A DNA stretch of 64,000 bases, from assembly GCF_021491375.1 (NCBI RefSeq), contig NZ_JAKEVY010000002.1:558001-622000 (forward strand). The letters are read 5' to 3'. Made by a program: the position numbers and the translations under genes. Source of the DNA: Flavihumibacter fluminis (GTDB lineage: Bacteria > Bacteroidota > Bacteroidia > Chitinophagales > Chitinophagaceae). Positions within the stretch are counted from its first letter, which is position 1, and every line of letters begins with the position of its first letter. The notes under the pieces were generated by a model, which ran no database searches, was not told the DNA's origin, and worked only from the letters and a program-made list of their open reading frames with translations. Shown piece after piece: positions 1-64,000 of the stretch.

Positions 1-104
1 CCGGCGTTGGCCAGTGTATAGGCAGCCATACCTCCACCGGCTCCTGAACCAACAATGATTACATCGTAGTTGACGGCCTGCTTTTTAATTTGTAATTCGC
101 CCAT
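1..104 (-). CDS. GMC-family oxidoreductase, N-terminal fragment
   Basis: The first 34 codons of a gene that leaves the window at its left edge. The translation starts MGELQIKKQAVNYD and continues into VIIVGSGAGGGMAAY, a Rossmann dinucleotide-binding motif GxGxxG typical of the FAD domain of GMC and glucose/choline-dehydrogenase-like flavoproteins. It is transcribed divergently from the sugar-oxidation cluster at 315-4784, which holds another GMC enzyme with the same type of N-terminus and no signal peptide. A second sugar dehydrogenase is therefore likely. The family is inferred from the nucleotide-binding motif and context only, since the catalytic C-terminus is outside the window. Confidence 0.65.
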   Translation of the reverse strand, partial: MGELQIKKQAVNYDVIIVGSGAGGGMAAYTLANA

Positions 105-314
105 TTTGTTGCTTGAAATTTGAATGATCTATAAAAAGAGGGTTGAAAATACGGATGGTTTTGGACACTATCAACAAACAGTTTCTATATAACAAATTAG
201 TTTAACCTAACGACTGTTATCTTCTTTTTTTTTACCACATTCTTCTTCGATGATGGAAATATCTGTGAAAAACATAAATTTATGACTGCCTTTATTTTTA
301 ACAACCTCAATGAT

Positions 315-1589
315 ATGCAAGCCAACATTAACCGAAACAAACTTTTTGTAGCAAGTTGTCTCTCTCTTTTAGTAACCTCTTTGTCATTTGGAATCCGGGC
401 CGGTATCCTGGGAACACTGGGAACACAATTTAACCTGAGTGCATCAGAACTGGCCTCCATTGCGGCTACTGCATTCTGGGGATTTCCGCTGGCCGTTGTA
501 ATTGGTGGTATGGTGGTGGATGCCATCGGGATGAAGAAATTATTGGTGATCGCCTTTCTCTTTCACCTGGCAGGAATTGTGCTCACCATTTTTGCGGGTG
601 GATTTTGGACCTTATTCCTTTCAACCTTATTAATTGGAATTGCCAATGGTACAGTGGAAGCGGCCTGTAACCCACTGGTTGCAACTTTGTATCCCGATAA
701 CAAAACCACCAAGCTCAACCATTTTCATTTGTGGTTTCCAGGTGGCATATTCATCGGTACTTTAATTGTGTTCCTTTTTGAAAAAATGGGAATTGGCTGG
801 CAGATCCAGGTTGCGATCATGCTGATCCCGACTGTAATCTACGGCTACCTCTTTTCCAAGCTTGATTTTCCGGTTACAGAGCGGGTTGCATCAGGTGTGT
901 CAACTGCAGAGATGTATAAATCAGTAGGTACGCCATTATTTGTTTTCATGTTTATCTGCATGTTTGGAACTGCGATCACTGAATTGTTTACCGGCCAGTG
1001 GGTAGGTGTTTTATTGAATAATGTAACAGACAATGCGATCCTGATTCTGACGATCACTACAGGTGTAATGGTGGTTGGTCGCGGATTGGCTGAGCCGATC
1101 GTTCATCGCTTTTCACCACAAGGCGTATTATTGATATCAGCCATACTGGCTGCTATCGGTATTTATATGATGAGTACGGTTACAGGATCCATGCTGTATT
1201 TTGCTGCACTGATCTTCGGAATCGGGGTATGCTATTTCTGGCCAACCATGCTGGGATTCGTTGCCGAAAACATTCCGAAATCAGGAGCACTTGGATTGAA
1301 CCTGATGGGTGGAGCCGGTATGTTTGCCGTATCCATTTATACTTTGTTTATGGGTGGGTTTTATGATCGCCTGATTGCTGAAAAACTTCCTGAAGGTGCA
1401 TCCATGGAAGCCTATCGTACAGCCGCTGCCGGAACTACAGAAGCAGCCAAATATGCAGAAGCGCAATTGACTGCTGGTCCGGATGTACTAAAAGCGACTG
1501 CAATTATTCCGGTTATTCTTACTGTTGCATTTGCCGGACTGGTTTTTTACATGCGAAATAAAAAGAAACCTCAGTTGGCTGGAGCCTGA
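315..1589 (+). CDS. MFS transporter, probable sugar permease
   Basis: A polytopic inner-membrane protein of about 424 residues with roughly twelve hydrophobic segments, as expected for the major facilitator superfamily. The loop between segments 2 and 3 has the MFS motif A signature (G64, G65, D69, then IGMKK). I chose ATG 315 (MQANINRNKLF), where the conserved part begins; ATG 282 in the same frame would add 11 residues. It is followed 6 bp later by the isomerase gene and then by the GMC dehydrogenase genes, so it probably imports the sugar or keto-sugar handled by those enzymes. The substrate cannot be read from the sequence. Confidence 0.8.
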   Translation: MQANINRNKLFVASCLSLLVTSLSFGIRAGILGTLGTQFNLSASELASIAATAFWGFPLAVVIGGMVVDAIGMKKLLVIAFLFHLAGIVLTIFAGGFWTLFLSTLLIGIANGTVEAACNPLVATLYPDNKTTKLNHFHLWFPGGIFIGTLIVFLFEKMGIGWQIQVAIMLIPTVIYGYLFSKLDFPVTERVASGVSTAEMYKSVGTPLFVFMFICMFGTAITELFTGQWVGVLLNNVTDNAILILTITTGVMVVGRGLAEPIVHRFSPQGVLLISAILAAIGIYMMSTVTGSMLYFAALIFGIGVCYFWPTMLGFVAENIPKSGALGLNLMGGAGMFAVSIYTLFMGGFYDRLIAEKLPEGASMEAYRTAAAGTTEAAKYAEAQLTAGPDVLKATAIIPVILTVAFAGLVFYMRNKKKPQLAGA

Positions 1590-1595
1590 TCAGTT

Positions 1596-2477
1596 ATGAA
1601 AAAAGTAAATTCGAGAAGAAAAGCCGTAAAACAGATGCTTGCTGCAGGAGCTGGAATTGCTCTGGCACCGACTGCAGGTTTCGCCGCCGAAAAATCAGCG
1701 GCATCCATTACCATGAAGGGAAACATCAATCATTCTGTATGTCGCTGGACCTATGGTCATTTAAGCCTGGATCAGTTGTGTGTAGTAGCAAAGGAAATTG
1801 GAATCAAAGCTATTGACCTGGTAGGGCCGAAAGAGTGGGATGTGTTGAAAAAGCATGGCCTTGATTCTTCCATGTGTAATGGTGCCGAAATAAACCTGGT
1901 ACAAGGATTCAACAATACGACGTATCATCAGAAACTGATTGAAAATTATGCTGCGATGATACCCCTGGTGGCAAAAGCCGGTTACAAAAATCTGATTTGT
2001 TTCAGTGGTAACAGGGATGGCATGGATGATGAAACAGGCTTACAGAATTCGGTAATTGGTTTGAAGAAAATCCTGGGACTGGCTGAAAAGCATGGGGTGA
2101 TCCTGACTATGGAATTGCTGAACAGCAGGGTTGATCATAAGGATTACATGTGTGATCGTTCTACATGGGGTATTGAATTGTGCAAACGACTGGGATCTGA
2201 AAATTTTAAATTGCTGTATGATATCTATCATATGCAGATTGATGAAGGCGATATTATACGTTCCATAAAAAGCAATCATCTTTATTATGGACATTATCAT
2301 ACAGCGGGTAATCCAGGCAGACATGAGCTGGATGAGAACCAGGAGTTGAATTATCCAGCTATCATGAGAGCGATTCATGCAACAGGCTTTAAGGGCTATG
2401 TTGCACAGGAATTTATTCCTACGGCTACCGATAAAATAGCCTCACTAAGAAATGCAGTTACTTTATGTGATATATAA
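1596..2477 (+). CDS. Tat-exported sugar isomerase/epimerase-like TIM-barrel protein
   Basis: A 293-aa protein of the xylose isomerase-like TIM-barrel (AP endonuclease 2) superfamily, closest in appearance to hydroxypyruvate isomerase. The N-terminus has a twin-arginine signal (SRRKAVKQMLAAGAG, cleaved near AAEK), so it probably acts in the periplasm. Likely metal ligands are E173 in the TMELLNS strand, D209 and H212 in YDIYHMQ, and the Glu in AQEFIP near the C-terminus. Gene order (permease, isomerase, GMC dehydrogenase, small subunit) suggests it isomerises or epimerises a keto-sugar made by the dehydrogenase. The exact reaction is unknown; the superfamily assignment is firm. Confidence 0.75.
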   Translation: MKKVNSRRKAVKQMLAAGAGIALAPTAGFAAEKSAASITMKGNINHSVCRWTYGHLSLDQLCVVAKEIGIKAIDLVGPKEWDVLKKHGLDSSMCNGAEINLVQGFNNTTYHQKLIENYAAMIPLVAKAGYKNLICFSGNRDGMDDETGLQNSVIGLKKILGLAEKHGVILTMELLNSRVDHKDYMCDRSTWGIELCKRLGSENFKLLYDIYHMQIDEGDIIRSIKSNHLYYGHYHTAGNPGRHELDENQELNYPAIMRAIHATGFKGYVAQEFIPTATDKIASLRNAVTLCDI

Positions 2478-2512
2478 AACCAAAACTAAACGCTACATTT
2501 TAAACAACTGTT

Positions 2513-4195
2513 ATGGCAGAGAATACGTACGATGCAATTGTCATAGGGTCTGGCATCAGTGGAGGCTGGGCTGCTAAGGAGCTGACCGAAAAGGGGCTCA
2601 AAACCCTTATGCTTGAAAGGGGACGTGACGTAGAGCATGTAAAAGACTATGTAAATGCAAACAAGCATCCCTGGGAATTCCCACATCGGGGAGGAAGAAC
2701 TCAGCAAATGATCAAGGATTACCCGGTATTAAAAAGGGATTATCCATTAAATGAGACCAACCTTGATTTCTGGGTGAATGAAAAGGATTGCCCTTATACT
2801 GAGGTAAAACGTTTCGACTGGTTCCGTGGTTACCATGTGGGAGGGCGATCGCTTACATGGGGGCGTCAGAGTTATCGATTCAGTGATATGGATTTTGAAG
2901 CCAATCTGAAAGACGGGCATGGCGTGGACTGGCCGATACGTTATAAAGATATTGCTCCCTGGTATAGTTATGCTGAAAAATTTGCGGGTGTAAATGGTTC
3001 GAAGGAAGGGTTGCCTCATCTGCCAGATGGAGAATTTCTTCCCGCGATGGAGCTGAACTGTGTAGAAAAAGATGCGGCTGAGCGGATTCGTAAGCATTAT
3101 AAGGATGCACGTCGCCTGATTATTGGCCGAAGTGCCAATCTTACGGCTCCCCATAATAACCGGACCAATTGCCAGTATCGCAATAAGTGTTGGCTGGGGT
3201 GTCCGTTTGGAGCTTATTTCAGTACACAGTCAGCAACATTGCCCGCAGCAAAAGCTACTGGAAATCTGACGCTTCGTCCATGGTCAATTGTTACCAAAAT
3301 CCTGTATGATAAGGACACCAAAAAAGCAAAAGGGGTTGAAATCCTGGATGCAGAGAACAATAAGACCTATGAATATTATGCAAAGATCATCTTCCTGAAT
3401 GCCTCGGCCTTAAACAGTACCTGGATTCTGATGAATTCTGCAACAGATATCTGGCCGGATGGATTAGGAAGCAGCAGTGGTGAATTAGGCCATAACCTGA
3501 TGGATCATCATTTGGGTGTAGGCGCTGGAGGAATTGTTGAAGGATACGAAGACAAATATTACTTCGGTCGTCGCCCCAATGGTTTTTACATTCCTCGTTT
3601 CCGCAACCTGAATGGAGATGAAGGCAGGGGATATGTACGTGGATTTGGATACCAGGGTGCTGCCAGTCGCCAGGGTTGGAGCCGAGATATCGCAGAACTG
3701 AATATTGGTGCAGAACTTAAGGAGGCGCTTACCGAGCCGGGTACCTGGACGATGGGTATGGGTGGATTTGGAGAGATCCTGCCATATCATGAAAACAAGG
3801 TAACCCTGGATAAAACACGTACTGATAAATGGGGGCTGAATGTTCTCGCTATTGATTGTGAGTTGAGGGAAAATGAGCTGAAGATGCGGGAGGATATGAT
3901 GAACGATGCTGCGGAGATCCTGGAAGCAGCGGGAGTTAAAAATGTAACCAAGCGGGATGGAGATGGTACTATGGGACGCGGTATTCATGAAATGGGTACA
4001 GCCAGAATGGGCCGTGATCCGAAAACTTCCGTATTGAATGGATGGAACCAGGTATGGGATGCGCAGAATGTATTTGTGACAGACGGGGCCTGTATGACAT
4101 CCGGAGCCTGTGTGAATCCATCGCTGACGTATATGGCTCTTACTGCAAGGGCTGCCGATCATGCCGTATCTGAATTGAAAAAAGGAAATCTTTAA
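2513..4195 (+). CDS. GMC oxidoreductase, catalytic subunit of a periplasmic sugar dehydrogenase
   Basis: A 560-aa FAD enzyme of the glucose-methanol-choline family. The FAD-binding GSGISG lies at residues 12-17, and the C-terminal domain has H492 (HEMGTARMG) and N535 (VNPSLTYM), the usual His plus His/Asn catalytic pair. There is no signal peptide, while the next gene encodes a Tat-signal small subunit; in gluconate, fructose and glucoside-3-dehydrogenases the catalytic subunit is exported by riding with that small subunit. I infer a membrane-bound dehydrogenase feeding electrons to the respiratory chain, possibly through an unlinked cytochrome c. Whether it oxidises C1, C2 or C3 of a sugar cannot be decided here. 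Confidence 0.8.
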   Translation: MAENTYDAIVIGSGISGGWAAKELTEKGLKTLMLERGRDVEHVKDYVNANKHPWEFPHRGGRTQQMIKDYPVLKRDYPLNETNLDFWVNEKDCPYTEVKRFDWFRGYHVGGRSLTWGRQSYRFSDMDFEANLKDGHGVDWPIRYKDIAPWYSYAEKFAGVNGSKEGLPHLPDGEFLPAMELNCVEKDAAERIRKHYKDARRLIIGRSANLTAPHNNRTNCQYRNKCWLGCPFGAYFSTQSATLPAAKATGNLTLRPWSIVTKILYDKDTKKAKGVEILDAENNKTYEYYAKIIFLNASALNSTWILMNSATDIWPDGLGSSSGELGHNLMDHHLGVGAGGIVEGYEDKYYFGRRPNGFYIPRFRNLNGDEGRGYVRGFGYQGAASRQGWSRDIAELNIGAELKEALTEPGTWTMGMGGFGEILPYHENKVTLDKTRTDKWGLNVLAIDCELRENELKMREDMMNDAAEILEAAGVKNVTKRDGDGTMGRGIHEMGTARMGRDPKTSVLNGWNQVWDAQNVFVTDGACMTSGACVNPSLTYMALTARAADHAVSELKKGNL

Positions 4196-4214
4196 TTGAT
4201 AAAACGAACTACTT

Positions 4215-4784
4215 ATGAAACGTAGACAAGCCGTTTCGACAATGGCCGTCATACTTGGAGGATCCATGGTTGGATCACAGTTGTTTTTGACGGGTTGTAA
4301 GCAAACAGAAAAAAAAGCGAACATCACTGATTTTTCACCGGAAGAGATTGCTTTACTGGATGAGATTGGCGAAACCATTATACCCACTACGAATACACCT
4401 GGAGCCAAAGCAGCTCAAATTGGTGCATTTATGAAGATCATGGTAACAGACTGTTACGACGAAGCAGCTCAGAAAGTATTTGTAGATGGAATCTCCAGTT
4501 TGAAAGAAGCCAGTAATAAAAAGTTCGGCAAAGGATTTATGGAGCTGGAGCCTGGTCAACGCAAAGAATTGCTGGTTGAGCTGGATAAGGAACAGCGTGA
4601 ATATCAGAAGAATAAAAAACCCGAAGAGCCCAATCATTATTTTAAAATGATGAAGGATCTGACCTTACAGGGCTATTTCACTTCTGAAATCGGAGCCACA
4701 CAGGCATTGCGGTATGAAGCTGTGCCCGGACGGTATGAAGGTTGTATGCCTTATCAGAAAGGAGATAAAGCCTGGGCGACGTAA
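4215..4784 (+). CDS. Gluconate 2-dehydrogenase subunit 3 family protein, Tat lipoprotein
   Basis: A 189-aa small subunit partner of the GMC dehydrogenase 19 bp upstream. The N-terminus has twin arginines (KRRQAV) and ends in a lipobox FLTGC with the lipidated Cys at residue 28, predicting Tat export and membrane anchoring. The mature part is mostly helical and contains PTTNTPGAKAAQIG and YFTSEIGATQAL, segments typical of the gluconate 2-dehydrogenase subunit 3 (LacC-like) family; the C-terminus GRYEGCMPYQKGDKAW matches the usual end of these proteins. It closes the operon: a heptad array starts 4 nt after its stop codon and a strong hairpin terminator follows. Confidence 0.8.
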   Translation: MKRRQAVSTMAVILGGSMVGSQLFLTGCKQTEKKANITDFSPEEIALLDEIGETIIPTTNTPGAKAAQIGAFMKIMVTDCYDEAAQKVFVDGISSLKEASNKKFGKGFMELEPGQRKELLVELDKEQREYQKNKKPEEPNHYFKMMKDLTLQGYFTSEIGATQALRYEAVPGRYEGCMPYQKGDKAWAT

Positions 4785-4788
4785 GGAA

Positions 4789-4830
4789 GTGAGAAGTGAG
4801 ATGTGAGACGTGAAAAGTAAAACATGAAAT
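4789..4830 (+). repeat. Heptad array A, six units, downstream of the small-subunit gene
   Basis: Six consecutive 7-bp units (GTGAGAA, GTGAGAT, GTGAGAC, GTGAAAA, GTAAAAC, ATGAAAT) begin 4 nt after the stop codon of the upstream gene, in sense orientation, and end exactly where the terminator hairpin begins. It belongs to the (GTGAGAC)n family found behind six other genes in the window. It has no open frame of its own, because a 7-bp period shifts the frame. Confidence 0.85.
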
Positions 4831-4864
4831 AAAAATACCCGTCGGTTAGCCGACGGGTATTTTT
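4831..4864. terminator. Bidirectional Rho-independent terminator
   Basis: Perfect 15-bp arms 4831-4845 and 4850-4864 around a TTAG loop. The arms begin with A5 and end with T5, so the structure can terminate both the sugar-oxidation operon (+) and the histone-like gene (-), which converge on it. Confidence 0.9.
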
Positions 4865-4880
4865 GTAGGTATAAAAGTGA

Positions 4881-5375
4881 TTATGCTTCTGCACTACCTT
4901 CTGCTGGTGCGGTAGTTCCTTCTGCTGCCGGAGCTTCTACTACAGGAGCTGCGGGTGCTGGGGCTGGAGCTTGTTTTTTTACAGATTTGCGGGCTGCTTT
5001 CTTAGGGGCTGCCTTTTTCGCTGCTTTTTTAGGAGCTGCTTTCTTTACTGCCTTTTTTGGGGCTGCCTTCTTAGCGGCCTTCTTCGCTGCCTTTTTGGGT
5101 GCTGCTTTTTTTGCTGCCTTTTTGGGTGCTGCCTTCTTAGCTGCTTTTTTTGCTGCTTTCTTAGGAGCTGCTTTTTTAGCTACCGCTTTTTTCAGTGCTT
5201 TTTTAGCTGCCTTTTTAGGAGCTGCTTTTTTAACCGCTTTTTTAACTGCTTTTTTAGGAGCTGCCTTCTTAGCTGCTTTTTTTGCTGCTTTCTTAGGGGC
5301 TGCTTTTTTAGCTACCGCTTTTTTTACTGCCTTTTTGGCCGGTGCTTTTTTAGCGGCCTTCTTTTTGGTGGGCAT
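4881..5375 (-). CDS. Histone H1-like Lys/Ala-rich DNA-binding protein
   Basis: A 164-aa, extremely basic, low-complexity protein made of tandem KKAAPKKAAKKA-type units (about residues 3-135), with a short acidic, Ala/Pro/Glu-rich tail (VEAPAAEGTTAPAEGSAEA). This composition is that of bacterial histone H1-like proteins (Hc1/AlgP-type tails), which bind and compact DNA non-specifically in the nucleoid. There is no globular domain, so the function comes from composition only. The DNA repeats make the gene prone to unit-number changes and to assembly error. It ends just before the bidirectional terminator and is transcribed away from fusA. Confidence 0.75.
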   Translation of the reverse strand: MPTKKKAAKKAPAKKAVKKAVAKKAAPKKAAKKAAKKAAPKKAVKKAVKKAAPKKAAKKALKKAVAKKAAPKKAAKKAAKKAAPKKAAKKAAPKKAAKKAAKKAAPKKAVKKAAPKKAAKKAAPKKAARKSVKKQAPAPAPAAPVVEAPAAEGTTAPAEGSAEA

Positions 5376-5559
5376 ATTAAACTGTGATTTTTAGTGAAAT
5401 AATGGGTTAACAAGATTGATTTCTAAATTTACATCCCTTGTGCATATCTACCAATATGTCAGTGCTTTTTGAGCAACTATTTTTTTATATAAGGCGGAAT
5501 TTGGGGAATCGGACCATTATCAGGCCCGAAACTTAATTTTTTGGTAGTAGTAAACAAGG

Positions 5560-5590
5560 TTTCATATTTCCGGGAGAATACTTACCTTTG
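5560..5590 (+). promoter_or_regulatory. Promoter of fusA
   Basis: TACCTTTG at 5583-5590 matches the Bacteroidota -7 consensus TAnnTTTG exactly; TTTC at 5560-5563, 19 bp upstream, fits the -33 TTTG box with one mismatch. It predicts an untranslated leader of about 55-60 nt before the fusA ATG at 5653. Confidence 0.75.
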
Positions 5591-5652
5591 CGTCCCAAAT
5601 TAGGTTTTTTGGGTATTTCAACCGTTAGACTTAACATTTTTAACATACAACA

Positions 5653-7797
5653 ATGGCAGACTTAAGATTTCAAAGAAACTTTGGTATTGCGGCCCATATC
5701 GATGCCGGTAAGACCACTACAACAGAGCGTATTCTGCGCTACACAGGTATGATCCACAGAATCGGTGAAGTGCACGATGGTGCGGCAACAACCGACTGGA
5801 TGGAGCAGGAGAAGGAGCGTGGTATTACCATTACTTCCGCTGCTGTAAGCTGCCAGTGGAATTTCCCAACTAACAAGGGACAGGTAACACCTGACTCTAA
5901 AAAATATTCTTTTAACATCATTGATACCCCAGGTCACGTGGACTTTACTGTTGAGGTGGAGCGTTCCATGCGTGTTCTGGATGGTTTGATCGCCCTGTTC
6001 AGTGCAGTTGATGGTGTTGAACCTCAGTCTGAAACAGTTTGGCGCCAGGCAAACCGCTACAAAGTTCCCCGTATCGGATTCGTTAACAAAATGGACCGTT
6101 CCGGTGCCGACTTCCTGAATGTGGTAAAGCAGGTTAAAGAAATGTTGGGTGCGAAAGCGGTTCCACTTCAGTTACCAATTGGTGCTGAAGACAATTTCAA
6201 AGGTGTGGTTGACCTGATCAAAATGAAAGGGATTATCTGGCACGCTGAAACAGAAGGTATGACCTTTGACGAAATTGAAGTACCTGCTGATATGGTGGAA
6301 GAAGCTAATGAATGGAGAGGAAACCTCGTTGAAGCAGTAGCTGAATATGATGATACCCTGATGGAGAAATTCTTCGAAGATCCCAATTCCATTACTGAAG
6401 CGGAAATGCATGAAGCCATTCGTAAGGCGACCATCGACCTTAGCATCGTTCCAATGATGTGTGGTTCTTCTTTCAAAAACAAAGGAGTACAAACTGCGCT
6501 GGATGCGGTATGTCGTTACCTGCCAAGTCCGGTTGATATTGACGCGATTGAAGGTACTCATCCTGAGACAGGTGAAACCATTTCCCGTAAGCCGGATGCG
6601 AAAGAGCCTTTTGCAGCTTTGGCTTTCAAGATCATGACAGACCCATTCGTAGGTCGTCTGGCCTTCTTCCGGGCCTATTCTGGTCACCTTGATGCAGGTT
6701 CCTATGTTTTAAACGTGCGCAGCGGTAAGAAAGAGCGTATCAGCCGTATCATGAAAATGTTTGCCAACAAACAAAACCCCATTGATTTTATCGAAGCAGG
6801 TGATATCGGAGCGGCAGTAGGTTTCAAGGAAATCAAGACCGGTGATACCCTTTGCGATGAGAACCATCCGATTACACTGGAGAACATGTTCATTCCAGAG
6901 CCTGTAATCGCTGTAGCGGTTGAGCCTAAAACGCAGGCAGACGTGGATAAAATGGGTATGGCTATTGCGAAACTGGTAGAAGAAGATCCTACCCTGCGTG
7001 TAAATACCGATGAAGAAACAGGTCAAACAATTCTGCGCGGAATGGGTGAATTGCACCTGGAGATCATCATCGACCGTATGCGTCGTGAATTTAAAGTAGA
7101 AGTTAACCAGGGTAATCCCCAGGTAGCTTATAAAGAAGCATTTACCGGAAAAGTTGAACACCGCGAAACGTTGAAAAAGCAAACCGGTGGTCGTGGTAAA
7201 TTCGCCGATATCTATTTCGAACTCAGTGCCGCTGATCAGGACTGGTTGGAAGCAAATCCTGGAAAGGGCTTCCAGTTTGTGAATGATATCTTCGGAGGAT
7301 CTATTCCTAAGGAATTCATTCAGCCTATCCAAAAAGGTTTTGAAGCCTCTATGACAAATGGTGTACTGGCCAACTACCCTGTAGTAAACATGAAAGTGCG
7401 CATTTTCGATGGTAGCTTCCACGCGGTGGACTCCGATGCGATGTCTTTCGAACTCTGTGCAAAGCAAGGCTTCCGTGAAGCTGCCCGCAAAGCTAAACCG
7501 GTATTGCTGGAGCCAATCATGAAAGTGGAAGTTGTTACTCCAGACCAATACATGGGTGATGTTACAGGTGACCTGAACCGTCGTCGTGGTATGATGGAAG
7601 GTATGGATAGCCGTAACAATGCGCAGGTTATTAAAGCAAAAGTTCCACTGAGTGAAATGTTCGGATACGTAACGCAATTGCGTTCTTTGTCATCCGGCCG
7701 CGCTTCCTCAACCATGGAATTCTCTCACTATGCTCCTGCTCCGAATAACATTGCAGAAGAAGTGATTGCCAAGATCAAAGGAAAAGTAAACGCTTAA
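5653..7797 (+). CDS. fusA: Elongation factor G
   Basis: A 714-aa translational GTPase that drives ribosomal translocation and, with RRF, ribosome recycling. G1 AHIDAGKT is at residues 14-21; switch [11 protein letters not shown]3 DTPGH and G4 NKMD follow, then domains II-V with the domain IV motif [11 protein letters not shown]. The length is normal for bacterial EF-G. It has its own promoter and a terminator directly behind it, so it is monocistronic. In many bacteria it sits in an rpsL-rpsG-fusA-rpsJ order; here rpsL and rpsG are not beside it, and 5.8 kb of unrelated genes separate it from rpsJ. Confidence 0.97.
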
Positions 7798-7801
7798 TAG
7801 T

Positions 7802-7825
7802 AAACCGGCTTCGGCCGGTTTTTTT
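7802..7825 (+). terminator. Terminator of fusA
   Basis: 8-bp stem AAACCGGC / GCCGGTTT around a TTCG tetraloop, followed by a T run; it starts about 4 nt after the fusA stop codon. Confidence 0.9.
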
Positions 7826-7878
7826 ATGTTATTTTATTAAATGCATCAATGTTGCATAAATAATTAGCCCTCTTCCTC

Positions 7879-7910
7879 TTGACAATGTGGGAATCTCTAG
7901 ACTACTTTTA
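7879..7910 (+). promoter_or_regulatory. Promoter of the first secreted paralogue
   Basis: TTGACA at 7879-7884, an 18-bp spacer, then TACTTTTA at 7903-7910 (one mismatch to TAnnTTTG). The same arrangement with the same spacer recurs at 9447-9478 before the paralogous gene. Downstream leader blocks TGATTCCAA, CCGTACC and AAAGCCAGT are also shared. The leader would be about 130 nt. Confidence 0.6.
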
Positions 7911-8042
7911 CACGTGATTCCAAGTCAACTTTAGAAAATCCCTCCTTAGAAATTACCCCTCCAGAAAACAGATTCTCGTTACCGTACCATTCATCCTTCC
8001 AAAGCCAGTCGAATACAAGTTTTTAACCTAAACCTGGCTTAT

Positions 8043-9347
8043 ATGCTTACTACTTTTACACGTCTTCAGCAACTTAAAAAAATGACTGTGCTGTTGCTGG
8101 CACTCTTTATCGGGCTTTCACCCGTCATTGCCCAGAACAATAATCAGGGTCCCAACAATGATAATTGTTTGGATACCGAATATGAATGGGGATATGACCG
8201 CCTCCACAAAAAATGGCACAAATACAAAAAAGATCGCAAAAGGAACAAATTCAAGTGGAATGTATTTAATCCCAGCAAACCGGAACTGTTTTACAGTTTC
8301 ACGCAGGATTTTTATGGTAACACAAGGGAAAGAGCTTGTACGCCAGATGGCCGAAACCTGAGTTCATTGGAAATCATGGATATGAGCATGGGCAACATGT
8401 ACTATCAGACATTGTTTTTTGGCTATCTTGAAACTGACCGCTATTTCTACGCGTATCAAAGCGAAGCTGCCAAATTACAAAAACTCTTACCTGGCAAAGG
8501 TCCGAATACCCTTGTAGATGGAATTTACAGTGTTGATTGGAATACACCCTTAAAAAGGGGTAAAATTAATAACAGCCTCCTTGCAGAAACGATCACGCTC
8601 GCATTGAATATGAACCTTACTCCTGATCGGGTATTGGAAGATTTTCCACTGGAAGCCGGGCGTTGGCTGGTAACACAGGCAAAAGATCCAAGATCAGCCT
8701 GTAACAAACCCCGTATGATGGATTGTGGCTGGAATGGTAATTCAAAAAAGGCAATTGATTCCTGGCGCATACCGGCCAATGTGGTAAATGCCCTGGGAGA
8801 AGATAAAACCGTTTGGGGATTATTCTGTCTTGCAGGCTTTACAATCACAGGACGTCCGATTCCGGAAGGTGTTTCGTTGAAAGATATTGAAGAAGCAGTG
8901 GAGGCAATAAATGAAGCATTTCACGAAGGACGCTATTTTATCGGTTGGTCAGACCGGAATGTAAATTGTGCAAACTACTGGTATTACAAATGGACTGCTG
9001 CTTTCTATCATTGGTATGGCGGTGGTCAGAATTCCGGAATCAATACGGATGAATCTGTAGCAAAAGCAATACCGGAAATTACTGCCACAGAAGTGAAGGC
9101 ATTCCCGAATCCTTTTGTTGACAGAGTTAATTTCCAGATTAAATCAAATGCTGATGGACCGGTTTTGGTAGAAGTATACAATACAGCCGGACAAAGACTT
9201 GAATTGCTTTACAATGGAAACATGAGAAAAGGTGAAACAAGGAACTTCGTTTATATTCCCAGGCAGGGAGGAACTGAAGCGGTAATCTATAGGGTTACAA
9301 CAAACGGTAAAACATTCTCTGGTAAACTTATTAAACGACTGAGATAA
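8043..9347 (+). CDS. Secreted protein of unknown function with T9SS sorting domain
   Basis: A 434-aa protein with a signal peptide (hydrophobic MTVLLLALFIGLSP, cleavage after IAQ) and a C-terminal type A sorting domain from about residue 350 (KAFPNPFVDRVNFQI ... VYNTAGQRLELL ... SGKLIKRL), predicting export through the type IX system. The central part (about 190-325) contains LALNMNL, GRWLVTQ, SWRIPANV and INEAFHEGRYFIGWSD, which align block by block with the next gene. Several cysteines (ACNKP, MMDCGW, NVNCANYW) suggest disulfides. I do not recognise a catalytic motif. ATG 8082 is a possible later start. Confidence 0.7.
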   Translation: MLTTFTRLQQLKKMTVLLLALFIGLSPVIAQNNNQGPNNDNCLDTEYEWGYDRLHKKWHKYKKDRKRNKFKWNVFNPSKPELFYSFTQDFYGNTRERACTPDGRNLSSLEIMDMSMGNMYYQTLFFGYLETDRYFYAYQSEAAKLQKLLPGKGPNTLVDGIYSVDWNTPLKRGKINNSLLAETITLALNMNLTPDRVLEDFPLEAGRWLVTQAKDPRSACNKPRMMDCGWNGNSKKAIDSWRIPANVVNALGEDKTVWGLFCLAGFTITGRPIPEGVSLKDIEEAVEAINEAFHEGRYFIGWSDRNVNCANYWYYKWTAAFYHWYGGGQNSGINTDESVAKAIPEITATEVKAFPNPFVDRVNFQIKSNADGPVLVEVYNTAGQRLELLYNGNMRKGETRNFVYIPRQGGTEAVIYRVTTNGKTFSGKLIKRLR

Positions 9348-9362
9348 CGGTTAACTACAAAC

Positions 9363-9393
9363 GAAAGGAGTTGTCTTCGGGCGACTCCTTTAT
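9363..9393 (+). terminator. Terminator behind the first secreted paralogue
   Basis: 12-bp stem AAAGGAGTTGTC / GGCGACTCCTTT, with two G-U pairs, around a TTCG tetraloop. The T tract is short (TTTATTT). Confidence 0.75.
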
Positions 9394-9446
9394 TTCACTT
9401 TTTTTATTGCACATGGTGGTTGTCTGAAATATTTAAATTCAATCAC

Positions 9447-9478
9447 TTGACAATGCGGTTAATTTAGTAGTATTTTTA
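9447..9478 (+). promoter_or_regulatory. Promoter of the second secreted paralogue
   Basis: TTGACA at 9447-9452, an 18-bp spacer, then TATTTTTA at 9471-9478. Box sequences and spacing match the promoter at 7879-7910, and the following leader has the same TGATTCCAA, CCGTACC and AAAGCCAGT blocks, so promoter and leader were probably duplicated together with the gene. Confidence 0.6.
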
Positions 9479-9604
9479 TATCTGATTCCAATCTTCCTTT
9501 CAAAGCCTTCTAAAAAGAAAACTGACCAGCCGGTCCCCTTCCGTACCCAAGATCCCTCGTAAAGCCAGTTGAGTATTGATTTACATTCCATTAAATGTAC
9601 CGAC

Positions 9605-10774
9605 ATGGCCTTTAAACTATTTTCCCGCCTGAACAGGCGTATCTGTTTTGCAATTGCACTACTTTATCTGCTGAGCAATAACCTGTTTGCTCAAAATGCT
9701 GTTGATTTATCGGCACGTACTTCCCATGGCAGAAAAGCTTCCTGGATATCAGTTGAACATCTTTCTGTTTTCAACTCAGAAAAGGAGACAGGGAAGTATG
9801 ATAAGGCGGTAAGCCAGGGTGCTACCATATTATTTAAAACGCAATCTCCTGCAAAATACGCCAGGCAAACAGAAATACTGAGTGCAGAATTAAAGGATTG
9901 GAAAGGGGTTGAGCTTCGATCTGGTAAAGGAGTTCAGTTACTTACGCTCCAGCCAGATCAACTCATTAGTCTGCAATCTCTGCTGATGGGAAAAGTGTAT
10001 GATCCTACTTTTTTAAGGCAGGAGATTCTGTATACTGAAAATCTTTCACAGTCCTCCTTAAACCGGGAATTACTAAGCCAGGTGCTGGCTCTTCAACTTA
10101 ACCGGATGGTTATGAAAAATGAACTACTGGAAGAGTTTCGTATTGAATTTGACTCCTGGCTGGTTACACAACAAATGGACTTTTCAGGAAAAGAGTTAAG
10201 TCCTGGTGGAATGCCTTGTGGAAATGGGATGGATTCCAGGGTAGTGTATTCCTGGAAGTTTCCGACATCACTTCAGTCAATTCTCGGAACAGATAATACC
10301 GTTCGTGGTTTACAGGACCTTGCTGTGGAGGTTTTGGCAGGGAGCCGGTCGGTGTCTAAGTCGCAGGTTGAAGATATACTGCAGGGAGTCCGGATCATTA
10401 ATGAAGCCTTTGAATCTGGCAGGTATCTGCTGGGCTGGAGTGATCAGTTTATTACCTGTTCCAATAGCTGGATTCTGCGTTGGAAAATAAAGACACCTGC
10501 TCTTGAAGTGCCAGTGAGAGAAGATTCCTATACAACAAGGGCTAGTTTGAAAACTAAAGGAGGAGAGATTCGGTTAGAAGTGGATGCATTGGAAAGTTCA
10601 CGCGTGCTGATTGAATTATATACAGAAAGGGGGAGCAGGATAAAAAAATTCTATCATGATCGTTTAGACAAGGGAGCGCAATTGTCTTTTTTGATTGATA
10701 AGACTGGCGTTGCAGACGTTTTGATTTATAAAGTAACGGCCGAAGGAAGAACCTATTCGGGACTGATTCCCTAA
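9605..10774 (+). CDS. Secreted paralogue of the upstream protein, reduced sorting domain
   Basis: About 389 aa from ATG 9605 (MAFKLFSRLNRR), the start that gives a proper signal peptide ending LFAQ; an in-frame start at 9569 would only add 12 residues. The central region matches the preceding protein: ALQLNRM, DSWLVTQQ, SWKFPTSL, IINEAFESGRYLLGWSDQ, CSNSWILRWK. The C-terminal beta domain (VLIELYTERGSRIKKFY ... IYKVTAEGRTYSG) resembles a sorting domain but lacks the usual FPNP opening and the basic last residues, so T9SS export is uncertain. The DPP IV-like gene follows after 24 bp. Function unknown. Confidence 0.65.
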   Translation: MAFKLFSRLNRRICFAIALLYLLSNNLFAQNAVDLSARTSHGRKASWISVEHLSVFNSEKETGKYDKAVSQGATILFKTQSPAKYARQTEILSAELKDWKGVELRSGKGVQLLTLQPDQLISLQSLLMGKVYDPTFLRQEILYTENLSQSSLNRELLSQVLALQLNRMVMKNELLEEFRIEFDSWLVTQQMDFSGKELSPGGMPCGNGMDSRVVYSWKFPTSLQSILGTDNTVRGLQDLAVEVLAGSRSVSKSQVEDILQGVRIINEAFESGRYLLGWSDQFITCSNSWILRWKIKTPALEVPVREDSYTTRASLKTKGGEIRLEVDALESSRVLIELYTERGSRIKKFYHDRLDKGAQLSFLIDKTGVADVLIYKVTAEGRTYSGLIP

Positions 10775-10798
10775 CTTCAGGTCCCAATACTGAAGTTC

Positions 10799-12979
10799 AT
10801 GCGAATTTTTTTTCCCATTATTGCTTTATTCATTTCAGGTCAAGTTGTTTCCCAGCAGTCTCATCAGTGGGCTCCGGATGGAAAGGGATATTTTTCTGTG
10901 AAGGATAATGATATCCGTTATTATTCTTTGTCTGGCGGAAAGGATTCTATCTTCCTTTCGGCGGGTGAACTTACTCCTACCGGAACAACTTCGCCCATTA
11001 AGATAAAATCATGGAGTCTTTCCGAATCACAGGACCAGGTTTTACTATATACGAACGCAAAAAAGGTTTGGCGATATGAAACCAGGGGTGATTACTATCT
11101 CTTCAACCGTAAAACCCGGCAATTTAAAAAAACCGGAATTGGGTTCGCTCCCTCAACCCAACAATTTGCTAAACTCTCTCCGGATGGTAAAAAACTGGCC
11201 TATGTTGTTGAGTATAATCTGTATGTTGAAGACCTTGAGACGGGCGTTATTATTCAATTAACCAATGACGGATCACGTAAGCGCATCAACGGTACATTCG
11301 ACTGGGCTTATGAAGAAGAATTTTTTTGTCGCGATGGCTTTCGGTGGAGTCCCGACAGCAGGAAAATTGTTTTCTGGCAAATCAATGCTGGAGTAACCCG
11401 GGATTACTATATGCTAAATGCAACGGATTCAATCTATCCCCAGGTGATTCCGGTAGAATATCCGGTTGCAGGAGAAAAGCCATCTACATATCGAATCGGT
11501 GTGGTTGATATCACCAAATCCTCAACCCGCTGGATGCAGATCCCGGATGATCCTACATGGGGAACTTATCTGCCAAGGATGGAATGGGCAGCCAATTCGG
11601 ATGAACTGATTATGCAACACCTGGATCGAAAGCAGCAGGTATCAACAATCTTATTGGGTAATTCCATAACAGGAGAAACCCGGCCGATCTATATTGAAAG
11701 AGACAGTGCATGGATTGATATTTTGCCCTCCTGGGACCAGGATTATACCAACGGTGGGTGGGACTGGATAAAGAAGGGGGCCGCTTTTTTATGGGCATCA
11801 GAAAAAGACGGATGGAGGCACATATATGCCATCAGCAGAGATGGTAAATCCAGCCAGTTAATCACCCGGGGCGATTTTGATGTGATGGATATTGCGGCTG
11901 TGGATGAGAAGGGAAATTATCTTTACTATATTGCTAGTCCCCATAATGCGACCCAGCGTTATTTATACCGCAGTCGCCTCGATGGTAAAGGGGAAGCAGA
12001 ACGTGTAACACCAACCAATCAACCCGGAACACATTATTACGATATTGCCCCTGGTGCAAAATATGCGCATCACCAGTTTTCCAATCATTATATTCCACCT
12101 ATTGAAGAATATGTAGAGTTACCTAAACATGCTGCTTTAAATAAAGAAAGTGCAGTTGCGGAAGCATTGAAAACTGCGGATCCGGCATCCGTTCCGGTTC
12201 AGTTTTTTACTGTTCGTACAGTGGACGGGGTAGAGATGGATGGTTGGATGGCAAAGCCGGCAGGGTTTGATTCGACTAAAAAATACCCGGTAGTTTTTTA
12301 TGTTTATACGGAACCATGGGGGCAAACAGCAAAAGATGAATTTGGTGCTGGGTATAATCATCTTTACAAAGGCAGTTTGCTGCAGGATGGCTACATCTAT
12401 ATCAGCCTTGACAATAGGGGCACACCTGTTCCGAAGGGGAGGGCCTGGCGTAAATCGGTTTACCGGAAGATTGGGTTGGTAAATATCAGGGACCAGGCTA
12501 TGGCAGCAAAGGAAATTCTCAAGTGGAAGTATGTTGATGCCGAACGCGTGGCTGTATGGGGATGGAGTGGAGGTGGGTCTGCAACTCTGAATTTACTGTT
12601 CCAGTATCCTCAAATTTACAAAACCGGAATAGCTGTGGCTGCCGTGGCCAACCAGTTGACTTACGACAATATTTACCAGGAACGCTATATGGGATTACCC
12701 CAGGAAAACAGGGAGGATTTTATCAAGGGATCACCCATTACATATGCGAAAAACCTGCAAGGGAATTTACTGTATATCCATGGTACGGGGGATGATAATG
12801 TTCATTATAACAATGCTGAAATGCTGATTAATGAATTGGTAAAGTACAATCGGCCGTTTCAGTTCATGAGTTATCCGAACCGATCGCACAGCATTTCGGA
12901 AGGACCAGGAACGTTTGAACATCTGAGCCAATTGTATACGAATTTTTTAAGAACCTACTGTCCGCCCGGTGGTAGGTAA
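10799..12979 (+). CDS. Dipeptidyl peptidase IV-like serine peptidase, family S9
   Basis: A 726-aa secreted peptidase with a signal peptide (MRIFFPIIALFISGQVVSQ), an N-terminal eight-bladed propeller and a C-terminal alpha/beta hydrolase. The catalytic triad is visible: S590 in GWSGGGS, D665 or D666 in GTGDDNVHY, H697 in RSHSISEG. The dipeptidyl-peptidase Glu pair is in DWAYEEEF (E172-E174), which anchors the free N-terminus of substrates, so release of X-Pro or X-Ala dipeptides is expected. The length equals that of typical bacterial DPP IV. It lies 24 bp behind the second secreted paralogue and 11 bp before the DUF4126 gene. Confidence 0.9.
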   Translation: MRIFFPIIALFISGQVVSQQSHQWAPDGKGYFSVKDNDIRYYSLSGGKDSIFLSAGELTPTGTTSPIKIKSWSLSESQDQVLLYTNAKKVWRYETRGDYYLFNRKTRQFKKTGIGFAPSTQQFAKLSPDGKKLAYVVEYNLYVEDLETGVIIQLTNDGSRKRINGTFDWAYEEEFFCRDGFRWSPDSRKIVFWQINAGVTRDYYMLNATDSIYPQVIPVEYPVAGEKPSTYRIGVVDITKSSTRWMQIPDDPTWGTYLPRMEWAANSDELIMQHLDRKQQVSTILLGNSITGETRPIYIERDSAWIDILPSWDQDYTNGGWDWIKKGAAFLWASEKDGWRHIYAISRDGKSSQLITRGDFDVMDIAAVDEKGNYLYYIASPHNATQRYLYRSRLDGKGEAERVTPTNQPGTHYYDIAPGAKYAHHQFSNHYIPPIEEYVELPKHAALNKESAVAEALKTADPASVPVQFFTVRTVDGVEMDGWMAKPAGFDSTKKYPVVFYVYTEPWGQTAKDEFGAGYNHLYKGSLLQDGYIYISLDNRGTPVPKGRAWRKSVYRKIGLVNIRDQAMAAKEILKWKYVDAERVAVWGWSGGGSATLNLLFQYPQIYKTGIAVAAVANQLTYDNIYQERYMGLPQENREDFIKGSPITYAKNLQGNLLYIHGTGDDNVHYNNAEMLINELVKYNRPFQFMSYPNRSHSISEGPGTFEHLSQLYTNFLRTYCPPGGR

Positions 12980-12990
12980 CAGGTTGGAAA

Positions 12991-13563
12991 ATGCAAACAA
13001 CAGACCAACTAATTTTAGCCATATGTTTAGGTATATCCCTCAGTGCCTGCTGCGGTTTCAGGGTATTTCTACCCCTTTTGGTGACATCAATAGCCATGAA
13101 AGCAGGCTGGTTACCGGTAGCCGGATCTGAGGATTGGATGGGCAGCTGGACGGCCATCCTAAGTTTTGGGGTAGCTTCTCTGTTGGAAATCGGTGCTTAT
13201 TATATCCCGGTTTTGGATAATCTGCTCGACACCATTGCCACTCCTCTGGCAGTGGGAGCCGGCACCCTGCTGGCAGCCAGTTTTTTGCCGGTGGGGGACT
13301 GGGATCCGATGTTGCGTTGGGGACTCGGCATTGTGGCTGGTGGCGGAATGGCGGGTACCATTCAGTTGGGAACCAGTGCAATCCGGCTATTTTCCACGAA
13401 AACGACCGGGGGTACTGGGAATGTCCTGGTGGCTACAGGAGAGCATCTGACAGCCGGCATTGGCTCCATAATGGCCCTGTTGCTGCCAGTGCTTATGGCA
13501 ATTTTGGCGCTTTTAATGGTTATTTTTGTCTTTTACCGGTTATTTCGAAGGTCGAAAGTGTAA
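12991..13563 (+). CDS. DUF4126 family membrane protein
   Basis: A 190-aa hydrophobic protein with about five membrane segments. GISLSACCGFRVFLPLL at the N-terminus and YYIPVLDNLLDTIATPLAVGAG in the middle match the DUF4126 family; the C-terminus ends in a membrane segment and the basic tail YRLFRRSKV. The molecular role of the family is unknown. It is spaced 11 bp from the peptidase gene, so the two are probably co-transcribed. The rpsJ promoter begins about 18 bp after its stop codon. Confidence 0.75.
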   Translation: MQTTDQLILAICLGISLSACCGFRVFLPLLVTSIAMKAGWLPVAGSEDWMGSWTAILSFGVASLLEIGAYYIPVLDNLLDTIATPLAVGAGTLLAASFLPVGDWDPMLRWGLGIVAGGGMAGTIQLGTSAIRLFSTKTTGGTGNVLVATGEHLTAGIGSIMALLLPVLMAILALLMVIFVFYRLFRRSKV

Positions 13564-13580
13564 AATAGTTGGAAAAATCT

Positions 13581-13611
13581 TTTGTTGATTATGAAATGAC
13601 CGTTACCTTTG
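13581..13611 (+). promoter_or_regulatory. Promoter of the S10 ribosomal protein operon
   Basis: TTTG at 13581-13584, a 19-bp spacer, then TACCTTTG at 13604-13611: both boxes fit the Bacteroidota consensus (-33 TTTG, -7 TAnnTTTG) exactly. The predicted leader is about 25 nt before the rpsJ ATG at 13642. Confidence 0.85.
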
Positions 13612-13641
13612 CACTCCCAATTCAATTTTTGGATAATAGGT

Positions 13642-13947
13642 ATGTCACAGCGAATTAGAATCAAATTACAGTCTTACGATCACAACCTGGTGGATAAATC
13701 TGCCGAGAAGATCGTTAAAACAGTACGTAGCACCGGAGCAGTAGTTACAGGTCCTATTCCTTTGCCGACGCAAAAGAAAATTTTTACCGTACTGCGTTCT
13801 CCCCACGTTAATAAGAAAGCCCGTGAGCAGTTTCAGCTTTGCACGCACAAGCGTTTGCTGGACATTTACACTTCCTCTTCCCGTACTGTGGACGCACTGA
13901 GTAAGCTTGACCTGCCTTCAGGGGTTGAGGTTGAGATCAAGGCATAA
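13642..13947 (+). CDS. rpsJ: 30S ribosomal protein S10
   Basis: A 101-aa protein of normal length, with the S10 hallmarks [16 protein letters not shown] at the N-terminus, GPIPLPT in the middle loop and [16 protein letters not shown] at the C-terminus. S10 binds the 3' domain of 16S rRNA in the small-subunit head and, as NusE, takes part in antitermination. ATG 13642 (MSQRIRIK) is the conserved start; an upstream in-frame codon at 13609 lies inside the -7 box and can be excluded. It is the first gene of the operon but is separated from rplC by an unusual 365-bp gap. Confidence 0.97.
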
Positions 13948-14312
13948 CCGCCTGCTGTTTAAAGACAGTAAAAAAGTAAACAACTAGTTCTTATAAATAA
14001 CTGCCCTATCTCTCAATTCGGTTAAAGCGGAGAAAAGAGCGCTGGGGTTGGATGAAAAGGCAAATTCTTAGGAAAATCCTTTATCATTCATTAATTAGTA
14101 AAAGTAAATATGAACAAGCCGTTCAGGGTTTGTTTACTACTGGTACTTCTGAAGTCTGTCTCTTAAAGAGGTGGCCAAAAAAAGAAAAGGTCAGTAGCAA
14201 ACGGGGATTGAAGTCCATCCACCACCATTCCAGCAGGTCTGGAAATTCAGCTGTGTAGCAGTTGTTTAGGGTGGAATGTCCTTTTAACCATGCGGCACAA
14301 ATGGTAACTTAA
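13948..14312 (+). promoter_or_regulatory. 365-bp non-coding leader between rpsJ and rplC with predicted RNA structure
   Basis: No convincing gene: the open frame at 14052-14258 is basic, repeat-free and resembles nothing. Several complementary segments are visible: GTTTG 14128-14132 with CAAAC 14198-14202 and CTACTG 14137-14142 with CAGTAG 14192-14197, forming one interrupted stem; inside it CTCT 14160-14163 with AGAG 14167-14170; further on CCAG/CTGG near 14230-14242 and CAGCTG/CAGTTG near 14248-14264. No TAnnTTTG element stands out. A cis-acting leader that binds a ribosomal protein (L3, L4 or other) is plausible but unproven. Confidence 0.4.
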
Positions 14313-14930
14313 ATGAAAGGAATTATTGGAAAAAAAATTGGGATGACCAGCATCTTCAGTCCCGATGGCAAGCAAACTGCCTGCACTATTATCGAAGCTG
14401 GTCCGTGTGTCGTTACCCAGGTTAAGACAAAAGAAACCGACGGGTACAATGCTATCCAACTTGCATTCGGCGACAAGAAAGAGAAGAATACTACCAAAGC
14501 CGAAGCCAATCACTTCTCCAAGGCACAAACTGCTGCCAAACGTTTTGTAAAAGAATTTCGTGATTATTCCATAGAAAAAGCACTTGGTGAAACCATCACT
14601 GCAGAGATTTTCGCTGAAGGCGATAAGGTTGATGTGGTAGGTAATACCAAGGGTAAAGGTTTTCAGGGGGTTGTAAAGCGCCACGGATTCAGCGGGGTAG
14701 GTGAAGCCTCCCACGGTCAGCACGATCGTCAGCGTGCTCCGGGTTCTCTGGGTAACTCTTCTGATGCATCCCGCGTAATGAAGGGTATGCGTATGGCTGG
14801 TCGCATGGGGAATGACCGTGTGAAAATGAAAGGCCTGAAAGTTCTGAAAGTATTTCCTGAAAAGAATTATATCCTGGTGAGTGGTTCAGTTCCTGGCCAC
14901 AATGGTTCCATTGTTTTTATCCAGAAGTAA
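14313..14930 (+). CDS. rplC: 50S ribosomal protein L3
   Basis: A 205-aa early 23S rRNA-binding protein that reaches towards the peptidyl transferase centre. [13 protein letters not shown] opens the protein, and the central loop [15 protein letters not shown] and [13 protein letters not shown] are typical L3. At the position of the PrmB-methylated Gln of E. coli L3 (GSIGQ) this protein has Asn (GSLGN), so that modification should be absent. It is preceded by the long structured gap and followed by rplD after 20 bp. Confidence 0.97.
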
Positions 14931-14950
14931 ACCATTTAATCTGAAGTACG

Positions 14951-15589
14951 ATGCAAGTAGATGTTTTAAATATACAAGGACAGAAAACCGGAAGAACCGT
15001 TGAGTTACCGGAAGAGATCTTCGGGATTGAACCCAATGATCACGTTATCTACCTCTCTGTAAAGCAATACCTGGCCGCACAGCGTCAGGGTACACATAAG
15101 GTAAAAACCCGTATGGAAGTTAAAGGTGCCAGTCGCAAACTGCACCGTCAGAAGGGTACAGGTGGTTCCCGTAAAGGTAACCTGCGTAACCCGCTCTATA
15201 AAGGTGGTGGTACCATTTTCGGACCTAAGCCCCGTGATTACAGCTTCAAGCTGAACCGCAAGGTGAAGGATCTGGCCAAGATGTCTGCACTGGCTTACAA
15301 AGCAAAAGAAAGTGCCATTGTAATCCTGGAAGATATCAGCATGGAAGCTCCTAAAACCAAAACGTTTACCGGTGTATTGAAGGCGCTGAATATTGCCGAT
15401 AAGAAAGCATTGTTTATCCTGCCAGAAAATGGTGAGAACGTTTACCTGAGCCTGCGTAACATTCCATCTGTGAATGCGAGCCTGCTGAGCGATATGAACA
15501 CGTATGATATCGTGAACGCACAGGTTCTGGTATTAAGTGAAAGTGCTGCCAATGTATTTACTGAAGCAGACGTAGAAGAAACCGCATAA
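14951..15589 (+). CDS. rplD: 50S ribosomal protein L4
   Basis: A 212-aa protein lining the exit tunnel; its extended loop carries HRQKGTGGSRKGNLRNP at about residues 64-80, the family signature. In enterobacteria L4 represses its own operon by binding the S10 leader; whether it does so here is unknown, but the long rpsJ-rplC gap is an obvious place to look. The C-terminal globular part (ALFILPENGENVYLSLRNI) is normal. It is 23 bp from rplW. Confidence 0.97.
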   Translation: MQVDVLNIQGQKTGRTVELPEEIFGIEPNDHVIYLSVKQYLAAQRQGTHKVKTRMEVKGASRKLHRQKGTGGSRKGNLRNPLYKGGGTIFGPKPRDYSFKLNRKVKDLAKMSALAYKAKESAIVILEDISMEAPKTKTFTGVLKALNIADKKALFILPENGENVYLSLRNIPSVNASLLSDMNTYDIVNAQVLVLSESAANVFTEADVEETA

Positions 15590-15612
15590 TCAAACATTCT
15601 AAATAGAAAGAA

Positions 15613-15912
15613 ATGAAACTTTCTGAAGTTCTGATAAAGCCCATCCTCACTGAAAAGGCAAATGCCCAGCAGGAAAGTCTGCGTCGCTTTGCTTTTAAAG
15701 TGGCGAGAAAGGCAAATAAACTGGAGATCAAAAAGGCGATTGAAACCTTTTATGGTGTAACTGTAGTAGATGTAAATACTGCCGTAATTCCCGGTAAAAA
15801 CAAAACCCGTTTTACAAAAGCTGGTTTCATCCAGGGCCGTAAGCCGGCTTACAAAAAGGCACTGGTAACCGTGGCTGAAGGTGAAACAATTGATTTGTAC
15901 GGAGCAGTTTAA
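15613..15912 (+). CDS. rplW: 50S ribosomal protein L23
   Basis: A 99-aa tunnel-exit protein that is the docking site for trigger factor and SRP. LIKPILTEKANAQQ at the start and NKLEIKKAIETFYGVTVVDVNT in the middle are family motifs. The C-terminal half holds the extended basic loop KNKTRFTKAGFIQGRKPAYKK. A heptad array begins 6 nt behind its stop codon, producing a 105-bp gap before rplB, larger than most gaps in this operon. Confidence 0.97.
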   Translation: MKLSEVLIKPILTEKANAQQESLRRFAFKVARKANKLEIKKAIETFYGVTVVDVNTAVIPGKNKTRFTKAGFIQGRKPAYKKALVTVAEGETIDLYGAV

Positions 15913-15918
15913 GAGTAG

Positions 15919-15946
15919 GTGAGACGTCAGACGTGAAACGTGAGAC
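15919..15946 (+). repeat. Heptad array B, four units, behind rplW
   Basis: GTGAGAC, GTCAGAC, GTGAAAC, GTGAGAC in direct succession, in sense orientation, 6 nt after the rplW stop codon and inside the ribosomal protein operon. Same family as the array at 4789-4830. The remaining 70 bp before rplB show no promoter or terminator. Confidence 0.85.
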
Positions 15947-16017
15947 GAAAAACCGAATAGAAACAAGAATAATTAAAGTAGTGCGACGCTGAAAAGTTCG
16001 CAGCAAAAAATAAGAAG

Positions 16018-16857
16018 ATGGCATTAAGAAAGTATAAACCGATGACAGCAGGTACGCGCTGGAGAATTGGAAACGCGTATGCTGAAATTACAACCAACGA
16101 GCCTGAGAAGAGTTTGTTGGAGAAAAAGAGTGGTACCGGTGGCCGTAACGCTCAGGGACGCAGAAGCATGCGTTACATTGGCGGTGGTCATGCGAAAATG
16201 TATCGTCTGGTTGATTTCAAACGCGATAAGAAAGACATTCCTGCAAAGGTTGCTTCTATCGAATACGATCCGAACCGTTCTGCTTTTATCGCCCTGTTGA
16301 ATTATGTAGATGGTGAGAAGCGTTATATTCTGGCTCCCCAGGGATTGCAGGTGGGTGCTGAAGTAATCAGTGGTGACGCAGTTGCTCCTGAACTCGGAAA
16401 CTCGCTCATGCTGAAAAACATGCCGCTGGGTACTGTAGTACATAATATTGAGATGCAGCCTGGTCAGGGTGGAAAGATTGCCCGCAGTGCTGGTACATCT
16501 GCACAGCTGAGCAACAAGGAAGAAAAGTACGCTGTATTGAAAATGCCTTCAGGGGAGTTGAGAAAAGTATTGATCAACTGTTATGCAACCGTAGGGGTAG
16601 CATCAAACAGCGATCATAACCTGCAGAGCATGGGTAAGGCTGGTAGAAATCGTTGGAAAGGTATTAAACCGCGTAACCGTGGTGTTGCGATGAACCCAGT
16701 TGATCACCCGATGGGTGGTGGTGAAGGTCGTGCATCCGGTGGACATCCGAGAAGCAGAACCGGTAAGTATGCAAAAGGTCTGAAGACCCGTAAGCACAAA
16801 GGCTCTGACAAACTGATTATCCAGCGTAAGAATGGTAAGAAGTTAGCCAATAAATAA
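16018..16857 (+). CDS. rplB: 50S ribosomal protein L2
   Basis: A 279-aa, highly conserved primary 23S rRNA-binding protein needed for subunit association and peptidyl transfer. The C-terminal [13 protein letters not shown] loop near residues 222-234 contains the His implicated in the peptidyl transferase centre; [11 protein letters not shown] follows. The protein starts [16 protein letters not shown], the usual Bacteroidota N-terminus. Length is normal. It is followed by rpsS after 35 bp. Confidence 0.98.
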
Positions 16858-16892
16858 TCTACAATCATCAATCAGCATTCTAAAATTTAGAT

Positions 16893-17162
16893 ATGGCTCG
16901 TTCAATTAAAAAAGGTCCTTACGTAGACGTAAAACTGGAGCAGAAGGTGTTGAATATGACCGAAGGTAAATCCAAGAAAGGGGTTATCAAAACCTGGAGT
17001 CGCCGTTCAACGATTACACCTGATTTCGTTGGTCACACGTTCGCAGTGCACAACGGCAACAAGTTCATCCCGGTTTATGTAACGGAGTTCATGGTAGGTC
17101 ACAAGCTTGGTGAATTTGCTCCTACCCGCAACTTCAAAGGACACTCTAGCAAGAAAATGTAA
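16893..17162 (+). CDS. rpsS: 30S ribosomal protein S19
   Basis: An 89-aa head protein of the small subunit that works with S13. [13 protein letters not shown] opens it, and [17 protein letters not shown] near the C-terminus is the S19 signature. A compact hairpin (17176-17198) lies between this gene and rplV. Confidence 0.98.
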
Positions 17163-17175
17163 TTAAATAAATGAT

Positions 17176-17198
17176 CCGCCCTGCTTCCGGCAGGGTGG
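17176..17198 (+). promoter_or_regulatory. Intercistronic hairpin between rpsS and rplV
   Basis: CCGCCCTGC (17176-17184) pairs with GCAGGGTGG (17190-17198) over 9 bp with one G-U pair; the loop is TTCCG. There is no T run, so it is not a standard terminator. It may stabilise or process the mRNA. Confidence 0.5.
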
Positions 17199-17217
17199 GT
17201 TAAAGAATCATAAAACA

Positions 17218-17553
17218 ATGGAAGCAGTAGCTAAACTGAGAAATTACCCCACATCGCCCAGAAAGATGCGTTTATTGGCTGACCTGGTGCGTGGCATGGA
17301 AGTAGAAAAGGCGCTGGCTGTGCTGGAGCACAATGCCAAGCATCCCGCTGTTCCTTTGCGCAAACTGGTAGTAAGTGCCATCAGCAACTGGAAGCAGGCA
17401 AACGAAGGTGGTGATGAGACCCAACTGGTTGTTAAGACCATTTTTGTGGACGGTGCAAGAACGCTGAAGCGTATGCGTCCGGCTCCCCAGGGTCGTGGTT
17501 ACCGTGTGCGCAAGCGTAGCAATCACGTAACTGTAGTTGTAGATACTAAATAA
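17218..17553 (+). CDS. rplV: 50S ribosomal protein L22
   Basis: A 111-aa tunnel-wall protein. [21 protein letters not shown] at the start and the C-terminal hairpin [20 protein letters not shown] are family hallmarks; the hairpin tip lines the tunnel constriction with L4. It starts ATG 17218 and runs to rpsC with a 31-bp gap. Confidence 0.97.
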
Positions 17554-17584
17554 TTCAATCGTATAAACTTAATATACCAAACAA

Positions 17585-18364
17585 ATGGGTCAGAAAACAA
17601 ATCCTATTGGTGCAAGGTTGGGAATCATCCGCGGTTGGGAAAGCAACTGGTTTGGCAGTAAAAAAGACTACTCGACCAAGTTGATTGAGGATCACAAGAT
17701 CCGTACCTACCTGATGGCTCGTATTAACAAGGGAGGAATCTCTAAAATTGTTATTGAGCGTACACTGGGTAAGCTGATTATCACCATCCATACGTCCAAG
17801 CCTGGAATCATCATAGGAAAAGGTGGTAACGAGGTAGATCGCATCAAGGAAGAATTGAAGAAGCTGACAGGTAAAGATGATGTTCAGATAAATATTCTGG
17901 AGATTCGTCGCCCTGAACTGGATGCCAACATCGTTGCCGACACCATCGCCAAGCAAATCGAGAACCGTATTAACTATAAGCGTGCCATCAAAATGGCGAT
18001 TGCCTCTGCGTTGCGTATGGGTGCTGAGGGAATCAAAGTGAAAGTAAGCGGTCGTTTGGGTGGAGCAGAAATTGCCCGTTCAGAAGAAATCAAACAGGGT
18101 CGTACTCCTTTGCATACACTTCGTATGGATATTGATTACGCTAATGTGTTTGCACTGACTGTATACGGTAAAATTGGTATCAAGGTTTGGATCTGTAAAG
18201 GAGAAGTATTGGCCAAGCGTGATCTGAACCCGAATTTCATCGGAGGTAAAGACAGTGGTCCGATGGGTGATCGTCGTGAGAGCAGGGGAGGTGATGACCG
18301 CAGAGGTGGTGGTGATCGTGACCGTAACCGCGGCGGCGGAGGCGGTGGACGCCGAAGAGGCTAA
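17585..18364 (+). CDS. rpsC: 30S ribosomal protein S3 with Gly/Arg-rich tail
   Basis: A 259-aa protein at the mRNA entry site with helicase-like function. The KH domain motif [18 protein letters not shown] lies at about residues 74-91, and the C-terminal S3 domain ends near residue 220 ([14 protein letters not shown]). It is followed by about 35 residues of Asp/Arg/Gly-rich low complexity ([19 protein letters not shown] then RRRG), an RGG-like tail not present in E. coli S3 that could add RNA contacts. A heptad array begins 7 nt after the stop codon. Confidence 0.97.
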
Positions 18365-18371
18365 TACCCAA

Positions 18372-18398
18372 GTAGACGTGAGACGTGAGACGTGAGAA
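18372..18398 (+). repeat. Heptad array C, three full units plus a 6-bp unit, behind rpsC
   Basis: GTAGAC (one base short), then GTGAGAC, GTGAGAC, GTGAGAA, in sense orientation, 7 nt after the rpsC stop codon. It lies in an 83-bp gap before rplP, again within the ribosomal protein operon. Confidence 0.8.
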
Positions 18399-18447
18399 GA
18401 CTTTACAGAATCTGATTTTAAAAAGAACATTGACAAATTAATATAAG

Positions 18448-18867
18448 ATGTTACAGCCAAAAAGAACAAAACACAGGAAGATGCAGAAGATGCCTGTGAA
18501 AGGCAATGCAAAACGTGGCACCAGCCTGTCCTTTGGTTCCTTCGGTCTGAAAGCGCTGGAAACAGTGTGGATGACGGATCGCCAGATTGAAAGTGCCCGT
18601 CAGGCAATGACCCGTTCCATGAAGCGGGAAGGAAATGTCTGGATCCGCATTTTCCCTGATAAAATCGTTACCAAGAAGCCCGCTGAAGTAAGGATGGGTA
18701 AAGGTAAAGGTAACCCTGATCATTGGGCTGCTGTAGTAAAGCCCGGTCGTATTCTGTTCGAGTGCGACGGCGTTTCTGAAGAGGTAGCAAAGACCGCAAT
18801 GGAACTGGCTGCTCAGAAATTACCGATTAAAACAAAGTTTGTAGTTCGTCGTGAACTGCAATCCTAA
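18448..18867 (+). CDS. rplP: 50S ribosomal protein L16
   Basis: A 139-aa late-assembly protein near the A-site t[18 protein letters not shown] is the typical basic N-terminus; [21 protein letters not shown] and [20 protein letters not shown] are family motifs. The length is normal. It is 26 bp from rpmC. Confidence 0.97.
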
Positions 18868-18893
18868 GCTATAACAACAAAATCGACCATACG

Positions 18894-19103
18894 ATGTCAA
18901 AGAAGACCGATTTCGTAGCCACCCTGAAAGATATGAGCCTGGCTGATCTGAAGGCTCGCATTCAGGAAGATGAACTGCGTCTGAAGAAGCTCGAGTTCGC
19001 TCATGCGATCACTCCGCTGGAGAATCCGATGAGCATCCGTTCTCTTCGCCGGGATATTGCCCGTCTGAAAACGGAATTAACCAAAAAACTGGCAACTGCC
19101 TGA
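18894..19103 (+). CDS. rpmC: 50S ribosomal protein L29
   Basis: A 69-aa, two-helix protein at the tunnel exit beside L23. LKDMSLADLKARIQEDELRL forms the first helix and NPMSIRSLRRDIARLKTEL the second, which contains the L29 signature. It ends KKLATA. Confidence 0.95.
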   Translation: MSKKTDFVATLKDMSLADLKARIQEDELRLKKLEFAHAITPLENPMSIRSLRRDIARLKTELTKKLATA

Positions 19104-19153
19104 TCAGGTAGCCCAGGTGTATTCAAAAAGCGAATAAGCTAAAAAAGATAACA

Positions 19154-19411
19154 ATGGCTGAAAGAAATTTGCGTAAAACAAGGATTGGTTATGTAACCAG
19201 CAACAAAATGGAAAAAACCGTTACCGTTGCCGTTGAAAGAAAGGTGAAGCACCCAATCTACGGTAAGTTCGTAAAGAAGACTACCAAGTTCCATGCACAC
19301 GACGAAAAGAACGAGTGCAGCATTGGTGATCTGGTACGAATCATGGAAACCCGCCCGCTCAGCAAAACAAAGCGCTGGAGAATGGTGGAGATCGTAGAGA
19401 AAGTGAAGTAA
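19154..19411 (+). CDS. rpsQ: 30S ribosomal protein S17
   Basis: An 85-aa OB-fold protein that binds 16S rRNA early in assembly. [21 protein letters not shown] opens it, and the signature [18 protein letters not shown] is near the C-terminus. Gaps of 50 and 41 bp separate it from rpmC and rplN. Confidence 0.97.
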
Positions 19412-19452
19412 TCCCTCTGTTTTACATTACTAATTGAATAAATTAATTAAAG

Positions 19453-19821
19453 ATGATTCAGCAAGAAAGCAGACTGAATGTAGCTGATAACAGTGGAGCC
19501 AAGGAAGTGCTGGTTATTCGCGTGTTGGGTAACAGCGGCCAGGACTATGCCAAGATCGGCGACAAGATTGTCGTAACTGTTAAGGACGCCATTCCTGCAG
19601 GTGGTATCAAAAAAGGTACCGTTACCAAAGCGGTAATTGTACGTACCAAAAATAAACTGCGCCGTAAAGATGGTTCCTACATCCGGTTTGATGACAACGC
19701 CGTTGTGTTGTTGAACAACTCTGATGAACCTCGTGGTACACGTATTTTCGGACCTGTAGCAAGGGAATTGCGCGACAAGGGATATATGAAGATTATTTCT
19801 CTTGCTCCGGAAGTATTATAA
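19453..19821 (+). CDS. rplN: 50S ribosomal protein L14
   Basis: A 122-aa, strongly conserved five-stranded barrel contacting 16S rRNA at bridge B8. [19 protein letters not shown] at the start and [21 protein letters not shown] at the end are diagnostic. Its last 20 bp contain the -33 box of a promoter for the following genes. Confidence 0.98.
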
Positions 19822-19832
19822 TTGTACCTTTG
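19802..19832 (+). promoter_or_regulatory. Internal promoter upstream of rplX
   Basis: TTG at 19802-19804, a 20-bp spacer, then TACCTTTG at 19825-19832, an exact -7 consensus. The -33 box lies inside the rplN coding end. It predicts a leader of about 55 nt before rplX and separate transcription of the spc half of the operon. Confidence 0.75.
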
Positions 19833-19893
19833 CGCCCCGATTAAGGGAGCACGGGCAGAAAACAAAAGTGAAAAATAGATAAACAGAATCTAC

Positions 19894-20232
19894 ATGAGCA
19901 CAAGATTCAAAGCTAAATACAACATTAAAAAAGGCGACACGGTGGTAGTTATTGCCGGCGACGACAAAGATCTGAAGAAACCCCGCAAGGTTTTGGAAGT
20001 AATGGTTGACGAAGGTCGCGTGATCGTTGAAGGGGTGAATATCATCACCAAACACACGAAGCCTTCTGCACAGAACACCAAAGGTGGTATCGTAAAGAAG
20101 GAAGCTGCCATCAATATCTCCAACATTATGTTGTGGGATGCTAAAGCTGGTGCTGCCACCAAGGTGAAGCGTACCCGTGAAGCTGGAAAGTTAGTTCGTG
20201 TTTCTAAAAAATCAGGGGAGGTAATTAAGTAA
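19894..20232 (+). CDS. rplX: 50S ribosomal protein L24
   Basis: A 112-aa assembly-initiator protein. The KOW motif is [20 protein letters not shown], followed by [19 protein letters not shown]. Its TAA stop (20230-20232) overlaps the rplE ATG (20232) by one base, so translation of the two is probably coupled. An exact -7 promoter element sits 60 bp upstream. Confidence 0.97.
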
Positions 20233-20810
20233 TGAGTACCGTTAAATATACTCCGCGACTGGCAGACAAGTACAAGAAAGAAGTTGTACCTGCCTTAATG
20301 AAGAAGTTTGGCTATGGCACTGTAATGCAGGCTCCCAAACTTACCAAGATCTGTCTGAACCGTGGTGTCAATGGCGCTGTGGCTGACAAGAAGCTGGTTG
20401 ACATTGCAGTAGAAGAGCTGTCTACCATTACCGGTCAGAGAGCTGTAGCTACCATGTCTAAGAAAGACATCTCCAACTTCAAGCTGCGTAAGAACATGCC
20501 AATTGGTGCGCGTGTAACCCTGCGTGGTGAGAAGATGTATGAATTCCTGGATCGCCTGATCTCTGTATCTCTGCCACGTGTACGTGATTTCAAGGGAATC
20601 AGCGAGAAAAGCTTTGATGGCCGTGGTAATTACACCCTGGGTGTTACCGAGCAGATCATCTTCCCGGAAATCGATATTGATAAAGTGAACAAGATCACTG
20701 GTCTGGATATCACTTTTGTTACTACTGCAGGAACCAACGAAGAAGCATATGAATTGCTGAAAGAATTGGGAATGCCGTTCCGTAATATCAAAAGAGGAGA
20801 AAACGCTTAA
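20232..20810 (+). CDS. rplE: 50S ribosomal protein L5
   Basis: A 192-aa central protuberance protein that binds 5S r[23 protein letters not shown] near the N-terminus is the L5 signature, followed by [21 protein letters not shown]. The start codon overlaps the rplX stop in the sequence TAATG. It is followed by rpsN after 20 bp. Confidence 0.97.
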
Positions 20811-20830
20811 CTTACTTTTTAACTAATAAT

Positions 20831-21100
20831 ATGGCAAAAAAATCAGTAGAAGCCAGACAAAGGAAAAGAGAGGCGATGGTAGCCAAGTATGCTGAAAAGC
20901 GTGCTGCTCTGAAAGCTGCCGGAGATTACCAGGCACTTGATAGCCTGCCGAAGAATGCTTCTCCCGTTCGTTTGAAGAATCGCTGCCAGTTGACTGGCCG
21001 TCCGAAAGGTTACATGCGTTATTTCGGATTGTCAAGGGTTATGTTCCGTGATATGGCCCTGGCTGGAAAGATTCCTGGAGTAAAGAAAGCCAGCTGGTAA
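20831..21100 (+). CDS. rpsN: 30S ribosomal protein S14, zinc-free short form
   Basis: An 89-aa head protein. [20 protein letters not shown] is the S14 signature, and only one Cys remains of the CxxC zinc pairs, so this is the zinc-independent (C-minus) type. No zinc-binding paralogue is in the window. The 87-bp gap to rpsH contains a short palindrome (GATATC repeated around AGCTAG). Confidence 0.96.
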
Positions 21101-21187
21101 GGAAATTTCCGGCAGGAGAGAAAATTTGTTGATATCAGCTAGGATATCGCATTGTAAAACAATTATCAATCAAACTTATTTTAGACA

Positions 21188-21586
21188 ATGGTTACTGATC
21201 CTATAGCAGACTTCCTGACCCGCATTCGTAATGCACAAATGGCTGGTCATCGTATCGTGGAAATTCCTGCTTCTAACCTGAAAAAGCGTATAACCGAAAT
21301 TCTGTACGATAAGGGATATATCCTTAAATACAAATTCGAAGAAGATAACAAACAGGGCATCATCAAGATTGCCTTAAAATACGATCCCTCTACCAAGCAG
21401 CCTGCAATTCAGAGCCTGGAGCGGGTTAGTCGTCCCGGTCTTCGTCAGTATGCCAAACCTGCTGATTTCATCCGTGTTAAAAATGGTCTCGGTGTTGCAA
21501 TTCTTTCTACTTCCAAGGGAGTTATGACAGATAAGGAAGCGAAATCACAGAATGTAGGTGGCGAAGTACTTTGCTACATTTACTAA
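21188..21586 (+). CDS. rpsH: 30S ribosomal protein S8
   Basis: A 132-aa primary 16S rRNA-binding protein of the platform; in E. coli it also represses the spc operon. DPIADFLTRIRNAQMAGHR opens it and the C-terminal signature is GLGVAILSTSKGVMTDKEAK. A perfect 11-bp hairpin with a GCAA loop starts 7 nt after its stop codon. Confidence 0.97.
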   Translation: MVTDPIADFLTRIRNAQMAGHRIVEIPASNLKKRITEILYDKGYILKYKFEEDNKQGIIKIALKYDPSTKQPAIQSLERVSRPGLRQYAKPADFIRVKNGLGVAILSTSKGVMTDKEAKSQNVGGEVLCYIY

Positions 21587-21593
21587 GATACTT

Positions 21594-21619
21594 ATTGCGC
21601 AATGGCAACATTGCGCAAT
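21594..21619 (+). promoter_or_regulatory. Perfect hairpin with GNRA loop between rpsH and rplF
   Basis: ATTGCGCAATG (21594-21604) and CATTGCGCAAT (21609-21619) form an uninterrupted 11-bp stem closed by the tetraloop GCAA. No T run follows, so termination is unlikely; a role in mRNA stability, processing or protein binding is possible. The remaining 90 bp before rplF show no other signal. Confidence 0.65.
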
Positions 21620-21709
21620 TCACATATAACTGGCTGTTGATACATTAAGGCGTCCTATACCCGTCTGACCGATCAGCAGACTCAAACATAAACTTTCAAT
21701 TTTTTAAAC

Positions 21710-22264
21710 ATGTCTCGTATAGGTAAAAAACCCGTTAACGTTCCTGCAGGTGTAACCATCACTGTTGGAAAGGACAATGTGATTACAGTTAAAGGTCCTA
21801 AGGGTGAACTCAAGCAGGCGATTGATCGCGATATCAACGTCGAAGTTGTGGGAAATGAAGTGTTGATCAAACGCCCAACTGATCAGATCCGTCACCGTGC
21901 GTTGCATGGTTTGTACCGCGCTTTGCTGGCAAACCTCGTAAAAGGTGTAACTGATGGATTCAAAGCAGAAATGGAATTAGTGGGTGTGGGTTTCAAAGCT
22001 GCCAATACCGGTAACACACTGGACCTGGCACTCGGTTACTCTCACAATATCGTTTTTGAAATTCCAAAAGAATTGAAAGTTGCTACTGTAACTGAAAAAG
22101 GACAGAACCCTAAAATTATCCTGGAAGGCTCTGATAAGCAATTGCTTGGTCAGGTTGCTGCCAAAATCCGCAGTCTCCGTAAGCCTGAGCCGTACAAAGG
22201 AAAAGGTGTTCGCTTTGTGGGTGAAGTGGTACGTAAGAAAGCTGGTAAAGCTGCTGGTAAATAA
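21710..22264 (+). CDS. rplF: 50S ribosomal protein L6
   Basis: A 184-aa protein with two related L6 domains, located near the factor-binding stalk base. SRIGKKPVNVPAGVTI starts it; the C-terminal signature is RKPEPYKGKGVRFVGEVV. Length is normal. A weak hairpin (22281-22301) separates it from rplR. Confidence 0.97.
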   Translation: MSRIGKKPVNVPAGVTITVGKDNVITVKGPKGELKQAIDRDINVEVVGNEVLIKRPTDQIRHRALHGLYRALLANLVKGVTDGFKAEMELVGVGFKAANTGNTLDLALGYSHNIVFEIPKELKVATVTEKGQNPKIILEGSDKQLLGQVAAKIRSLRKPEPYKGKGVRFVGEVVRKKAGKAAGK

Positions 22265-22280
22265 ATTTAAATTGTTCAAC

Positions 22281-22301
22281 GGCTCCGGCAGCATCGGAGC
22301 T
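22281..22301 (+). promoter_or_regulatory. Small intercistronic hairpin between rplF and rplR
   Basis: GCTCCG (22282-22287) pairs with CGGAGC (22295-22300), with a flanking G-U pair and a 7-nt loop. There is no T run; significance is uncertain. Confidence 0.35.
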
Positions 22302-22315
22302 CTAAATAAACAGAA

Positions 22316-22669
22316 ATGGAAACAAAATCAATCAGAAGACAGAAGATCCAGTACCGCATTCGTAAGAAAGTGTCTGGTACTGCTCAGAAGCCTCGTCTGT
22401 CTGTTTTCCGCAGTAACGCAGAAACCTATGCACAATTGATTGACGATGAAAATGGAGTAACACTGGCAGCGGCCAGCACCCGTGACAAAGACATCCTTGC
22501 TCAGAAAGTTACAAAAACGGAAAAAGGTAAACTTCTGGGAGCAGCAATTGCTACCAAAGCAAAAGCACTGGGACTGGAAACAGTAGTGTTTGACCGTGGT
22601 GGTCGTTTGTACCATGGCCGTATTAAAGCGGTTGCGGATGGTGCTCGTGAAGGAGGACTCCAATTCTAA
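22316..22669 (+). CDS. rplR: 50S ribosomal protein L18
   Basis: A 117-aa 5S rRNA-binding protein. [21 protein letters not shown] is the basic N-terminal part; the C-terminus has [20 protein letters not shown] and EGGLQF, the family end. It is 44 bp from rpsE. Confidence 0.97.
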
Positions 22670-22713
22670 GCATCGTTCCAAAAAATCTAAACTCAACTTA
22701 ATTTCTGCAATAA

Positions 22714-23232
22714 ATGGCACAAGTAATTTTAAATAAAGTAAAAGCCGGTGACCTTGAGCTCAAGGAGAAAGTTGTTGCAATCAACCGGGTTGTAAAAACT
22801 ACCAAAGGTGGTCGCTCCTTCAGTTTCTCTGCACTGGTTGTGGTAGGAAATGAAAATGGTGTAGTTGGTCACGGACTCGGAAAAGCCAAAGAAGTTCAGG
22901 AAGCAATTACGAAGGGTATTGAAGATGCCAAAAAGAACCTGATCAAGGTTCCTGTAATGCATGGCACTATTCCTCACGACCAATTGGCAAAAGAAGGTGC
23001 TGCGAAAGTACTGATCAAGCCAGCTGCACATGGTACCGGTGTAATTGCCGGAGGTAGCATGCGTGCTGTATTGGAAAGTGCAGGTATCACCGACGTATTG
23101 GCAAAAAGCCTGGGTTCCGCTAATCCGCACAACGTGGTAAAAGCGACTTTCAAAGCGCTGGCTACGCTGAAAGAACCCGTACAGGTTGCTAAAACCCGTA
23201 CCGTTAGCCTGAAGAAAGTATTTAATGGATAA
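22714..23232 (+). CDS. rpsE: 30S ribosomal protein S5
   Basis: A 172-aa fidelity protein at the mRNA entry tunnel. The double-stranded RNA-binding fold carries [19 protein letters not shown], followed by [17 protein letters not shown] in the second domain. Length is normal. The start of rpmD follows 19 bp behind the stop codon. Confidence 0.97.
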
Positions 23233-23251
23233 TCTCCCAATCAGAATAGAG

Positions 23252-23431
23252 ATGAAAAAGATTAAGATCACACAAGTTAAAAGTGCCATCGATCGTCCCG
23301 AAAGTCAGAAGCTGACCCTGAAGGCGCTCGGTCTGAGAAAGATGAATTCCTCCCGCGAGGTAGAAGCCACCCCTCAGATCCTGGGAATGGTACGTAAAGT
23401 TGAACACCTGTTGAAGGTGGAAGAAGCGTAA
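23252..23431 (+). CDS. rpmD: 50S ribosomal protein L30
   Basis: A 59-aa protein beginning MKKIKITQVKSAIDRPESQ, with LTLKALGLRKMNSSREVE, the L30 signature. ATG 23252 is the conserved start; an in-frame codon at 23225 overlaps rpsE and would add nine unrelated residues. A heptad array begins 6 nt after the stop codon and is followed by a nine-unit antisense array, so the gap to rplO is 151 bp. Confidence 0.95.
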   Translation: MKKIKITQVKSAIDRPESQKLTLKALGLRKMNSSREVEATPQILGMVRKVEHLLKVEEA

Positions 23432-23437
23432 TAAGAA

Positions 23438-23458
23438 GTGAGATGTGAGACGTGAAAC
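23438..23458 (+). repeat. Heptad array D (sense part), three units, behind rpmD
   Basis: GTGAGAT, GTGAGAC, GTGAAAC in sense orientation, 6 nt after the rpmD stop codon. Together with the antisense units at 23475-23537 it can fold into a long hairpin in the mRNA between rpmD and rplO. Confidence 0.8.
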
Positions 23459-23474
23459 GGAAGAAAACCACTTC

Positions 23475-23537
23475 ATTTCACATCTCACGTTTCACATCTC
23501 ACATTTCGCCTTTCGCCTTTCACTTTTCACTTTTCAC
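23475..23537 (-). repeat. Heptad array D (antisense part), nine units, before rplO
   Basis: Nine uninterrupted 7-bp units read on the minus strand as GTGAAAA (twice), GTGAAAG, GCGAAAG, GCGAAAT, GTGAGAT, GTGAAAC, GTGAGAT, GTGAAAT. It is the longest array in the window and the only one not in sense behind a gene. It ends 45 bp before the rplO start. Confidence 0.8.
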
Positions 23538-23582
23538 ATTAATGCGAGGGGTGATTCCCCGAAAGTTTAAAATCAGAAAAAC

Positions 23583-24032
23583 ATGAAACTGCACAATTTA
23601 CAGCCAGCAGAAGGCGCTACGCACAAAGAAAAAAGATTAGGTAGAGGTGAAGCATCCGGTAAGGGTGGTACTTCTACAAAGGGTAATAAGGGTGGTCAAA
23701 GCCGCGCAGGTTACAAATCCAAGCGTGCACACGAAGGTGGTCAGATGCCAATTCAACGTCGTGTTCCCAAGCGCGGATTCACCAATATTCACCGTATAGA
23801 GTTTAAGGTGTTCAACCTCGGACAGATTGATCAGCTGGCAGAAAAATACAACCTGACTGAATTCAGCCTGGAAACATTATATATTAATGGTTTGATCGCT
23901 CATACTGATTCAGTTAAAATTCTGGGTACTGGTGAGTTGAAAACCAAACTGAATTTCAAAGTAAACGCTGCCAGTGACAAAGCTAAAGCAGCAATTGAAG
24001 CGGTAGGCGGAACTATTGAAATTGTAAAGTAA
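23583..24032 (+). CDS. rplO: 50S ribosomal protein L15
   Basis: A 149-aa protein with the long glycine-rich, basic N-terminal extension (RLGRGEASGKGGTSTKGNKG) that threads through the large subunit, and a C-terminal globular domain. MKLHNLQPAEGATHKEKRLG is the usual start. It is the last ribosomal protein of the operon; a terminator-like hairpin lies between it and secY. Confidence 0.97.
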   Translation: MKLHNLQPAEGATHKEKRLGRGEASGKGGTSTKGNKGGQSRAGYKSKRAHEGGQMPIQRRVPKRGFTNIHRIEFKVFNLGQIDQLAEKYNLTEFSLETLYINGLIAHTDSVKILGTGELKTKLNFKVNAASDKAKAAIEAVGGTIEIVK

Positions 24033-24048
24033 TTTTCTTTATCTTGCC

Positions 24049-24078
24049 GGACGCATTGGAAAAATGCGTCCTTTTTTT
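24049..24078 (+). terminator. Terminator or attenuator between rplO and secY
   Basis: GGACGCATT (24049-24057) and AATGCGTCC (24063-24071) form a perfect 9-bp stem with a 5-nt loop, followed by seven T. It starts 16 nt behind the rplO stop codon. ATG 24064, a possible secY start, lies in the descending arm. A weak -7-like TATCTTG (24040-24046) just before it could be an alternative secY promoter. Confidence 0.8.
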
Positions 24079-24108
24079 ATTGGAGGCTCACTTAAATTTC
24101 AGAAATCC

Positions 24109-25443
24109 GTGAAGAAATTAATTCAGACGCTGAAGAATATCTGGAGCATTGAAGAGTTAAGAAGTAAGATCATAACCACACTGCTGCTTATTCTAATTTA
24201 CAGGATCGGTGCACACATCGTGTTACCCGGTCTGGATCCTAATAAAATTGATACCGAAACTGCCAAATCCGGAGCACTCGGATTGATTGATGCTTTTGCC
24301 GGTGGTGCCTTTTCCCAGGCTTCCATATTTGCATTGGGTATCATGCCCTATATCTCTGCTTCCATCTTCATGCAGCTTATGACCATCCTGGTTCCGAAGA
24401 TGCAGAAGATCCAGAAAGAAGGAGAAAGCGGCCGTAAAAAAATCAACCAGTGGACACGCTATTTAACAGTTGCTGTAACTGCAGTACAGGCGGGCGCTTA
24501 TGTTGCTTACCTGAATCAGGTTAACGGCGCAGCTATGCTGGCTTCCTATGCTCCCTATTTCTGGTTATCAACTACTGTCGTTCTTACAGCAGGTACCCTT
24601 TTCGTAATGTGGCTGGGTGAAAAAATCACAGATAAAGGGTTGGGTAATGGTACTTCCCTGATCATCATGGTTGGTATCCTGGCTCGTTTGCCTCAGTCTG
24701 CCATCCAGGAATGGGCTGCCAAGAGCAACCGCGGCAGTGGAGGATTGTTGGTTTTCGTAATTGAAATCGCTGTATTGATTGCTATTATCATGGGCTTGAT
24801 TGTATTGGTTCAGGGTGTTCGTAAGATCCCTGTTCAATATGCTAAGCAGATCATTGGTAACAAGCAGTTCGGCGGTGCCCGTCAGTTCCTCCCGCTGAAA
24901 GTGAATGGTGCTGGTGTAATGCCTATCATCTTCGCACAGGCTATCATGTTCCTGCCAACCCTGTTTTCTTACACCAGCTTTGAATCTGGTCAGGGTATTG
25001 CAAGAATCTTCTCTGATCCAAGAGATGCCTGGCACATGGTAATTTATGCAGTAATTGTAATTGGATTCACGTTCCTCTATACGGCTTTGATCTTCAATCC
25101 CAAGCAGATTGCTGAGGATCTGAAGCGGAACAACGGTTTTATTCCCGGCGTTAAACCGGGCCAGGAAACCGCTGATTACATCGGAGCTGTAATGGACCGG
25201 ATTACGTTACCAGGTGCGGTATTGCTGGCATTGGTTGGTATCCTTCCCGGTTTCGCACAGCGCCTTGGAATTACGCAGGGATTTGCATCGTTCTTTGGAG
25301 GAACTTCGCTGCTGATCATGGTTGGTGTTGTGCTGGATACTTTACAGCAGATTGAAACACAACTGCTCATGCGCCAATACGACGGACTGATGAAAAGTGG
25401 TCGGATCCAGGGGCGCCAGGCGGTTAGCACCACCACTATTTAA
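24109..25443 (+). CDS. secY: Preprotein translocase subunit SecY
   Basis: A 444-aa inner-membrane channel protein with ten membrane segments. Family motifs visible include RIGAHIVLPGLD in the first segment region, FALGIMPYISASIFMQL (segment 2) and GNGTSLIIMVGI. I chose GTG 24109 (VKKLIQTLKNIWSIEELR), because homologues begin at this point and because the upstream ATG 24064 lies within a terminator hairpin. If ATG 24064 were used, 15 extra residues (MRPFFIGGSLKFQKS) would precede. Downstream, a second terminator separates it from map. Confidence 0.95.
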   Translation: MKKLIQTLKNIWSIEELRSKIITTLLLILIYRIGAHIVLPGLDPNKIDTETAKSGALGLIDAFAGGAFSQASIFALGIMPYISASIFMQLMTILVPKMQKIQKEGESGRKKINQWTRYLTVAVTAVQAGAYVAYLNQVNGAAMLASYAPYFWLSTTVVLTAGTLFVMWLGEKITDKGLGNGTSLIIMVGILARLPQSAIQEWAAKSNRGSGGLLVFVIEIAVLIAIIMGLIVLVQGVRKIPVQYAKQIIGNKQFGGARQFLPLKVNGAGVMPIIFAQAIMFLPTLFSYTSFESGQGIARIFSDPRDAWHMVIYAVIVIGFTFLYTALIFNPKQIAEDLKRNNGFIPGVKPGQETADYIGAVMDRITLPGAVLLALVGILPGFAQRLGITQGFASFFGGTSLLIMVGVVLDTLQQIETQLLMRQYDGLMKSGRIQGRQAVSTTTI

Positions 25444-25468
25444 TTAGACATACGCTAACTAATATAAC

Positions 25469-25505
25469 TCCCGGCAATGGACTACCTTTGCCGGGAATTT
25501 TTTTT
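25469..25505 (+). terminator. Terminator of secY, overlapping a possible map promoter
   Basis: TCCCGGCAA (25469-25477) and TTGCCGGGA (25488-25496) form a 9-bp stem, followed by eight T (25498-25505). TACCTTTG at 25483-25490, an exact -7 consensus, sits in the loop and descending arm. It could drive map with a very short leader, but I see no matching -33 box. Confidence 0.8.
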
Positions 25506-25510
25506 GACAT

Positions 25511-26311
25511 ATGATATATTATAAAACCAGTGCAGAGGTTGAACTGATCCGTGAAAGCAGTTTGCTGGTAAGTAAAACTCTTGCACATGTTGCCAGTGTA
25601 CTTAAACCTGGTATGACTACCCTTCAAATTGATGAGGTCGCGGAAACCTTTATTCGGGATCATGGGGCAGTGCCATCTTTTAAAAACTACAAAGGTTTTC
25701 CTTTTACCTGTTGTATCAGCGTGAACGATGCCGTTGTTCATGGATTTCCCAATGACCGACCGCTTCACGATGGAGATATCGTTTCTGTTGATGTAGGTGT
25801 TTATAAAAATGGATTTCATGGAGATAGCGCTTATACGTTTGCGTTAGGTACTATTACAGATGATGTGAGCCAGTTACTGGAAGTAACCAAAACATCTCTA
25901 TACCTTGGAATTGAAAAAGCGGTGGCGGGTAACAGAGTGGGTGATATTTCGTTTGCTATCCAGGAATATGCTGAGAAAAAATTCAAATACGGGGTAGTTC
26001 GGGAATTGGTTGGTCACGGTTTGGGCAGACACCTGCATGAAGAACCCCAAGTGCCCAATTATGGAAAAAGAGGTAGTGGAGCCAAACTTAAAGACGGCCT
26101 TGTAATTGCTATTGAGCCCATGATTAACATGGGTGTGAAGGAAGTGTGGTATGAAGAAGATGGCTGGACAGTGAAAACAAAAGATGGCTTACCGGCTGCA
26201 CATTTTGAACATACAATTTGCGTGCGCAGAGGAAAAGCTGATATTCTTTCCAGTTTTGAAGAGATTGAAGCAGCGGAGAAGGCGAATACTAATTTGTTTA
26301 CGAAGGACTGA
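25511..26311 (+). CDS. map: Methionine aminopeptidase, type I
   Basis: A 266-aa dinuclear metal enzyme that removes the initiator methionine from nascent proteins. The pita-bread fold is recognisable from HGFPNDRPL, the metal ligands in VSVDVGVYKNGFHGDSAYTF (two Asp), GHGLGRHLHEEP (His), AIEPMIN (Glu) and a C-terminal FEHTICV (Glu). No N-terminal zinc-finger extension is present. Location behind secY is conserved across Bacteroidota. The usual next genes infA, rpmJ, rpsM and rpsK are absent; a strong terminator follows instead. Confidence 0.96.
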   Translation: MIYYKTSAEVELIRESSLLVSKTLAHVASVLKPGMTTLQIDEVAETFIRDHGAVPSFKNYKGFPFTCCISVNDAVVHGFPNDRPLHDGDIVSVDVGVYKNGFHGDSAYTFALGTITDDVSQLLEVTKTSLYLGIEKAVAGNRVGDISFAIQEYAEKKFKYGVVRELVGHGLGRHLHEEPQVPNYGKRGSGAKLKDGLVIAIEPMINMGVKEVWYEEDGWTVKTKDGLPAAHFEHTICVRRGKADILSSFEEIEAAEKANTNLFTKD

Positions 26312-26329
26312 TACTTTTACGCGTGTATT

Positions 26330-26374
26330 AACCTGGTCAGATTGGGTGATTTCACTCCTGACCAGGTTTTTTTT
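26330..26374 (+). terminator. Terminator of map
   Basis: Outer stem AACCTGGTCAG (26330-26340) / CTGACCAGGTT (26358-26368), extended inwards by GGGTGA/TCACTC, followed by T8. It ends the ribosomal gene region. Confidence 0.92.
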
Positions 26375-26423
26375 ATTTCCCATGTTTACACCGATGTAAG
26401 AATTTATCATCAAAACATGGAAA

Positions 26424-26870
26424 ATGAAAAAGGACCAACAACTAAAACTCGAAAATGAGCTACTGAAAATTCGCTTGCTGGCTGAAACTGGGGCAGTAGT
26501 TCATATTGATAGCGATGCCAGCCCTGAAATGGAGCATGCTTTTTTACAAATGGTTTTGTCTATTGAAAGCCAGTATCCACTAAAAAAGACAACAGTACAC
26601 AATTTTATCGGTGAGCCTTTGTTACCAGTGTTGAAGTATCTTGAAACGGAGCAGGATTGTTCCATAGAAGTGGAAAAACTGTTACAGGTGCTGGACCTGA
26701 ATTTCATTGACGTAGTATTCCCGGAGCATTTATCCTGGAAGGAAATGCTTCGGTTCCTGGTCCAGGATCTGATGCCCGAACCGATCGATGACATCCGAAT
26801 ACCACAATTAAGGGCGCTGTTCTTCTATGATACGTTTCATCCGGATAGTCCGCTCTTTTTGCCTAATTGA
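26424..26870 (+). CDS. Hypothetical protein, 148 aa
   Basis: An acidic soluble protein without signal peptide or membrane segment. It starts MKKDQQLKLENELLKIRLLAE, a probable helix, and includes NFIGEPLLPVLKYLETEQD and a Glu/Leu-rich second half ending FYDTFHPDSPLFLPN. I do not recognise a family. The position between map and the flavoprotein gene gives no clear functional hint. The -33 box proposed for the next gene lies at its very end. Confidence 0.6.
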   Translation: MKKDQQLKLENELLKIRLLAETGAVVHIDSDASPEMEHAFLQMVLSIESQYPLKKTTVHNFIGEPLLPVLKYLETEQDCSIEVEKLLQVLDLNFIDVVFPEHLSWKEMLRFLVQDLMPEPIDDIRIPQLRALFFYDTFHPDSPLFLPN

Positions 26871-26893
26871 AGCACAGTATATACCTATTTTTG
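26859..26893 (+). promoter_or_regulatory. Promoter of the HI0933-family gene, possibly leaderless
   Basis: TTTG at 26859-26862, a 23-bp spacer, then TATTTTTG at 26886-26893, an exact -7 consensus. The ATG at 26899 is only 6 nt from the last base of the -7 element, where transcription should begin. This also rules out the upstream in-frame start at 26827. Confidence 0.55.
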
Positions 26894-26898
26894 CCGGA

Positions 26899-28122
26899 AT
26901 GAAAACAAGAACCCTGGTAGTAATAGGAGGGGGCGCGGCCGGTTTTTTTTGTGCGGTGAATGCCGCTGCATTTGATCCCTCTTTGCGGGTAATCATACTG
27001 GAAAAATCGTCAAAGCTGTTATCTAAAGTCAGAATCAGTGGGGGAGGAAGGTGTAATGTGACACATGCCTGTTTTGAAGTGCCTGCTTTATCAAAGCGCT
27101 ATCCCAGGGGGGAACAGTTTGTGAAAAAGAGCTTTGGGTATTTTAGTCCATCCGATACCATTCAATGGTTTGAAAAGAGGGGCGTTCTGCTGAAGGTGGA
27201 AGCCGATGGCAGGATGTTTCCGACAACCAATGATTCCTCCACCATCATTGAATGTCTTTTGAAAGAAGCCGACAAAACAGGAGTGGAGATTCGTATGAAC
27301 CAGGAAGTAAAAAAACTGGAAAGAAAAGGTATTCAATGGCTTATTCAGACAAATAGCGGAGAGCTAATTGCAGATAAGGTTTGTATAGCAACAGGCGGTT
27401 ATCCGAAGGCACAGCAGTTCGACTGGCTGAAAGTAACCGGGCATAGTATTCAGGAACCAGTTCCGTCTTTGTTTACGTTCAATTTGCCAGGACATCCGAT
27501 CCGGGACCTGATGGGAGTGGTAGTGGACCCGGTACAGGTGAAAATACAAGGTTCCAAACTCCAGGAAAATGGACCGGTCCTGATCACACATTGGGGGCTA
27601 AGTGGCCCGGCTATCCTGCGTCTAAGTGCCTGGGGAGCAAGGCAATTGGCTGCTTCCAACTGGACATTCAGGTTACTGATCAATTGGGTGCCAGGCTACC
27701 ACGAACAGTCTTTGCTGGAGTTTATTCGCCAATTCCGGAATGAAAAAGGAGCACTTAAAATCCAGAACCGGAATCCATTTGGGTTGCCCCAGCGATTCTG
27801 GGAATGGTTGATTTCAGAAGCGGGTGCTGGCCTGGAGACCAAATGGGGAGAATTACCCGCAAAGGAGCAAAATAAACTGGTAAAGTTACTGTCAGCTATG
27901 GAATTGGAGGTCAAAGGCAAAACCACCTTTAAAGAGGAATTTGTAACAGCAGGAGGGATAAGTCTTGCAGAGGTAAATCCCGCTACGATGGAAAGTAAAT
28001 TGAGCCCCAGTTTGTATTTCGCAGGAGAAGTGCTGGATGTGGATGGAATTACGGGAGGGTTCAATTTTCAGCATGCCTGGACCAGTGGCTGGCTCGCTGC
28101 CCAGAACATCGTTAAAAAATAG
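26899..28122 (+). CDS. HI0933-family (YhiN-like) flavoprotein
   Basis: A 407-aa FAD-binding protein. GGGAAGFFCAVNA near residues 9-21 is the dinucleotide-binding motif; ISGGGRCNVTH (about 54-64) and the C-terminal GEVLDVDGITGGFNFQHAW are signatures of the HI0933/YhiN family. The substrate of this family is not established; it is often annotated as an NAD(P)/FAD-dependent oxidoreductase. ATG 26899 (MKTRTLVVIGGG) is preferred, because the longer frame overlaps the preceding gene and the -7 element lies directly before this codon. Confidence 0.88.
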   Translation: MKTRTLVVIGGGAAGFFCAVNAAAFDPSLRVIILEKSSKLLSKVRISGGGRCNVTHACFEVPALSKRYPRGEQFVKKSFGYFSPSDTIQWFEKRGVLLKVEADGRMFPTTNDSSTIIECLLKEADKTGVEIRMNQEVKKLERKGIQWLIQTNSGELIADKVCIATGGYPKAQQFDWLKVTGHSIQEPVPSLFTFNLPGHPIRDLMGVVVDPVQVKIQGSKLQENGPVLITHWGLSGPAILRLSAWGARQLAASNWTFRLLINWVPGYHEQSLLEFIRQFRNEKGALKIQNRNPFGLPQRFWEWLISEAGAGLETKWGELPAKEQNKLVKLLSAMELEVKGKTTFKEEFVTAGGISLAEVNPATMESKLSPSLYFAGEVLDVDGITGGFNFQHAWTSGWLAAQNIVKK

Positions 28123-28153
28123 GCTCAAAAGGCCGATGGAAGCGGATTTTGCC

Positions 28154-28161
28154 TATCTTTG
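28154..28161 (+). promoter_or_regulatory. -7 promoter element of rpsA
   Basis: TATCTTTG matches TAnnTTTG exactly, 31 nt before the rpsA ATG at 28193. No clear -33 TTTG is found at the expected distance, so transcription factors or an extended element may compensate. Confidence 0.6.
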
Positions 28162-28192
28162 CAGGCCCGAATAAAACCATCGGGAAATTTCT

Positions 28193-30091
28193 ATGTTTCA
28201 TAACATTTTTGCTAAACAATTAAACGCTGATGCTCAGGAGTCTGCTGCTGCCCCGGCAGAAGCAACTACAGCGACAACAACTGCACCTGAGGCGCCGGTA
28301 GCGACTGCTCACGACGATTTTGACTGGAGCATCGACAAGCGCAATGTAGCTTCCTATAAGGAAGAAGAAAAAGCGAAGTACGACAAAGTGTACGAAGCTA
28401 CTTTCGTATCCATTACAGATGGAGAACTGATTAAAGGTTCTGTTGTTGGTTTAACTAAAACCGACGTAGTACTGAATATCGGTTTCAAAAGTGATGGTCT
28501 GATTTCACTGAACGAATTCCGTGATCTGCAGGGATTGAAAATCGGTGATGAAGTGGAAGTGATGGTGGTGGAAAAAGAAGACCGCCAGGGTCATCTGCAT
28601 CTCAGCCGCAAGCAGGCTCGTATTACCCGTGCCTGGGAGAAAATTGTTGAGGTTCACAAGACCGGTGAAATTGTTACCGGAACTGTTACCAGCAAAACCA
28701 AAGGTGGTCTTATCGTGGATGTATTTGGTATGGAAACCTTCCTGCCAGGTTCTCAGATTGATGTGAAGCCTGTAACTGATTACGATCAGTTTGTTGGTAA
28801 AACCATGGAGTTCAAAGTGGTGAAAGTAAACGAAGCCATCAAGAACGCGGTTGTTTCTCACAAAGCACTTATCGAAAGCGATATCGAAGCACAGCGTGCA
28901 GAGATCATGGGCAAACTCGAAAAAGGTCAGGTACTGGAAGGTACTATCAAGAACATTACCGATTTCGGTGCGTTCATGGACCTGGGTGGCCTCGATGGTC
29001 TGCTCTATATTACCGATATCAGTTGGGGACGTATCAACCACCCTTCAGAGGTGTTGAAATTGGACCAGAAGCTGAATGTGGTAGTACTGGATTTCGACGA
29101 CGACAAAAAACGCATCAGCCTTGGTCTGAAGCAACTCACTCCGCATCCTTGGGATGTGCTTCCTGAGAACATTGCGGAAGGTAATGTTGTGAAAGGTAAA
29201 GTAGTGAATATCGAAGATTATGGCGCGTTCCTGGAAATTATGCCGGGCGTAGAAGGACTGGTACACGTTAGTGAAATTACCTGGGCGAATACTCCGATCA
29301 ATGCGAAGGAGTTCTTCAAACTGGGTGATGAATACGAAGCGAAAATCGTTACCCTTGATAAAGACGCTCGCAAGATGAGCCTTTCTATCAAGCAAATGAC
29401 TCCTGATCCCTGGAATGAGATCGAAAACAAGTTCCCGGTTGACAGCCGTCACAGTGGACTGGTGAAGAACATTACTCCATACGGTGTATTTGTTGAACTC
29501 GAGCCTGGAATCGGTGGCATGATCCATATCAGTGACCTCAGCTGGCTGAAGCGTTTTAATCACCCTTCTGAGTATACCAAAGTGGGTGAGAAGATCGAGA
29601 TCATCATCCTGGGCATTGATAAAGAAAATCGCAAACTTCAACTCGGACACAAGCAACTGGAAGAAGATCCATGGAATGCATTGGAAGATACCTTTGCTAT
29701 CGGTACCGTGCATGAAGGAACTGTTATCCGCAAGGACGATAAAGGTGCGATCGTACAGCTGCCATATGGCCTGGAAGGATTCGCTCCAAACCGTCATCTC
29801 TCTAAAGAAGATGGTAGTTCTGTAAATGCGGATGAAACCAACCAGTTCATGGTGATCGAATTCGATCGCAATGAAAAGAGGATCGTGGTGAGCCATGCCC
29901 GTACCTGGGAAGTTGCCAAAGCTGAAGAAAGAGAAGCAATCAAGAAGGAAGCTAAAGCAGAAGCCGACAAAACCAAGAAGGCTGTTAAAAATATCCAGAG
30001 TAAGGTGGAGAAAGCTACCCTTGGTGACCTGGGTGTGCTGGCTGAACTCAAGAAGAAGCTGGAAGGCGGAGAAGGCGAAGGTGCTCAGTAA
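28193..30091 (+). CDS. rpsA: 30S ribosomal protein S1
   Basis: A 632-aa protein with six S1 (OB-fold) repeats, the full set found in E. coli, preceded by an Ala/Glu/Thr-rich N-terminal segment of about 45 residues. Repeat motifs are easily seen: TDFGAFMDLGGLDGLLYITD, EDYGAFLEIMPGVEGLVHVS and TPYGVFVELEPGIGGMIHIS. S1 captures mRNA on the small subunit and matters most where Shine-Dalgarno pairing is weak, as in this phylum. The C-terminus is Lys/Glu-rich and probably helical. It is monocistronic with its own -7 element and terminator. Confidence 0.97.
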   Translation: MFHNIFAKQLNADAQESAAAPAEATTATTTAPEAPVATAHDDFDWSIDKRNVASYKEEEKAKYDKVYEATFVSITDGELIKGSVVGLTKTDVVLNIGFKSDGLISLNEFRDLQGLKIGDEVEVMVVEKEDRQGHLHLSRKQARITRAWEKIVEVHKTGEIVTGTVTSKTKGGLIVDVFGMETFLPGSQIDVKPVTDYDQFVGKTMEFKVVKVNEAIKNAVVSHKALIESDIEAQRAEIMGKLEKGQVLEGTIKNITDFGAFMDLGGLDGLLYITDISWGRINHPSEVLKLDQKLNVVVLDFDDDKKRISLGLKQLTPHPWDVLPENIAEGNVVKGKVVNIEDYGAFLEIMPGVEGLVHVSEITWANTPINAKEFFKLGDEYEAKIVTLDKDARKMSLSIKQMTPDPWNEIENKFPVDSRHSGLVKNITPYGVFVELEPGIGGMIHISDLSWLKRFNHPSEYTKVGEKIEIIILGIDKENRKLQLGHKQLEEDPWNALEDTFAIGTVHEGTVIRKDDKGAIVQLPYGLEGFAPNRHLSKEDGSSVNADETNQFMVIEFDRNEKRIVVSHARTWEVAKAEEREAIKKEAKAEADKTKKAVKNIQSKVEKATLGDLGVLAELKKKLEGGEGEGAQ

Positions 30092-30113
30092 TACAGAAAG
30101 GATTCCAAATACA

Positions 30114-30144
30114 AAAGGTGCAGTTCAACACTGCACCTTTTTTT
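30114..30144 (+). terminator. Terminator of rpsA
   Basis: AAAGGTGCAGT (30114-30124) pairs with ACTGCACCTTT (30130-30140) around TCAAC; the T run continues to 30144. Confidence 0.92.
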
Positions 30145-30156
30145 ATGGCTGGAAAC

Positions 30157-30300
30157 AAAAAAGCCTGCCTTGAAATGCTCCATGGAATAAGTAAACCTAG
30201 AAGGTTGGCTGCTGATTACATAAACATTCACTCCGTTTATTTGGCCAAATGGTTTTAATTCCCCCTTCGCTACTACGCACCGGTTGCATTCAAAGCAGGC
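30157..30300 (-). ncRNA. Candidate structured ncRNA, 6S-like architecture
   Basis: On the minus strand a transcript of about 144 nt would start GCCTGCTTTGAATGC (30300-30286) and end GCATTTCAAGGCAGGC (30178-30163); these ends pair over about 15 bp with one bulge and are followed by six T (30162-30157), a terminator-like end. Between them lie smaller stems, ATAAAC/GTTTAT around a 9-nt loop and AACCT/AGGTT. A long closing stem around an open central region is the layout of 6S RNA, which sequesters the housekeeping RNA polymerase. SRP RNA, tmRNA and RNase P motifs are absent. Identity is a guess; the structure is visible. Confidence 0.45.
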
Positions 30301-30805
30301 ATAAAATTTTAAAAGAGCTGGTTTCCCCTTGAGGGCAAAAGTTTACAGGGTATTGGGGTGGTGGGGTCGGAAAACGGCGGAAGAGATCAATTGCCGTGGA
30401 TTTTCATGGATCTTAGAAAAGAAAGTTGATTGACATTGGATTCGTCGGTTTCATAAGATATTGAAAGAGTTCTGGACGGTTGTTACTGGACATTGGATGG
30501 TTGGAGGTTGCGATTCCCGTCAATCAACTTCTGATACAAATGTAGTAAGCCTGAAGGCCCGGTACAAGAGCGGAATTGCTGAATTTTGGGGATTCGGTAA
30601 TTACTGCTTGTTTCGTAAAATTTCGACTGCCAGAAAGGATAGTTACGATGGGAAAAAGGCTAATTTTATGAAAAATCCCCAGCATGGTAGATTCCGCACA
30701 CATATATTTACGTAGAATTACTATAGTGGATATTCCGGATTTTTTACATCTTGCAAACCGAAATCTGCTGTATAGCAGGGTTTCACCAATAGTAAAATTC
30801 ACCGT
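30301..30805. other. 505-bp non-coding stretch with an inverted repeat
   Basis: No convincing gene; the open frame at 30461-30715 has no recognisable features. A perfect 12-bp inverted repeat, AAGTTGATTGAC (30423-30434) and GTCAATCAACTT (30519-30530), encloses 84 bp that contain GACATTGGAT twice (30432 and 30489). Near the end, CTGCTGTATAGCAG (about 30765-30778) is a small hairpin upstream of the response regulator. No exact TAnnTTTG element is seen. Confidence 0.4.
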
Positions 30806-31477
30806 ATGAAAAAACCAGACCCCAACCATCCTATCAAGGTGGCGATTGCCGATGATCATGCTCTCTTTCGCGCTGGCGTTAAAACTGCCCTGTCAGCGAA
30901 AAAAGATGTAGAGTTGATTGCAGAGGCGGATAATGGGATGCAGCTTTTGAACCTTCTGAAACATATTGAGCCGGATGTGATCCTGCTTGATATCCAGATG
31001 CCAATCATGGATGGAATTAGCACCCTTCCTGAGATACGTAAGATTAATCCGCATGTAAAAGTGATTATTCTTTCAATGCACAATGATCATTCCATGATCT
31101 CCAAACTAATGGAAATTGGTGCCAATTCCTATCTTACCAAAAACTCTGATTCGGAAACCATCTATCAGGCTATAAAGACCTGTTATGAACAGGAATTCTT
31201 TTTTAACGAACTCACCAATAAAGCGTTACTGACTGGTTTGCGTACGCGTAAAAATGAGCCTGAACATCTCATGGATGCCCAACTTTCGGAAAAAGAAATC
31301 CGGATTTTGAAACTGATGTGTGAAGAGAAGACCACCAAAGAAATTGCGGATATCGTGGATATCAGTCCCAGGACCGTAGAAGCAATCCGTGATAAATTAA
31401 AGACTAAAACCGGTGCTAAATCAATGGCCGGACTTGTAATGTATGCAGTGAAAAAAGGGTTCGTTCAGGAAACCTGA
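30806..31477 (+). CDS. NarL/FixJ-type response regulator
   Basis: A 223-aa two-domain regulator. The receiver domain (about 10-130) has the acidic pair D16-D17, phosphoacceptor D62 in LLDIQMP, and the conserved Lys in YLTKNSDSE. The C-terminal LuxR-type helix-turn-helix (about 155-215) contains LSEKEIRILKLMCEEKTTKE and SPRTVEAIRDKLKTKTGA. Such regulators bind promoter DNA as dimers after phosphorylation by a histidine kinase; no kinase gene is nearby, so it is an orphan here. It converges with a small secreted-peptide gene. Confidence 0.92.
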   Translation: MKKPDPNHPIKVAIADDHALFRAGVKTALSAKKDVELIAEADNGMQLLNLLKHIEPDVILLDIQMPIMDGISTLPEIRKINPHVKVIILSMHNDHSMISKLMEIGANSYLTKNSDSETIYQAIKTCYEQEFFFNELTNKALLTGLRTRKNEPEHLMDAQLSEKEIRILKLMCEEKTTKEIADIVDISPRTVEAIRDKLKTKTGAKSMAGLVMYAVKKGFVQET

Positions 31478-31495
31478 GCACACCTAAAAGCTACT

Positions 31496-31687
31496 TTATA
31501 AAAATGCCAGGCTAAGGCCTCCGGATAATTCAACCGGTAGAACTTCTTCCTCTGTTTGTTCATCTTTTGAACAGACAGAGGATTTTTGTTTGCATATAAT
31601 GCCGGCATTTGCACCTGATATCACGAGGCTGCCGGAAAAAATTACCAGGGCAAAAACGAATGTGAATTTTAACAGAAGGGCTTTCAT
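31496..31687 (-). CDS. Small secreted peptide, 63 aa
   Basis: Starts MKALLLKFTFVFALVIFSG, a convincing signal peptide with cleavage likely after GANA. The mature part is about 39 residues with two Cys (IICKQ and SVCSKD) and an acidic patch (DEQTEEEV). An upstream in-frame ATG at 31717 would spoil the signal peptide, so 31687 is preferred. No homologue is recalled; the short length leaves some doubt that it is expressed. Confidence 0.5.
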   Translation of the reverse strand: MKALLLKFTFVFALVIFSGSLVISGANAGIICKQKSSVCSKDEQTEEEVLPVELSGGLSLAFL

Positions 31688-31906
31688 CTCAAATGGTTGT
31701 GCCCATTTTGACAGCATTCAATAACCTTCCGTTGTACCAGCACAAAAAAAATCAGGGTACTTATCAGGAACCTCGTAAAATTTCTACAATGTCTAGGTAT
31801 TAGTACTCAATTTGGGCATCCATTCGTCGAAATTTTCGATAAAAGCTTTCATTTCTTCGACGGTAGTTAGAATTTTAACGTTATATCCTCGTATCCAAAT
31901 CCGACT

Positions 31907-34900
31907 ATGAAAAAACTATACTTATTTCTATCCCTATTACTCAACCTTATATTTTACCAGGTCGGTTGGTCACAGGCCTGTACTCTGACCATTAACTCAG
32001 CAGTACCCCAGGAATCAAGATGCAGAGCTACCGGATCTATTACGGTTGCTGCTTCAGGTGGGTCGGGTAATTACAATTATCGCGTAACCGGGCCTCTTTC
32101 TACGCCCTATACGTCCTCGACAACTATTTCCGGATTATCTGCAGGCACCTACACCGTACTGGTTCAGGATGTAACCACCAATTGTGTAGCAGAACTACAG
32201 AATATTGTAATTCCGGGAACTTATGAGGATCCCCGTTTCAACCTGTCTAAAACAGACGAAACCTGTTTGAACGCCAGCAACGGAACAATCACGGTTAACA
32301 ATCAAACCGGTGGACGGGCTCCCTACACTTTTACAATTGTCGCTCCTTCACCGGCCGGTGTTGGTACTTCCAATTCATCTGGAGTTTTTACCGGTTTGCC
32401 TGGTGGAGAGTATGCCATTGAATTGAAGGACTCCTGTGGTGGTATTCAGACACGCCGTATCAATGTACTTGCATACGATTGGTGGATTGAAAACCATAGT
32501 GGAGCCAGAGTGAATTGCCGGGATGCCAATTTTGAATTGAGGCTGCGTGATTCAAGAGGTAATTCCAATACAAGCTCATCGGTATTCGATACCTTCCAGT
32601 ATGGAGTGGTCAATAGCCCTGGTGATACCAGCTGGTACAGCAGTTATCAATTTACATACGACCTTGAATCACGTCGATCTGTTCGTTTGGTAGCAAAAGA
32701 CGCTTGCGGTAATGTGAGAGGAGTGAACTGGTCTGATAATAGTATTCCTTCAGTTGCCAATGTTGTGGCTACTTCTTTCCAGTCCTGTAATAGTTTCACA
32801 GCAACTATCACCGGACAAACCAACCTGACCAATCCAACCTATTGTCTGTTCAACAGCAGTAATGTTCAGATTGCCTGTAATACTACAGGAATATTCCCTG
32901 GTATTCAGGAAGGAACCTATTCCATCACAGTACGTGATGACTGTTTTGACACAACTATCACCCGCAATTTTGTGCTGGCTCAACCAGTGTTGAGCCTGAA
33001 CCCGAATGTCAGTTTAAACAGAGTGAGTTGTGATCAGGTTTCCGCCTCTGTAAGCGGACTGGTGAATTTTACCAATCCCAATTTCTGCCTGTTCAACAGT
33101 GCCGGTGTACAATTGGCATGTAATACAACGGGAAGTTTCCCCAATCTTGCTAATGGATCCTATTGTATTGAGGTGAAGGATGGCTGTTATGATACCACCA
33201 TCACCAGGTGTTTCTCAGTAGAACCCCTCATTCCTTCCGTAGCAGCCAGTGTAACAGTGAGTGATCCTCAGTGTGACAACGTGGATGTAAGCATAAGCGG
33301 ACAAACCAATCTTACCAATCCACAATTTTGTTTATTCGACCAGGCCGGTGTGCAAATTGCATGTAATACTACCGGAAGCTTTGGAAACATTCCTTACGGA
33401 AATTACTGCATGCGCATTACGAATGATGCTGCCTGTTATGATACCACAATTGAACGTTGTTTTACCGTATTGCCAATTCCACCGTCTGTTAACTCACAAC
33501 TGGATGTGGTAAGAAATTGTTCTACCATTGATCTGAGTATAGGCGGACAAACCAACCTGACCAATCCTCAGTATTGTTTGTACGATGCTGCAAATACCCT
33601 GATTGGTTGTAATACCACTGGTGTATTCCCCGGACTGCCTTATGGTTCCTACTGTATGGATATCCGTAACGACGTAAATTGTTATGATACAACGATACGA
33701 CGTTGTATAACAGTTACTCCCAATATCCCATCTGTTGGATCTCTCCAGGTTGGTAGCAGGGGTTGTACCGGATTTACGATGAGTCTGAATGGACTGACTA
33801 ATCTTTCCAATCCACTCTTCCGTTTGAAAAACAGCAGTGGAACCGTAATTGGGACCAATACCAATGGTGTATTCAGCAATGTACCTTATGGTACCTACTG
33901 TATGGAAGTACAAAACGATCCGGCATGTTACGATACATTGATTACACGTTGCATGACAGTAACGCAAAATATTCCAAATGCAGGTAGCGCCCGGGCCTTT
34001 AATAGAACCTGTACAGGTTTTAACGCAGAAATTCAATGGGTGTCAAATTTTAGCTCACCAACTTATACCCTTAGGGATTCTGCGAATAATGTAGTGGCAT
34101 CGAACACTACCGGCAGATTTTTTAATCTTCCGTATGGTTCCTATTGTATTGGAATCCGGGATAACTGTTATGATACAACGATTACACGTTGTCTGGAAGT
34201 GCGTCGTTCTTCTCCAGGTATCTCCCTTCTTGCGCAACCATCCTGTGTGTTTAACAAAACCAATATCAGGGTTACTGCATCCAATGGATTCGCCCCTTAT
34301 ACTATCAATGTTTATACACCCGAGGATTCGCTGGTTGCAACCGTAACCAGCTGGAGTACCACCTTATGGGCGAATGAACTGGATATGTTACCGGGAGGTC
34401 AGCAGTACCGGGTAGAATTAACCGATAATTGCGGTAGTGCTACCAGTAGTAATGTAACACCTGTGATGAGCACCTTCAATAGTGATCTGCAGGTAACAGC
34501 CAAATGTCCCTCTGGTGTGAATCAGAATGGTTCTTCTGAGTTAACCGTAACCGTTAGTTCCAATCTTGGGATTATTAGTCCAGTTATCATTCGAAAAGAT
34601 GGTAATGTGGTGAACATGCCATATAACACCGGATCCGTAGCGGTTTATAAATGGATGGATCTGGAACCGGCCACCTATGTAATTCAATACAATCTACCGG
34701 GAAGTTGTAACAACAAAGGATACGACACCGTGGTGGTAGGTGCTTATCAATATCCTCAATTGGATAAATCAGCTTCCTACCAGTGTGATAACAATTCCTT
34801 CAGCGTAGGTGCCAACGTAACAGGGGGGGCTCCACCGTTCATGTATGAAATTATCGGAAGTGTTCCGGCAGCACCATCAATCGTTGCACCACCCCAGGCA

Positions 34901-35824
34901 AGTCCGGTTTTCAATATCAATAATGGAAGCAGCTATTCCCTGGTTCGTTTGAGAGTAGTGGACTACTGTGGTAATGCAACGTTGAATGATGTCAGCGTAC
35001 TGCCATTGCAGAATATCGTTGTAACTGCACAATCAGACTGTTATTATACGGATGTTACCCTTTCTGTACCGGTTTTCCCCAATGCCAGTTATGAATGGTA
35101 TCAGAAATTATCTGACACTGATAGTGTGCTGGTAAGTACAGATCGGGAGTATATGATTCCTTACCTGGAGCCTGACGGAATAGGTGAATATGTATCAAAA
35201 GTATCTGTAAACAACGGATGTTTGATCCGACTCAGCTATTACAACGTAACCGGAAATTGCGGAGGCGTATTATCTGATAAGATTAAACTGAATGGTAAAA
35301 CCATCCGGAAAGCACACCAGTTGACCTGGAATCATTTACAATCCGGTGATATCGTTCGTTACCAGGTAGAGCGACTGCATCCTGTAACAAACGAATTCCA
35401 GGTGATAGGTGAAGTAAACGTAACAGGAAATCGTGCCGGAACTCAGTTTAGTTATACCGATGACCGCCTGACTGGGCCACTACACCAATACCGGATCAAA
35501 GCCATTGATAAGAGTGGCAGAGTAAGCTATAGCAACCTGGTGAAATTAAAAGCGGAAGCGTCAGCGGTACTTCCAATCCGGATCTATCCAAACCCGGTGA
35601 AGGATGTTGTGAATATCGCGTTCCAGGCAAATCAACCGGGACTGTATCAGTTGGATCTCATGAATGTTGCCGGCCAGGTATTGTACCAGACCCAGAAAGC
35701 GGTAGGCGGACCTGTAACCGTTACACTCGAGCGTAAAGTATCCATGAAGCCAGGTGTTTACTTCCTGAAAGTCAGAAATACGGAGACCGGGGTGGAAACT
35801 ATTGAGAAATTACTGTTCCAATAA
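31907..35824 (+). CDS. Large secreted repeat protein with SprB-like repeats and T9SS sorting domain
   Basis: A 1305-aa extracellular protein. A signal peptide ends near GWSQ; residues about 25-190 contain SprB-like modules (GSITVAASGGSGNYNYRVTG, ISGLSAGTYTVLVQD). Residues 282-770 are six tandem repeats of about 80 aa with a conserved set of cysteines and motifs NLTNP, CNTTG, YGSYC and CYDTTI. A C-terminal sorting domain starts at IYPNPVKDVVNIAF and ends VETIEKLLFQ, predicting type IX export and surface attachment. Homologous modules occur in gliding adhesins, so adhesion is possible but not shown. About 85 bp upstream is an A/T-rich near-palindrome around GTCGAAATTTTCGAT. Confidence 0.85.
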   Translation: MKKLYLFLSLLLNLIFYQVGWSQACTLTINSAVPQESRCRATGSITVAASGGSGNYNYRVTGPLSTPYTSSTTISGLSAGTYTVLVQDVTTNCVAELQNIVIPGTYEDPRFNLSKTDETCLNASNGTITVNNQTGGRAPYTFTIVAPSPAGVGTSNSSGVFTGLPGGEYAIELKDSCGGIQTRRINVLAYDWWIENHSGARVNCRDANFELRLRDSRGNSNTSSSVFDTFQYGVVNSPGDTSWYSSYQFTYDLESRRSVRLVAKDACGNVRGVNWSDNSIPSVANVVATSFQSCNSFTATITGQTNLTNPTYCLFNSSNVQIACNTTGIFPGIQEGTYSITVRDDCFDTTITRNFVLAQPVLSLNPNVSLNRVSCDQVSASVSGLVNFTNPNFCLFNSAGVQLACNTTGSFPNLANGSYCIEVKDGCYDTTITRCFSVEPLIPSVAASVTVSDPQCDNVDVSISGQTNLTNPQFCLFDQAGVQIACNTTGSFGNIPYGNYCMRITNDAACYDTTIERCFTVLPIPPSVNSQLDVVRNCSTIDLSIGGQTNLTNPQYCLYDAANTLIGCNTTGVFPGLPYGSYCMDIRNDVNCYDTTIRRCITVTPNIPSVGSLQVGSRGCTGFTMSLNGLTNLSNPLFRLKNSSGTVIGTNTNGVFSNVPYGTYCMEVQNDPACYDTLITRCMTVTQNIPNAGSARAFNRTCTGFNAEIQWVSNFSSPTYTLRDSANNVVASNTTGRFFNLPYGSYCIGIRDNCYDTTITRCLEVRRSSPGISLLAQPSCVFNKTNIRVTASNGFAPYTINVYTPEDSLVATVTSWSTTLWANELDMLPGGQQYRVELTDNCGSATSSNVTPVMSTFNSDLQVTAKCPSGVNQNGSSELTVTVSSNLGIISPVIIRKDGNVVNMPYNTGSVAVYKWMDLEPATYVIQYNLPGSCNNKGYDTVVVGAYQYPQLDKSASYQCDNNSFSVGANVTGGAPPFMYEIIGSVPAAPSIVAPPQASPVFNINNGSSYSLVRLRVVDYCGNATLNDVSVLPLQNIVVTAQSDCYYTDVTLSVPVFPNASYEWYQKLSDTDSVLVSTDREYMIPYLEPDGIGEYVSKVSVNNGCLIRLSYYNVTGNCGGVLSDKIKLNGKTIRKAHQLTWNHLQSGDIVRYQVERLHPVTNEFQVIGEVNVTGNRAGTQFSYTDDRLTGPLHQYRIKAIDKSGRVSYSNLVKLKAEASAVLPIRIYPNPVKDVVNIAFQANQPGLYQLDLMNVAGQVLYQTQKAVGGPVTVTLERKVSMKPGVYFLKVRNTETGVETIEKLLFQ

Positions 35825-35828
35825 TTTG

Positions 35829-35870
35829 ACTGCAGCATATAAGTAATTATTTTTACTAATATGCTGCAGT
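35829..35870 (+). promoter_or_regulatory. Hairpin that buries a start codon
   Basis: ACTGCAGCATAT (35829-35840) and ATATGCTGCAGT (35859-35870) pair perfectly over 12 bp; after one mismatch AGTA/TACT adds 4 bp. The ATG of the next gene (35861-35863) lies in the descending arm. There is no T run, so it is a poor terminator; it may control translation of the lipoprotein gene. Confidence 0.65.
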
Positions 35871-36742
35871 TATTCCCTAAAACTACTGGCCTGGTGCTGG
35901 TTGTTTTTTTACTTTCCTGTACCAAATCGGGTGAATCAGGTACTATTCAACCCTTGTTTAAAGAACCTGTAGGTGCGCTGTTGCCGGGGAATTTTCCCGG
36001 GGAAGTATCCGGTATAGCAGACAGTTATACTCAGCCTGGTTCTATCTGGATGATTCAGGACAGCCAAAATGGGAATGAGTTGCTCCGGGTAAATCATTCC
36101 GGTGAATTACAGGAAGCAGTTGCTCTGCCAGGTTCCGAAAACCGTGATTGGGAAGATCTTGCAATTGGCGCGGGACCCGATCCGGCACTAAAGTATTTAT
36201 ACATTGCTGAAACCGGCGACAATGCGAGCCAGTATTCGGAATATGCCATTTACCGGATCGAAGAGCCCGGAGCAGGAGTTACAACCGTACAGAATCTCGT
36301 TAAAATCCGGTTTGTGTATGGTGATGGAGCTTCACATAATACGGAAGCCATTTTGGTTGACCCTTCTTCAAAAGATATCCTATTGGTAACCAAAGAAAAG
36401 CCTGCAAAGGTTTTTGTACTGCGTTACCCCTATAAAACAAATGAACTGAATTCAGCTGTACTCGCTGGAGCAACCAAACTGGAAACAGTAACAGGCGCAG
36501 CTATTGGAGGAGACGGAAAGGAATTGTTATTGAGGACCTATACAGGAATCTTTTACTGGAAAAGAAACAATGGTGAATCTGTTGAAGCGGCGTTACAACG
36601 GGAAGCGGTTTCGATACCACCGGCACTTGAGCCTCAGGGAGAAGCCATTGCTTTCAAGACTGATTTGAAAGGGTTTTATACCTTAAGTGAAAACGCGGGA
36701 TTGCCGGTGACACTCCGACTCAATTATTATGCACGGAATTAA
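35861..36742 (+). CDS. Lipoprotein of unknown function, propeller-like
   Basis: A 293-aa protein with a lipoprotein signal: hydrophobic TTGLVLVVFLLSC with the lipidated Cys at residue 20. The body holds repeated beta-strand motifs (SGIADSYTQPGSIWMIQDS, RDWEDLAIG, LKYLYIAETGDNASQ, HNTEAILVD), suggesting a beta-propeller like those of NHL or SdiA-regulated proteins. No enzymatic motif is recognised. Its start codon lies inside a hairpin. The 3' end overlaps the convergent ytxJ gene by 23 bp. Confidence 0.7.
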   Translation: MLQLFPKTTGLVLVVFLLSCTKSGESGTIQPLFKEPVGALLPGNFPGEVSGIADSYTQPGSIWMIQDSQNGNELLRVNHSGELQEAVALPGSENRDWEDLAIGAGPDPALKYLYIAETGDNASQYSEYAIYRIEEPGAGVTTVQNLVKIRFVYGDGASHNTEAILVDPSSKDILLVTKEKPAKVFVLRYPYKTNELNSAVLAGATKLETVTGAAIGGDGKELLLRTYTGIFYWKRNNGESVEAALQREAVSIPPALEPQGEAIAFKTDLKGFYTLSENAGLPVTLRLNYYARN

Positions 36743-37064
36743 TTGCGGCTTCCAGTTCAGGCATGGAAATCCCCATATGACTCGCAGTATAAACAATAGA
36801 TTCATTCCGAATCAGGAGAATCTGAGGAGATTCATGTTCAACACCAAAGGTATCAGCTACAGCATTGGAAACTGGACGATATTGAATCAGATCCAGATAA
36901 TGAAAATCAATGCCTTCCGGTGGAGTTGATTTTTCCAGTCTGTTTTTTGCCATGGCACTAATCGAACAGCGTGTGCTGTGCTTAAAAATAACCTGGGGTT
37001 TATGGAGAGAAGCCTGCCGGATTATTTCAATTTGTTCCAGGCTGGAGAGCATATTCCAATTCAT
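36720..37064 (-). CDS. ytxJ: Bacillithiol system redox-active protein YtxJ (monothiol bacilliredoxin)
   Basis: A 114-aa thioredoxin-fold protein. The motif HSTRCSIS puts a single redox Cys at residue 33, in place of a CxxC, as in the YtxJ/BrxC bacilliredoxins that reduce protein-bacillithiol mixed disulfides. SPQILLIRNESIVYTASHMGIS is the thioredoxin-like C-terminal half with a Pro before the strand. Together with bshB1 at 62223 this indicates a bacillithiol-using organism. It overlaps the convergent lipoprotein gene at its 3' end and is followed, in the same direction upstream, by a small lipoprotein gene. Confidence 0.85.
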   Translation of the reverse strand: MNWNMLSSLEQIEIIRQASLHKPQVIFKHSTRCSISAMAKNRLEKSTPPEGIDFHYLDLIQYRPVSNAVADTFGVEHESPQILLIRNESIVYTASHMGISMPELEAAINSVHNN

Positions 37065-37076
37065 AGTAATAGCTAT

Positions 37077-37190
37077 TTAATAACCTATCATTCCGGAAGA
37101 CATCTTACAACCACCTCTTGAAGTTGTGCAAGAGCTGAAACCCACAGCAAGCAAACTTGCCAATCCAATAACTAGCAACAATTTTTTCAT
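37077..37190 (-). CDS. Small lipoprotein, 37 aa
   Basis: MKKLLLVIGLASLLAVGFSSC is a good lipoprotein signal with the lipidated Cys near residue 21; the mature peptide is only about 17 residues (CTTSRGGCKMSSGMIGY). The ending GGC-x-MSSGMIGY resembles a short conserved lipopeptide seen in related bacteria, as far as I recall. The gene ends 12 bp before ytxJ and is transcribed with it. In-frame upstream codons exist, but they give no sensible signal. Confidence 0.55.
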   Translation of the reverse strand: MKKLLLVIGLASLLAVGFSSCTTSRGGCKMSSGMIGY

Positions 37191-37308
37191 GATTTCCAGA
37201 TTTATGGATATACCCTTGCAAATTACATACCTAAGTCCAATCTGCCAGTGAAAAAGGGTAGATACATACAAATTATTAATAATTTATGGTATGGTTAACA
37301 GGAGCTGA

Positions 37309-37338
37309 TTGGGCAAACTGTCAATAAGTGTACATTTG
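37309..37338 (+). promoter_or_regulatory. Promoter of the exonuclease gene, possibly leaderless
   Basis: TTG at 37309-37311, a 19-bp spacer, TACATTTG at 37331-37338: an exact Bacteroidota promoter. The ATG at 37343 is 5 nt downstream, so transcription should start at or next to the start codon. Confidence 0.75.
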
Positions 37339-37342
37339 CGCC

Positions 37343-38113
37343 ATGCCATTACAATTACAGCGACCCATAGCATTTATTGACCTTGAGACAACCGGCACCA
37401 ACCTGGGGACCGATAGAATTGTGGAGATAGCGATCGTAAGGATCGGAAAGGACAACAGCAGAACAAATAAACGGAAATTAATTAACCCGGAAATGCCGAT
37501 CCCGGTGGGTGCTTCAGACATACATGGCATCACAGATGAAATGGTTAAAGACGCACCGACTTTTCGCCAGGTAGCCAATGAATTGAAGCAATTCATGGAG
37601 AACTGTGATCTGGCCGGATACAATTCCAATCGTTTTGATATTCCGCTGCTGGTGGAAGAGTTTTTACGCGCAGGTCTTGAGTTTGAAGTAGGTTCCCGCA
37701 GATTACTGGATGTTCAGAAGATCTTTCACCTGATGGAACAGCGTACGCTGAGTGCAGCATATAAATTCTATTGTAATAAGACATTGGATGGTGCGCACAG
37801 CGCAGAAGTGGATGCAACAGCAACATGGGAAGTGCTGGAAGCGCAACTGGTCCGGTATCCGCAATTGGGCGATTCAGTGGAATCCATCATTAAATTCATT
37901 GGGGAAGAACAAATCGTTGATTTCGCCCGTCGCTTCGTTATGGTAAATGGAGTGGAAGTATTCAATTTTGGTAAACATAAAGGCCGCCCTGTTGCTGATG
38001 TCTTAAAATCAGAGCCACAGTATTACGACTGGATGATGAAGGGCGATTTCCCGCTTCATACCAAACAGAAATTGACTGAAATTTTAAACAGGACCCTGCT
38101 GAAGAAGCCTTAA
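37343..38113 (+). CDS. DnaQ-like 3'-5' exonuclease with C-terminal DUF3820-like domain
   Basis: A 256-aa exonuclease of the DEDDh type. Exo I is D13 and E15 in FIDLETTGTN, Exo II includes NSNRFDIPLL, and Exo III is HSAEVDATATWEVL. The C-terminal 45 residues (FNFGKHKGRPVADVLKSEP) match the DUF3820-type domain often attached to such nucleases. It could proofread or degrade DNA or RNA ends. The start at 37343 (MPLQLQRP) fits the adjacent -7 element, whereas 37328 lies upstream of it. The glycosyltransferase gene follows after 23 bp. Confidence 0.88.
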   Translation: MPLQLQRPIAFIDLETTGTNLGTDRIVEIAIVRIGKDNSRTNKRKLINPEMPIPVGASDIHGITDEMVKDAPTFRQVANELKQFMENCDLAGYNSNRFDIPLLVEEFLRAGLEFEVGSRRLLDVQKIFHLMEQRTLSAAYKFYCNKTLDGAHSAEVDATATWEVLEAQLVRYPQLGDSVESIIKFIGEEQIVDFARRFVMVNGVEVFNFGKHKGRPVADVLKSEPQYYDWMMKGDFPLHTKQKLTEILNRTLLKKP

Positions 38114-38136
38114 TTCAATTAATTTCGCCTCCGTTT

Positions 38137-38898
38137 TTGGAAAAGATAGTCATCATACCTACGTACAACGAGAAGGAAAATATTTCTTCCATCCTGCAGG
38201 CTATATTCGGGCTGCAACAGGATTTTCACGTATTGGTAATAGATGATGGGTCGCCGGATGGTACTGCACAGATTGTACAGGGTTTACAGCAACAGTATCC
38301 AGGTCAGTTATTCCTGGAACAGCGTACCGGTAAACTTGGCTTGGGAACTGCCTATATACATGGCTTTAAATGGTCCCTGGCCAAAGGGTACAAGTATATA
38401 TTTGAGATGGATGCCGATTTCTCACACAATCCCAAAGACCTGCAGCGGCTTTACCTGGCCTGTTCAGAAGGAGGGGCCGACCTTGCGATAGGGTCCAGGT
38501 GGGTAAAAGGCGGTGGCACTGTAAACTGGCCCTGGGATCGGATCTTTTTATCAAAAGGAGGAAGCTGGTATACCCGCATTATAACCTGGATGCCTGTAAA
38601 AGACACTACCGCAGGATTTGTCTGTTACAAACGGGAAGTACTGGAAGCAATCAATCTGGATGAGATTCGCTTTCTCGGTTATGCATTTCAGATAGAAATG
38701 AAATTTGCCGCCTGGAAACTAGGATTTAAGATAAAAGAGGTTCCCATCATCTTTGAGGACAGGCAGTATGGTGTATCCAAAATGCACAAAGGCATAGTAA
38801 AGGAAGGTGTTCTCGGGGTGCTGAAACTTCGCTGGGAGAGTCTGTTTAAAGACTATCATAACCGGATGAAAAATAATGAAGAAGAAGCTGCCGCATGA
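38137..38898 (+). CDS. Polyprenol monophosphomannose synthase-like glycosyltransferase (GT2)
   Basis: A 253-aa cytoplasmic transferase of the Dpm1 type. It begins IVIIPTYNEKENI, with a VLVIDDGSPDGTA metal/nucleotide segment and the DxD motif in EMDADFSHNPK. The lack of C-terminal membrane segments fits single-domain dolichyl-phosphate mannose synthases, which charge a lipid carrier with mannose (or another sugar) from a nucleotide donor. The start codon is TTG 38137 with no ATG near; TAATTTCG at 38120-38127 is a near-consensus -7 element. The next gene overlaps it by 4 bp (ATGA). Confidence 0.85.
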   Translation: MEKIVIIPTYNEKENISSILQAIFGLQQDFHVLVIDDGSPDGTAQIVQGLQQQYPGQLFLEQRTGKLGLGTAYIHGFKWSLAKGYKYIFEMDADFSHNPKDLQRLYLACSEGGADLAIGSRWVKGGGTVNWPWDRIFLSKGGSWYTRIITWMPVKDTTAGFVCYKREVLEAINLDEIRFLGYAFQIEMKFAAWKLGFKIKEVPIIFEDRQYGVSKMHKGIVKEGVLGVLKLRWESLFKDYHNRMKNNEEEAAA

Positions 38899-39764
38899 AA
38901 ACAGCTTTTATTCGGTTGCATATCGCCGTTATACTAGCAGGTTTTACAGGTGTCCTGGGCAGATTGATTACACTCAATGAGGCACTGATCGTATTTTACA
39001 GGCTGCTATTAAGTGCGCTCGCACTCTGGCTCATTGCAGTATTCCGGAAGACCATCAAAAAAATTCCATTATCGCAACTGGCTGCCATCTTCGGAGTTGG
39101 TTTCATTGCCGCCATACATTGGGTAACATTTTATGGAGCGATAAAATATTCCAATGTATCAGTTACGCTGGTCTGTTTTTCCGCTATCGGATTTTTTACC
39201 GCACTTATAGAACCTTTATTGCTGAGGAAAAAACCGGTCTGGCAGGAGCTGGCACTGGGCTTATTGGTGATTCTTGGCATATTCATCATTTTTCAATTTG
39301 ATACCCGTTACCAAACCGGTATTATTATCGGGGTGATATCGGCCTTTCTGGGGGCCATCTTTCCTGTGTTGAACAGAATCCTGCTGAAGAAGGTTACGGT
39401 TGAAACTTTGGTAACCTATGAGCTCACAGGAGGGTTTCTTACATTGAGTTGTTTAATGCCTGTTTATTTTTATTTTTTTCCGACAACGGTGCTTACCCCA
39501 AGTTGGACGGATTGGGGTTGGTTGCTCGTGTTATCACTGATTTGTACGGTATGGGCATTTTATTTATCCTCTTATGCCCTTAAATATATTTCTGCTTTTA
39601 CTGTAAATCTTACCTATAACCTGGAGCCGGTTTACGGCATATTGCTGGCTTTTTTTCTATTCCAGGAAAATGCAGTACTTGGGTTACATTTCTATATTGG
39701 GCTGCTTATTATTGTATCAGCCGTTTTACTGCAGTTGTTTCGCGTCTGGAAAGCACATCGATAA
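38895..39764 (+). CDS. EamA-family transporter
   Basis: A 289-aa membrane protein with about ten hydrophobic segments in two EamA halves (drug/metabolite transporter superfamily). The first half contains FYRLLLSALALWLIAV and IHWVTFYGAIKYSNVS, the second TYNLEPVYGILLAFFLFQEN, all typical. The substrate is unknown; relatives export amino acids or metabolites. The start codon overlaps the end of the glycosyltransferase gene by 4 bp, so they are translationally coupled. Confidence 0.85.
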   Translation: MKTAFIRLHIAVILAGFTGVLGRLITLNEALIVFYRLLLSALALWLIAVFRKTIKKIPLSQLAAIFGVGFIAAIHWVTFYGAIKYSNVSVTLVCFSAIGFFTALIEPLLLRKKPVWQELALGLLVILGIFIIFQFDTRYQTGIIIGVISAFLGAIFPVLNRILLKKVTVETLVTYELTGGFLTLSCLMPVYFYFFPTTVLTPSWTDWGWLLVLSLICTVWAFYLSSYALKYISAFTVNLTYNLEPVYGILLAFFLFQENAVLGLHFYIGLLIIVSAVLLQLFRVWKAHR

Positions 39765-39802
39765 ACCGGATTGCTTAATTTTAGCTACTAAACAGTACAC
39801 AC

Positions 39803-42742
39803 ATGCGGAATTTTTGTTGGGCTCTGTTCCTTCTGATTAGCTATCTGCCTGCCAGTTCCCAAAAAAAGCCATTGAATCATAGTGTTTATGATCAATGGCA
39901 GAATATTGGTGAACGAATCCTGAGCAGTGATGGCAAATGGCTCGCTTATACGGTAGTAGTTCAGGAAGGCGATGGGCATTTATCTATCAAGTCAACCAGT
40001 GGAGATAAATCCTGGCAATTTCCACGTTGTTACCAGGCGATGTTTAGCTATGATAGTCGCTTTTTGGTTGCGCGTATCAAGCCTTTTTTTAAGGACACCC
40101 GTCAGGCAAGAATTCTTAAGAAAGGGCCAAATGATATGCCTAAGGATTCCCTGTTAATCCTTGATCTGGAGAAAGGTACCGAGCAACGGATTGCAGAAGT
40201 AAAATCTTACCAGATGCCGCCAAAAGGCGGCCACTTCCTTGCTTACAATAAATGGAAAACTAGCCCCGTATCTCCCCGGCCAGTTGTTACGGATTCACTT
40301 ACCCGGTTGCAGCGTATGTTGCAGATGGCAGACAGCCTGAACCGTGTCTCTGATAGTTTGCGTAATAAAGTAAATGAAGCACGGATTAAAGGCATGGCAG
40401 CTATCCAGCCAGCCAAACCGCAGGCTACTGGCAAAAAGCCCGAGTCTGTTGAAGAAGGAACAGAATTGATTGTTCGCGATCTGAGTACAGGTAAAGAATG
40501 GATTCATAAGCTGGTATTGGAATATAAGTTTGCAGAATTTGGACAGGGATTGGTAATTGAACAGAGCAGAAAGAATAATGACAGCTTAAGTGAAGCCCGT
40601 CTGTTGTGGCAGGATTTTACCAATAACCGGATTGATACCATCTTGTCCGGTTTCCAGGAAGCAAAATCATTTGCCATTTCAGAAGCAGGTAATCGACTTG
40701 CTTTTGTAATTCAAAAAGATAGCAGTGCAAAAGCGCTGAAAAAATATTACCAGTTGTATTATTTTGAAACGGGTCAGGGTAAAGCAAAAGAGCTGCTCAA
40801 CAGATCTTCACCGGGGATGAGTAAGCAACTGGTCATCAGTCCGGATTTCTCGAATTATTTCAGCCAGAATGGTAAGCGACTTTTCTTTGGACTCGCTCCT
40901 GATCGTCCGGTTAAGGATACCAGCCTGGTTGAATTTGAAACGGCTAAACTGGATGTCTGGAATTATAAAGATGATTATCTGCAACCACAGCAATTGGTCA
41001 ATCTATCCAATGAGCTGAGAAAAAGCTGGCTGGCTGTATGGGATCAGGAAACAGGAAGCTGGTTGCAGCTGGCTGATGATAGTTGCGAAACTGTGATGCC
41101 GGGTGATGAGGGAAATGCAACCCATGCATTGGGAATGAGCAACCTGGGTTACCGGGTTGAACAACAATGGAAACAGGATGGTGCGGTTCGTTTATACCTG
41201 GTGGATATAAAAACCGGGAAACGCAAGCTGATTACAGAGCGGGCTAACCGCGGAACTGTACGTTTGTCGCCCGGTGGAAATTTTGTGCTTTGGTATGATC
41301 CGATACAGAAGCACTGGATCAGCTATTCAAATCAGTCTGGCCTAAAATCGGTTATTACAAAATCAATTACAGTTCCCCTCTATGATGAAGAGCATGATAC
41401 ACCTTCAGATGCGCCGCCGCATGGATTGATGGGATGGAAGGAAAAGGATGAGAAAGTGTACATCTACGATAAATATGATATTTGGGTAGTGGATCCGAAT
41501 GGAAAGGAAACAGCTAAATTACTGACCCAGGGATGGGGCAGAAAAAATAAAATCAGCATTCGGAATGAAGTGCTGGATCGCGAAGAGCGCTTTCTGAAAG
41601 ATGGTCAGTCTTTGTTGTTTCAATTGTTTGACAATGTTTCAAAAGGATACGGATGGAAAACCTATACAATGGGTGCTGCATTTATAGCAGGTAATCCGGC
41701 TACTTTAATCCATCCATCAGTAGTGGATGGTGCGATCAAAGCGAAGAAAAGTAATGAACTGCTGTTTGTAAAAGAAATGCCGTCTGCCAGGGATCTCTGG
41801 TTGACGAGCTTAAACGAAGCCGAAAACGCAACAGCCCATCGAAAAGTCAGTGAACTCAATCCACAGCAGCAGCAATACAATTGGTTTACGGTGGAACTTC
41901 ATAAATGGAAAATGCTGGATGGAAAAATGAGTGAAGGGCTACTCTACAAACCAGAGAATTTTGATGCCTCAAAAAAATATCCGGTGATCTTTTATTTCTA
42001 TGAAAAGAATGCGGACAGGAGGTATAATTATATAGAACCTATGCCAGTTAGGGCTTCTGTTAATATCGCCTATTACACCAGCAATGGTTACCTGGTTTTT
42101 GATCCCAATATTTATTATAAAACCGGTCAGCCTGGTGAAGATGCATATAATTCGGTTGTATCGGCTGCACGGTATTTGTCGAAGTTCAAATTTGTGGATT
42201 CCACAAAAATGGGATTACAGGGACATAGCTGGGGAGGTTACCAAATTGCTTACCTGATTACCCGAACCAATATGTTTGCAGCAGCAGAAGCAGGTGCACC
42301 GGTTAGTAATATGACCAGTGCGTATGGAGGCATTCGCTGGGGAACAGGCATTAGTCGCCAATTCCAGTATGAAAAGACCCAAAGCAGGCTAGGTGCCACG
42401 CTTTGGGAGAAACCTGAACTATACATTAAGAACAGTCCGCTTTTCCGTGCTGACAAAGTTAAAACGCCCTTGCTGATGTTGCACAACGATAAGGACGATG
42501 CCGTACCCTGGTACCAGGGCATTGAATATTTTACGGCATTACGCAGGTTAGGCAAACCGGTGTGGATGATTAATTACAATGATGAATTACACGGAATCAA
42601 TGAACGTAGAAATAGAAAGGACTGGACCATCCGTATGGCTCAATTCTTCGATCATTATCTGAAAGGTGCACCTGCACCGGTATGGATGAAAGAAGGAGTG
42701 CCGGCAACACTGAAAGGAATCAACTGGGGCCTCGACTACTAA
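39803..42742 (+). CDS. S9-family prolyl oligopeptidase-like serine peptidase
   Basis: A 979-aa exported peptidase with a signal peptide (hydrophobic AWALFLLISYLPASS region) and a long propeller. The C-terminal alpha/beta hydrolase carries S809 in GHSWGGYQ, D898 in NDKDDAVPW and H930 in DELHGIN, a complete triad. It is larger than classical prolyl oligopeptidases (about 700 aa) because of a long region at residues 150-300 (with RVSDSLRNKVNEAR) not typical of DPP IV. The DPP IV Glu pair is not evident, so endopeptidase or acyl-aminoacyl-type activity is more likely. The stop codon overlaps the convergent gene by 4 bp. Confidence 0.85.
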   Translation: MRNFCWALFLLISYLPASSQKKPLNHSVYDQWQNIGERILSSDGKWLAYTVVVQEGDGHLSIKSTSGDKSWQFPRCYQAMFSYDSRFLVARIKPFFKDTRQARILKKGPNDMPKDSLLILDLEKGTEQRIAEVKSYQMPPKGGHFLAYNKWKTSPVSPRPVVTDSLTRLQRMLQMADSLNRVSDSLRNKVNEARIKGMAAIQPAKPQATGKKPESVEEGTELIVRDLSTGKEWIHKLVLEYKFAEFGQGLVIEQSRKNNDSLSEARLLWQDFTNNRIDTILSGFQEAKSFAISEAGNRLAFVIQKDSSAKALKKYYQLYYFETGQGKAKELLNRSSPGMSKQLVISPDFSNYFSQNGKRLFFGLAPDRPVKDTSLVEFETAKLDVWNYKDDYLQPQQLVNLSNELRKSWLAVWDQETGSWLQLADDSCETVMPGDEGNATHALGMSNLGYRVEQQWKQDGAVRLYLVDIKTGKRKLITERANRGTVRLSPGGNFVLWYDPIQKHWISYSNQSGLKSVITKSITVPLYDEEHDTPSDAPPHGLMGWKEKDEKVYIYDKYDIWVVDPNGKETAKLLTQGWGRKNKISIRNEVLDREERFLKDGQSLLFQLFDNVSKGYGWKTYTMGAAFIAGNPATLIHPSVVDGAIKAKKSNELLFVKEMPSARDLWLTSLNEAENATAHRKVSELNPQQQQYNWFTVELHKWKMLDGKMSEGLLYKPENFDASKKYPVIFYFYEKNADRRYNYIEPMPVRASVNIAYYTSNGYLVFDPNIYYKTGQPGEDAYNSVVSAARYLSKFKFVDSTKMGLQGHSWGGYQIAYLITRTNMFAAAEAGAPVSNMTSAYGGIRWGTGISRQFQYEKTQSRLGATLWEKPELYIKNSPLFRADKVKTPLLMLHNDKDDAVPWYQGIEYFTALRRLGKPVWMINYNDELHGINERRNRKDWTIRMAQFFDHYLKGAPAPVWMKEGVPATLKGINWGLDY

Positions 42743-43446
42743 GAGATATATCGCACAAGGCAGCGCTTAGCTATAGGTAAAAGCGTTTCCTCTACAGGAA
42801 AAGAAAGATCTGAACAGATGGTGTACACCGCCGGATTGGGAAGTTCTTTCTTTTCTTTTATCAGTAATCCTTTCATTTGCTCAAACGTATTACTGATACT
42901 GCGATGCCATTCCGCTACAAAATTTGTTTTGATGGCCCGATACTGTTCGTCGTGTTTTTCGAATATACTTAACCGGTAGTAATAGATTAGCGTTTCTTTT
43001 CTATTGGTAGTACTTAGGAAAAAATAACCTTCTTTGTTTTCCAGTGGAATGATCCCTACCGGTTCAATCTGAATGTTGTCTTCTACAAATTCGAAGATTT
43101 CTGTACCACTTCGAATCGTGTCTTTCATCTTGCCGGTTGAATAGTGAATGATGTTTTCAAGTTCTTCCATCATTTCATCGTCTTCAATCATCTGTTCATA
43201 GAGTAATTGCAATTTTTCAAGCTGGATGCCTGTGAGGCGTTTGGGAAACTGTTCCTGCAGAAATTTTTTATTCTCCCTGAACTGAACAAGGTTGTTATAA
43301 TGAAAGATGATATCTGCCAATTGGGGATAGAGCCGGTTTTCATTGAAGTGCTGGTTAACTTCCTGCAGATAAGCAAGCAGGGTATATTTTTTCAGTTCGA
43401 AATCAATATATCCTTCGGCAAACCAGGTTTGGGATAATGTTTTCAT
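42739..43446 (-). CDS. Hypothetical protein, 235 aa
   Basis: A soluble, acidic, mostly helical protein without signal peptide. Visible features are FAEGYIDFELKKYTLLAYLQ near the start, a Glu/Met-rich helix (QMIEDDEMMEELENIIHYS), and SNTFEQMKGLLIKEKKELPN before the end. I do not recognise a family. It overlaps the convergent peptidase gene by 4 bp and is divergent from the histidine phosphatase gene, sharing a 50-bp intergenic region without an exact -7 element. Confidence 0.6.
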   Translation of the reverse strand: MKTLSQTWFAEGYIDFELKKYTLLAYLQEVNQHFNENRLYPQLADIIFHYNNLVQFRENKKFLQEQFPKRLTGIQLEKLQLLYEQMIEDDEMMEELENIIHYSTGKMKDTIRSGTEIFEFVEDNIQIEPVGIIPLENKEGYFFLSTTNRKETLIYYYRLSIFEKHDEQYRAIKTNFVAEWHRSISNTFEQMKGLLIKEKKELPNPAVYTICSDLSFPVEETLLPIAKRCLVRYIS

Positions 43447-43496
43447 GGTGAACTTATTTTCCTTAATTTACTGAAATTGCTGTTAAAACAACGTTT

Positions 43497-44006
43497 ATGA
43501 AATCAGTCCTGCCATTGCTGCTCCTTACTTTTTTACTAACGGGATGTTATCAGAAATATTATATCGTACGGCATGCGGAGAAGGCGCAGGAAAGTAGTGG
43601 CACTACCATGCAAACGGCTGGTAATCCACCCTTATCAGATGCAGGACAACAGCGTGCAAAGGATTTGGCTGAACGATTAAAAGGAGAGAAGATTGGCGCG
43701 ATCTATTCAACCAACACAACAAGAACCAGGGAAACGGCAACCCCCTCTGCCGCACAGGCAGGACTGACTATTCAAACATATGGCAGAATAGACTCCAGCC
43801 TGATCAATCAGTTTAAAGCATTGAAATCAAACACGCTGATCGTTGGTCACAGCAATACGGTAGATGATCTGGTCAATGGATTAACCGGAGAGCAATTGTT
43901 GAACGACCTGCCGGATGCGGCGTATGATAATCTGTATATCATCACCAAAAAAGGAAAAAGGCTGACACTTGTTCAATCCAAGTATGGTCAGCCCTCTCCG
44001 CAGTGA
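43497..44006 (+). CDS. Histidine phosphatase superfamily lipoprotein
   Basis: A 169-aa protein with a lipoprotein signal (VLPLLLLTFLLTGC, Cys at residue 17). The catalytic core begins YIVRHAEKAQ, the RHG/RHA motif with the phosphorylated His near residue 25; TRTRETATPSAAQ and VGHSNTVDD carry the other Arg and His. The length equals that of short SixA/PhoE-like phosphatases. Being anchored in the envelope, it probably dephosphorylates a periplasmic substrate, which is unknown. It converges with the E2 gene. Confidence 0.8.
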   Translation: MKSVLPLLLLTFLLTGCYQKYYIVRHAEKAQESSGTTMQTAGNPPLSDAGQQRAKDLAERLKGEKIGAIYSTNTTRTRETATPSAAQAGLTIQTYGRIDSSLINQFKALKSNTLIVGHSNTVDDLVNGLTGEQLLNDLPDAAYDNLYIITKKGKRLTLVQSKYGQPSPQ

Positions 44007-44021
44007 TCTCTATGTGTGTGC

Positions 44022-45377
44022 TTAGATTTCCCTATGCGAATCGAAATGTTCCAGTTCTCTGGCAACAGCGCTTAAGAAGGTAGCTCCCAGGCTGCCATCA
44101 ATGATGCGATGATCGTAACTCATGCTGAGGTACATCATGTGCCGGATCGCGATGGAATCGCCCTGTTCGGTTTCTATAACTACCGGACGTTTTTTAATTG
44201 CTCCAACGGCCAGGATTGCTACCTGCGGTTGCGGAATGATCGGTGTACCCATCAGGCTTCCGAATGTGCCCACATTGGTAAGTGTAAAGGTTCCGCCCTG
44301 TGTATCTTCCGGTCTGAGTTTGTTGTTACGCGCTGCATCTGCCAGTGTGTTCACCTGTTTGGTGAGTCCCACCAGGTTGAGCTGGTCGGCATTTTTAATC
44401 ACTGGTACAATGAGGTTACCCGAGGGAAGGGCAGTAGCCATCCCAATATTGATATCTTTTTTTACGATGATCCGATCACCTTCCACACTACTGTTGATCA
44501 GCGGATATTTTTTTATGCAACGAACAATGGCTTCAATGAAAAGTGGTGTGAACGTGATCTTGGTACCTTCCTGTTTAATGAATTGCGACTTCACTTTATC
44601 GCGCCATAAAACAAGGTTAGTCACATCTGCTTCAGTAAAGCTGGTAACATGCGGACTTATCTGCTTGCTCTTCACCATGTGATCGGCAATCAGTTTGCGC
44701 ATGCGATCCATTTCTATGATCTCTACATTATTGCCATAAGAACCGGAGGTTCTTTCAATCAACTGGCTTGAAGCCGGAGCAGGTTCTGTAGGTTTTGTAG
44801 CAACAGGTTGTTGTACTGGTGTAGCAACAGGTTGTGGTGTTCCTGATTTTTTATTCTGAACAAACTGAAGAATATCTTTTTTTGTTACACGTCCTTCATT
44901 ACCGGTACCAGGAATCTGTTCCAGTTCGCTCATGGAAACTCCTTCACTTGCTGCAATATTTAATACAAGCGGCGAGTAAAAACGATTACCATTGCCAGTT
45001 ATGGTATGTTCCGGATGGGTGGCCACAACTGGTTCAACAACCGAAGCAGGTGGTGCAACTTGAACAGCTACTGCTTCCGGTGCTTTCTCTTCTATGGGAG
45101 CAGCAATAGCCGGAGCCGACGTTTCAGCTGCCGCACCATTGGTACGGATGCGGGCAATAACAGAACCAATGGGAACTACATCATTGGGTTGATACAATAC
45201 CTCTTCAATCACTCCGTCCGCCGTACTGGGAACTTCACTGTCTACTTTATCGGTTGCGATTTCCAGTACGGTTTCATCCTGCTTCACCGTATCCCCAGGG
45301 TTCTTCAGCCATTTCAGCACGGTGGCTTCCATGATACTTTCTCCCATTTTAGGCATTACCAGGTCAACTAGAGCCAT
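44022..45377 (-). CDS. 2-oxo acid dehydrogenase E2 (dihydrolipoyl acyltransferase)
   Basis: About 451 aa from ATG 45377 (MALVDLVMPKMGES). Residues 1-80 are a lipoyl domain with lipoylated K44 in EIATDKVDSE. An Ala/Pro-rich linker follows, then a peripheral subunit-binding domain (YSPLVLNIAASEGVSMSEL), and a catalytic domain with the active-site motif SYDHRIIDG near the C-terminus. The lipoyl motif and start resemble branched-chain (BkdB) or 2-oxoglutarate E2. No E1 gene is in the window; lpd at 59014 could supply E3. A -7 element TACCTTTG is 22 bp upstream of the start, inside which the alternative ATG 45383 does not lie. Confidence 0.9.
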   Translation of the reverse strand: MALVDLVMPKMGESIMEATVLKWLKNPGDTVKQDETVLEIATDKVDSEVPSTADGVIEEVLYQPNDVVPIGSVIARIRTNGAAAETSAPAIAAPIEEKAPEAVAVQVAPPASVVEPVVATHPEHTITGNGNRFYSPLVLNIAASEGVSMSELEQIPGTGNEGRVTKKDILQFVQNKKSGTPQPVATPVQQPVATKPTEPAPASSQLIERTSGSYGNNVEIIEMDRMRKLIADHMVKSKQISPHVTSFTEADVTNLVLWRDKVKSQFIKQEGTKITFTPLFIEAIVRCIKKYPLINSSVEGDRIIVKKDINIGMATALPSGNLIVPVIKNADQLNLVGLTKQVNTLADAARNNKLRPEDTQGGTFTLTNVGTFGSLMGTPIIPQPQVAILAVGAIKKRPVVIETEQGDSIAIRHMMYLSMSYDHRIIDGSLGATFLSAVARELEHFDSHREI

Positions 45378-45398
45378 AAGCATTCATCATTTGTGCGC

Positions 45399-45406
45399 CA
45401 AAGGTA
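45399..45406 (-). promoter_or_regulatory. -7 promoter element of the E2 gene
   Basis: On the minus strand TACCTTTG, an exact consensus, about 22 nt before the ATG at 45377. It lies between the end of cinA and the E2 gene, so E2 is transcribed independently. Confidence 0.65.
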
Positions 45407-45423
45407 AGGATTCAGTATTAATG

Positions 45424-46701
45424 TTAATGACTGTTAGTTTTTTCCGTACCCCGACTGATTATAAATTTTCTTAACAGGTTAAAGGCGTTGGTGGCGGTTA
45501 GTTCGATATTCCTGCGCCGGTCGAACCGGAAATGAAATTGCTGGGTGATGATTTCGTCCTGATTGCCAACAGCCACCCAAACTGTACCAACCGGTTTTCT
45601 GGAGGATCCACCATCCGGACCCATTATTCCGCTGGTAGCAATAACATAATCCGTTTTGAGAGCTGCCAATGCCCCTTTGACCATCTGGATAACAGTAGCC
45701 TCACTTACCGCACCTTCCGATTCCAGGGTAGAATCCGGCACATCTAACAGGTGTTTTTTAACCTGGTTGTCATAACTGATGATACTGCCCAGGTAATAGC
45801 GGCTGCTGCCGGCAACTGAAGTAAGCAGCTGAGCGATATAACCACCTGTGCAGCTTTCTGCTGTTCCCAGGGTTTCTCTACGGTCCAGCAACATCCGGGC
45901 AACCACCTGGTCCATGGATTCATCCTTGTTGGTGACCAGCACGTCTGCCACTTGCTCCTGCAACAAGGTGAACTGCTCCTCCATGATTTTTTCAATGGTT
46001 TCTTTATCATAACCGGAGGCACTGAGCCTGAGTCGTACCATTCCGTAATTCGGCAGGTAAGCCAGTTTTATGAAAGCAGGCAGGCTGGTTTCAAAAGCAT
46101 TGATGCGTTCTGCCAGGAAGGATTCACCAATACCGGCAGTAAGGAGGGTGCGATGTACAATAACAGGAGGCTGAAAGTGCTGCAATAGGCGGGGGATCAC
46201 TTCATCGCTCATCAGACCCTTCATTTCATGCGGCACACCAGGAAGCGAAGCAACAATCTTATTGTTTTTTTCAAACCACATACCAGGAGCAGTACCATTC
46301 CGATTGTGTAACACGGTGCACACATCCGGTACATCTGCCTGCCGGATATTCCGTTCAATCATGGGTCGTTTCAGTACTTTTTCAAAGAGGTAGGTAACAT
46401 GTGCCAGTACCTTCGGATCACTGACCAATTTACCGCCAAAATATTCACAGAGCAGGGGTTTTGTGATGTCATCGGCGGTAGGGCCGAGGCCACCAGTAAG
46501 TAGTATAATATCGGATTTTTCGAGCTCTTCGTCGAGTGTAGACCAGATGGCATTCCATTCATCTCCTACGGCAACCCTTCTGCTAACGGTGATGCCTACC
46601 AGATTTAATTGCTGTGCCATCCAGGCACTGTTGGTATCAATAACCTGACCGATCAGTAATTCGTCGCCAATGGTAATAATACTGGCTCTCAGTAATTCCA
46701 T
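45424..46701 (-). CDS. cinA: CinA-like protein, nicotinamide-nucleotide amidase
   Basis: A 425-aa two-domain protein. The N-terminal half is a molybdopterin-binding-like (COG1058) domain: IITIGDELLIGQVIDTNSAW and LLTGGLGPTADDITK. The C-terminal half is the CinA amidase domain with AESCTGGYIAQLL and SGIMGPDGGS, which deamidates nicotinamide mononucleotide in NAD recycling. Upstream on the minus strand, TACCTTTA (46726-46719) is one mismatch from the -7 consensus. It is divergent from the PBP4 gene. Confidence 0.93.
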   Translation of the reverse strand: MELLRASIITIGDELLIGQVIDTNSAWMAQQLNLVGITVSRRVAVGDEWNAIWSTLDEELEKSDIILLTGGLGPTADDITKPLLCEYFGGKLVSDPKVLAHVTYLFEKVLKRPMIERNIRQADVPDVCTVLHNRNGTAPGMWFEKNNKIVASLPGVPHEMKGLMSDEVIPRLLQHFQPPVIVHRTLLTAGIGESFLAERINAFETSLPAFIKLAYLPNYGMVRLRLSASGYDKETIEKIMEEQFTLLQEQVADVLVTNKDESMDQVVARMLLDRRETLGTAESCTGGYIAQLLTSVAGSSRYYLGSIISYDNQVKKHLLDVPDSTLESEGAVSEATVIQMVKGALAALKTDYVIATSGIMGPDGGSSRKPVGTVWVAVGNQDEIITQQFHFRFDRRRNIELTATNAFNLLRKFIISRGTEKTNSH

Positions 46702-46751
46702 ACAATTGATTCAATGCGTAAAGGTAGCAGCAATTCTTCCTAAATTGCCGG

Positions 46752-48143
46752 ATGAGTTGGAAACAAATCTGGAGCGGTGTTGGTTCTGTATTGATTGGTA
46801 TTTCGATGCAGGCGCAAACGGTGCCTGTTAGGCTTTCTCAAAAAGTTCAGGCGTTGCTCAAAGAGCCGAGTATGAAACATGCTGCTGTAGCCCTATCTGT
46901 TTTGGATGGAGTAACCGGTAAACCAGTGTATGAATACAATGAACAGATGGGGCTGGCACCAGCCAGTACACTGAAAGTATTAACGGCGATGGCTGCTCTT
47001 GAATCCCTGGGACCCGACTATCGTTTCGAAACCCGACTTGATTTCCGGGGTGAAATCAGGGAAGGGATATTGGATGGAGATCTGCTGATCAGGGGTGGAG
47101 GCGATCCTTCCCTGGGTTCGTGGAGGTATTCAGCTACCAAAGAAGACGTATTCTGGGAGGCCTGGATAAAAGCGCTGAAAGCAACAGGCATAAAAAAAAT
47201 AACAGGAAGTATCCTGCTAAGTGAAGAGGAGCCGGATTTGGAACGCATACCGGATGGATGGATCTGGCAGGATATCGGTAATTATTATGGAGCTGGAGCA
47301 GGTTCCCTGAACTGGAGGGAAAACCAGTATGATGTGGTATTGGCAGCCGGACAAAAAATCGGGGATCCTGTACGGATTTTGCGTACCAAACCTGAGTTGC
47401 ATGGAGTGGAACTGAGATCTGTTTTAACAACCGGCGCAAAGGGAAGTGGCGATAATGCTTATATCTATCTTGCTCCTGGCTCAAATCAGGGAGTAATAAG
47501 AGGCACGATTCCCCTGGGGGAGCAGGCTTTTTCAATATCCGGGTCAATGCCCGATCCGGTTTCTCAGTTCATCGCCACTTTTAAACAGAAGCTTTCGGAT
47601 GCAGGAATAGAACTCTCCAATGAAAACGGGGGGACAGCATCAGGAAAGACAGGAACGCTCGCGAAAACAGCATCGCCCCGGCTGGACTCACTGGTATATT
47701 GGTTCATGCGGAAAAGTATCAACCTTTATGGCGAGGCGATGATAAAAGAACTGGCCCGTAAGATGGGAAAAACACCTTCAACAGCAGCCGGAGTAGAGCA
47801 CCTGGTTGCATTCTGGAAAGCCATAGGTATCGAACCGGGTGCGCTTCAATTGATGGATGGCAGTGGATTATCTCCACAAAACCGCGTTACAGCAAATGCA
47901 TTGGCAACTGCTATATTCTGGTCCACCAAACAAAGCTGGCACAGGCAATTTTATGATTCCTTTCCCCTCTATAACGGTATGCAACTAAAAAGCGGTTCCA
48001 TTAATGGCGCCCGAGCCTATACAGGTTTTCATACTGCTGCAGATGGAAAAAAATACGTCGTTGCCATACTGGTAAACAATTATACCGGTTCTGGCACTGC
48101 TGCTGTTCGATCGCTTTATTCTGTTTTGGATGTGTTGAAATAA
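46752..48143 (+). CDS. dacB: D-alanyl-D-alanine carboxypeptidase/endopeptidase, PBP4 family (S13)
   Basis: A 463-aa periplasmic enzyme with a signal peptide cleaved after QAQ. Penicillin-binding motifs are complete: SxxK at S72-K75 (ASTLK), SxN at S322-N324 (KSINLYGE) and KSG at K413-G415 (LKSGSING). The insertion between the first two motifs is typical of class C low-molecular-mass PBPs (DacB), which cut peptidoglycan cross-links. Its 3' end overlaps the convergent thioesterase gene by 28 bp. Confidence 0.92.
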   Translation: MSWKQIWSGVGSVLIGISMQAQTVPVRLSQKVQALLKEPSMKHAAVALSVLDGVTGKPVYEYNEQMGLAPASTLKVLTAMAALESLGPDYRFETRLDFRGEIREGILDGDLLIRGGGDPSLGSWRYSATKEDVFWEAWIKALKATGIKKITGSILLSEEEPDLERIPDGWIWQDIGNYYGAGAGSLNWRENQYDVVLAAGQKIGDPVRILRTKPELHGVELRSVLTTGAKGSGDNAYIYLAPGSNQGVIRGTIPLGEQAFSISGSMPDPVSQFIATFKQKLSDAGIELSNENGGTASGKTGTLAKTASPRLDSLVYWFMRKSINLYGEAMIKELARKMGKTPSTAAGVEHLVAFWKAIGIEPGALQLMDGSGLSPQNRVTANALATAIFWSTKQSWHRQFYDSFPLYNGMQLKSGSINGARAYTGFHTAADGKKYVVAILVNNYTGSGTAAVRSLYSVLDVLK

Positions 48144-48541
48144 GGCGCCAGTTTCTGGAATAAGGCATCCGGCATGGATGTTTTTTCCTTTGTATCAGCT
48201 TTAATAAAATAAAGTACCACTTTTCCGATGGTCAGCAATTTCTGGTGTTCATTGAATACTTCCTGCTGGAATTCAATCCGGTGATTGGTTGGCAGATGCG
48301 CCAGGGTAGTACGCACGGTTAACAGATCGTCGTAATGAGCCGGACGTAGAAATTTGGTGTGCAATTCCACAATGGGCATGATAACGCCCATCGCTTCCAT
48401 GTCTTTATAACTGAATCCGAGTTGCCTGATACTTTCAGCACGGGCCACTTCGAAATATTGTGCATAATTACCATGGTACACCACATTCATCTGGTCGGTT
48501 TCTGCATACCGCACACGTACCTGGGTTTCTGAAATATACAT
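48116..48541 (-). CDS. Acyl-CoA thioesterase, YbgC/4HBT hot-dog family
   Basis: A 141-aa hot-dog fold thioesterase. RYAETDQMNVVYHGNYAQYFE carries the catalytic Asp (D16) and the 4-hydroxybenzoyl-CoA thioesterase-type signature. The length is normal. The substrate could be a short-chain or aromatic acyl-CoA. The gene starts near a heptad array on the same strand and overlaps the convergent PBP4 gene by 28 bp. Confidence 0.9.
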   Translation of the reverse strand: MYISETQVRVRYAETDQMNVVYHGNYAQYFEVARAESIRQLGFSYKDMEAMGVIMPIVELHTKFLRPAHYDDLLTVRTTLAHLPTNHRIEFQQEVFNEHQKLLTIGKVVLYFIKADTKEKTSMPDALFQKLAPYFNTSKTE

Positions 48542-48568
48542 TTTACACTTTCTTATGTTAATTTATTC

Positions 48569-48610
48569 TTCTCACATCTCACGTCTCACATCTGACGTCT
48601 CACGTCTCAC
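48569..48610 (-). repeat. Heptad array E, six units, behind the DoxX gene
   Basis: Reading the minus strand from the stop codon of the DoxX gene: GTGAGAC (twice), GTCAGAT, GTGAGAC, GTGAGAT, GTGAGAA. It starts 5 nt after the stop codon in sense orientation. It lies between this gene and the thioesterase gene, 27 bp before the latter's start. Confidence 0.85.
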
Positions 48611-48615
48611 ATTCC

Positions 48616-49023
48616 TTACCTTCCCATCATGCGGTCGAGAGAGGCTCTTCCAGGGCCAACCAGCAGGATGGAAAGAAAACCAACAAGGAAAAGTGCCGCT
48701 TTTTCTCCTTCCTTAATGTCATGGTTATGCGCAATAAAAAAGGCTACGCCCATTGCAATTACAAGCGGGATAGCTGCCAGCCGGGTAAACAATCCCGCCA
48801 TGATCAGCAGACTGCAAAACACTTCAGCAAAGATGACGAGAATCAGCGACCAGTCGGATCCGATATGAAAAGGATCGCTGAATTTGCTCTGCAGACTTGG
48901 GTATTTTGTTAATTTCTGAAAACCATGATCAACCAGCATTAAACCTCCGAAAGTAATTCGCATCAAAAAGCTCATAGTATCAAATGCCCATTCCTGGTAG
49001 CTGGTGGAAAGTAGTTTTTTCAT
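48616..49023 (-). CDS. DoxX-family membrane protein
   Basis: A 135-aa protein with four membrane segments. RITFGGLMLVDHGFQKLTK and ILVIFAEVFCSLLIMAGLFTRLAA match the DoxX family, members of which are linked to sulfur or redox metabolism; no reaction can be assigned. I chose ATG 49023 (MKKLLSTSYQEW), because the -7 element TATTTTTG (49045-49038) lies downstream of the alternative ATG 49050. The heptad array E follows the stop codon. Confidence 0.85.
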   Translation of the reverse strand: MKKLLSTSYQEWAFDTMSFLMRITFGGLMLVDHGFQKLTKYPSLQSKFSDPFHIGSDWSLILVIFAEVFCSLLIMAGLFTRLAAIPLVIAMGVAFFIAHNHDIKEGEKAALFLVGFLSILLVGPGRASLDRMMGR

Positions 49024-49037
49024 TCTGGATTTTTTGC

Positions 49038-49045
49038 CAAAAATA
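49038..49045 (-). promoter_or_regulatory. -7 promoter element of the DoxX gene
   Basis: Minus-strand TATTTTTG, an exact consensus, 15 nt before the ATG at 49023; it predicts a leader of about 9 nt and decides the start codon. Confidence 0.6.
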
Positions 49046-49176
49046 GGCACTCGACAGAAAGAATTGTTAATGATTTCAATTATCCACAGTTGTTTGGAAC
49101 GTTATTTGGTCAGGATTAAAATATTTGAAAACTTTACCCGGTTTCAAGTGGCCTTTGAAAATAAAATCAACAACAA

Positions 49177-52100
49177 GTGAGAAACTTCGTCGCAACGATC
49201 CTGTGCTGTTCCCTTCTTCAATTTGGACAGGCACAACAAACTGGATTTTTCACTGATCCCCGGAACGGATATAAACAAGCCAAGGAATATTATCAGCAGG
49301 GACAATACAGTCTTGCTTACCCGATATTTCGTGAATTGTATCAGCAGCAGCGGGAACCAGATCTTACCAATAATGCGCTTAACTCCCAGGAATTACGGTT
49401 TTATACATTGTCCTGCGGTTTGATGCTACATGAAAAAGGCGCTCTGGAGCAGGCAACAGAATATGCAGAACTGGAAGAAAACGTAAGCAGGGTAGAGCTG
49501 ATGAGTTTTCATCTGGGAGAATACTATTTTCGCCAGAAAGATTTTTACCAGGCTGTAAATTTTTACGAAAAGACATCCCTGACAAACCTGGAAAACAGCC
49601 AGGTTGCAACCCTGAAATTTCACCAGGGCTACAGTTATTTTAACCTGCAGCAGTTTGATAAAGCAAAACCGCTGCTGGATGCAGTACGCCAGATGAAAAG
49701 TTCAGAGCATTATGTGGATGCCAATTATTATTATGGCTTTATTGCCTTTAGAGACCGCCAATACCGCACAGCGCTGGAATCGTTCCGGATCGTGGAAAAT
49801 GCGGAAGCCTATAGTGATGTTGTGCCCTATTATATTGCCAGTATTTTGTATATAACCGGAGAAAAGGAGAAGGCCCTGGAATATGCCGGCGGAAGGCTGT
49901 CAAAAGGGAAAGGCTATTATGACCTTGAATTATCCAAGCTGGTGGGACATGGCTGGTTTGAAAAAGGTGAGTATGGGAAAGCTCTTCCTTACCTGGAAAA
50001 ATTTGCAGAGCGAAATACACTGGGCCGGTACGACCAGTATGAATTATCCTACACGCAATACCAGCTGAAGCAATACGAGAAAGCTATTGAAGGGTTCAAA
50101 AAACTTTCTGGAAAAGAAGATTCGCTTGCACAAAACTCGATGTATCTACTTGGAGATGCTTACCTGAAAACCGGGCAGAAAGCAAATGCACGAAATGCAT
50201 TTTTGTTTTGCGCCATCAACAGCTCCAATCCAACGCAGCAGGAGATATCAAGATTCAATTATGGGAAGTTGTCCTACGAACTGGGCTACCATGATATTGC
50301 CTTAAATGAGTTGCAGCAGTTTTTAGCTACTTATCCCAATTCCAGTTATGCAGCAGAAGCGCGGGAGGTATTGGTAGGCGTGATGGCCACCACAAGCAAT
50401 TTTAAAGACGCGCTAACCTTGCTGGAAAGCATTCGGCAACCATCGGAGCAGGTAAAGCGATTTTATCCTTCCATTTTGTACGGTCGTGCAACTGAACTGA
50501 TCAATGATAACCGATTAGCAGAAGCCGATCTGTTGCTAGATAAAGCCTTGAAGGCACCTTATAATACAGCTATCCTTCCGTTGACCCAGTTCTGGAAAGG
50601 AGAGCTGGCATACCGTACCGGTGCAGTTGAAGAAGCAATTGAATATTATACCGATTACCTCAAGAATCCGGTAACCAATAATGAAGTCAGCAGTACCAAT
50701 GCACACTACAATTTGGGTTATGCATATCTGCGGAAAGAGTTGTACCGTCAGGCACAGGCCAGTTTTGATGCTGTAATAAAAACACCCGCAGCAAGATCAA
50801 CTCAGGTGGAACAGGATGCTTATATCCGGTCTGCCGATGCGGTTTACATGCAGCGTGATTATAAAAAAGCTTCCTCCATGTATGATCGTGCCATCCAACT
50901 GGGATGGGCGTCGAGTGATTATGCGAATTTTCAGAAAGCCATGATCGCCGGCATTTCCAATTCGGGCGATAAAATCCGGCTCTTGCAGCAACTACAACAG
51001 AAGTACCCCAATTCTTCTTTGATACCGGATGCAAATATGGAAATTGCCCAATCTTACCTGGCAAACGAAGATTTTAAAGAAGCAATCCCTTATCTGCAGG
51101 CAGTAATGAAAGATGCCCGCAGTGAAGCACTGAAGCCAAGAGCCTATTTGCGTGCAGGAATTGCCCATTATAACCTGGGAAACAATGAAGCAGCATTAAA
51201 GCAATACAATACGTTACTGGAACAATATCCCAATTCAACGGAGGCGGAAGATGCACTGGACAATGCGAGAAGCATTTATGTGGAAGAGGGACGCACCAGT
51301 GAATACATTGGTTATGCCAGGAAAATGGGCCGGGATATTTCCACCAGTCAACAGGATTCACTTTCTTATGCTGAGGCAGAAATACAATTGAGCAACGGAA
51401 ATTTCACCAATGCGATCAGCCGGTTTGATGCCTATCTGAAAAATTATCCCCAGGGGCGCTATGTAGTGGAGGCAAACTATTATAAGGGAGAAATTCATCT
51501 AAGCAGAAAAGAATTTGCACCAGCAGCTGCAGCTTATGAAGCCGTGGCTAGTCGGGTGCCTAATAAGTTTGGAGAAAAATCACTGTTGCAGGCGGCCCGG
51601 ATCAATTTCTTCGATCTTAAGCAATATGAAAAAGCGGCCGGCCTGTATGCACAGTTAAAGAATTTTGCAAGCACGGAGGAAAATAAACTGGAAGCAATGC
51701 GCGGTCAGTTACGAAGTGAGTTTCAATTAGGACAATGGGCTCAGGCCGTGGAAAATGCCAAGGAGTTACTGAAAGCAAAAGGCGCCAGCGGCGATGATAA
51801 GCTGCTCAGTAACATGGTGCTTGCCCGGGCAGCCCAGGAAGAAAAGAACTATGACCTGGCCATTTCATATTACAAGGCGGCAGTGACAGGTGGCAAAGGT
51901 GCTTACAGTGCGGAAGCCAGGTACCAGATCGCCTGGTGTTTATTTGAGCAGTCTAAATTAAAAGAGTCGGAAAAAGCAGCATTTGAAGTGATCAATAAAA
52001 GCGGTTCCTATGAAGAATGGGTAACACGTTCTTATATACTGCTGGGTGATATCTATATGAAACAGCAGGATTATTTCAATGCAAAGGCAACTTATCAGAG

Positions 52101-52209
52101 TATTGTAGAGAATGCCTCCATCCCTGAATTAAAGGAAATGGCACAACAAAAACTCAAGCAGGCAACCGAAGCGGAAAGCAAACAGAATACCATCTCTGCT
52201 AAAAATTGA
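49177..52209 (+). CDS. Tetratricopeptide repeat protein, exported
   Basis: A 1010-aa protein starting at GTG 49177 with a signal peptide (VATILCCSLLQFGQAQ). The rest is a long superhelix of about 20 or more TPR/Sel1-like units; repeated motifs are A..YY.G, YPNSSYAAEAREVL and YPNSTEAEDALDNA, reminiscent of outer-membrane assembly lipoproteins (BamD/YbgF). It is followed after 22 bp by an outer-membrane barrel gene, forming a conserved-looking pair. A scaffold role in the periplasm is likely, although no partner is known. Confidence 0.85.
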   Translation: MRNFVATILCCSLLQFGQAQQTGFFTDPRNGYKQAKEYYQQGQYSLAYPIFRELYQQQREPDLTNNALNSQELRFYTLSCGLMLHEKGALEQATEYAELEENVSRVELMSFHLGEYYFRQKDFYQAVNFYEKTSLTNLENSQVATLKFHQGYSYFNLQQFDKAKPLLDAVRQMKSSEHYVDANYYYGFIAFRDRQYRTALESFRIVENAEAYSDVVPYYIASILYITGEKEKALEYAGGRLSKGKGYYDLELSKLVGHGWFEKGEYGKALPYLEKFAERNTLGRYDQYELSYTQYQLKQYEKAIEGFKKLSGKEDSLAQNSMYLLGDAYLKTGQKANARNAFLFCAINSSNPTQQEISRFNYGKLSYELGYHDIALNELQQFLATYPNSSYAAEAREVLVGVMATTSNFKDALTLLESIRQPSEQVKRFYPSILYGRATELINDNRLAEADLLLDKALKAPYNTAILPLTQFWKGELAYRTGAVEEAIEYYTDYLKNPVTNNEVSSTNAHYNLGYAYLRKELYRQAQASFDAVIKTPAARSTQVEQDAYIRSADAVYMQRDYKKASSMYDRAIQLGWASSDYANFQKAMIAGISNSGDKIRLLQQLQQKYPNSSLIPDANMEIAQSYLANEDFKEAIPYLQAVMKDARSEALKPRAYLRAGIAHYNLGNNEAALKQYNTLLEQYPNSTEAEDALDNARSIYVEEGRTSEYIGYARKMGRDISTSQQDSLSYAEAEIQLSNGNFTNAISRFDAYLKNYPQGRYVVEANYYKGEIHLSRKEFAPAAAAYEAVASRVPNKFGEKSLLQAARINFFDLKQYEKAAGLYAQLKNFASTEENKLEAMRGQLRSEFQLGQWAQAVENAKELLKAKGASGDDKLLSNMVLARAAQEEKNYDLAISYYKAAVTGGKGAYSAEARYQIAWCLFEQSKLKESEKAAFEVINKSGSYEEWVTRSYILLGDIYMKQQDYFNAKATYQSIVENASIPELKEMAQQKLKQATEAESKQNTISAKN

Positions 52210-52231
52210 ATCAACTAAAGAAAGTATTTCC

Positions 52232-53884
52232 ATGAGCATTATTCAGGTAATTGGAAAATCGCTGGTAGTGGGAGCAGGGTTATTATCCCTGGGACTATGC
52301 GCAATGGCACAGGATAGCAGCAAAAGAAAAACCATTGATATAACCTCCACCTTTAAACCGGTTTTGCGGGATGCGGTAAAGCTTAACTTTTCAGCCGCAC
52401 AGCCGGCACTTGATACCACCAGGCCGGTTTTGGGTTATTCCATACCCGTTCAGCAGGTTAAATTGCCATACCAGCCGGGAACCTTGAAACCGGTTGCCAT
52501 GCAGATTGACTCTTTGGTGCCCTGGAAGAATAGCCAGTATGTAAAAGTTGGCGTGGGCAACAATCATATTCCCTATGCACAGGCAGGATTCAGTTTTGGT
52601 GAAGGCAAAGCATCATACCTGAATTTGTATGGAGAAGTATTCGCAAGTAAAGGAAAGCTTGATTTTCAAAAGCATAATATGGCGGAAGTCAGAGCCCGAG
52701 CCGGACAAATGCTAAATCAAAATCATCAGGTATCGGCAACGGTTGGTTTCAAAGGGGAAGATTATTTCTTATACGGCTACCGGCCAACTACACTGGATTT
52801 CACCAAACGTGAATTACGGCAGCAGTTTCAGACACTGGATGGTGAAGTTACCTTACGCAATACCAATCCTACGGAATTTGGATTGAGTTATCAGCCAACT
52901 GTAAGGGTTGTATCCTTCCGTCACAATAATGCCGACAGCAGTGCCCGGGAACAGAATTTCGTATTTAAGTTACCGGTTCAGAAAACCTTTGGAAAAAGTT
53001 TTGGTATTAACCTGGCATTTACCGGAGACCTTACAAATTATAAGGCAGATGGAAAATCAACCATCAAAAACAACCTGTTTCAACTGGCGCCCTCGCTTTT
53101 GTTGAAAACACCGAATGTATCTATTCAAACAGGCATCCTTCCGTCCTGGGATAACAAGGTGTTCCATATGTTGCCCAATATCCTGGCAGACTTTACCACC
53201 AACGACAAGCAGTTTACCTTCCAGGCCGGTTATATCGGATATTTCAATAAGGGAAGTATGCAGCGATTTTCAACCATCAATCCCTGGATTGCACAACCCG
53301 ATCAATTGCTTAACACCCGGGTAGTGGAACTATATGGTGGAATTAAAGGGGTGCTGGCGCAACATTTTACCTACAACGCCAAATTGGGTGTACAGAAACA
53401 ACGGAATGTAAACCTTTTTGTAAATGACCTGCGAGATGGTAAAACCTTTTTAACGGTGTATGCCCCTGAAATGGATGTTGTAACAGTGCACGGTGAAATA
53501 GGGTATCATAAAGGAGAGAAGTTAACATTTACCTCCGGAATTACGTACAATAATTTCGTCGATGTGGAAGGACAGGAAAAAGCATGGGGACTGTTCCCTC
53601 TAGAAGTAAATGCAAGCCTTCGCTGGAAAATCATTGATGATCTGTATTTCAAAACAGATTTCATCGGTTGGGATGGTCCTGCTTACCGGAATCAATCCGG
53701 ATTGGCATTTAAAGGAGATAAGGCGTTTGACCTCAGTTCCGGATTGGAATTCAAGGTTACTAAATCCATTGATCTCTGGTTACAAATGAATAATATCCTG
53801 AACAATCGGTATGAGCGCTGGAACCAATACCAGGTGTATGGTTTCAACGTGCTGGGAGGGGTGATTTTGAGATTGAACCGCTAA
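52232..53884 (+). CDS. Outer-membrane beta-barrel protein, TonB-receptor-like
   Basis: A 550-aa protein with a signal peptide (cleavage after CAMAQ). The N-terminal segment DITSTFKPVLRDAVKLNFSAAQP leads into a barrel made of many alternating amphipathic strands rich in Tyr/Phe, with a terminal strand NVLGGVILRLNR. There is no clear plug or TonB box. Its position behind the TPR gene and before the HU-CCDC81 gene suggests a common envelope complex. The substrate or partner is unknown. Confidence 0.75.
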   Translation: MSIIQVIGKSLVVGAGLLSLGLCAMAQDSSKRKTIDITSTFKPVLRDAVKLNFSAAQPALDTTRPVLGYSIPVQQVKLPYQPGTLKPVAMQIDSLVPWKNSQYVKVGVGNNHIPYAQAGFSFGEGKASYLNLYGEVFASKGKLDFQKHNMAEVRARAGQMLNQNHQVSATVGFKGEDYFLYGYRPTTLDFTKRELRQQFQTLDGEVTLRNTNPTEFGLSYQPTVRVVSFRHNNADSSAREQNFVFKLPVQKTFGKSFGINLAFTGDLTNYKADGKSTIKNNLFQLAPSLLLKTPNVSIQTGILPSWDNKVFHMLPNILADFTTNDKQFTFQAGYIGYFNKGSMQRFSTINPWIAQPDQLLNTRVVELYGGIKGVLAQHFTYNAKLGVQKQRNVNLFVNDLRDGKTFLTVYAPEMDVVTVHGEIGYHKGEKLTFTSGITYNNFVDVEGQEKAWGLFPLEVNASLRWKIIDDLYFKTDFIGWDGPAYRNQSGLAFKGDKAFDLSSGLEFKVTKSIDLWLQMNNILNNRYERWNQYQVYGFNVLGGVILRLNR

Positions 53885-53945
53885 TCTGATAAGTATTTTT
53901 TGACGGGTCAGGTAAAATTCGGTTTTTTGTCCGATTGGAACCTGT

Positions 53946-54602
53946 ATGGAAAGACTGGATGTATTAACCAATTATTTATTGCAACAAAAGCGAATCAGCA
54001 TTCCTGGTTTGGGCACGCTGCATATGGAGCGGGTACCGGCAAGAACAGATTTTGTGAATGCCCGGATTCTTCCGCCTTTGTACAGATTCCGGTTCGATCA
54101 ATATTTTGATGCGCCGGATAAAGACCTGTTTGGTTATTTGTCCAACCACCTGGGTATACCGGATTTTGAAGCTGTAAAATGGTACAATGAATTTGCCTAT
54201 GCATTACGGTCCAAAATCAGGAATAACGAATCTGCAGCATGGCCCGGACTGGGAAGTTTTGTTTCAGATGATAAAGGTGAAATAACATTCGAAACTGAGA
54301 AGCCTTCTTTTGATCTTCCGGATCCGGTTCCGGCTAACAGGATCATACACGAACACACGGAGCATGCAATTCTGGTTGGAGACCGTGAAGTGGTGGTATC
54401 TGATCTTACGGAAAGATCGTCCGAGGCAGTTTTCATTGAAAGGGGTTCCTGGTGGATCTATGCATTGATTATCGCGGCGCTGGCATTGATTGCCATCGGG
54501 TACCATTACTTCCTACAGGATGCTGGTCAACAAAGCGGGGGAAGCCAGCAGAAAGTTCCGGCCTACCAAATGCCCTCCACCAGCAGAACTATTAATAACT
54601 AG
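53946..54602 (+). CDS. HU-CCDC81 domain membrane protein
   Basis: A 218-aa protein: two HU-CCDC81-like domains (about 1-55 and 56-120), with ISIPGLGTLHMERVPARTDF and AAWPGLGSFVSDDKGEITF, then a linker, a single membrane segment (WWIYALIIAALALIAIGYHYF, about 168-188) and a short Ser/Gln-rich tail. Bacterial proteins of this family carry such domains in the cytoplasm next to a membrane anchor; they may bind peptidoglycan or DNA, the function is not settled. The gene is the third of the envelope operon, and the methyltransferase gene begins right behind its stop codon. Confidence 0.85.
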   Translation: MERLDVLTNYLLQQKRISIPGLGTLHMERVPARTDFVNARILPPLYRFRFDQYFDAPDKDLFGYLSNHLGIPDFEAVKWYNEFAYALRSKIRNNESAAWPGLGSFVSDDKGEITFETEKPSFDLPDPVPANRIIHEHTEHAILVGDREVVVSDLTERSSEAVFIERGSWWIYALIIAALALIAIGYHYFLQDAGQQSGGSQQKVPAYQMPSTSRTINN

Positions 54603-54603
54603 T

Positions 54604-55503
54604 ATGGGATCGATTCATATTACTGCATGCCCGGTTTGTTCTGGTGGTAACATTCACCCGGTAGTAGAACTCCAGGATTTCTCGGTATCCAAACAGGCAT
54701 TTGCGATATGGGAATGCGAACAATGTAGTTTTCGCTTTACGCAGGATATCCCTGATCAGGCGGCCATCACCCCTTATTATAAATCTGAAAATTATGTATC
54801 ACACAGTGATACCAATAAGGGATTGATAAATCGGTTATACCATCTCGTTAGACGATTTACTTTAAGAGGCAAACGTACTTTGGTAGAAAGGGAGAGCGAA
54901 AAAAAATCCGGCCGGTTGTTGGATGTAGGAGCAGGTACTGGCGCTTTTCTTATGGAAATGAAAGCTGCCGGCTGGGATATAACTGGTCTTGAGCCGGATG
55001 CGGATGCAAGAAAACTGGCGCAAACTAAAACAGGTTTGTTGCTTCAGGAGCCGGATACACTGTTTCGACTACCTGCTGAAAACTTCGATGTTATCACGCT
55101 TTGGCATGTGTTGGAACATGTTCATGCATTACATGAATATCTGGATCAGTTTCATAGTTTATTGAGGAAGGATGGTGTTTTACTGATTGCAGTACCCAAT
55201 TATACCTCCGGTGATGCGCACCATTATCAGCAATATTGGGCGGCTTACGATGTGCCGAGACACCTGTATCATTTTTCTCCCAGGGCGATGCGCACACTAA
55301 TGGGAAAACACCACTTCAGTGTGCTGCGAATACTGCCAATGTGGTTTGATAGTTTTTATGTAAGTATGCTGAGTGAAACCTATCGGAAGGGCAAATCCAA
55401 CCTGACTGCAGCTTTTTGGCAGGGATTGAAATCCAATCTTGCTGCCATGGGGGATCGTGAGAAAGCGAGTTCCCTTATTTATGTTATCAAAAAAACTAGT
55501 TGA
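54604..55503 (+). CDS. SAM-dependent methyltransferase with zinc-ribbon N-terminus
   Basis: A 299-aa protein starting at ATG 54604 one nucleotide after the previous stop codon. ITACPVCSGG and WECEQCSFRF form a CxxC...CxxC zinc ribbon (residues about 8-42), followed by a class I methyltransferase domain with LLDVGAGTGAFL (motif I) and ITLWHVLEHVHA. This architecture is typical of Bacteroidota methyltransferases next to envelope genes; the substrate is unknown. The 3' end overlaps the convergent glutaminyl cyclase gene by 8 bp. Confidence 0.85.
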   Translation: MGSIHITACPVCSGGNIHPVVELQDFSVSKQAFAIWECEQCSFRFTQDIPDQAAITPYYKSENYVSHSDTNKGLINRLYHLVRRFTLRGKRTLVERESEKKSGRLLDVGAGTGAFLMEMKAAGWDITGLEPDADARKLAQTKTGLLLQEPDTLFRLPAENFDVITLWHVLEHVHALHEYLDQFHSLLRKDGVLLIAVPNYTSGDAHHYQQYWAAYDVPRHLYHFSPRAMRTLMGKHHFSVLRILPMWFDSFYVSMLSETYRKGKSNLTAAFWQGLKSNLAAMGDREKASSLIYVIKKTS

Positions 55504-56344
55504 ACCGAACTTCCAGAAGTACCGGCCAGAGTTTGCCGGTAATATAGATTTTCCCGGAGGCAGGATCATAGGCAATTCCATTTAATACAGCATCTCCGTT
55601 ATTGTAATCGGTATTGGGAAAGTACTGTTGTTTCATAGAATCCAACATGCCAGATAAATCAGCCCGGGCTATCACCTGTCCGTTTGAAGGATCTATTTTC
55701 AGGATATGATTGGTTTGCCATTTATTCGCATAGATATAACCGTTGATATACTCCAGTTCATTCAGGTTATTAACCGGACCGTATTGATCGGTAACACTTA
55801 GTATGCGGGCAGTTTTAAAGTCAGCTGGATCAAGAAAATACAGATTGCTGGAACCATCGGATAGAATCAGGTGGGTGCTGTCGTGGGTGAGTCCCCATCC
55901 TTCGGTTTTGATCTGGAACTCGCCTGTTTTTTTGAGCGTGGCCGGGTCGTATATAAAGCCTTTTTTTTCGGTCCAGGTAACTTGAAATAATTTATCCTGG
56001 AATACGGTAATTCCTTCACCAAAATAATCCTTGTCAAGTGGCTGGGTGGATATAGCTTTTCCTGAGCCAAGATCTATTTTGGAAATTTTGGATGTATAAT
56101 CATTCACACCCGGTTTACCTCCCGTGCCTTCCAGCAATTGTCCCTTATATACAACTAACCCCTGGACATAGGAACTTGCATCATGCGGAAAAACATTCAC
56201 CGTATTTACCTGCATGGTTGCAGGAGCGGGCAGATTATTGGAGGGAAGCTGCTGGCTATTTTCTGCAGGCTGCGGAGCATTGTTGCAGGCGCTTGCCAGA
56301 AAGCAAACCAGCATCGCGAAAAATGAGTTCTTTTTCATAGACAT
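55496..56344 (-). CDS. Glutaminyl-peptide cyclotransferase, lipoprotein
   Basis: A 282-aa five-bladed-propeller enzyme of the glutamine cyclotransferase family that turns N-terminal Gln into pyroglutamate. The signal peptide ends LVCFLASAC, with the lipidated Cys near residue 20. Propeller motifs are FPHDASSYVQGLVVYKGQLL, LDKDYFGEGITVFQDKLFQVT, EGWGLTHDSTHLILSDGSS and NELEYINGYIYANKW. The first ATG (56344) is 6 nt from a -7 element; the second (56338, MKKNSFF) is equally possible. Confidence 0.88.
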   Translation of the reverse strand: MSMKKNSFFAMLVCFLASACNNAPQPAENSQQLPSNNLPAPATMQVNTVNVFPHDASSYVQGLVVYKGQLLEGTGGKPGVNDYTSKISKIDLGSGKAISTQPLDKDYFGEGITVFQDKLFQVTWTEKKGFIYDPATLKKTGEFQIKTEGWGLTHDSTHLILSDGSSNLYFLDPADFKTARILSVTDQYGPVNNLNELEYINGYIYANKWQTNHILKIDPSNGQVIARADLSGMLDSMKQQYFPNTDYNNGDAVLNGIAYDPASGKIYITGKLWPVLLEVRFN

Positions 56345-56349
56345 GAAAG

Positions 56350-56357
56350 CAAAGGTA
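56350..56357 (-). promoter_or_regulatory. -7 promoter element of the glutaminyl cyclase gene
   Basis: Minus-strand TACCTTTG, an exact consensus, whose last base lies 6 nt from the ATG at 56344, so transcription should begin at or just before that codon. No clear -33 box is seen. Confidence 0.6.
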
Positions 56358-56543
56358 GGATGCCCAAAGCTTCCATTCGTCTAAAAAACGCTAAAAAAGG
56401 GCCATTAATCTTTGAATTTCAACTAAAAAGCAGTTGTTTTACAGTTCTTCATCGAATATCCTCTGACCATTACTGTCGAAATCTACCCAATGAATTGCTG
56501 TTGATCCACGCTATGATTGGCCGTCCAAACAATCGATTTGTTC

Positions 56544-57764
56544 ATGAGACGGATTCTGGTACTCTTAATAATATTGATCATACCTGCCCTTATATTCGCC
56601 CAGAAAGCGTGTGTACAGGACGGCTCTCCCCTTATTGCCAATTCTTCCTTCTCTATATCACCTGCAGTTTCATCTTCTCCGCTTGCTCCGATTTTTGAAA
56701 TTCCTGCTCGCATAACGGTTCCCGTTGTGGTGCATATTCTTGAGTCTGCTGCATTCTCTGTTTCTGATGAACAGGTACAATCTCAGCTCGATGCGCTCAA
56801 CCGTGATTTTCAGGCAGCAAACGCTGACCTGGTAAGGGTTCCGGATCGCTTTAAACACCTGGTGGCCAATTGCAATATCCGCTTTGAGCTGGCCAAAGTG
56901 GATCCATCCGGAGAGCCTACATCAGGAATCGTTCGTGTAAAAGCCGGGGTAAACCAATTCTCTCTTGATAACCGGATCAAGTTTCGCTCCAGAGGGGGAT
57001 CCGATGCCTGGCCTGCTGCTCATTACCTGAATATCTGGGTTGGCAATATGGTGAGTGGTATAATGGGGTATTCCAGTATGCCCGGGGACGCACCAGAGCT
57101 GGATGGCGTGGTATTAAATCACACGATATTTGGCACATTGAATAAAAGAGGAAGATATACACTCGGGCGGGTGGCTGTGCATGAGGTCGGTCACTGGTTA
57201 GGCCTCAAACATATCTGGGGAGATGCTTATTGCGGTGATGATGGAATTGCCGATACCCCACCTCAAAAAAGTTATAATCGCGGTTGTCCTTCGGGTATTT
57301 TAAATTCCTGCGGAAATGATCCTAACGGTGATATGTACATGAATTACATGGATCTCACAGATGACAGTTGCATGTATATGTTTACCCTTGGGCAACGGGA
57401 AAAAATGCGTTCGGTATTTGCGGCTGGTGCACCAAGAAACAGCATTCTCGCCGGACTGGCGTTACAAACAGATGGAGATCCAATTGACCCGGAATGGGGA
57501 CTGCCGGACCCTGCCAGCATAAAAGCACAACCCTTACAGGTATTCCCTGTACCAGCCTCAACTGAAATCAGGGTTGAGATTTCGGATTACGAAACACTCA
57601 AACAGAAGCAATTATTCATTTATAACATGATGGGTCAACAACTAATGCAGGTGCCCATCCGCAGCAGCCAGGTGATCATTCTTATTGGCAAACTGGCACC
57701 TGGTCAATACCTGATTAAAACGGACAGGCCAGACCAGGCAGTGGGGAGGTTTGTGAAAATGTGA
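56544..57764 (+). CDS. Secreted M43 (pappalysin-like) zinc metalloprotease with T9SS domain
   Basis: A 406-aa protein with a signal peptide (MRRILVLLIILIIPALIFAQ). The catalytic zinc motif HEVGHWLGLKH holds H213, H217 and H223 with E214 as general base, and YMNYMD downstream supplies the Met-turn. A C-terminal sorting domain (VFPVPASTEIRVEI ... QLMQV ... GQYLIKT) predicts type IX export. ATG 56544 gives a proper signal peptide; 56517 would add nine residues. The stop codon TGA forms part of the first heptad of array F. Confidence 0.88.
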   Translation: MRRILVLLIILIIPALIFAQKACVQDGSPLIANSSFSISPAVSSSPLAPIFEIPARITVPVVVHILESAAFSVSDEQVQSQLDALNRDFQAANADLVRVPDRFKHLVANCNIRFELAKVDPSGEPTSGIVRVKAGVNQFSLDNRIKFRSRGGSDAWPAAHYLNIWVGNMVSGIMGYSSMPGDAPELDGVVLNHTIFGTLNKRGRYTLGRVAVHEVGHWLGLKHIWGDAYCGDDGIADTPPQKSYNRGCPSGILNSCGNDPNGDMYMNYMDLTDDSCMYMFTLGQREKMRSVFAAGAPRNSILAGLALQTDGDPIDPEWGLPDPASIKAQPLQVFPVPASTEIRVEISDYETLKQKQLFIYNMMGQQLMQVPIRSSQVIILIGKLAPGQYLIKTDRPDQAVGRFVKM

Positions 57765-57818
57765 GACGTATGGAAGTGAGACGTATGGAAGTGAGACGTC
57801 AGACGTGAGACGTCAGAT
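57761..57818 (+). repeat. Heptad array F, six heptads and two octamers, behind the M43 gene
   Basis: GTGAGAC GTATGGAA GTGAGAC GTATGGAA GTGAGAC GTCAGAC GTGAGAC GTCAGAT. The stop codon TGA (57762-57764) lies inside the first unit, so the array touches the gene itself. The duplicated 15-bp unit GTGAGACGTATGGAA shows local slippage or duplication. The array is 40 bp from the IS481-like element. Confidence 0.85.
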
Positions 57819-57859
57819 GCACTTAGGAAGAATTGTGGATGCCATAGATAAAAGTAAAG

Positions 57860-58903
57860 TGTATTAGCTACGACTTAATCTGACAGTTAGGGTTAACTTT
57901 AGAGTAACTACAAACCAAAGTTTAACCCCTTAAAACTGTCAGAAATGAAAGTAGAAACTAAGTTAATCAAAACAAAGTTAGGTTTACTGCAATTAGCCGA
58001 GCAGTTAAACAACGTTACGCAAGCTTGTAAGTACATGGGCTATAGCCGGGCAATTAAGAGCCAGCAATGAGCTGCGCAAGATCGGTGTGTTCATCTCTGC
58101 TGCGGGTATCCGATGTGTATGGCAACGGCATGACTTGGAGACTTTCCCGAAGCGTTTGAAGGCGTTAGAAGCCCGTATGACCCAGGAAGGAATTGTTCTT
58201 ACAGAAGCCCAAATGATGGCACTGGAGCGTAAGAAGGAGCAACGGGAAGCCCATGGTGAAATTGAGACAGAACACCCGGGTTACCTGGGATCACAGGATA
58301 CCTACTATGTTGGAAATATCAAGGGTGTAGGGCGGATTTACCAACAGACATTTATTGATACCTACAGCCGGGTAGCTTTTGCGAAACTCTATACTTCCAA
58401 ACATGCTATTACGTCGGCTGACATCCTGAATGATTGTGTAATCCCCTTCTTCGAGCAACATCAAATACCGCTGTTGCGGGTTCTGACTGACCGCGGAACG
58501 GAGTATAACGGGAAGCCAGAACACCATGAATATGAGCTGTATTTACAACTGGAAGAAATAGAGCATAGTAAAACTCAGGTGCGCCATCCTCAGAGCAATG
58601 GAATCTGTGAACGCTTACACAGAACAATGAAAGATGAGTTTTACTCCGTAGCGTTCAGGAAAAAGATGTACGATAACTTAGAGCTTCTTCAGCAAGACCT
58701 CGACAGCTGGCTTCAGTTCTATAACAATGAACGAACACACTCTGGAAGATACTGCTATGGCAAAACGCCTATGCAGACTTTTTTAGAATCATTACCTTTA
58801 GCTAAAGAAAAGCTGATCCAATATCCGGAATCAGCTTAACTATATCCTAACCCTATAAAACTAAAAAAAACCTTGATTGTCAGATGAAGTCCTAACTATT
58901 ACA
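57860..58903 (+). mobile_element. IS481-family element with internal deletion
   Basis: Imperfect terminal inverted repeats run from TGTATTAGCTACGACTT (57860) to the complement TGTAATAGTTAGGACTT (ending 58903); they share GACTTxATCTGACA and begin TGT, as in IS481. The element is 1044 bp. Its transposase gene is broken, so it cannot move by itself. No convincing target duplication is seen at the ends. It sits between two heptad arrays and 2 bp from a terminator hairpin. Confidence 0.75.
57945..58839 (+). pseudogene. IS481-family transposase, internally deleted and frameshifted
   Basis: The N-terminus (MKVETKLIKTKLGLLQLAEQ to YMGYSR) is read from 57945 and runs into a TGA at 58068. From about 58048 the correct reading continues in another frame as GQLRASNELRKIGVF. 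The helix-turn-helix linker between YMGYSR and GQLRASNEL is missing, perhaps 60-75 codons, judged from the family's usual length of about 350 aa. The catalytic core is intact: FIDTYS (D91), LTDRGTEY (D135) and GICERLHR (E175), numbered from 58087. The junction contains CCGGG, possibly a microhomology. Confidence 0.8.
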
Positions 58904-58905
58904 AG

Positions 58906-58936
58906 AAAAGGCTGCACTCAACAAGTGCAGCCTTTT
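58906..58936. terminator. Hairpin terminator at the lpd end
   Basis: AAAAGGCTGCACT (58906-58918) pairs with AGTGCAGCCTTTT (58924-58936), a perfect 13-bp stem. In the minus direction it follows the lpd gene and array G and ends with T4. In the plus direction it lies behind the IS element. The structure is strong, but T runs are short on both sides. Confidence 0.7.
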
Positions 58937-58953
58937 GTTATTATGTTCCTTTC

Positions 58954-59009
58954 GTCTCACATCTCACATCTCACATCTCACATCTGACGTCTCACGTCTC
59001 ACGTCTCAC
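58954..59009 (-). repeat. Heptad array G, eight units, behind lpd
   Basis: Reading the minus strand from the lpd stop codon: GTGAGAC (three times), GTCAGAT, GTGAGAT (three times), GTGAGAC. It starts 4 nt after the stop codon, in sense orientation. It is the longest sense array of the window and is followed by the terminator hairpin. Confidence 0.85.
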
Positions 59010-59013
59010 TTTC

Positions 59014-60417
59014 CTACAGATGAATCGCTTCTCCATACGCCACTTCAATCGCGTCCTTGATTCCTTCAGAGATGGTGGGGTGGGGGTGGATGCTGTTCAG
59101 CACTTCGTGGTAGGTGGTCTCCAGTTTGCGGGCCACCACGGTTTCTGCAATCATTTCGGTTACATTGTATCCGATCATGTGCGTACCTAACCACTCGCCA
59201 TACTTGGCATCGAAAATCACTTTAACAAATCCTTCCGTAGCACCGGCAGCCTGCGCTTTACCGGAAACGCTCAGCGGGAATTTACCCACCTTGATTTCAT
59301 AACCGGCTTCTTTCGCTGCTTTCTCTGTATAACCAACAGAAGCGATCTCCGGAGTACAATAAGTACATCCCGGAACATTGTTATAATCCAGGGCTTCCGG
59401 CTGATGATGGTATTTCTTCTCAGCATAGCCGATATTCTCCGCACAAATGATTCCTTCTTTGGAAGCTACGTGCGCCAATGCTTGTCCTGGTACACAATCT
59501 CCTATCGCATAGATACCTGGAACACTTGTCTGGTAGAACTTATCTACCACAATTCTTCCCTTATCTGTTTTGATGCCATTTTCTTCCAGGCCAATTCCTT
59601 CGATATTGGCTACCACTCCAGCTGCACTCAGTACGATATCCGCTTCCAGTGTCACTTCCCCATTTGGAGTTTTCACTTTTGCTTTTACACCTGTGCCGGA
59701 TGTGTCAACTGATTCAACGGATGAATTTGTCATCACCTCAATGCCGGATTTTTTATACGACTTCTCGAGTTCTTTGGAGATATCTTCATCTTCCACCGGA
59801 ACAATGCGGGGCATGAATTCAACGATGGTCACTTTTGTTCCCATGCTGTTGTAGAAATACGCGAACTCCACACCAATGGCGCCACTTCCTACTACAATCA
59901 TGCTCTTGGGCTGCTGTGGCAATACCATTGCTTCGCGATAGCCGATCACTTTTTTACCATCCTGCTTAAGGCTTGGCAATTCACGACTGCGACCACCGGT
60001 TGCGATGATGATGTGTTTGGCTTCCACTACTTCTTTGGTGCCATCCGCCTTGCTTACTTCCACTTTACCTTTTGACTGTACCTTTCCGAAGCCCATGATC
60101 ACATCGATCTTGTTCTTCTTCATCAGGAATTGTACACCCTTACTCATCTTATCAGCAACGCCACGACTGCGTTTAATTACTTTTTCAAAGTTGTGCTTTC
60201 CACTTGCTTCGATCCCATAGGCTTCCGCATGTTTGATGTATTCCATTACCTGCGCACTTTTCAGCAATGCCTTGGTAGGAATACAACCCCAGTTCAGACA
60301 AACTCCTCCCAGGCTTTCCTTTTCAATAACGGCTGTTTTAAACCCTAACTGTGAAGCACGGATAGCGGCCACATAACCACCAGGTCCACTACCGATCACA
60401 ACAACGTCGTATGCCAT
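59014..60417 (-). CDS. lpdA: Dihydrolipoyl dehydrogenase (E3)
   Basis: A 467-aa FAD/NAD flavoprotein that reoxidises dihydrolipoamide. The redox pair is C40 and C45 (GGVCLNWGCIPTKAL), the FAD-binding motif GSGPGG is at residues 9-14, the NAD-binding GSGAIG follows near residue 180, and the C-terminal active-site His is in HPHPTISEG. It is the general E3 subunit for 2-oxo acid dehydrogenases and the likely partner of the E2 at 44022. It is followed by heptad array G and a terminator. The helicase gene lies upstream, 79 bp away. Confidence 0.96.
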   Translation of the reverse strand: MAYDVVVIGSGPGGYVAAIRASQLGFKTAVIEKESLGGVCLNWGCIPTKALLKSAQVMEYIKHAEAYGIEASGKHNFEKVIKRSRGVADKMSKGVQFLMKKNKIDVIMGFGKVQSKGKVEVSKADGTKEVVEAKHIIIATGGRSRELPSLKQDGKKVIGYREAMVLPQQPKSMIVVGSGAIGVEFAYFYNSMGTKVTIVEFMPRIVPVEDEDISKELEKSYKKSGIEVMTNSSVESVDTSGTGVKAKVKTPNGEVTLEADIVLSAAGVVANIEGIGLEENGIKTDKGRIVVDKFYQTSVPGIYAIGDCVPGQALAHVASKEGIICAENIGYAEKKYHHQPEALDYNNVPGCTYCTPEIASVGYTEKAAKEAGYEIKVGKFPLSVSGKAQAAGATEGFVKVIFDAKYGEWLGTHMIGYNVTEMIAETVVARKLETTYHEVLNSIHPHPTISEGIKDAIEVAYGEAIHL

Positions 60418-60496
60418 AATCTATATTTTAATTGTAGGTTGATATTTTGTTATCTGATCTGCGAAACTAACTTAGAAGCCCCAAATCGCCAAACCA

Positions 60497-62170
60497 CTAC
60501 CGATTGGCATCGTTCATGCGGATCTTGCGACCCTTGTACGTCTTCCCGTCAATCGCTTTGATCATCTTGGATGCGGCAGCTTTGTCTACTTCAATCCAGC
60601 TGTTCATTTCCTTCATATCAATACGGCCCAGAGAATCTTTACGCAAATCACTCATGTCCAGAATGAACTGAAGAAAACTGGCTTTATAGAACCCATCTTT
60701 CGTGCCAAGATTCACAAAAAGCTTGGTGGTATTGGCCGGACCTTCAAAGCTCCTTCCACGACCCGCATCTCTGTCCCGGCGTTGTCCATCACCTCTACTG
60801 CCGAATTCTCTACCAACCTGCTGGCGACTTCTGCTGCGGTCTTCGCGTATGTTCAGGTCCTCCGCATTTTCATAATATTTCAGGAAACGGTCAAATTCCA
60901 TGGCAGCCACCCGCTTCAGAATATCTTCCTTACTCATGTCGGCAAACTTCTCTTCCAGCATGGGCACATAGGTTTCATAATTACCATGACTGATATCTGT
61001 TTCCAGCAGTTTATCCATGAAGTAGAAAAATTGCTTCCTGCATACGTCTTTGCCGGTTGGAATTTCCAGTTTATTAAATGGCGCCTGAACAATTTTTTCA
61101 ATCTGGCGGAGACGGAAAGTCTCACGGCTATGCACAATCGACATACAGATACCGGTTTTTCCGGCACGACCAGTACGGCCGCTTCTGTGGGTATATACTT
61201 CTATGTCGTCGGGCAATTCGTAGTTGATCACATGCGTGATTTCTTTAACATCAATACCACGAGCAGCCACATCAGTTGCAATCAGCAACTGCAGGCTCTT
61301 GTCGCGGAACTGGCCCATCACTTTATCCCGTTGTGCCTGGGTAAGGTCGCCATGCAGGGCATCGATATCATAGCCTTCACGTGTCAGCTTTTCCGCTATT
61401 TCCTGAGCATCCAGTTTGGTGCGGGTAAAGATGATACCATACATACCCGGGTTGAAATCGATCAGGCGTTTCAGTGCTTCATAACGGTGTTGTGCAGACG
61501 TTATGTAGTATTGGTGATCAATGTTTTTGTTTGCTGTGTTCACCTTTCCAACCTGCACTTCTTTCGGATCATTCATGTACCGCTTGCTTACCTTCTTGAT
61601 TTCAGGTGGCATAGTGGCGCTGAACAACCAGGTGCTTTCGCGTTGGGGAGTATTCTTCAGAATGAATTCAATATCATCCTGGAAGCCCATGTTCAGCATT
61701 TCATCAGCTTCATCCAGCACAACATATTTGATCTGTTCGAGATTGATTGCTTTTCTCTCGATCAGGTCGATCAAACGACCTGGGGTTGCCACTACAATCT
61801 GAACACCGCGTTTAATATCGCGGATCTGTGCACCAATGGAAGTTCCTCCATAAACCGCCATCATATTGATGGAAGTTTTGAACTTTTTGAACAATTCCAT
61901 TTCTGTTACAATCTGCATGCAGAGTTCGCGGGTTGGACAAACAACCAGCGCCTGCGGGTATTTATCGGTAGTGGAAATCAGCTGTAAAAGGGGTAATCCA
62001 AAAGCTGCCGTTTTACCGGTGCCGGTTTGTGCAAGTCCCACTAAATCAGTGGTTCCGCTAAGAAGAATAGGAATCGCTTTTTCCTGAATCGGGGTAGGGT
62101 TTACAAATCCAAGGGCCGTCGTCGCTTTAACCAATTGCTCATCAAGTCCTAACCCATCAAATGTTATCAT
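60497..62170 (-). CDS. DEAD-box RNA helicase
   Basis: A 557-aa ATP-dependent RNA helicase. Motifs are NPTPIQEKAIP (Q motif), AQTGTGKT (I), PGRLIDL (Ib), DEAD (II), SAT (III), IIFTRTK and ATDVAARGID (V), HRSGRTGRAG (VI). The C-terminus has an Arg/Gly/Asp-rich stretch (GDGQRRDRDAGRGRSF) and a DbpA-type RNA-binding domain ending GKTYKGRKIRMNDANR, as in DeaD/CshA proteins. A role in ribosome assembly or mRNA decay is likely. The -7 element TACCTTTG (62193-62186) lies 16 nt before its ATG. Confidence 0.93.
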   Translation of the reverse strand: MITFDGLGLDEQLVKATTALGFVNPTPIQEKAIPILLSGTTDLVGLAQTGTGKTAAFGLPLLQLISTTDKYPQALVVCPTRELCMQIVTEMELFKKFKTSINMMAVYGGTSIGAQIRDIKRGVQIVVATPGRLIDLIERKAINLEQIKYVVLDEADEMLNMGFQDDIEFILKNTPQRESTWLFSATMPPEIKKVSKRYMNDPKEVQVGKVNTANKNIDHQYYITSAQHRYEALKRLIDFNPGMYGIIFTRTKLDAQEIAEKLTREGYDIDALHGDLTQAQRDKVMGQFRDKSLQLLIATDVAARGIDVKEITHVINYELPDDIEVYTHRSGRTGRAGKTGICMSIVHSRETFRLRQIEKIVQAPFNKLEIPTGKDVCRKQFFYFMDKLLETDISHGNYETYVPMLEEKFADMSKEDILKRVAAMEFDRFLKYYENAEDLNIREDRSRSRQQVGREFGSRGDGQRRDRDAGRGRSFEGPANTTKLFVNLGTKDGFYKASFLQFILDMSDLRKDSLGRIDMKEMNSWIEVDKAAASKMIKAIDGKTYKGRKIRMNDANR

Positions 62171-62179
62171 ATATCAAAA

Positions 62180-62216
62180 TTTGCGCAAAGGTAGGATATT
62201 AAACCCACTACATTTG
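62180..62216 (+). promoter_or_regulatory. Promoter of bshB1, possibly leaderless
   Basis: TTTG at 62180-62183, a 25-bp spacer and TACATTTG at 62209-62216. The spacer is longer than usual, but the -7 element is exact. The ATG at 62223 is 7 nt downstream, so the leader is very short or absent. Confidence 0.6.
62186..62193 (-). promoter_or_regulatory. -7 promoter element of the DEAD-box helicase gene
   Basis: Minus-strand TACCTTTG, an exact consensus, 16 nt before the ATG at 62170. It lies within the 52-bp region shared with the divergent bshB1 gene and overlaps the spacer of that gene's promoter. Confidence 0.65.
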
Positions 62217-62222
62217 CACATT

Positions 62223-62960
62223 ATGAAACTAGACCTATTGGCAATCGGTGTCCATCCAGACGATGTAGAGCTGGGCTGTTCGGGCACTATCATCAACGAA
62301 ATTCGAAAAGGAAAGAAGGTTGGAATCGTGGATCTGACACAGGGAGAGCTCGGTACCCGGGGAACCATCGAAACCCGCTATGCCGAGGCTGCGGAAGCCT
62401 CCCGGATCATGGGAATTCATGCAAGGGAAAACCTGAAAATGCGGGATGGTTTTTTTGCCAATGATGAAAAACATCAGTTGGAATTGATCCGCATCATCCG
62501 TAAATACCAGCCAGAGATTGTATTGGCAAATGCACTGGAGGATCGCCATCCGGACCATGGAAGGGCAGGTAAACTGATTGCGGATGCCTGTTTCCTTGCG
62601 GGATTGATCAAGATAGAAACCAGAGACGAGGAAGGCAGGATCCAGGACCGCTGGCGGCCTAAATATGTGTTGCATTATATACAGGACCGCTTGCAGGAGC
62701 CGGATCTGCTGGTAGATATTTCCGATGTATTTGAGCAGCGGATGAAAGCAATCGAAGCCTATTCCACCCAGTTTTACAATCCGGATATGGAAACAGAGGG
62801 CCCCGCAACCTATATCTCAACACCTGATTTCAGGGAGTCGGTTGTAGCCCGGGCCCGGATGCTTGGAAAACGAATCGGTGTTCGTTACGCGGAAGGGTTC
62901 ACAACACAGAAAACATTGGGAATCAGTAGCCTGGATGCACTGATCCAAAATGAGACATAA
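62223..62960 (+). CDS. bshB1: Bacillithiol biosynthesis deacetylase BshB1
   Basis: A 245-aa zinc-dependent PIG-L family deacetylase that removes the acetyl group from GlcNAc-malate in bacillithiol synthesis. Zinc ligands are visible: H11 and D14 in GVHPDDVELG and H112 in DRHPDHGRAGKL. LTQGELGTRGTIETRYAEA is typical of BshB1. ATG 62223 is the start; the frame also contains a TTG at 62181, which lies on the promoter and can be ignored. The gene pairs functionally with ytxJ at 36720. A strong terminator follows. Confidence 0.92.
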   Translation: MKLDLLAIGVHPDDVELGCSGTIINEIRKGKKVGIVDLTQGELGTRGTIETRYAEAAEASRIMGIHARENLKMRDGFFANDEKHQLELIRIIRKYQPEIVLANALEDRHPDHGRAGKLIADACFLAGLIKIETRDEEGRIQDRWRPKYVLHYIQDRLQEPDLLVDISDVFEQRMKAIEAYSTQFYNPDMETEGPATYISTPDFRESVVARARMLGKRIGVRYAEGFTTQKTLGISSLDALIQNET

Positions 62961-62991
62961 GATTAACAGTTTAAAGACTAAACACAAGTGA

Positions 62992-63032
62992 AATGCGTGA
63001 AGGTTTTTTGTACCTTCACGCATTAATTTTTT
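62992..63032 (+). terminator. Terminator of bshB1
   Basis: AATGCGTGAAGGT (62992-63004) and ACCTTCACGCATT (63012-63024) form a perfect 13-bp stem, followed by a T run at 63027-63032. Confidence 0.92.
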
Positions 63033-63054
63033 ATTTCGAACCTGTTATTTTCTC

Positions 63055-64000
63055 ATGGTTACTCCAAAGTTTAGTTCTTCTGCCCAATCCTTTCATGCAG
63101 AATTGAAAAGACGTATCAATCAGTATTTTGAAGAAAAAGGAAAGTCCACCACCGGCAACATGACCTTGTATACCAAGGCGATAATTCTGTTGGTTGCTTT
63201 TGTTTTTACCTATGTGCACCTGGTGTTTTTTACGCCGGTAACCTGGGTAGCGATCCTCGAATGCCTGCTTTTAGGCGGTATTGTAGCAGCGATCGGTTTT
63301 AACATCATGCACGACGGTGCGCACGGAAGTTTCAGCAAATACAAATGGCTGAACCAGGTAGCTGCTTTCTCCCTGAATGTATTGGGCGGCAGCAGCTTTA
63401 TGTGGAATGTAAAACACAATGTGATCCACCACGCCTATACCAATGTGGATGGCTTGGACGACGATATTGATATCCAGCCATGGATGCGGATGAGTACAAC
63501 TCAGCCCAAATATAAATTCCATAAGTACCAGCACATTTACTTCTGGTTTTTGTATGCGCTGTTGTACATCCTCTGGATTTTTGTGCTCGATTACAGTAAG
63601 TATTTCGCGAGCAAAATCGGAAGTATGCCACTGAAGAAAATGAAGCTCGGTGATCATATCACCTTCTGGGCATTCAAAGTGTTCAATCTATTCCTGTATG
63701 TAGGGTTGCCAATTTACATGGTAGGGTTCCTGCCCTGGCTGGTAGGGTTCCTGGTGTTCACCATGTTTGCCGGACTGGTACTAAGTATCGTATTCCAGCT
63801 GGCGCATACAGTTGAGCATACTGCTTTCCCGGTTCCGGATGTGAATACCGGCAGACTGGAAGATGAGTGGGCTGTACACCAGTTGAAAACCACAGCTAAT
63901 TTCGCAACCAATAACAAACTGGTTTGCTGGTTGGTAGGCGGATTGAATTTCCAGGTGGAACATCATCTCTTCCCAAAGATTTCACATGTGCATTATCCGG
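63055..64000 (+). CDS. Fatty acid desaturase, C-terminal end beyond the window
   Basis: At least 315 residues of a membrane-bound di-iron acyl-lipid desaturase. All three His boxes are present: H86 and H90 in MHDGAHGS, H121, H125 and H126 in HNVIHHAYTN, and H303-H304 in FQVEHHLFP. The QxxHH third box places it with the front-end (delta-5/6-like) desaturases. Segments such as AIILLVAFVFTYVHLVFF are membrane helices. It probably adjusts membrane fluidity. The gene is open at the right edge; only the C-terminal residues are missing. Confidence 0.9.
   Translation, partial: MVTPKFSSSAQSFHAELKRRINQYFEEKGKSTTGNMTLYTKAIILLVAFVFTYVHLVFFTPVTWVAILECLLLGGIVAAIGFNIMHDGAHGSFSKYKWLNQVAAFSLNVLGGSSFMWNVKHNVIHHAYTNVDGLDDDIDIQPWMRMSTTQPKYKFHKYQHIYFWFLYALLYILWIFVLDYSKYFASKIGSMPLKKMKLGDHITFWAFKVFNLFLYVGLPIYMVGFLPWLVGFLVFTMFAGLVLSIVFQLAHTVEHTAFPVPDVNTGRLEDEWAVHQLKTTANFATNNKLVCWLVGGLNFQVEHHLFPKISHVHYP

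What the first reader, a model, noticed from the sequence alone, without database searches (positions are those of the whole stretch)
4789..59009. Dispersed heptanucleotide arrays locked to the 3' side of genes
Seven genes are followed by tandem arrays of a 7-bp unit, consensus GTGAGAC with G/C at position 3, A/G at 5 and C/T (or A) at 7. The sense arrays are 4789-4830, 15919-15946, 18372-18398, 23438-23458, 48569-48610 (-), 57761-57818 and 58954-59009 (-). In all seven the array is sense to the upstream gene and begins 0-7 nt after its stop codon, on either strand and with no relation to gene function. Period, orientation and distance are read directly from the sequence. Heptameric short tandem repeats are known from cyanobacteria (STRR sequences), but I know of no described counterpart placed this way in Bacteroidota. 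A 3'-UTR function (mRNA stability, termination assistance, protein or RNA binding) or a targeted insertion process is inference.
Basis: partly seen in the sequence, partly recalled or inferred. Interest (0 to 1): 0.85.

Follow-up and report, generated by a model that had tools for sequence, protein, structure and literature searches.

The report
Species-dialect heptamer arrays bordering bacterial genes
This soil-bacterium genome carries many short runs of a seven-letter DNA word placed beside gene ends in a fixed order and direction; related species keep the layout but use other words, which points to a shared process or function that nobody has yet explained.

Summary
The arrays are real. The host is a Flavihumibacter (Chitinophagaceae). 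In a 1.2 Mb census 29 of 51 arrays begin -25..+20 nt from a sense stop codon (random placement: mean 3.5, maximum 8 of 200). The better rule is geometric: 43 of 51 lie nearer their 5' neighbour, and opposite-strand close pairs face inward (10 of 10). Intergenic tandem repeats are almost all period 7. Units are ordered: GTC is first in 0 of 51 and second in 24. Against F. cheonanensis no clear array was gained or lost in 95 aligned spacers, yet array letters are rewritten, at two measured sites in both arms. Farther congeners show empty sites or other words (GTGAATR, GGTRAAC). Rehm 2015 reports nearly this placement for GGGNATC in Xanthomonas and Nostoc, so this is a new variant of a known kind; GTGAGAC has no G-tracts, so quadruplexes cannot be the general cause. 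Purely local slippage, RT or REP-transposase writing and obligatory hairpins are disfavoured. Preferred but unproven function: a directional boundary, rut-like (C>G) only when read antisense into the gene (20 of 26 array ends versus 25 of 336).

The parts
4789..4830 (+). heptamer array, 6 units, 4 nt after the stop of a Gluconate_2-dh3 gene
4831..4864 (.). terminator-like hairpin directly after the array (array lies between stop and hairpin)
   Evidence: read from the sequence; the hairpin is nearly unchanged in G001 while the array differs
15919..15946 (+). heptamer array, 4 units, 6 nt after the L23 stop
   Evidence: array of other units in G010 and G009, none in G008, G002, G004
18378..18398 (+). 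heptamer array, 3 units, 13 nt after the called S3 stop (imperfect unit from 18372)
   Evidence: GTGAATR array at the same place in G002
23438..23458 (+). left arm of the L30-L15 inverted pair, 3 units, 6 nt after the L30 stop
23475..23509 (-). right arm of the L30-L15 pair, 5 units, antisense to both genes; degenerate units to 23537.
   Evidence: RNA fold z -3.9
48569..48610 (-). heptamer array, 6 units, 5 nt after the stop of a DoxX-family gene
   Evidence: no array in the short spacers of G008, G009, G002, G004
57761..57790 (+). two 15-bp units GTGAGACGTATGGAA; the first unit's TGA is the stop codon of a Peptidase_M43 gene
57791..57818 (+). heptamer array, 4 units
58906..58936 (.). terminator-like hairpin beyond the 58954-59009 array
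   Evidence: read from the sequence
58954..59009 (-). heptamer array, 8 units, 4 nt after the stop of a Pyr_redox_2 family gene

Best explanation
SHOWN: these are dispersed, ordered heptamer modules (head GTGAGAC, then often GTCAGAC, tail GTGARAA) that start at gene boundaries and point into the spacer, singly or as inward-facing pairs. The layout is shared by related bacteria that use other 7- or 8-letter words, and array contents turn over quickly at retained sites. INFERRED, origin: a new array is copied in from other arrays, because a local seed is not visible at the empty site examined; it is then reshaped by slippage and by template switching between arms. INFERRED, function: the array is a directional boundary. 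Transcribed with its own gene it is a G>C, purine-rich RNA. Transcribed antisense, by read-through from the facing gene or from stray promoters, it is a C-rich, G-poor RNA of the kind on which Rho loads, so transcription would be stopped before it invades the gene from its 3' end. Many unit sequences would serve, which would explain the dialects. My odds: about 0.9 for the class (heptameric dispersed repeats like those of Xanthomonas/Nostoc), about 0.3 for the Rho-boundary function.
For: 29 of 51 arrays lie at sense stops against a random mean of 3.5. Convergent spacers hold 25 of 51 arrays with about 13% of the bases in spacers of 25 nt or more, divergent spacers 1 of 51 with about 28%. 43 of 51 lie nearer their 5' neighbour. 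Opposite-strand pairs under 400 bp: 10 inward, 0 outward in C11; by eye in capped listings, 10 and 0 in G001, 4 and 0 in G018, 3 and 0 in G002. Order: GTC first 0 of 51, second 24 of 51, more extreme than all 5000 within-array permutations. Antisense 78-nt windows with C/G>2 and regularly spaced C: 15 of 18 convergent and 5 of 8 tandem array ends, against 11 of 79 and 14 of 257 ends without arrays; read in the sense direction 1 of 18 and 1 of 8. The 40 nt beyond the array are also G-rich (G 0.30-0.32, C 0.13-0.15, against about 0.2 and 0.2). Arrays accompany terminator-like hairpins, 11 of 15 against 15 of 39. A Rho RNA-binding domain is encoded. Copy-in: arrays in G000 and G001 after the gene at 48616-49050, none in G008, G009, G002, G004. 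Template switching: a loop is inverted between G000 and G001 at C21:629858, score 23, 0 of 2000 shuffles reach it.
Against: The rut-like signal follows largely from array composition, and no expression data were available. The convergent-specific G>C skew falls from 0.187 to 0.087 in C11 when array ends are removed, turns to -0.038 in the 11 remaining ends of G000 C21, and is absent in G005 and G018. In the other family loci stop-adjacent arrays are nearly balanced (G>C 24, C>G 20 of 48); the polarity is strong there only beside starts (50 to 7 of 63). A right arm inside a ribosomal-protein operon (L30-L15) would put a rut-like tract on the sense mRNA, which looks harmful unless the hairpin masks it. 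Many arrays are shorter than 78 nt. Gene calls come from my own dicodon caller, not curated annotation. Only 1.2 of 4.71 Mb was in the census.
Confidence: 0.33

Rival explanations
1. Non-functional heptameric microsatellites. Slippage favours period 7, template switching homogenises the arms, and arrays persist only where they do no harm: after stops, and before starts in the G-poor orientation. Placement is a tolerance filter.
For: Period 7 dominates intergenic tandem repeats in C11: 48 against 0 at periods 3-6 and 4 at period 8. Rapid content turnover: median spacer identity 0.73 for 8 array spacers, 0.97 for 82 spacers without. Slippage for heptamers is cited as a hypothesis in Rehm 2015. 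A loop inversion.
Against: Does not explain inward polarity in convergent spacers, which have no starts, nor the fixed unit order, nor one dialect at many loci, nor arrays at a site with no local seed.
Confidence: 0.3
2. REP-like RNA hairpins: inverted arms fold in the mRNA, protect upstream mRNA from 3' exonucleases or act as bidirectional terminators.
For: 42 of 70 folded L30-L15 spacers from the family have z<-2 with different sequences. 9 of 10 convergent array spacers have z<-2 against 4 of 11 controls. Both arms change together at the two sites measured.
Against: Only 19 of 51 arrays have an inward partner. Tandem array spacers are not more structured than controls: median z -0.17, n=16, against -0.46, n=78. 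Canonical terminator-like hairpins are usually present as well.
Confidence: 0.15
3. Back-up stop codons: TGA every 7 nt closes all three frames after read-through or frameshift.
For: In 12 of 51 arrays the first unit's TGA lies at the -4 position and serves as the stop. In C11 stop-adjacent arrays carry 134 stops outward against 68 inward.
Against: No excess in the other family loci: 135 observed, 150 expected from unit shuffles; only a modest excess in C11 (134 against 113). GGGAATC of Xanthomonas has the same placement but no stop triplet (motif from PMC4692102; my reading of its frames).
Confidence: 0.05
4. A mobile element or enzyme writes the arrays: MITE-like ends, REP/RAYT transposition, or a reverse transcriptase with a repeat template.
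For: Inward pairs with conserved outer heads resemble terminal inverted repeats. Empty sites exist in congeners. The motif occurs in 20 of 147 family genomes and 17 of 100 genera.
Against: No RVT_1 match in G000, G001, G010 or G012. No Y1_Tnp match in G000, G010 or G012, one sub-threshold match in G001. No clear gain or loss in 95 aligned G000/G001 spacers. 32 of 51 arrays are unpaired. Target-site duplications were not tested.
Confidence: 0.12

Closest known systems
GGGAATC / GGGGA(C/T)T heptameric repeats of Xanthomonas and Nostoc (Rehm et al. 2015, PMC4692102; passages and sections 10, 15, 16 seen)
   Same: Period 7; dispersed and intergenic; 0-50 bp after stops on the coding strand, some overlapping stops; nearer the 5' neighbour whatever its direction; inward inverted pairs (70 cases in Xcc, 75 in Xac); few in divergent spacers; rapid variation between close relatives; function unknown.
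   Different: Unit lacks G-tracts, so no quadruplex; a fixed order of unit variants; unit words differ between congeners at the same sites; other phylum.
TAACTGA direct repeats of Beggiatoaceae, cyanobacteria and five Bacteroidetes (MacGregor 2015, PMC4679880; passages and section 12 seen)
   Same: Heptamer direct repeats, intergenic, patchy across phyla.
   Different: Mostly just before start codons, one nearly invariant word; a translational role is proposed.
Cyanobacterial STRR sequences (Calothrix heptanucleotides; recalled, and mentioned in a passage of PMC4692102)
   Same: Dispersed tandem heptamers.
   Different: Placement rule not compared here.
REP/BIME elements with RAYT transposases (recalled)
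   Same: Dispersed extragenic repeats 3' of genes, inverted pairs.
   Different: Not a tandem heptamer; the Y1 transposase was not found in G000.

Membership tests
Dispersed heptameric SSRs of the Xanthomonas/Nostoc type | tandem unit of 7 nt, mainly intergenic | tested here: met
   period 7: 48 intergenic and 2 coding segments in C11
Dispersed heptameric SSRs of the Xanthomonas/Nostoc type | close to the 5' neighbour, coding strand after stops | tested here: met
   43 of 51; 29 of 51 at sense stops
Dispersed heptameric SSRs of the Xanthomonas/Nostoc type | inward inverted pairs, depletion between divergent genes | tested here: met
   10 inward and 0 outward pairs; 1 of 51 arrays divergent
Dispersed heptameric SSRs of the Xanthomonas/Nostoc type | G-tracts able to form G-quadruplexes | tested here: not met
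   none of the 12 commonest units (GTGAGAC, GTCAGAC, GTGAAAG and so on) except GGGAGAC, 4 of 298 units, has GGG
REP / RAYT | Y1 (TnpA_REP-like) transposase in the genome | tested here: not met
   PF01797: no match in G000
RT-templated repeats (retron/DRT-like) | reverse transcriptase gene in array-bearing genomes | tested here: not met
   PF00078: none in G000, G001, G010, G012
MITE | terminal inverted repeats | tested here: inconclusive
   19 of 51 arrays have an inward partner, 32 have none
MITE | target-site duplication | not tested
   outer ends often abut stop codons
Rho-dependent terminator (rut) | 78 nt with C>G and regularly spaced C | tested here: met
   antisense strand, 20 of 26 array ends with C/G>2; composition only, and a simplified form of the published rule (PMC6407284, passages)
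Rho-dependent terminator (rut) | termination that depends on Rho | not testable with these tools
   no transcript data

The most novel reading that the evidence does not exclude
Bacteroidota, and independently Xanthomonas and cyanobacteria, run an undescribed process that writes short ordered modules of a genome-wide 7- or 8-nt word beside gene boundaries with fixed polarity, and later rewrites all arms in a new word, without any known transposase or reverse transcriptase; the product is a sequence-relaxed antisense-transcription barrier.
Probability: 0.15. Interest if true: 0.88.

Novelty: new variant of a known kind. Interest (0 to 1): 0.62.

Why it matters
It separates the architecture (period 7, boundary placement, inward polarity) from any one sequence, so the quadruplex explanation offered for Xanthomonas cannot be the general one. 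It gives a testable idea of what these unexplained repeats do, a polarity test that can be run with RNA-seq, and a hypervariable marker at retained sites. If copying into sites next to stop codons is confirmed, a dispersal mechanism remains to be found.

Tried and rejected
Rejected or weakened: strictly 'sense after stop'; obligatory RNA hairpin; back-up stop codons as a general rule; RT writing; REP transposase; array as replacement of the terminator; purely local slippage (one clear site). G-quadruplex was excluded from the unit sequences. Flank comparison for a longer common element found mostly array-against-array matches, one near-duplicated region (1181309 and 1188566) and one 2-copy noncoding region. 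Rfam: no match at gathering scores in the window; the sub-threshold matches are mostly eukaryotic miRNA models and were disregarded. Paper searches on heptamer repeats with Bacteroidetes, intergenic, Chitinophaga, Flavihumibacter and related words listed no description of such arrays in Chitinophagaceae; only listings were seen apart from the three papers named. One search (Rho, antisense, convergent, Bacteroides) listed nothing.

Limits and dropped rows: own gene caller; a first, poorer version was replaced. 71 of 78 loci L086-L163 (those over 8 kb) were used. 70 of 78 L30-L15 spacers were folded; shuffles are first-order resampling, not exact dinucleotide shuffles. 18 of 20 phylum stretches were used, and the period-7 arrays came from 3 of them. 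Of 19 strict arrays in the G000 C21 stretch, 17 had both anchors in G001. Of 7 window array sites, 3 gave no ortholog in the congeners, and two 'array' counts for G008 there are artefacts of N runs. The period table for C11 printed counts N runs and is not used. C11 holds 11,074 N. The E. coli control is 50 kb only. Both-arm rewriting was measured at 2 sites.

Full report
Observation. The seven arrays are in the window at the stated places, with small corrections and one missed antisense array. The window lies in contig C21 of a 4.71 Mb genome. The upstream genes range from ribosomal proteins (L23, S3, L30) to redox enzymes, DoxX and a peptidase, so no common function is visible.

Census. I took 1.2 Mb of contig C11 as contiguous stretches, called genes with my own dicodon caller and found 51 arrays of at least 3 units. 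29 of 51 start -25..+20 nt from a sense stop; 200 random placements in intergenic space gave a mean of 3.5 and a maximum of 8. The commonest distance is -4 (12 arrays): the stop codon is the TGA of the first unit. Three arrays lie beside a stop in antisense. By context 25 are in convergent, 15 in tandem sense, 10 in tandem antisense and 1 in divergent spacers. The rule that fits best is that an array lies next to its 5' neighbour whatever that gene's direction (43 of 51) and points into the spacer; opposite-strand pairs closer than 400 bp are 10 inward and 0 outward. A few start right after a terminator T-tract rather than a stop, for example C11:843688 and C21:629858.

Period and order. Intergenic tandem segments in C11 number 48 at period 7, 0 at periods 3-6 and 4 at period 8; shuffled spacers gave 0 at period 7 in three runs. 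In 71 other Chitinophagaceae loci there are 36 at period 7, 39 at period 8 and at most 1 at any other period from 1 to 13; these loci all surround secY, so they sample one neighbourhood. In 18 stretches from other Bacteroidota families there are 10 at period 7 and 1 at period 8, none at 1-6 or 9-13, but the 10 come from 3 genomes. Within arrays GTC is never first (0 of 51), is second in 24, and position 7 of the last unit is A in 26; 5000 within-array permutations did not reach these values for first, second or last A.

Distribution. GTSARAY x3 is found in 4 of 15 genus, 20 of 147 family and 8 of 80 phylum genomes, counts that include G000. G002, without this word, has its own: GGTRAAC x3, 26 hits, in 1 of 15 genus genomes, with inward pairs. 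The L30-L15 spacer shows many words at one site across the family. 42 of 70 folded spacers there have z below -2.

Turnover. In a 224 kb stretch compared with G001, 95 spacers could be aligned: 8 array/array, 2 array/weak, 1 weak/array, 1 weak/weak, 1 weak/none, 82 none/none, so no clear gain or loss (19 had no anchor, 1 was not collinear). Array spacers are 0.73 identical, the others 0.97 (medians). At the two sites measured, arms resemble each other within a genome more than their counterparts in the other genome, with one comparison close (local scores 21/28, 25/28, 16/21, 21/28 within; 15/28, 13/27, 12/21, 17/28 between). At C21:629858 the loop is inverted between the species. Farther out, four window sites could be followed. 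After L23 an array is present in G001, G010 and G009, absent in G008, G002 and G004. After S3 arrays of other units occur in G010 and G002, none in G004 or G005. In L30-L15 arrays or inverted arms occur in G001, G010, G009, G008 and G002, none in G004, and an unrelated inverted repeat in G005. After the DoxX gene an array occurs in G001 but not in G008, G009, G002 or G004, whose short spacers show no GTGA or TCAC seed.

Function. Single arrays are common (32 of 51 have no partner, none has an outward one), and tandem array spacers are not unusually structured, so a hairpin is not the shared property. Stops are not enriched beyond unit composition outside G000. Arrays accompany terminator-like hairpins (11 of 15 convergent array spacers against 15 of 39). 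What is shared in G000 is strand asymmetry: leaving the boundary, arrays read G>C (32 of 37 beside stops, 11 of 15 beside starts). A simplified rut rule from PMC6407284 marks the antisense strand of 20 of 26 array ends, 25 of 336 ends without arrays, and the sense strand of 2 of 26. I therefore prefer a directional, Rho-related boundary, at about 0.3. Against it: the signal is largely composition; the skew is much weaker when array ends are removed and absent in G005 and G018; in other family loci the asymmetry beside stops is nearly balanced (24 to 20 of 48). Neutral microsatellites are nearly as likely, but do not explain polarity or order.

Known kinds. Rehm et al. 2015 report for GGGAATC in Xanthomonas and GGGGAYT in Nostoc the same placement, pairs and divergent depletion, with function unresolved. 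GTGAGAC lacks the G-tracts, so it is not a member of that quadruplex family but works in the same geometry. TAACTGA repeats sit mostly before starts. No RT, and no Y1 transposase above the cut-off, was found in the array-rich genomes G000, G001, G010 and G012. Verdict: new variant of a known kind, with an unexplained dispersal step.

Noticed in passing
window 23544-23582, and L15 leaders of L069-L163: A conserved element GCGAG(stem-loop)CG..AAGT..AAAATC before rplO in 73 of 83 loci, with varying stem sequences (GGG, CCCG, CAGTTT, CTCCG and others; no stem by my strict rule in 9). No Rfam match at gathering score. Possibly an undescribed r-protein leader; covariation not formally tested.
   Followed up: partly
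window 15913-16017 and 18399-18480: Other conserved stretches before L2 and L16 starts (such as TTAAAGTAGTGCGACGCTGAAAAGTTCGCAG) persist across congeners while the neighbouring array changes.
   Followed up: no
window 4881-5375 (-): 164-aa ORF built of 12- to 66-bp tandem repeats, no Pfam match; it looks like an Ala/Lys-rich histone-H1-like protein (my reading). A similar repeat lies near C11:843,500.
   Followed up: no
window about 57870-58839: Looks like a degraded insertion sequence (TCTGACAGTT / AACTGTCAGA ends, transposase-like start), judged by eye only; it lies next to the 57761 array.
   Followed up: no
C11:464650-464998 (L032) and C11:1086561-1086930 (L063): Two copies, 76% identical, of a noncoding region downstream of arrays, with a strong terminator-like hairpin and repeated TGAGCCAATTA motifs. 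No convincing Rfam match in L063.
   Followed up: partly
C11 (L009-L068): A second heptamer family, AATTATG / GAATTAT, in 6 period-7 segments.
   Followed up: no
G001:C110:371807-371843 region versus G000:C21:629858: Loop between the arms inverted between the two species, a possible mark of template switching. The G001 coordinate is approximate, derived from the synteny.
   Followed up: partly
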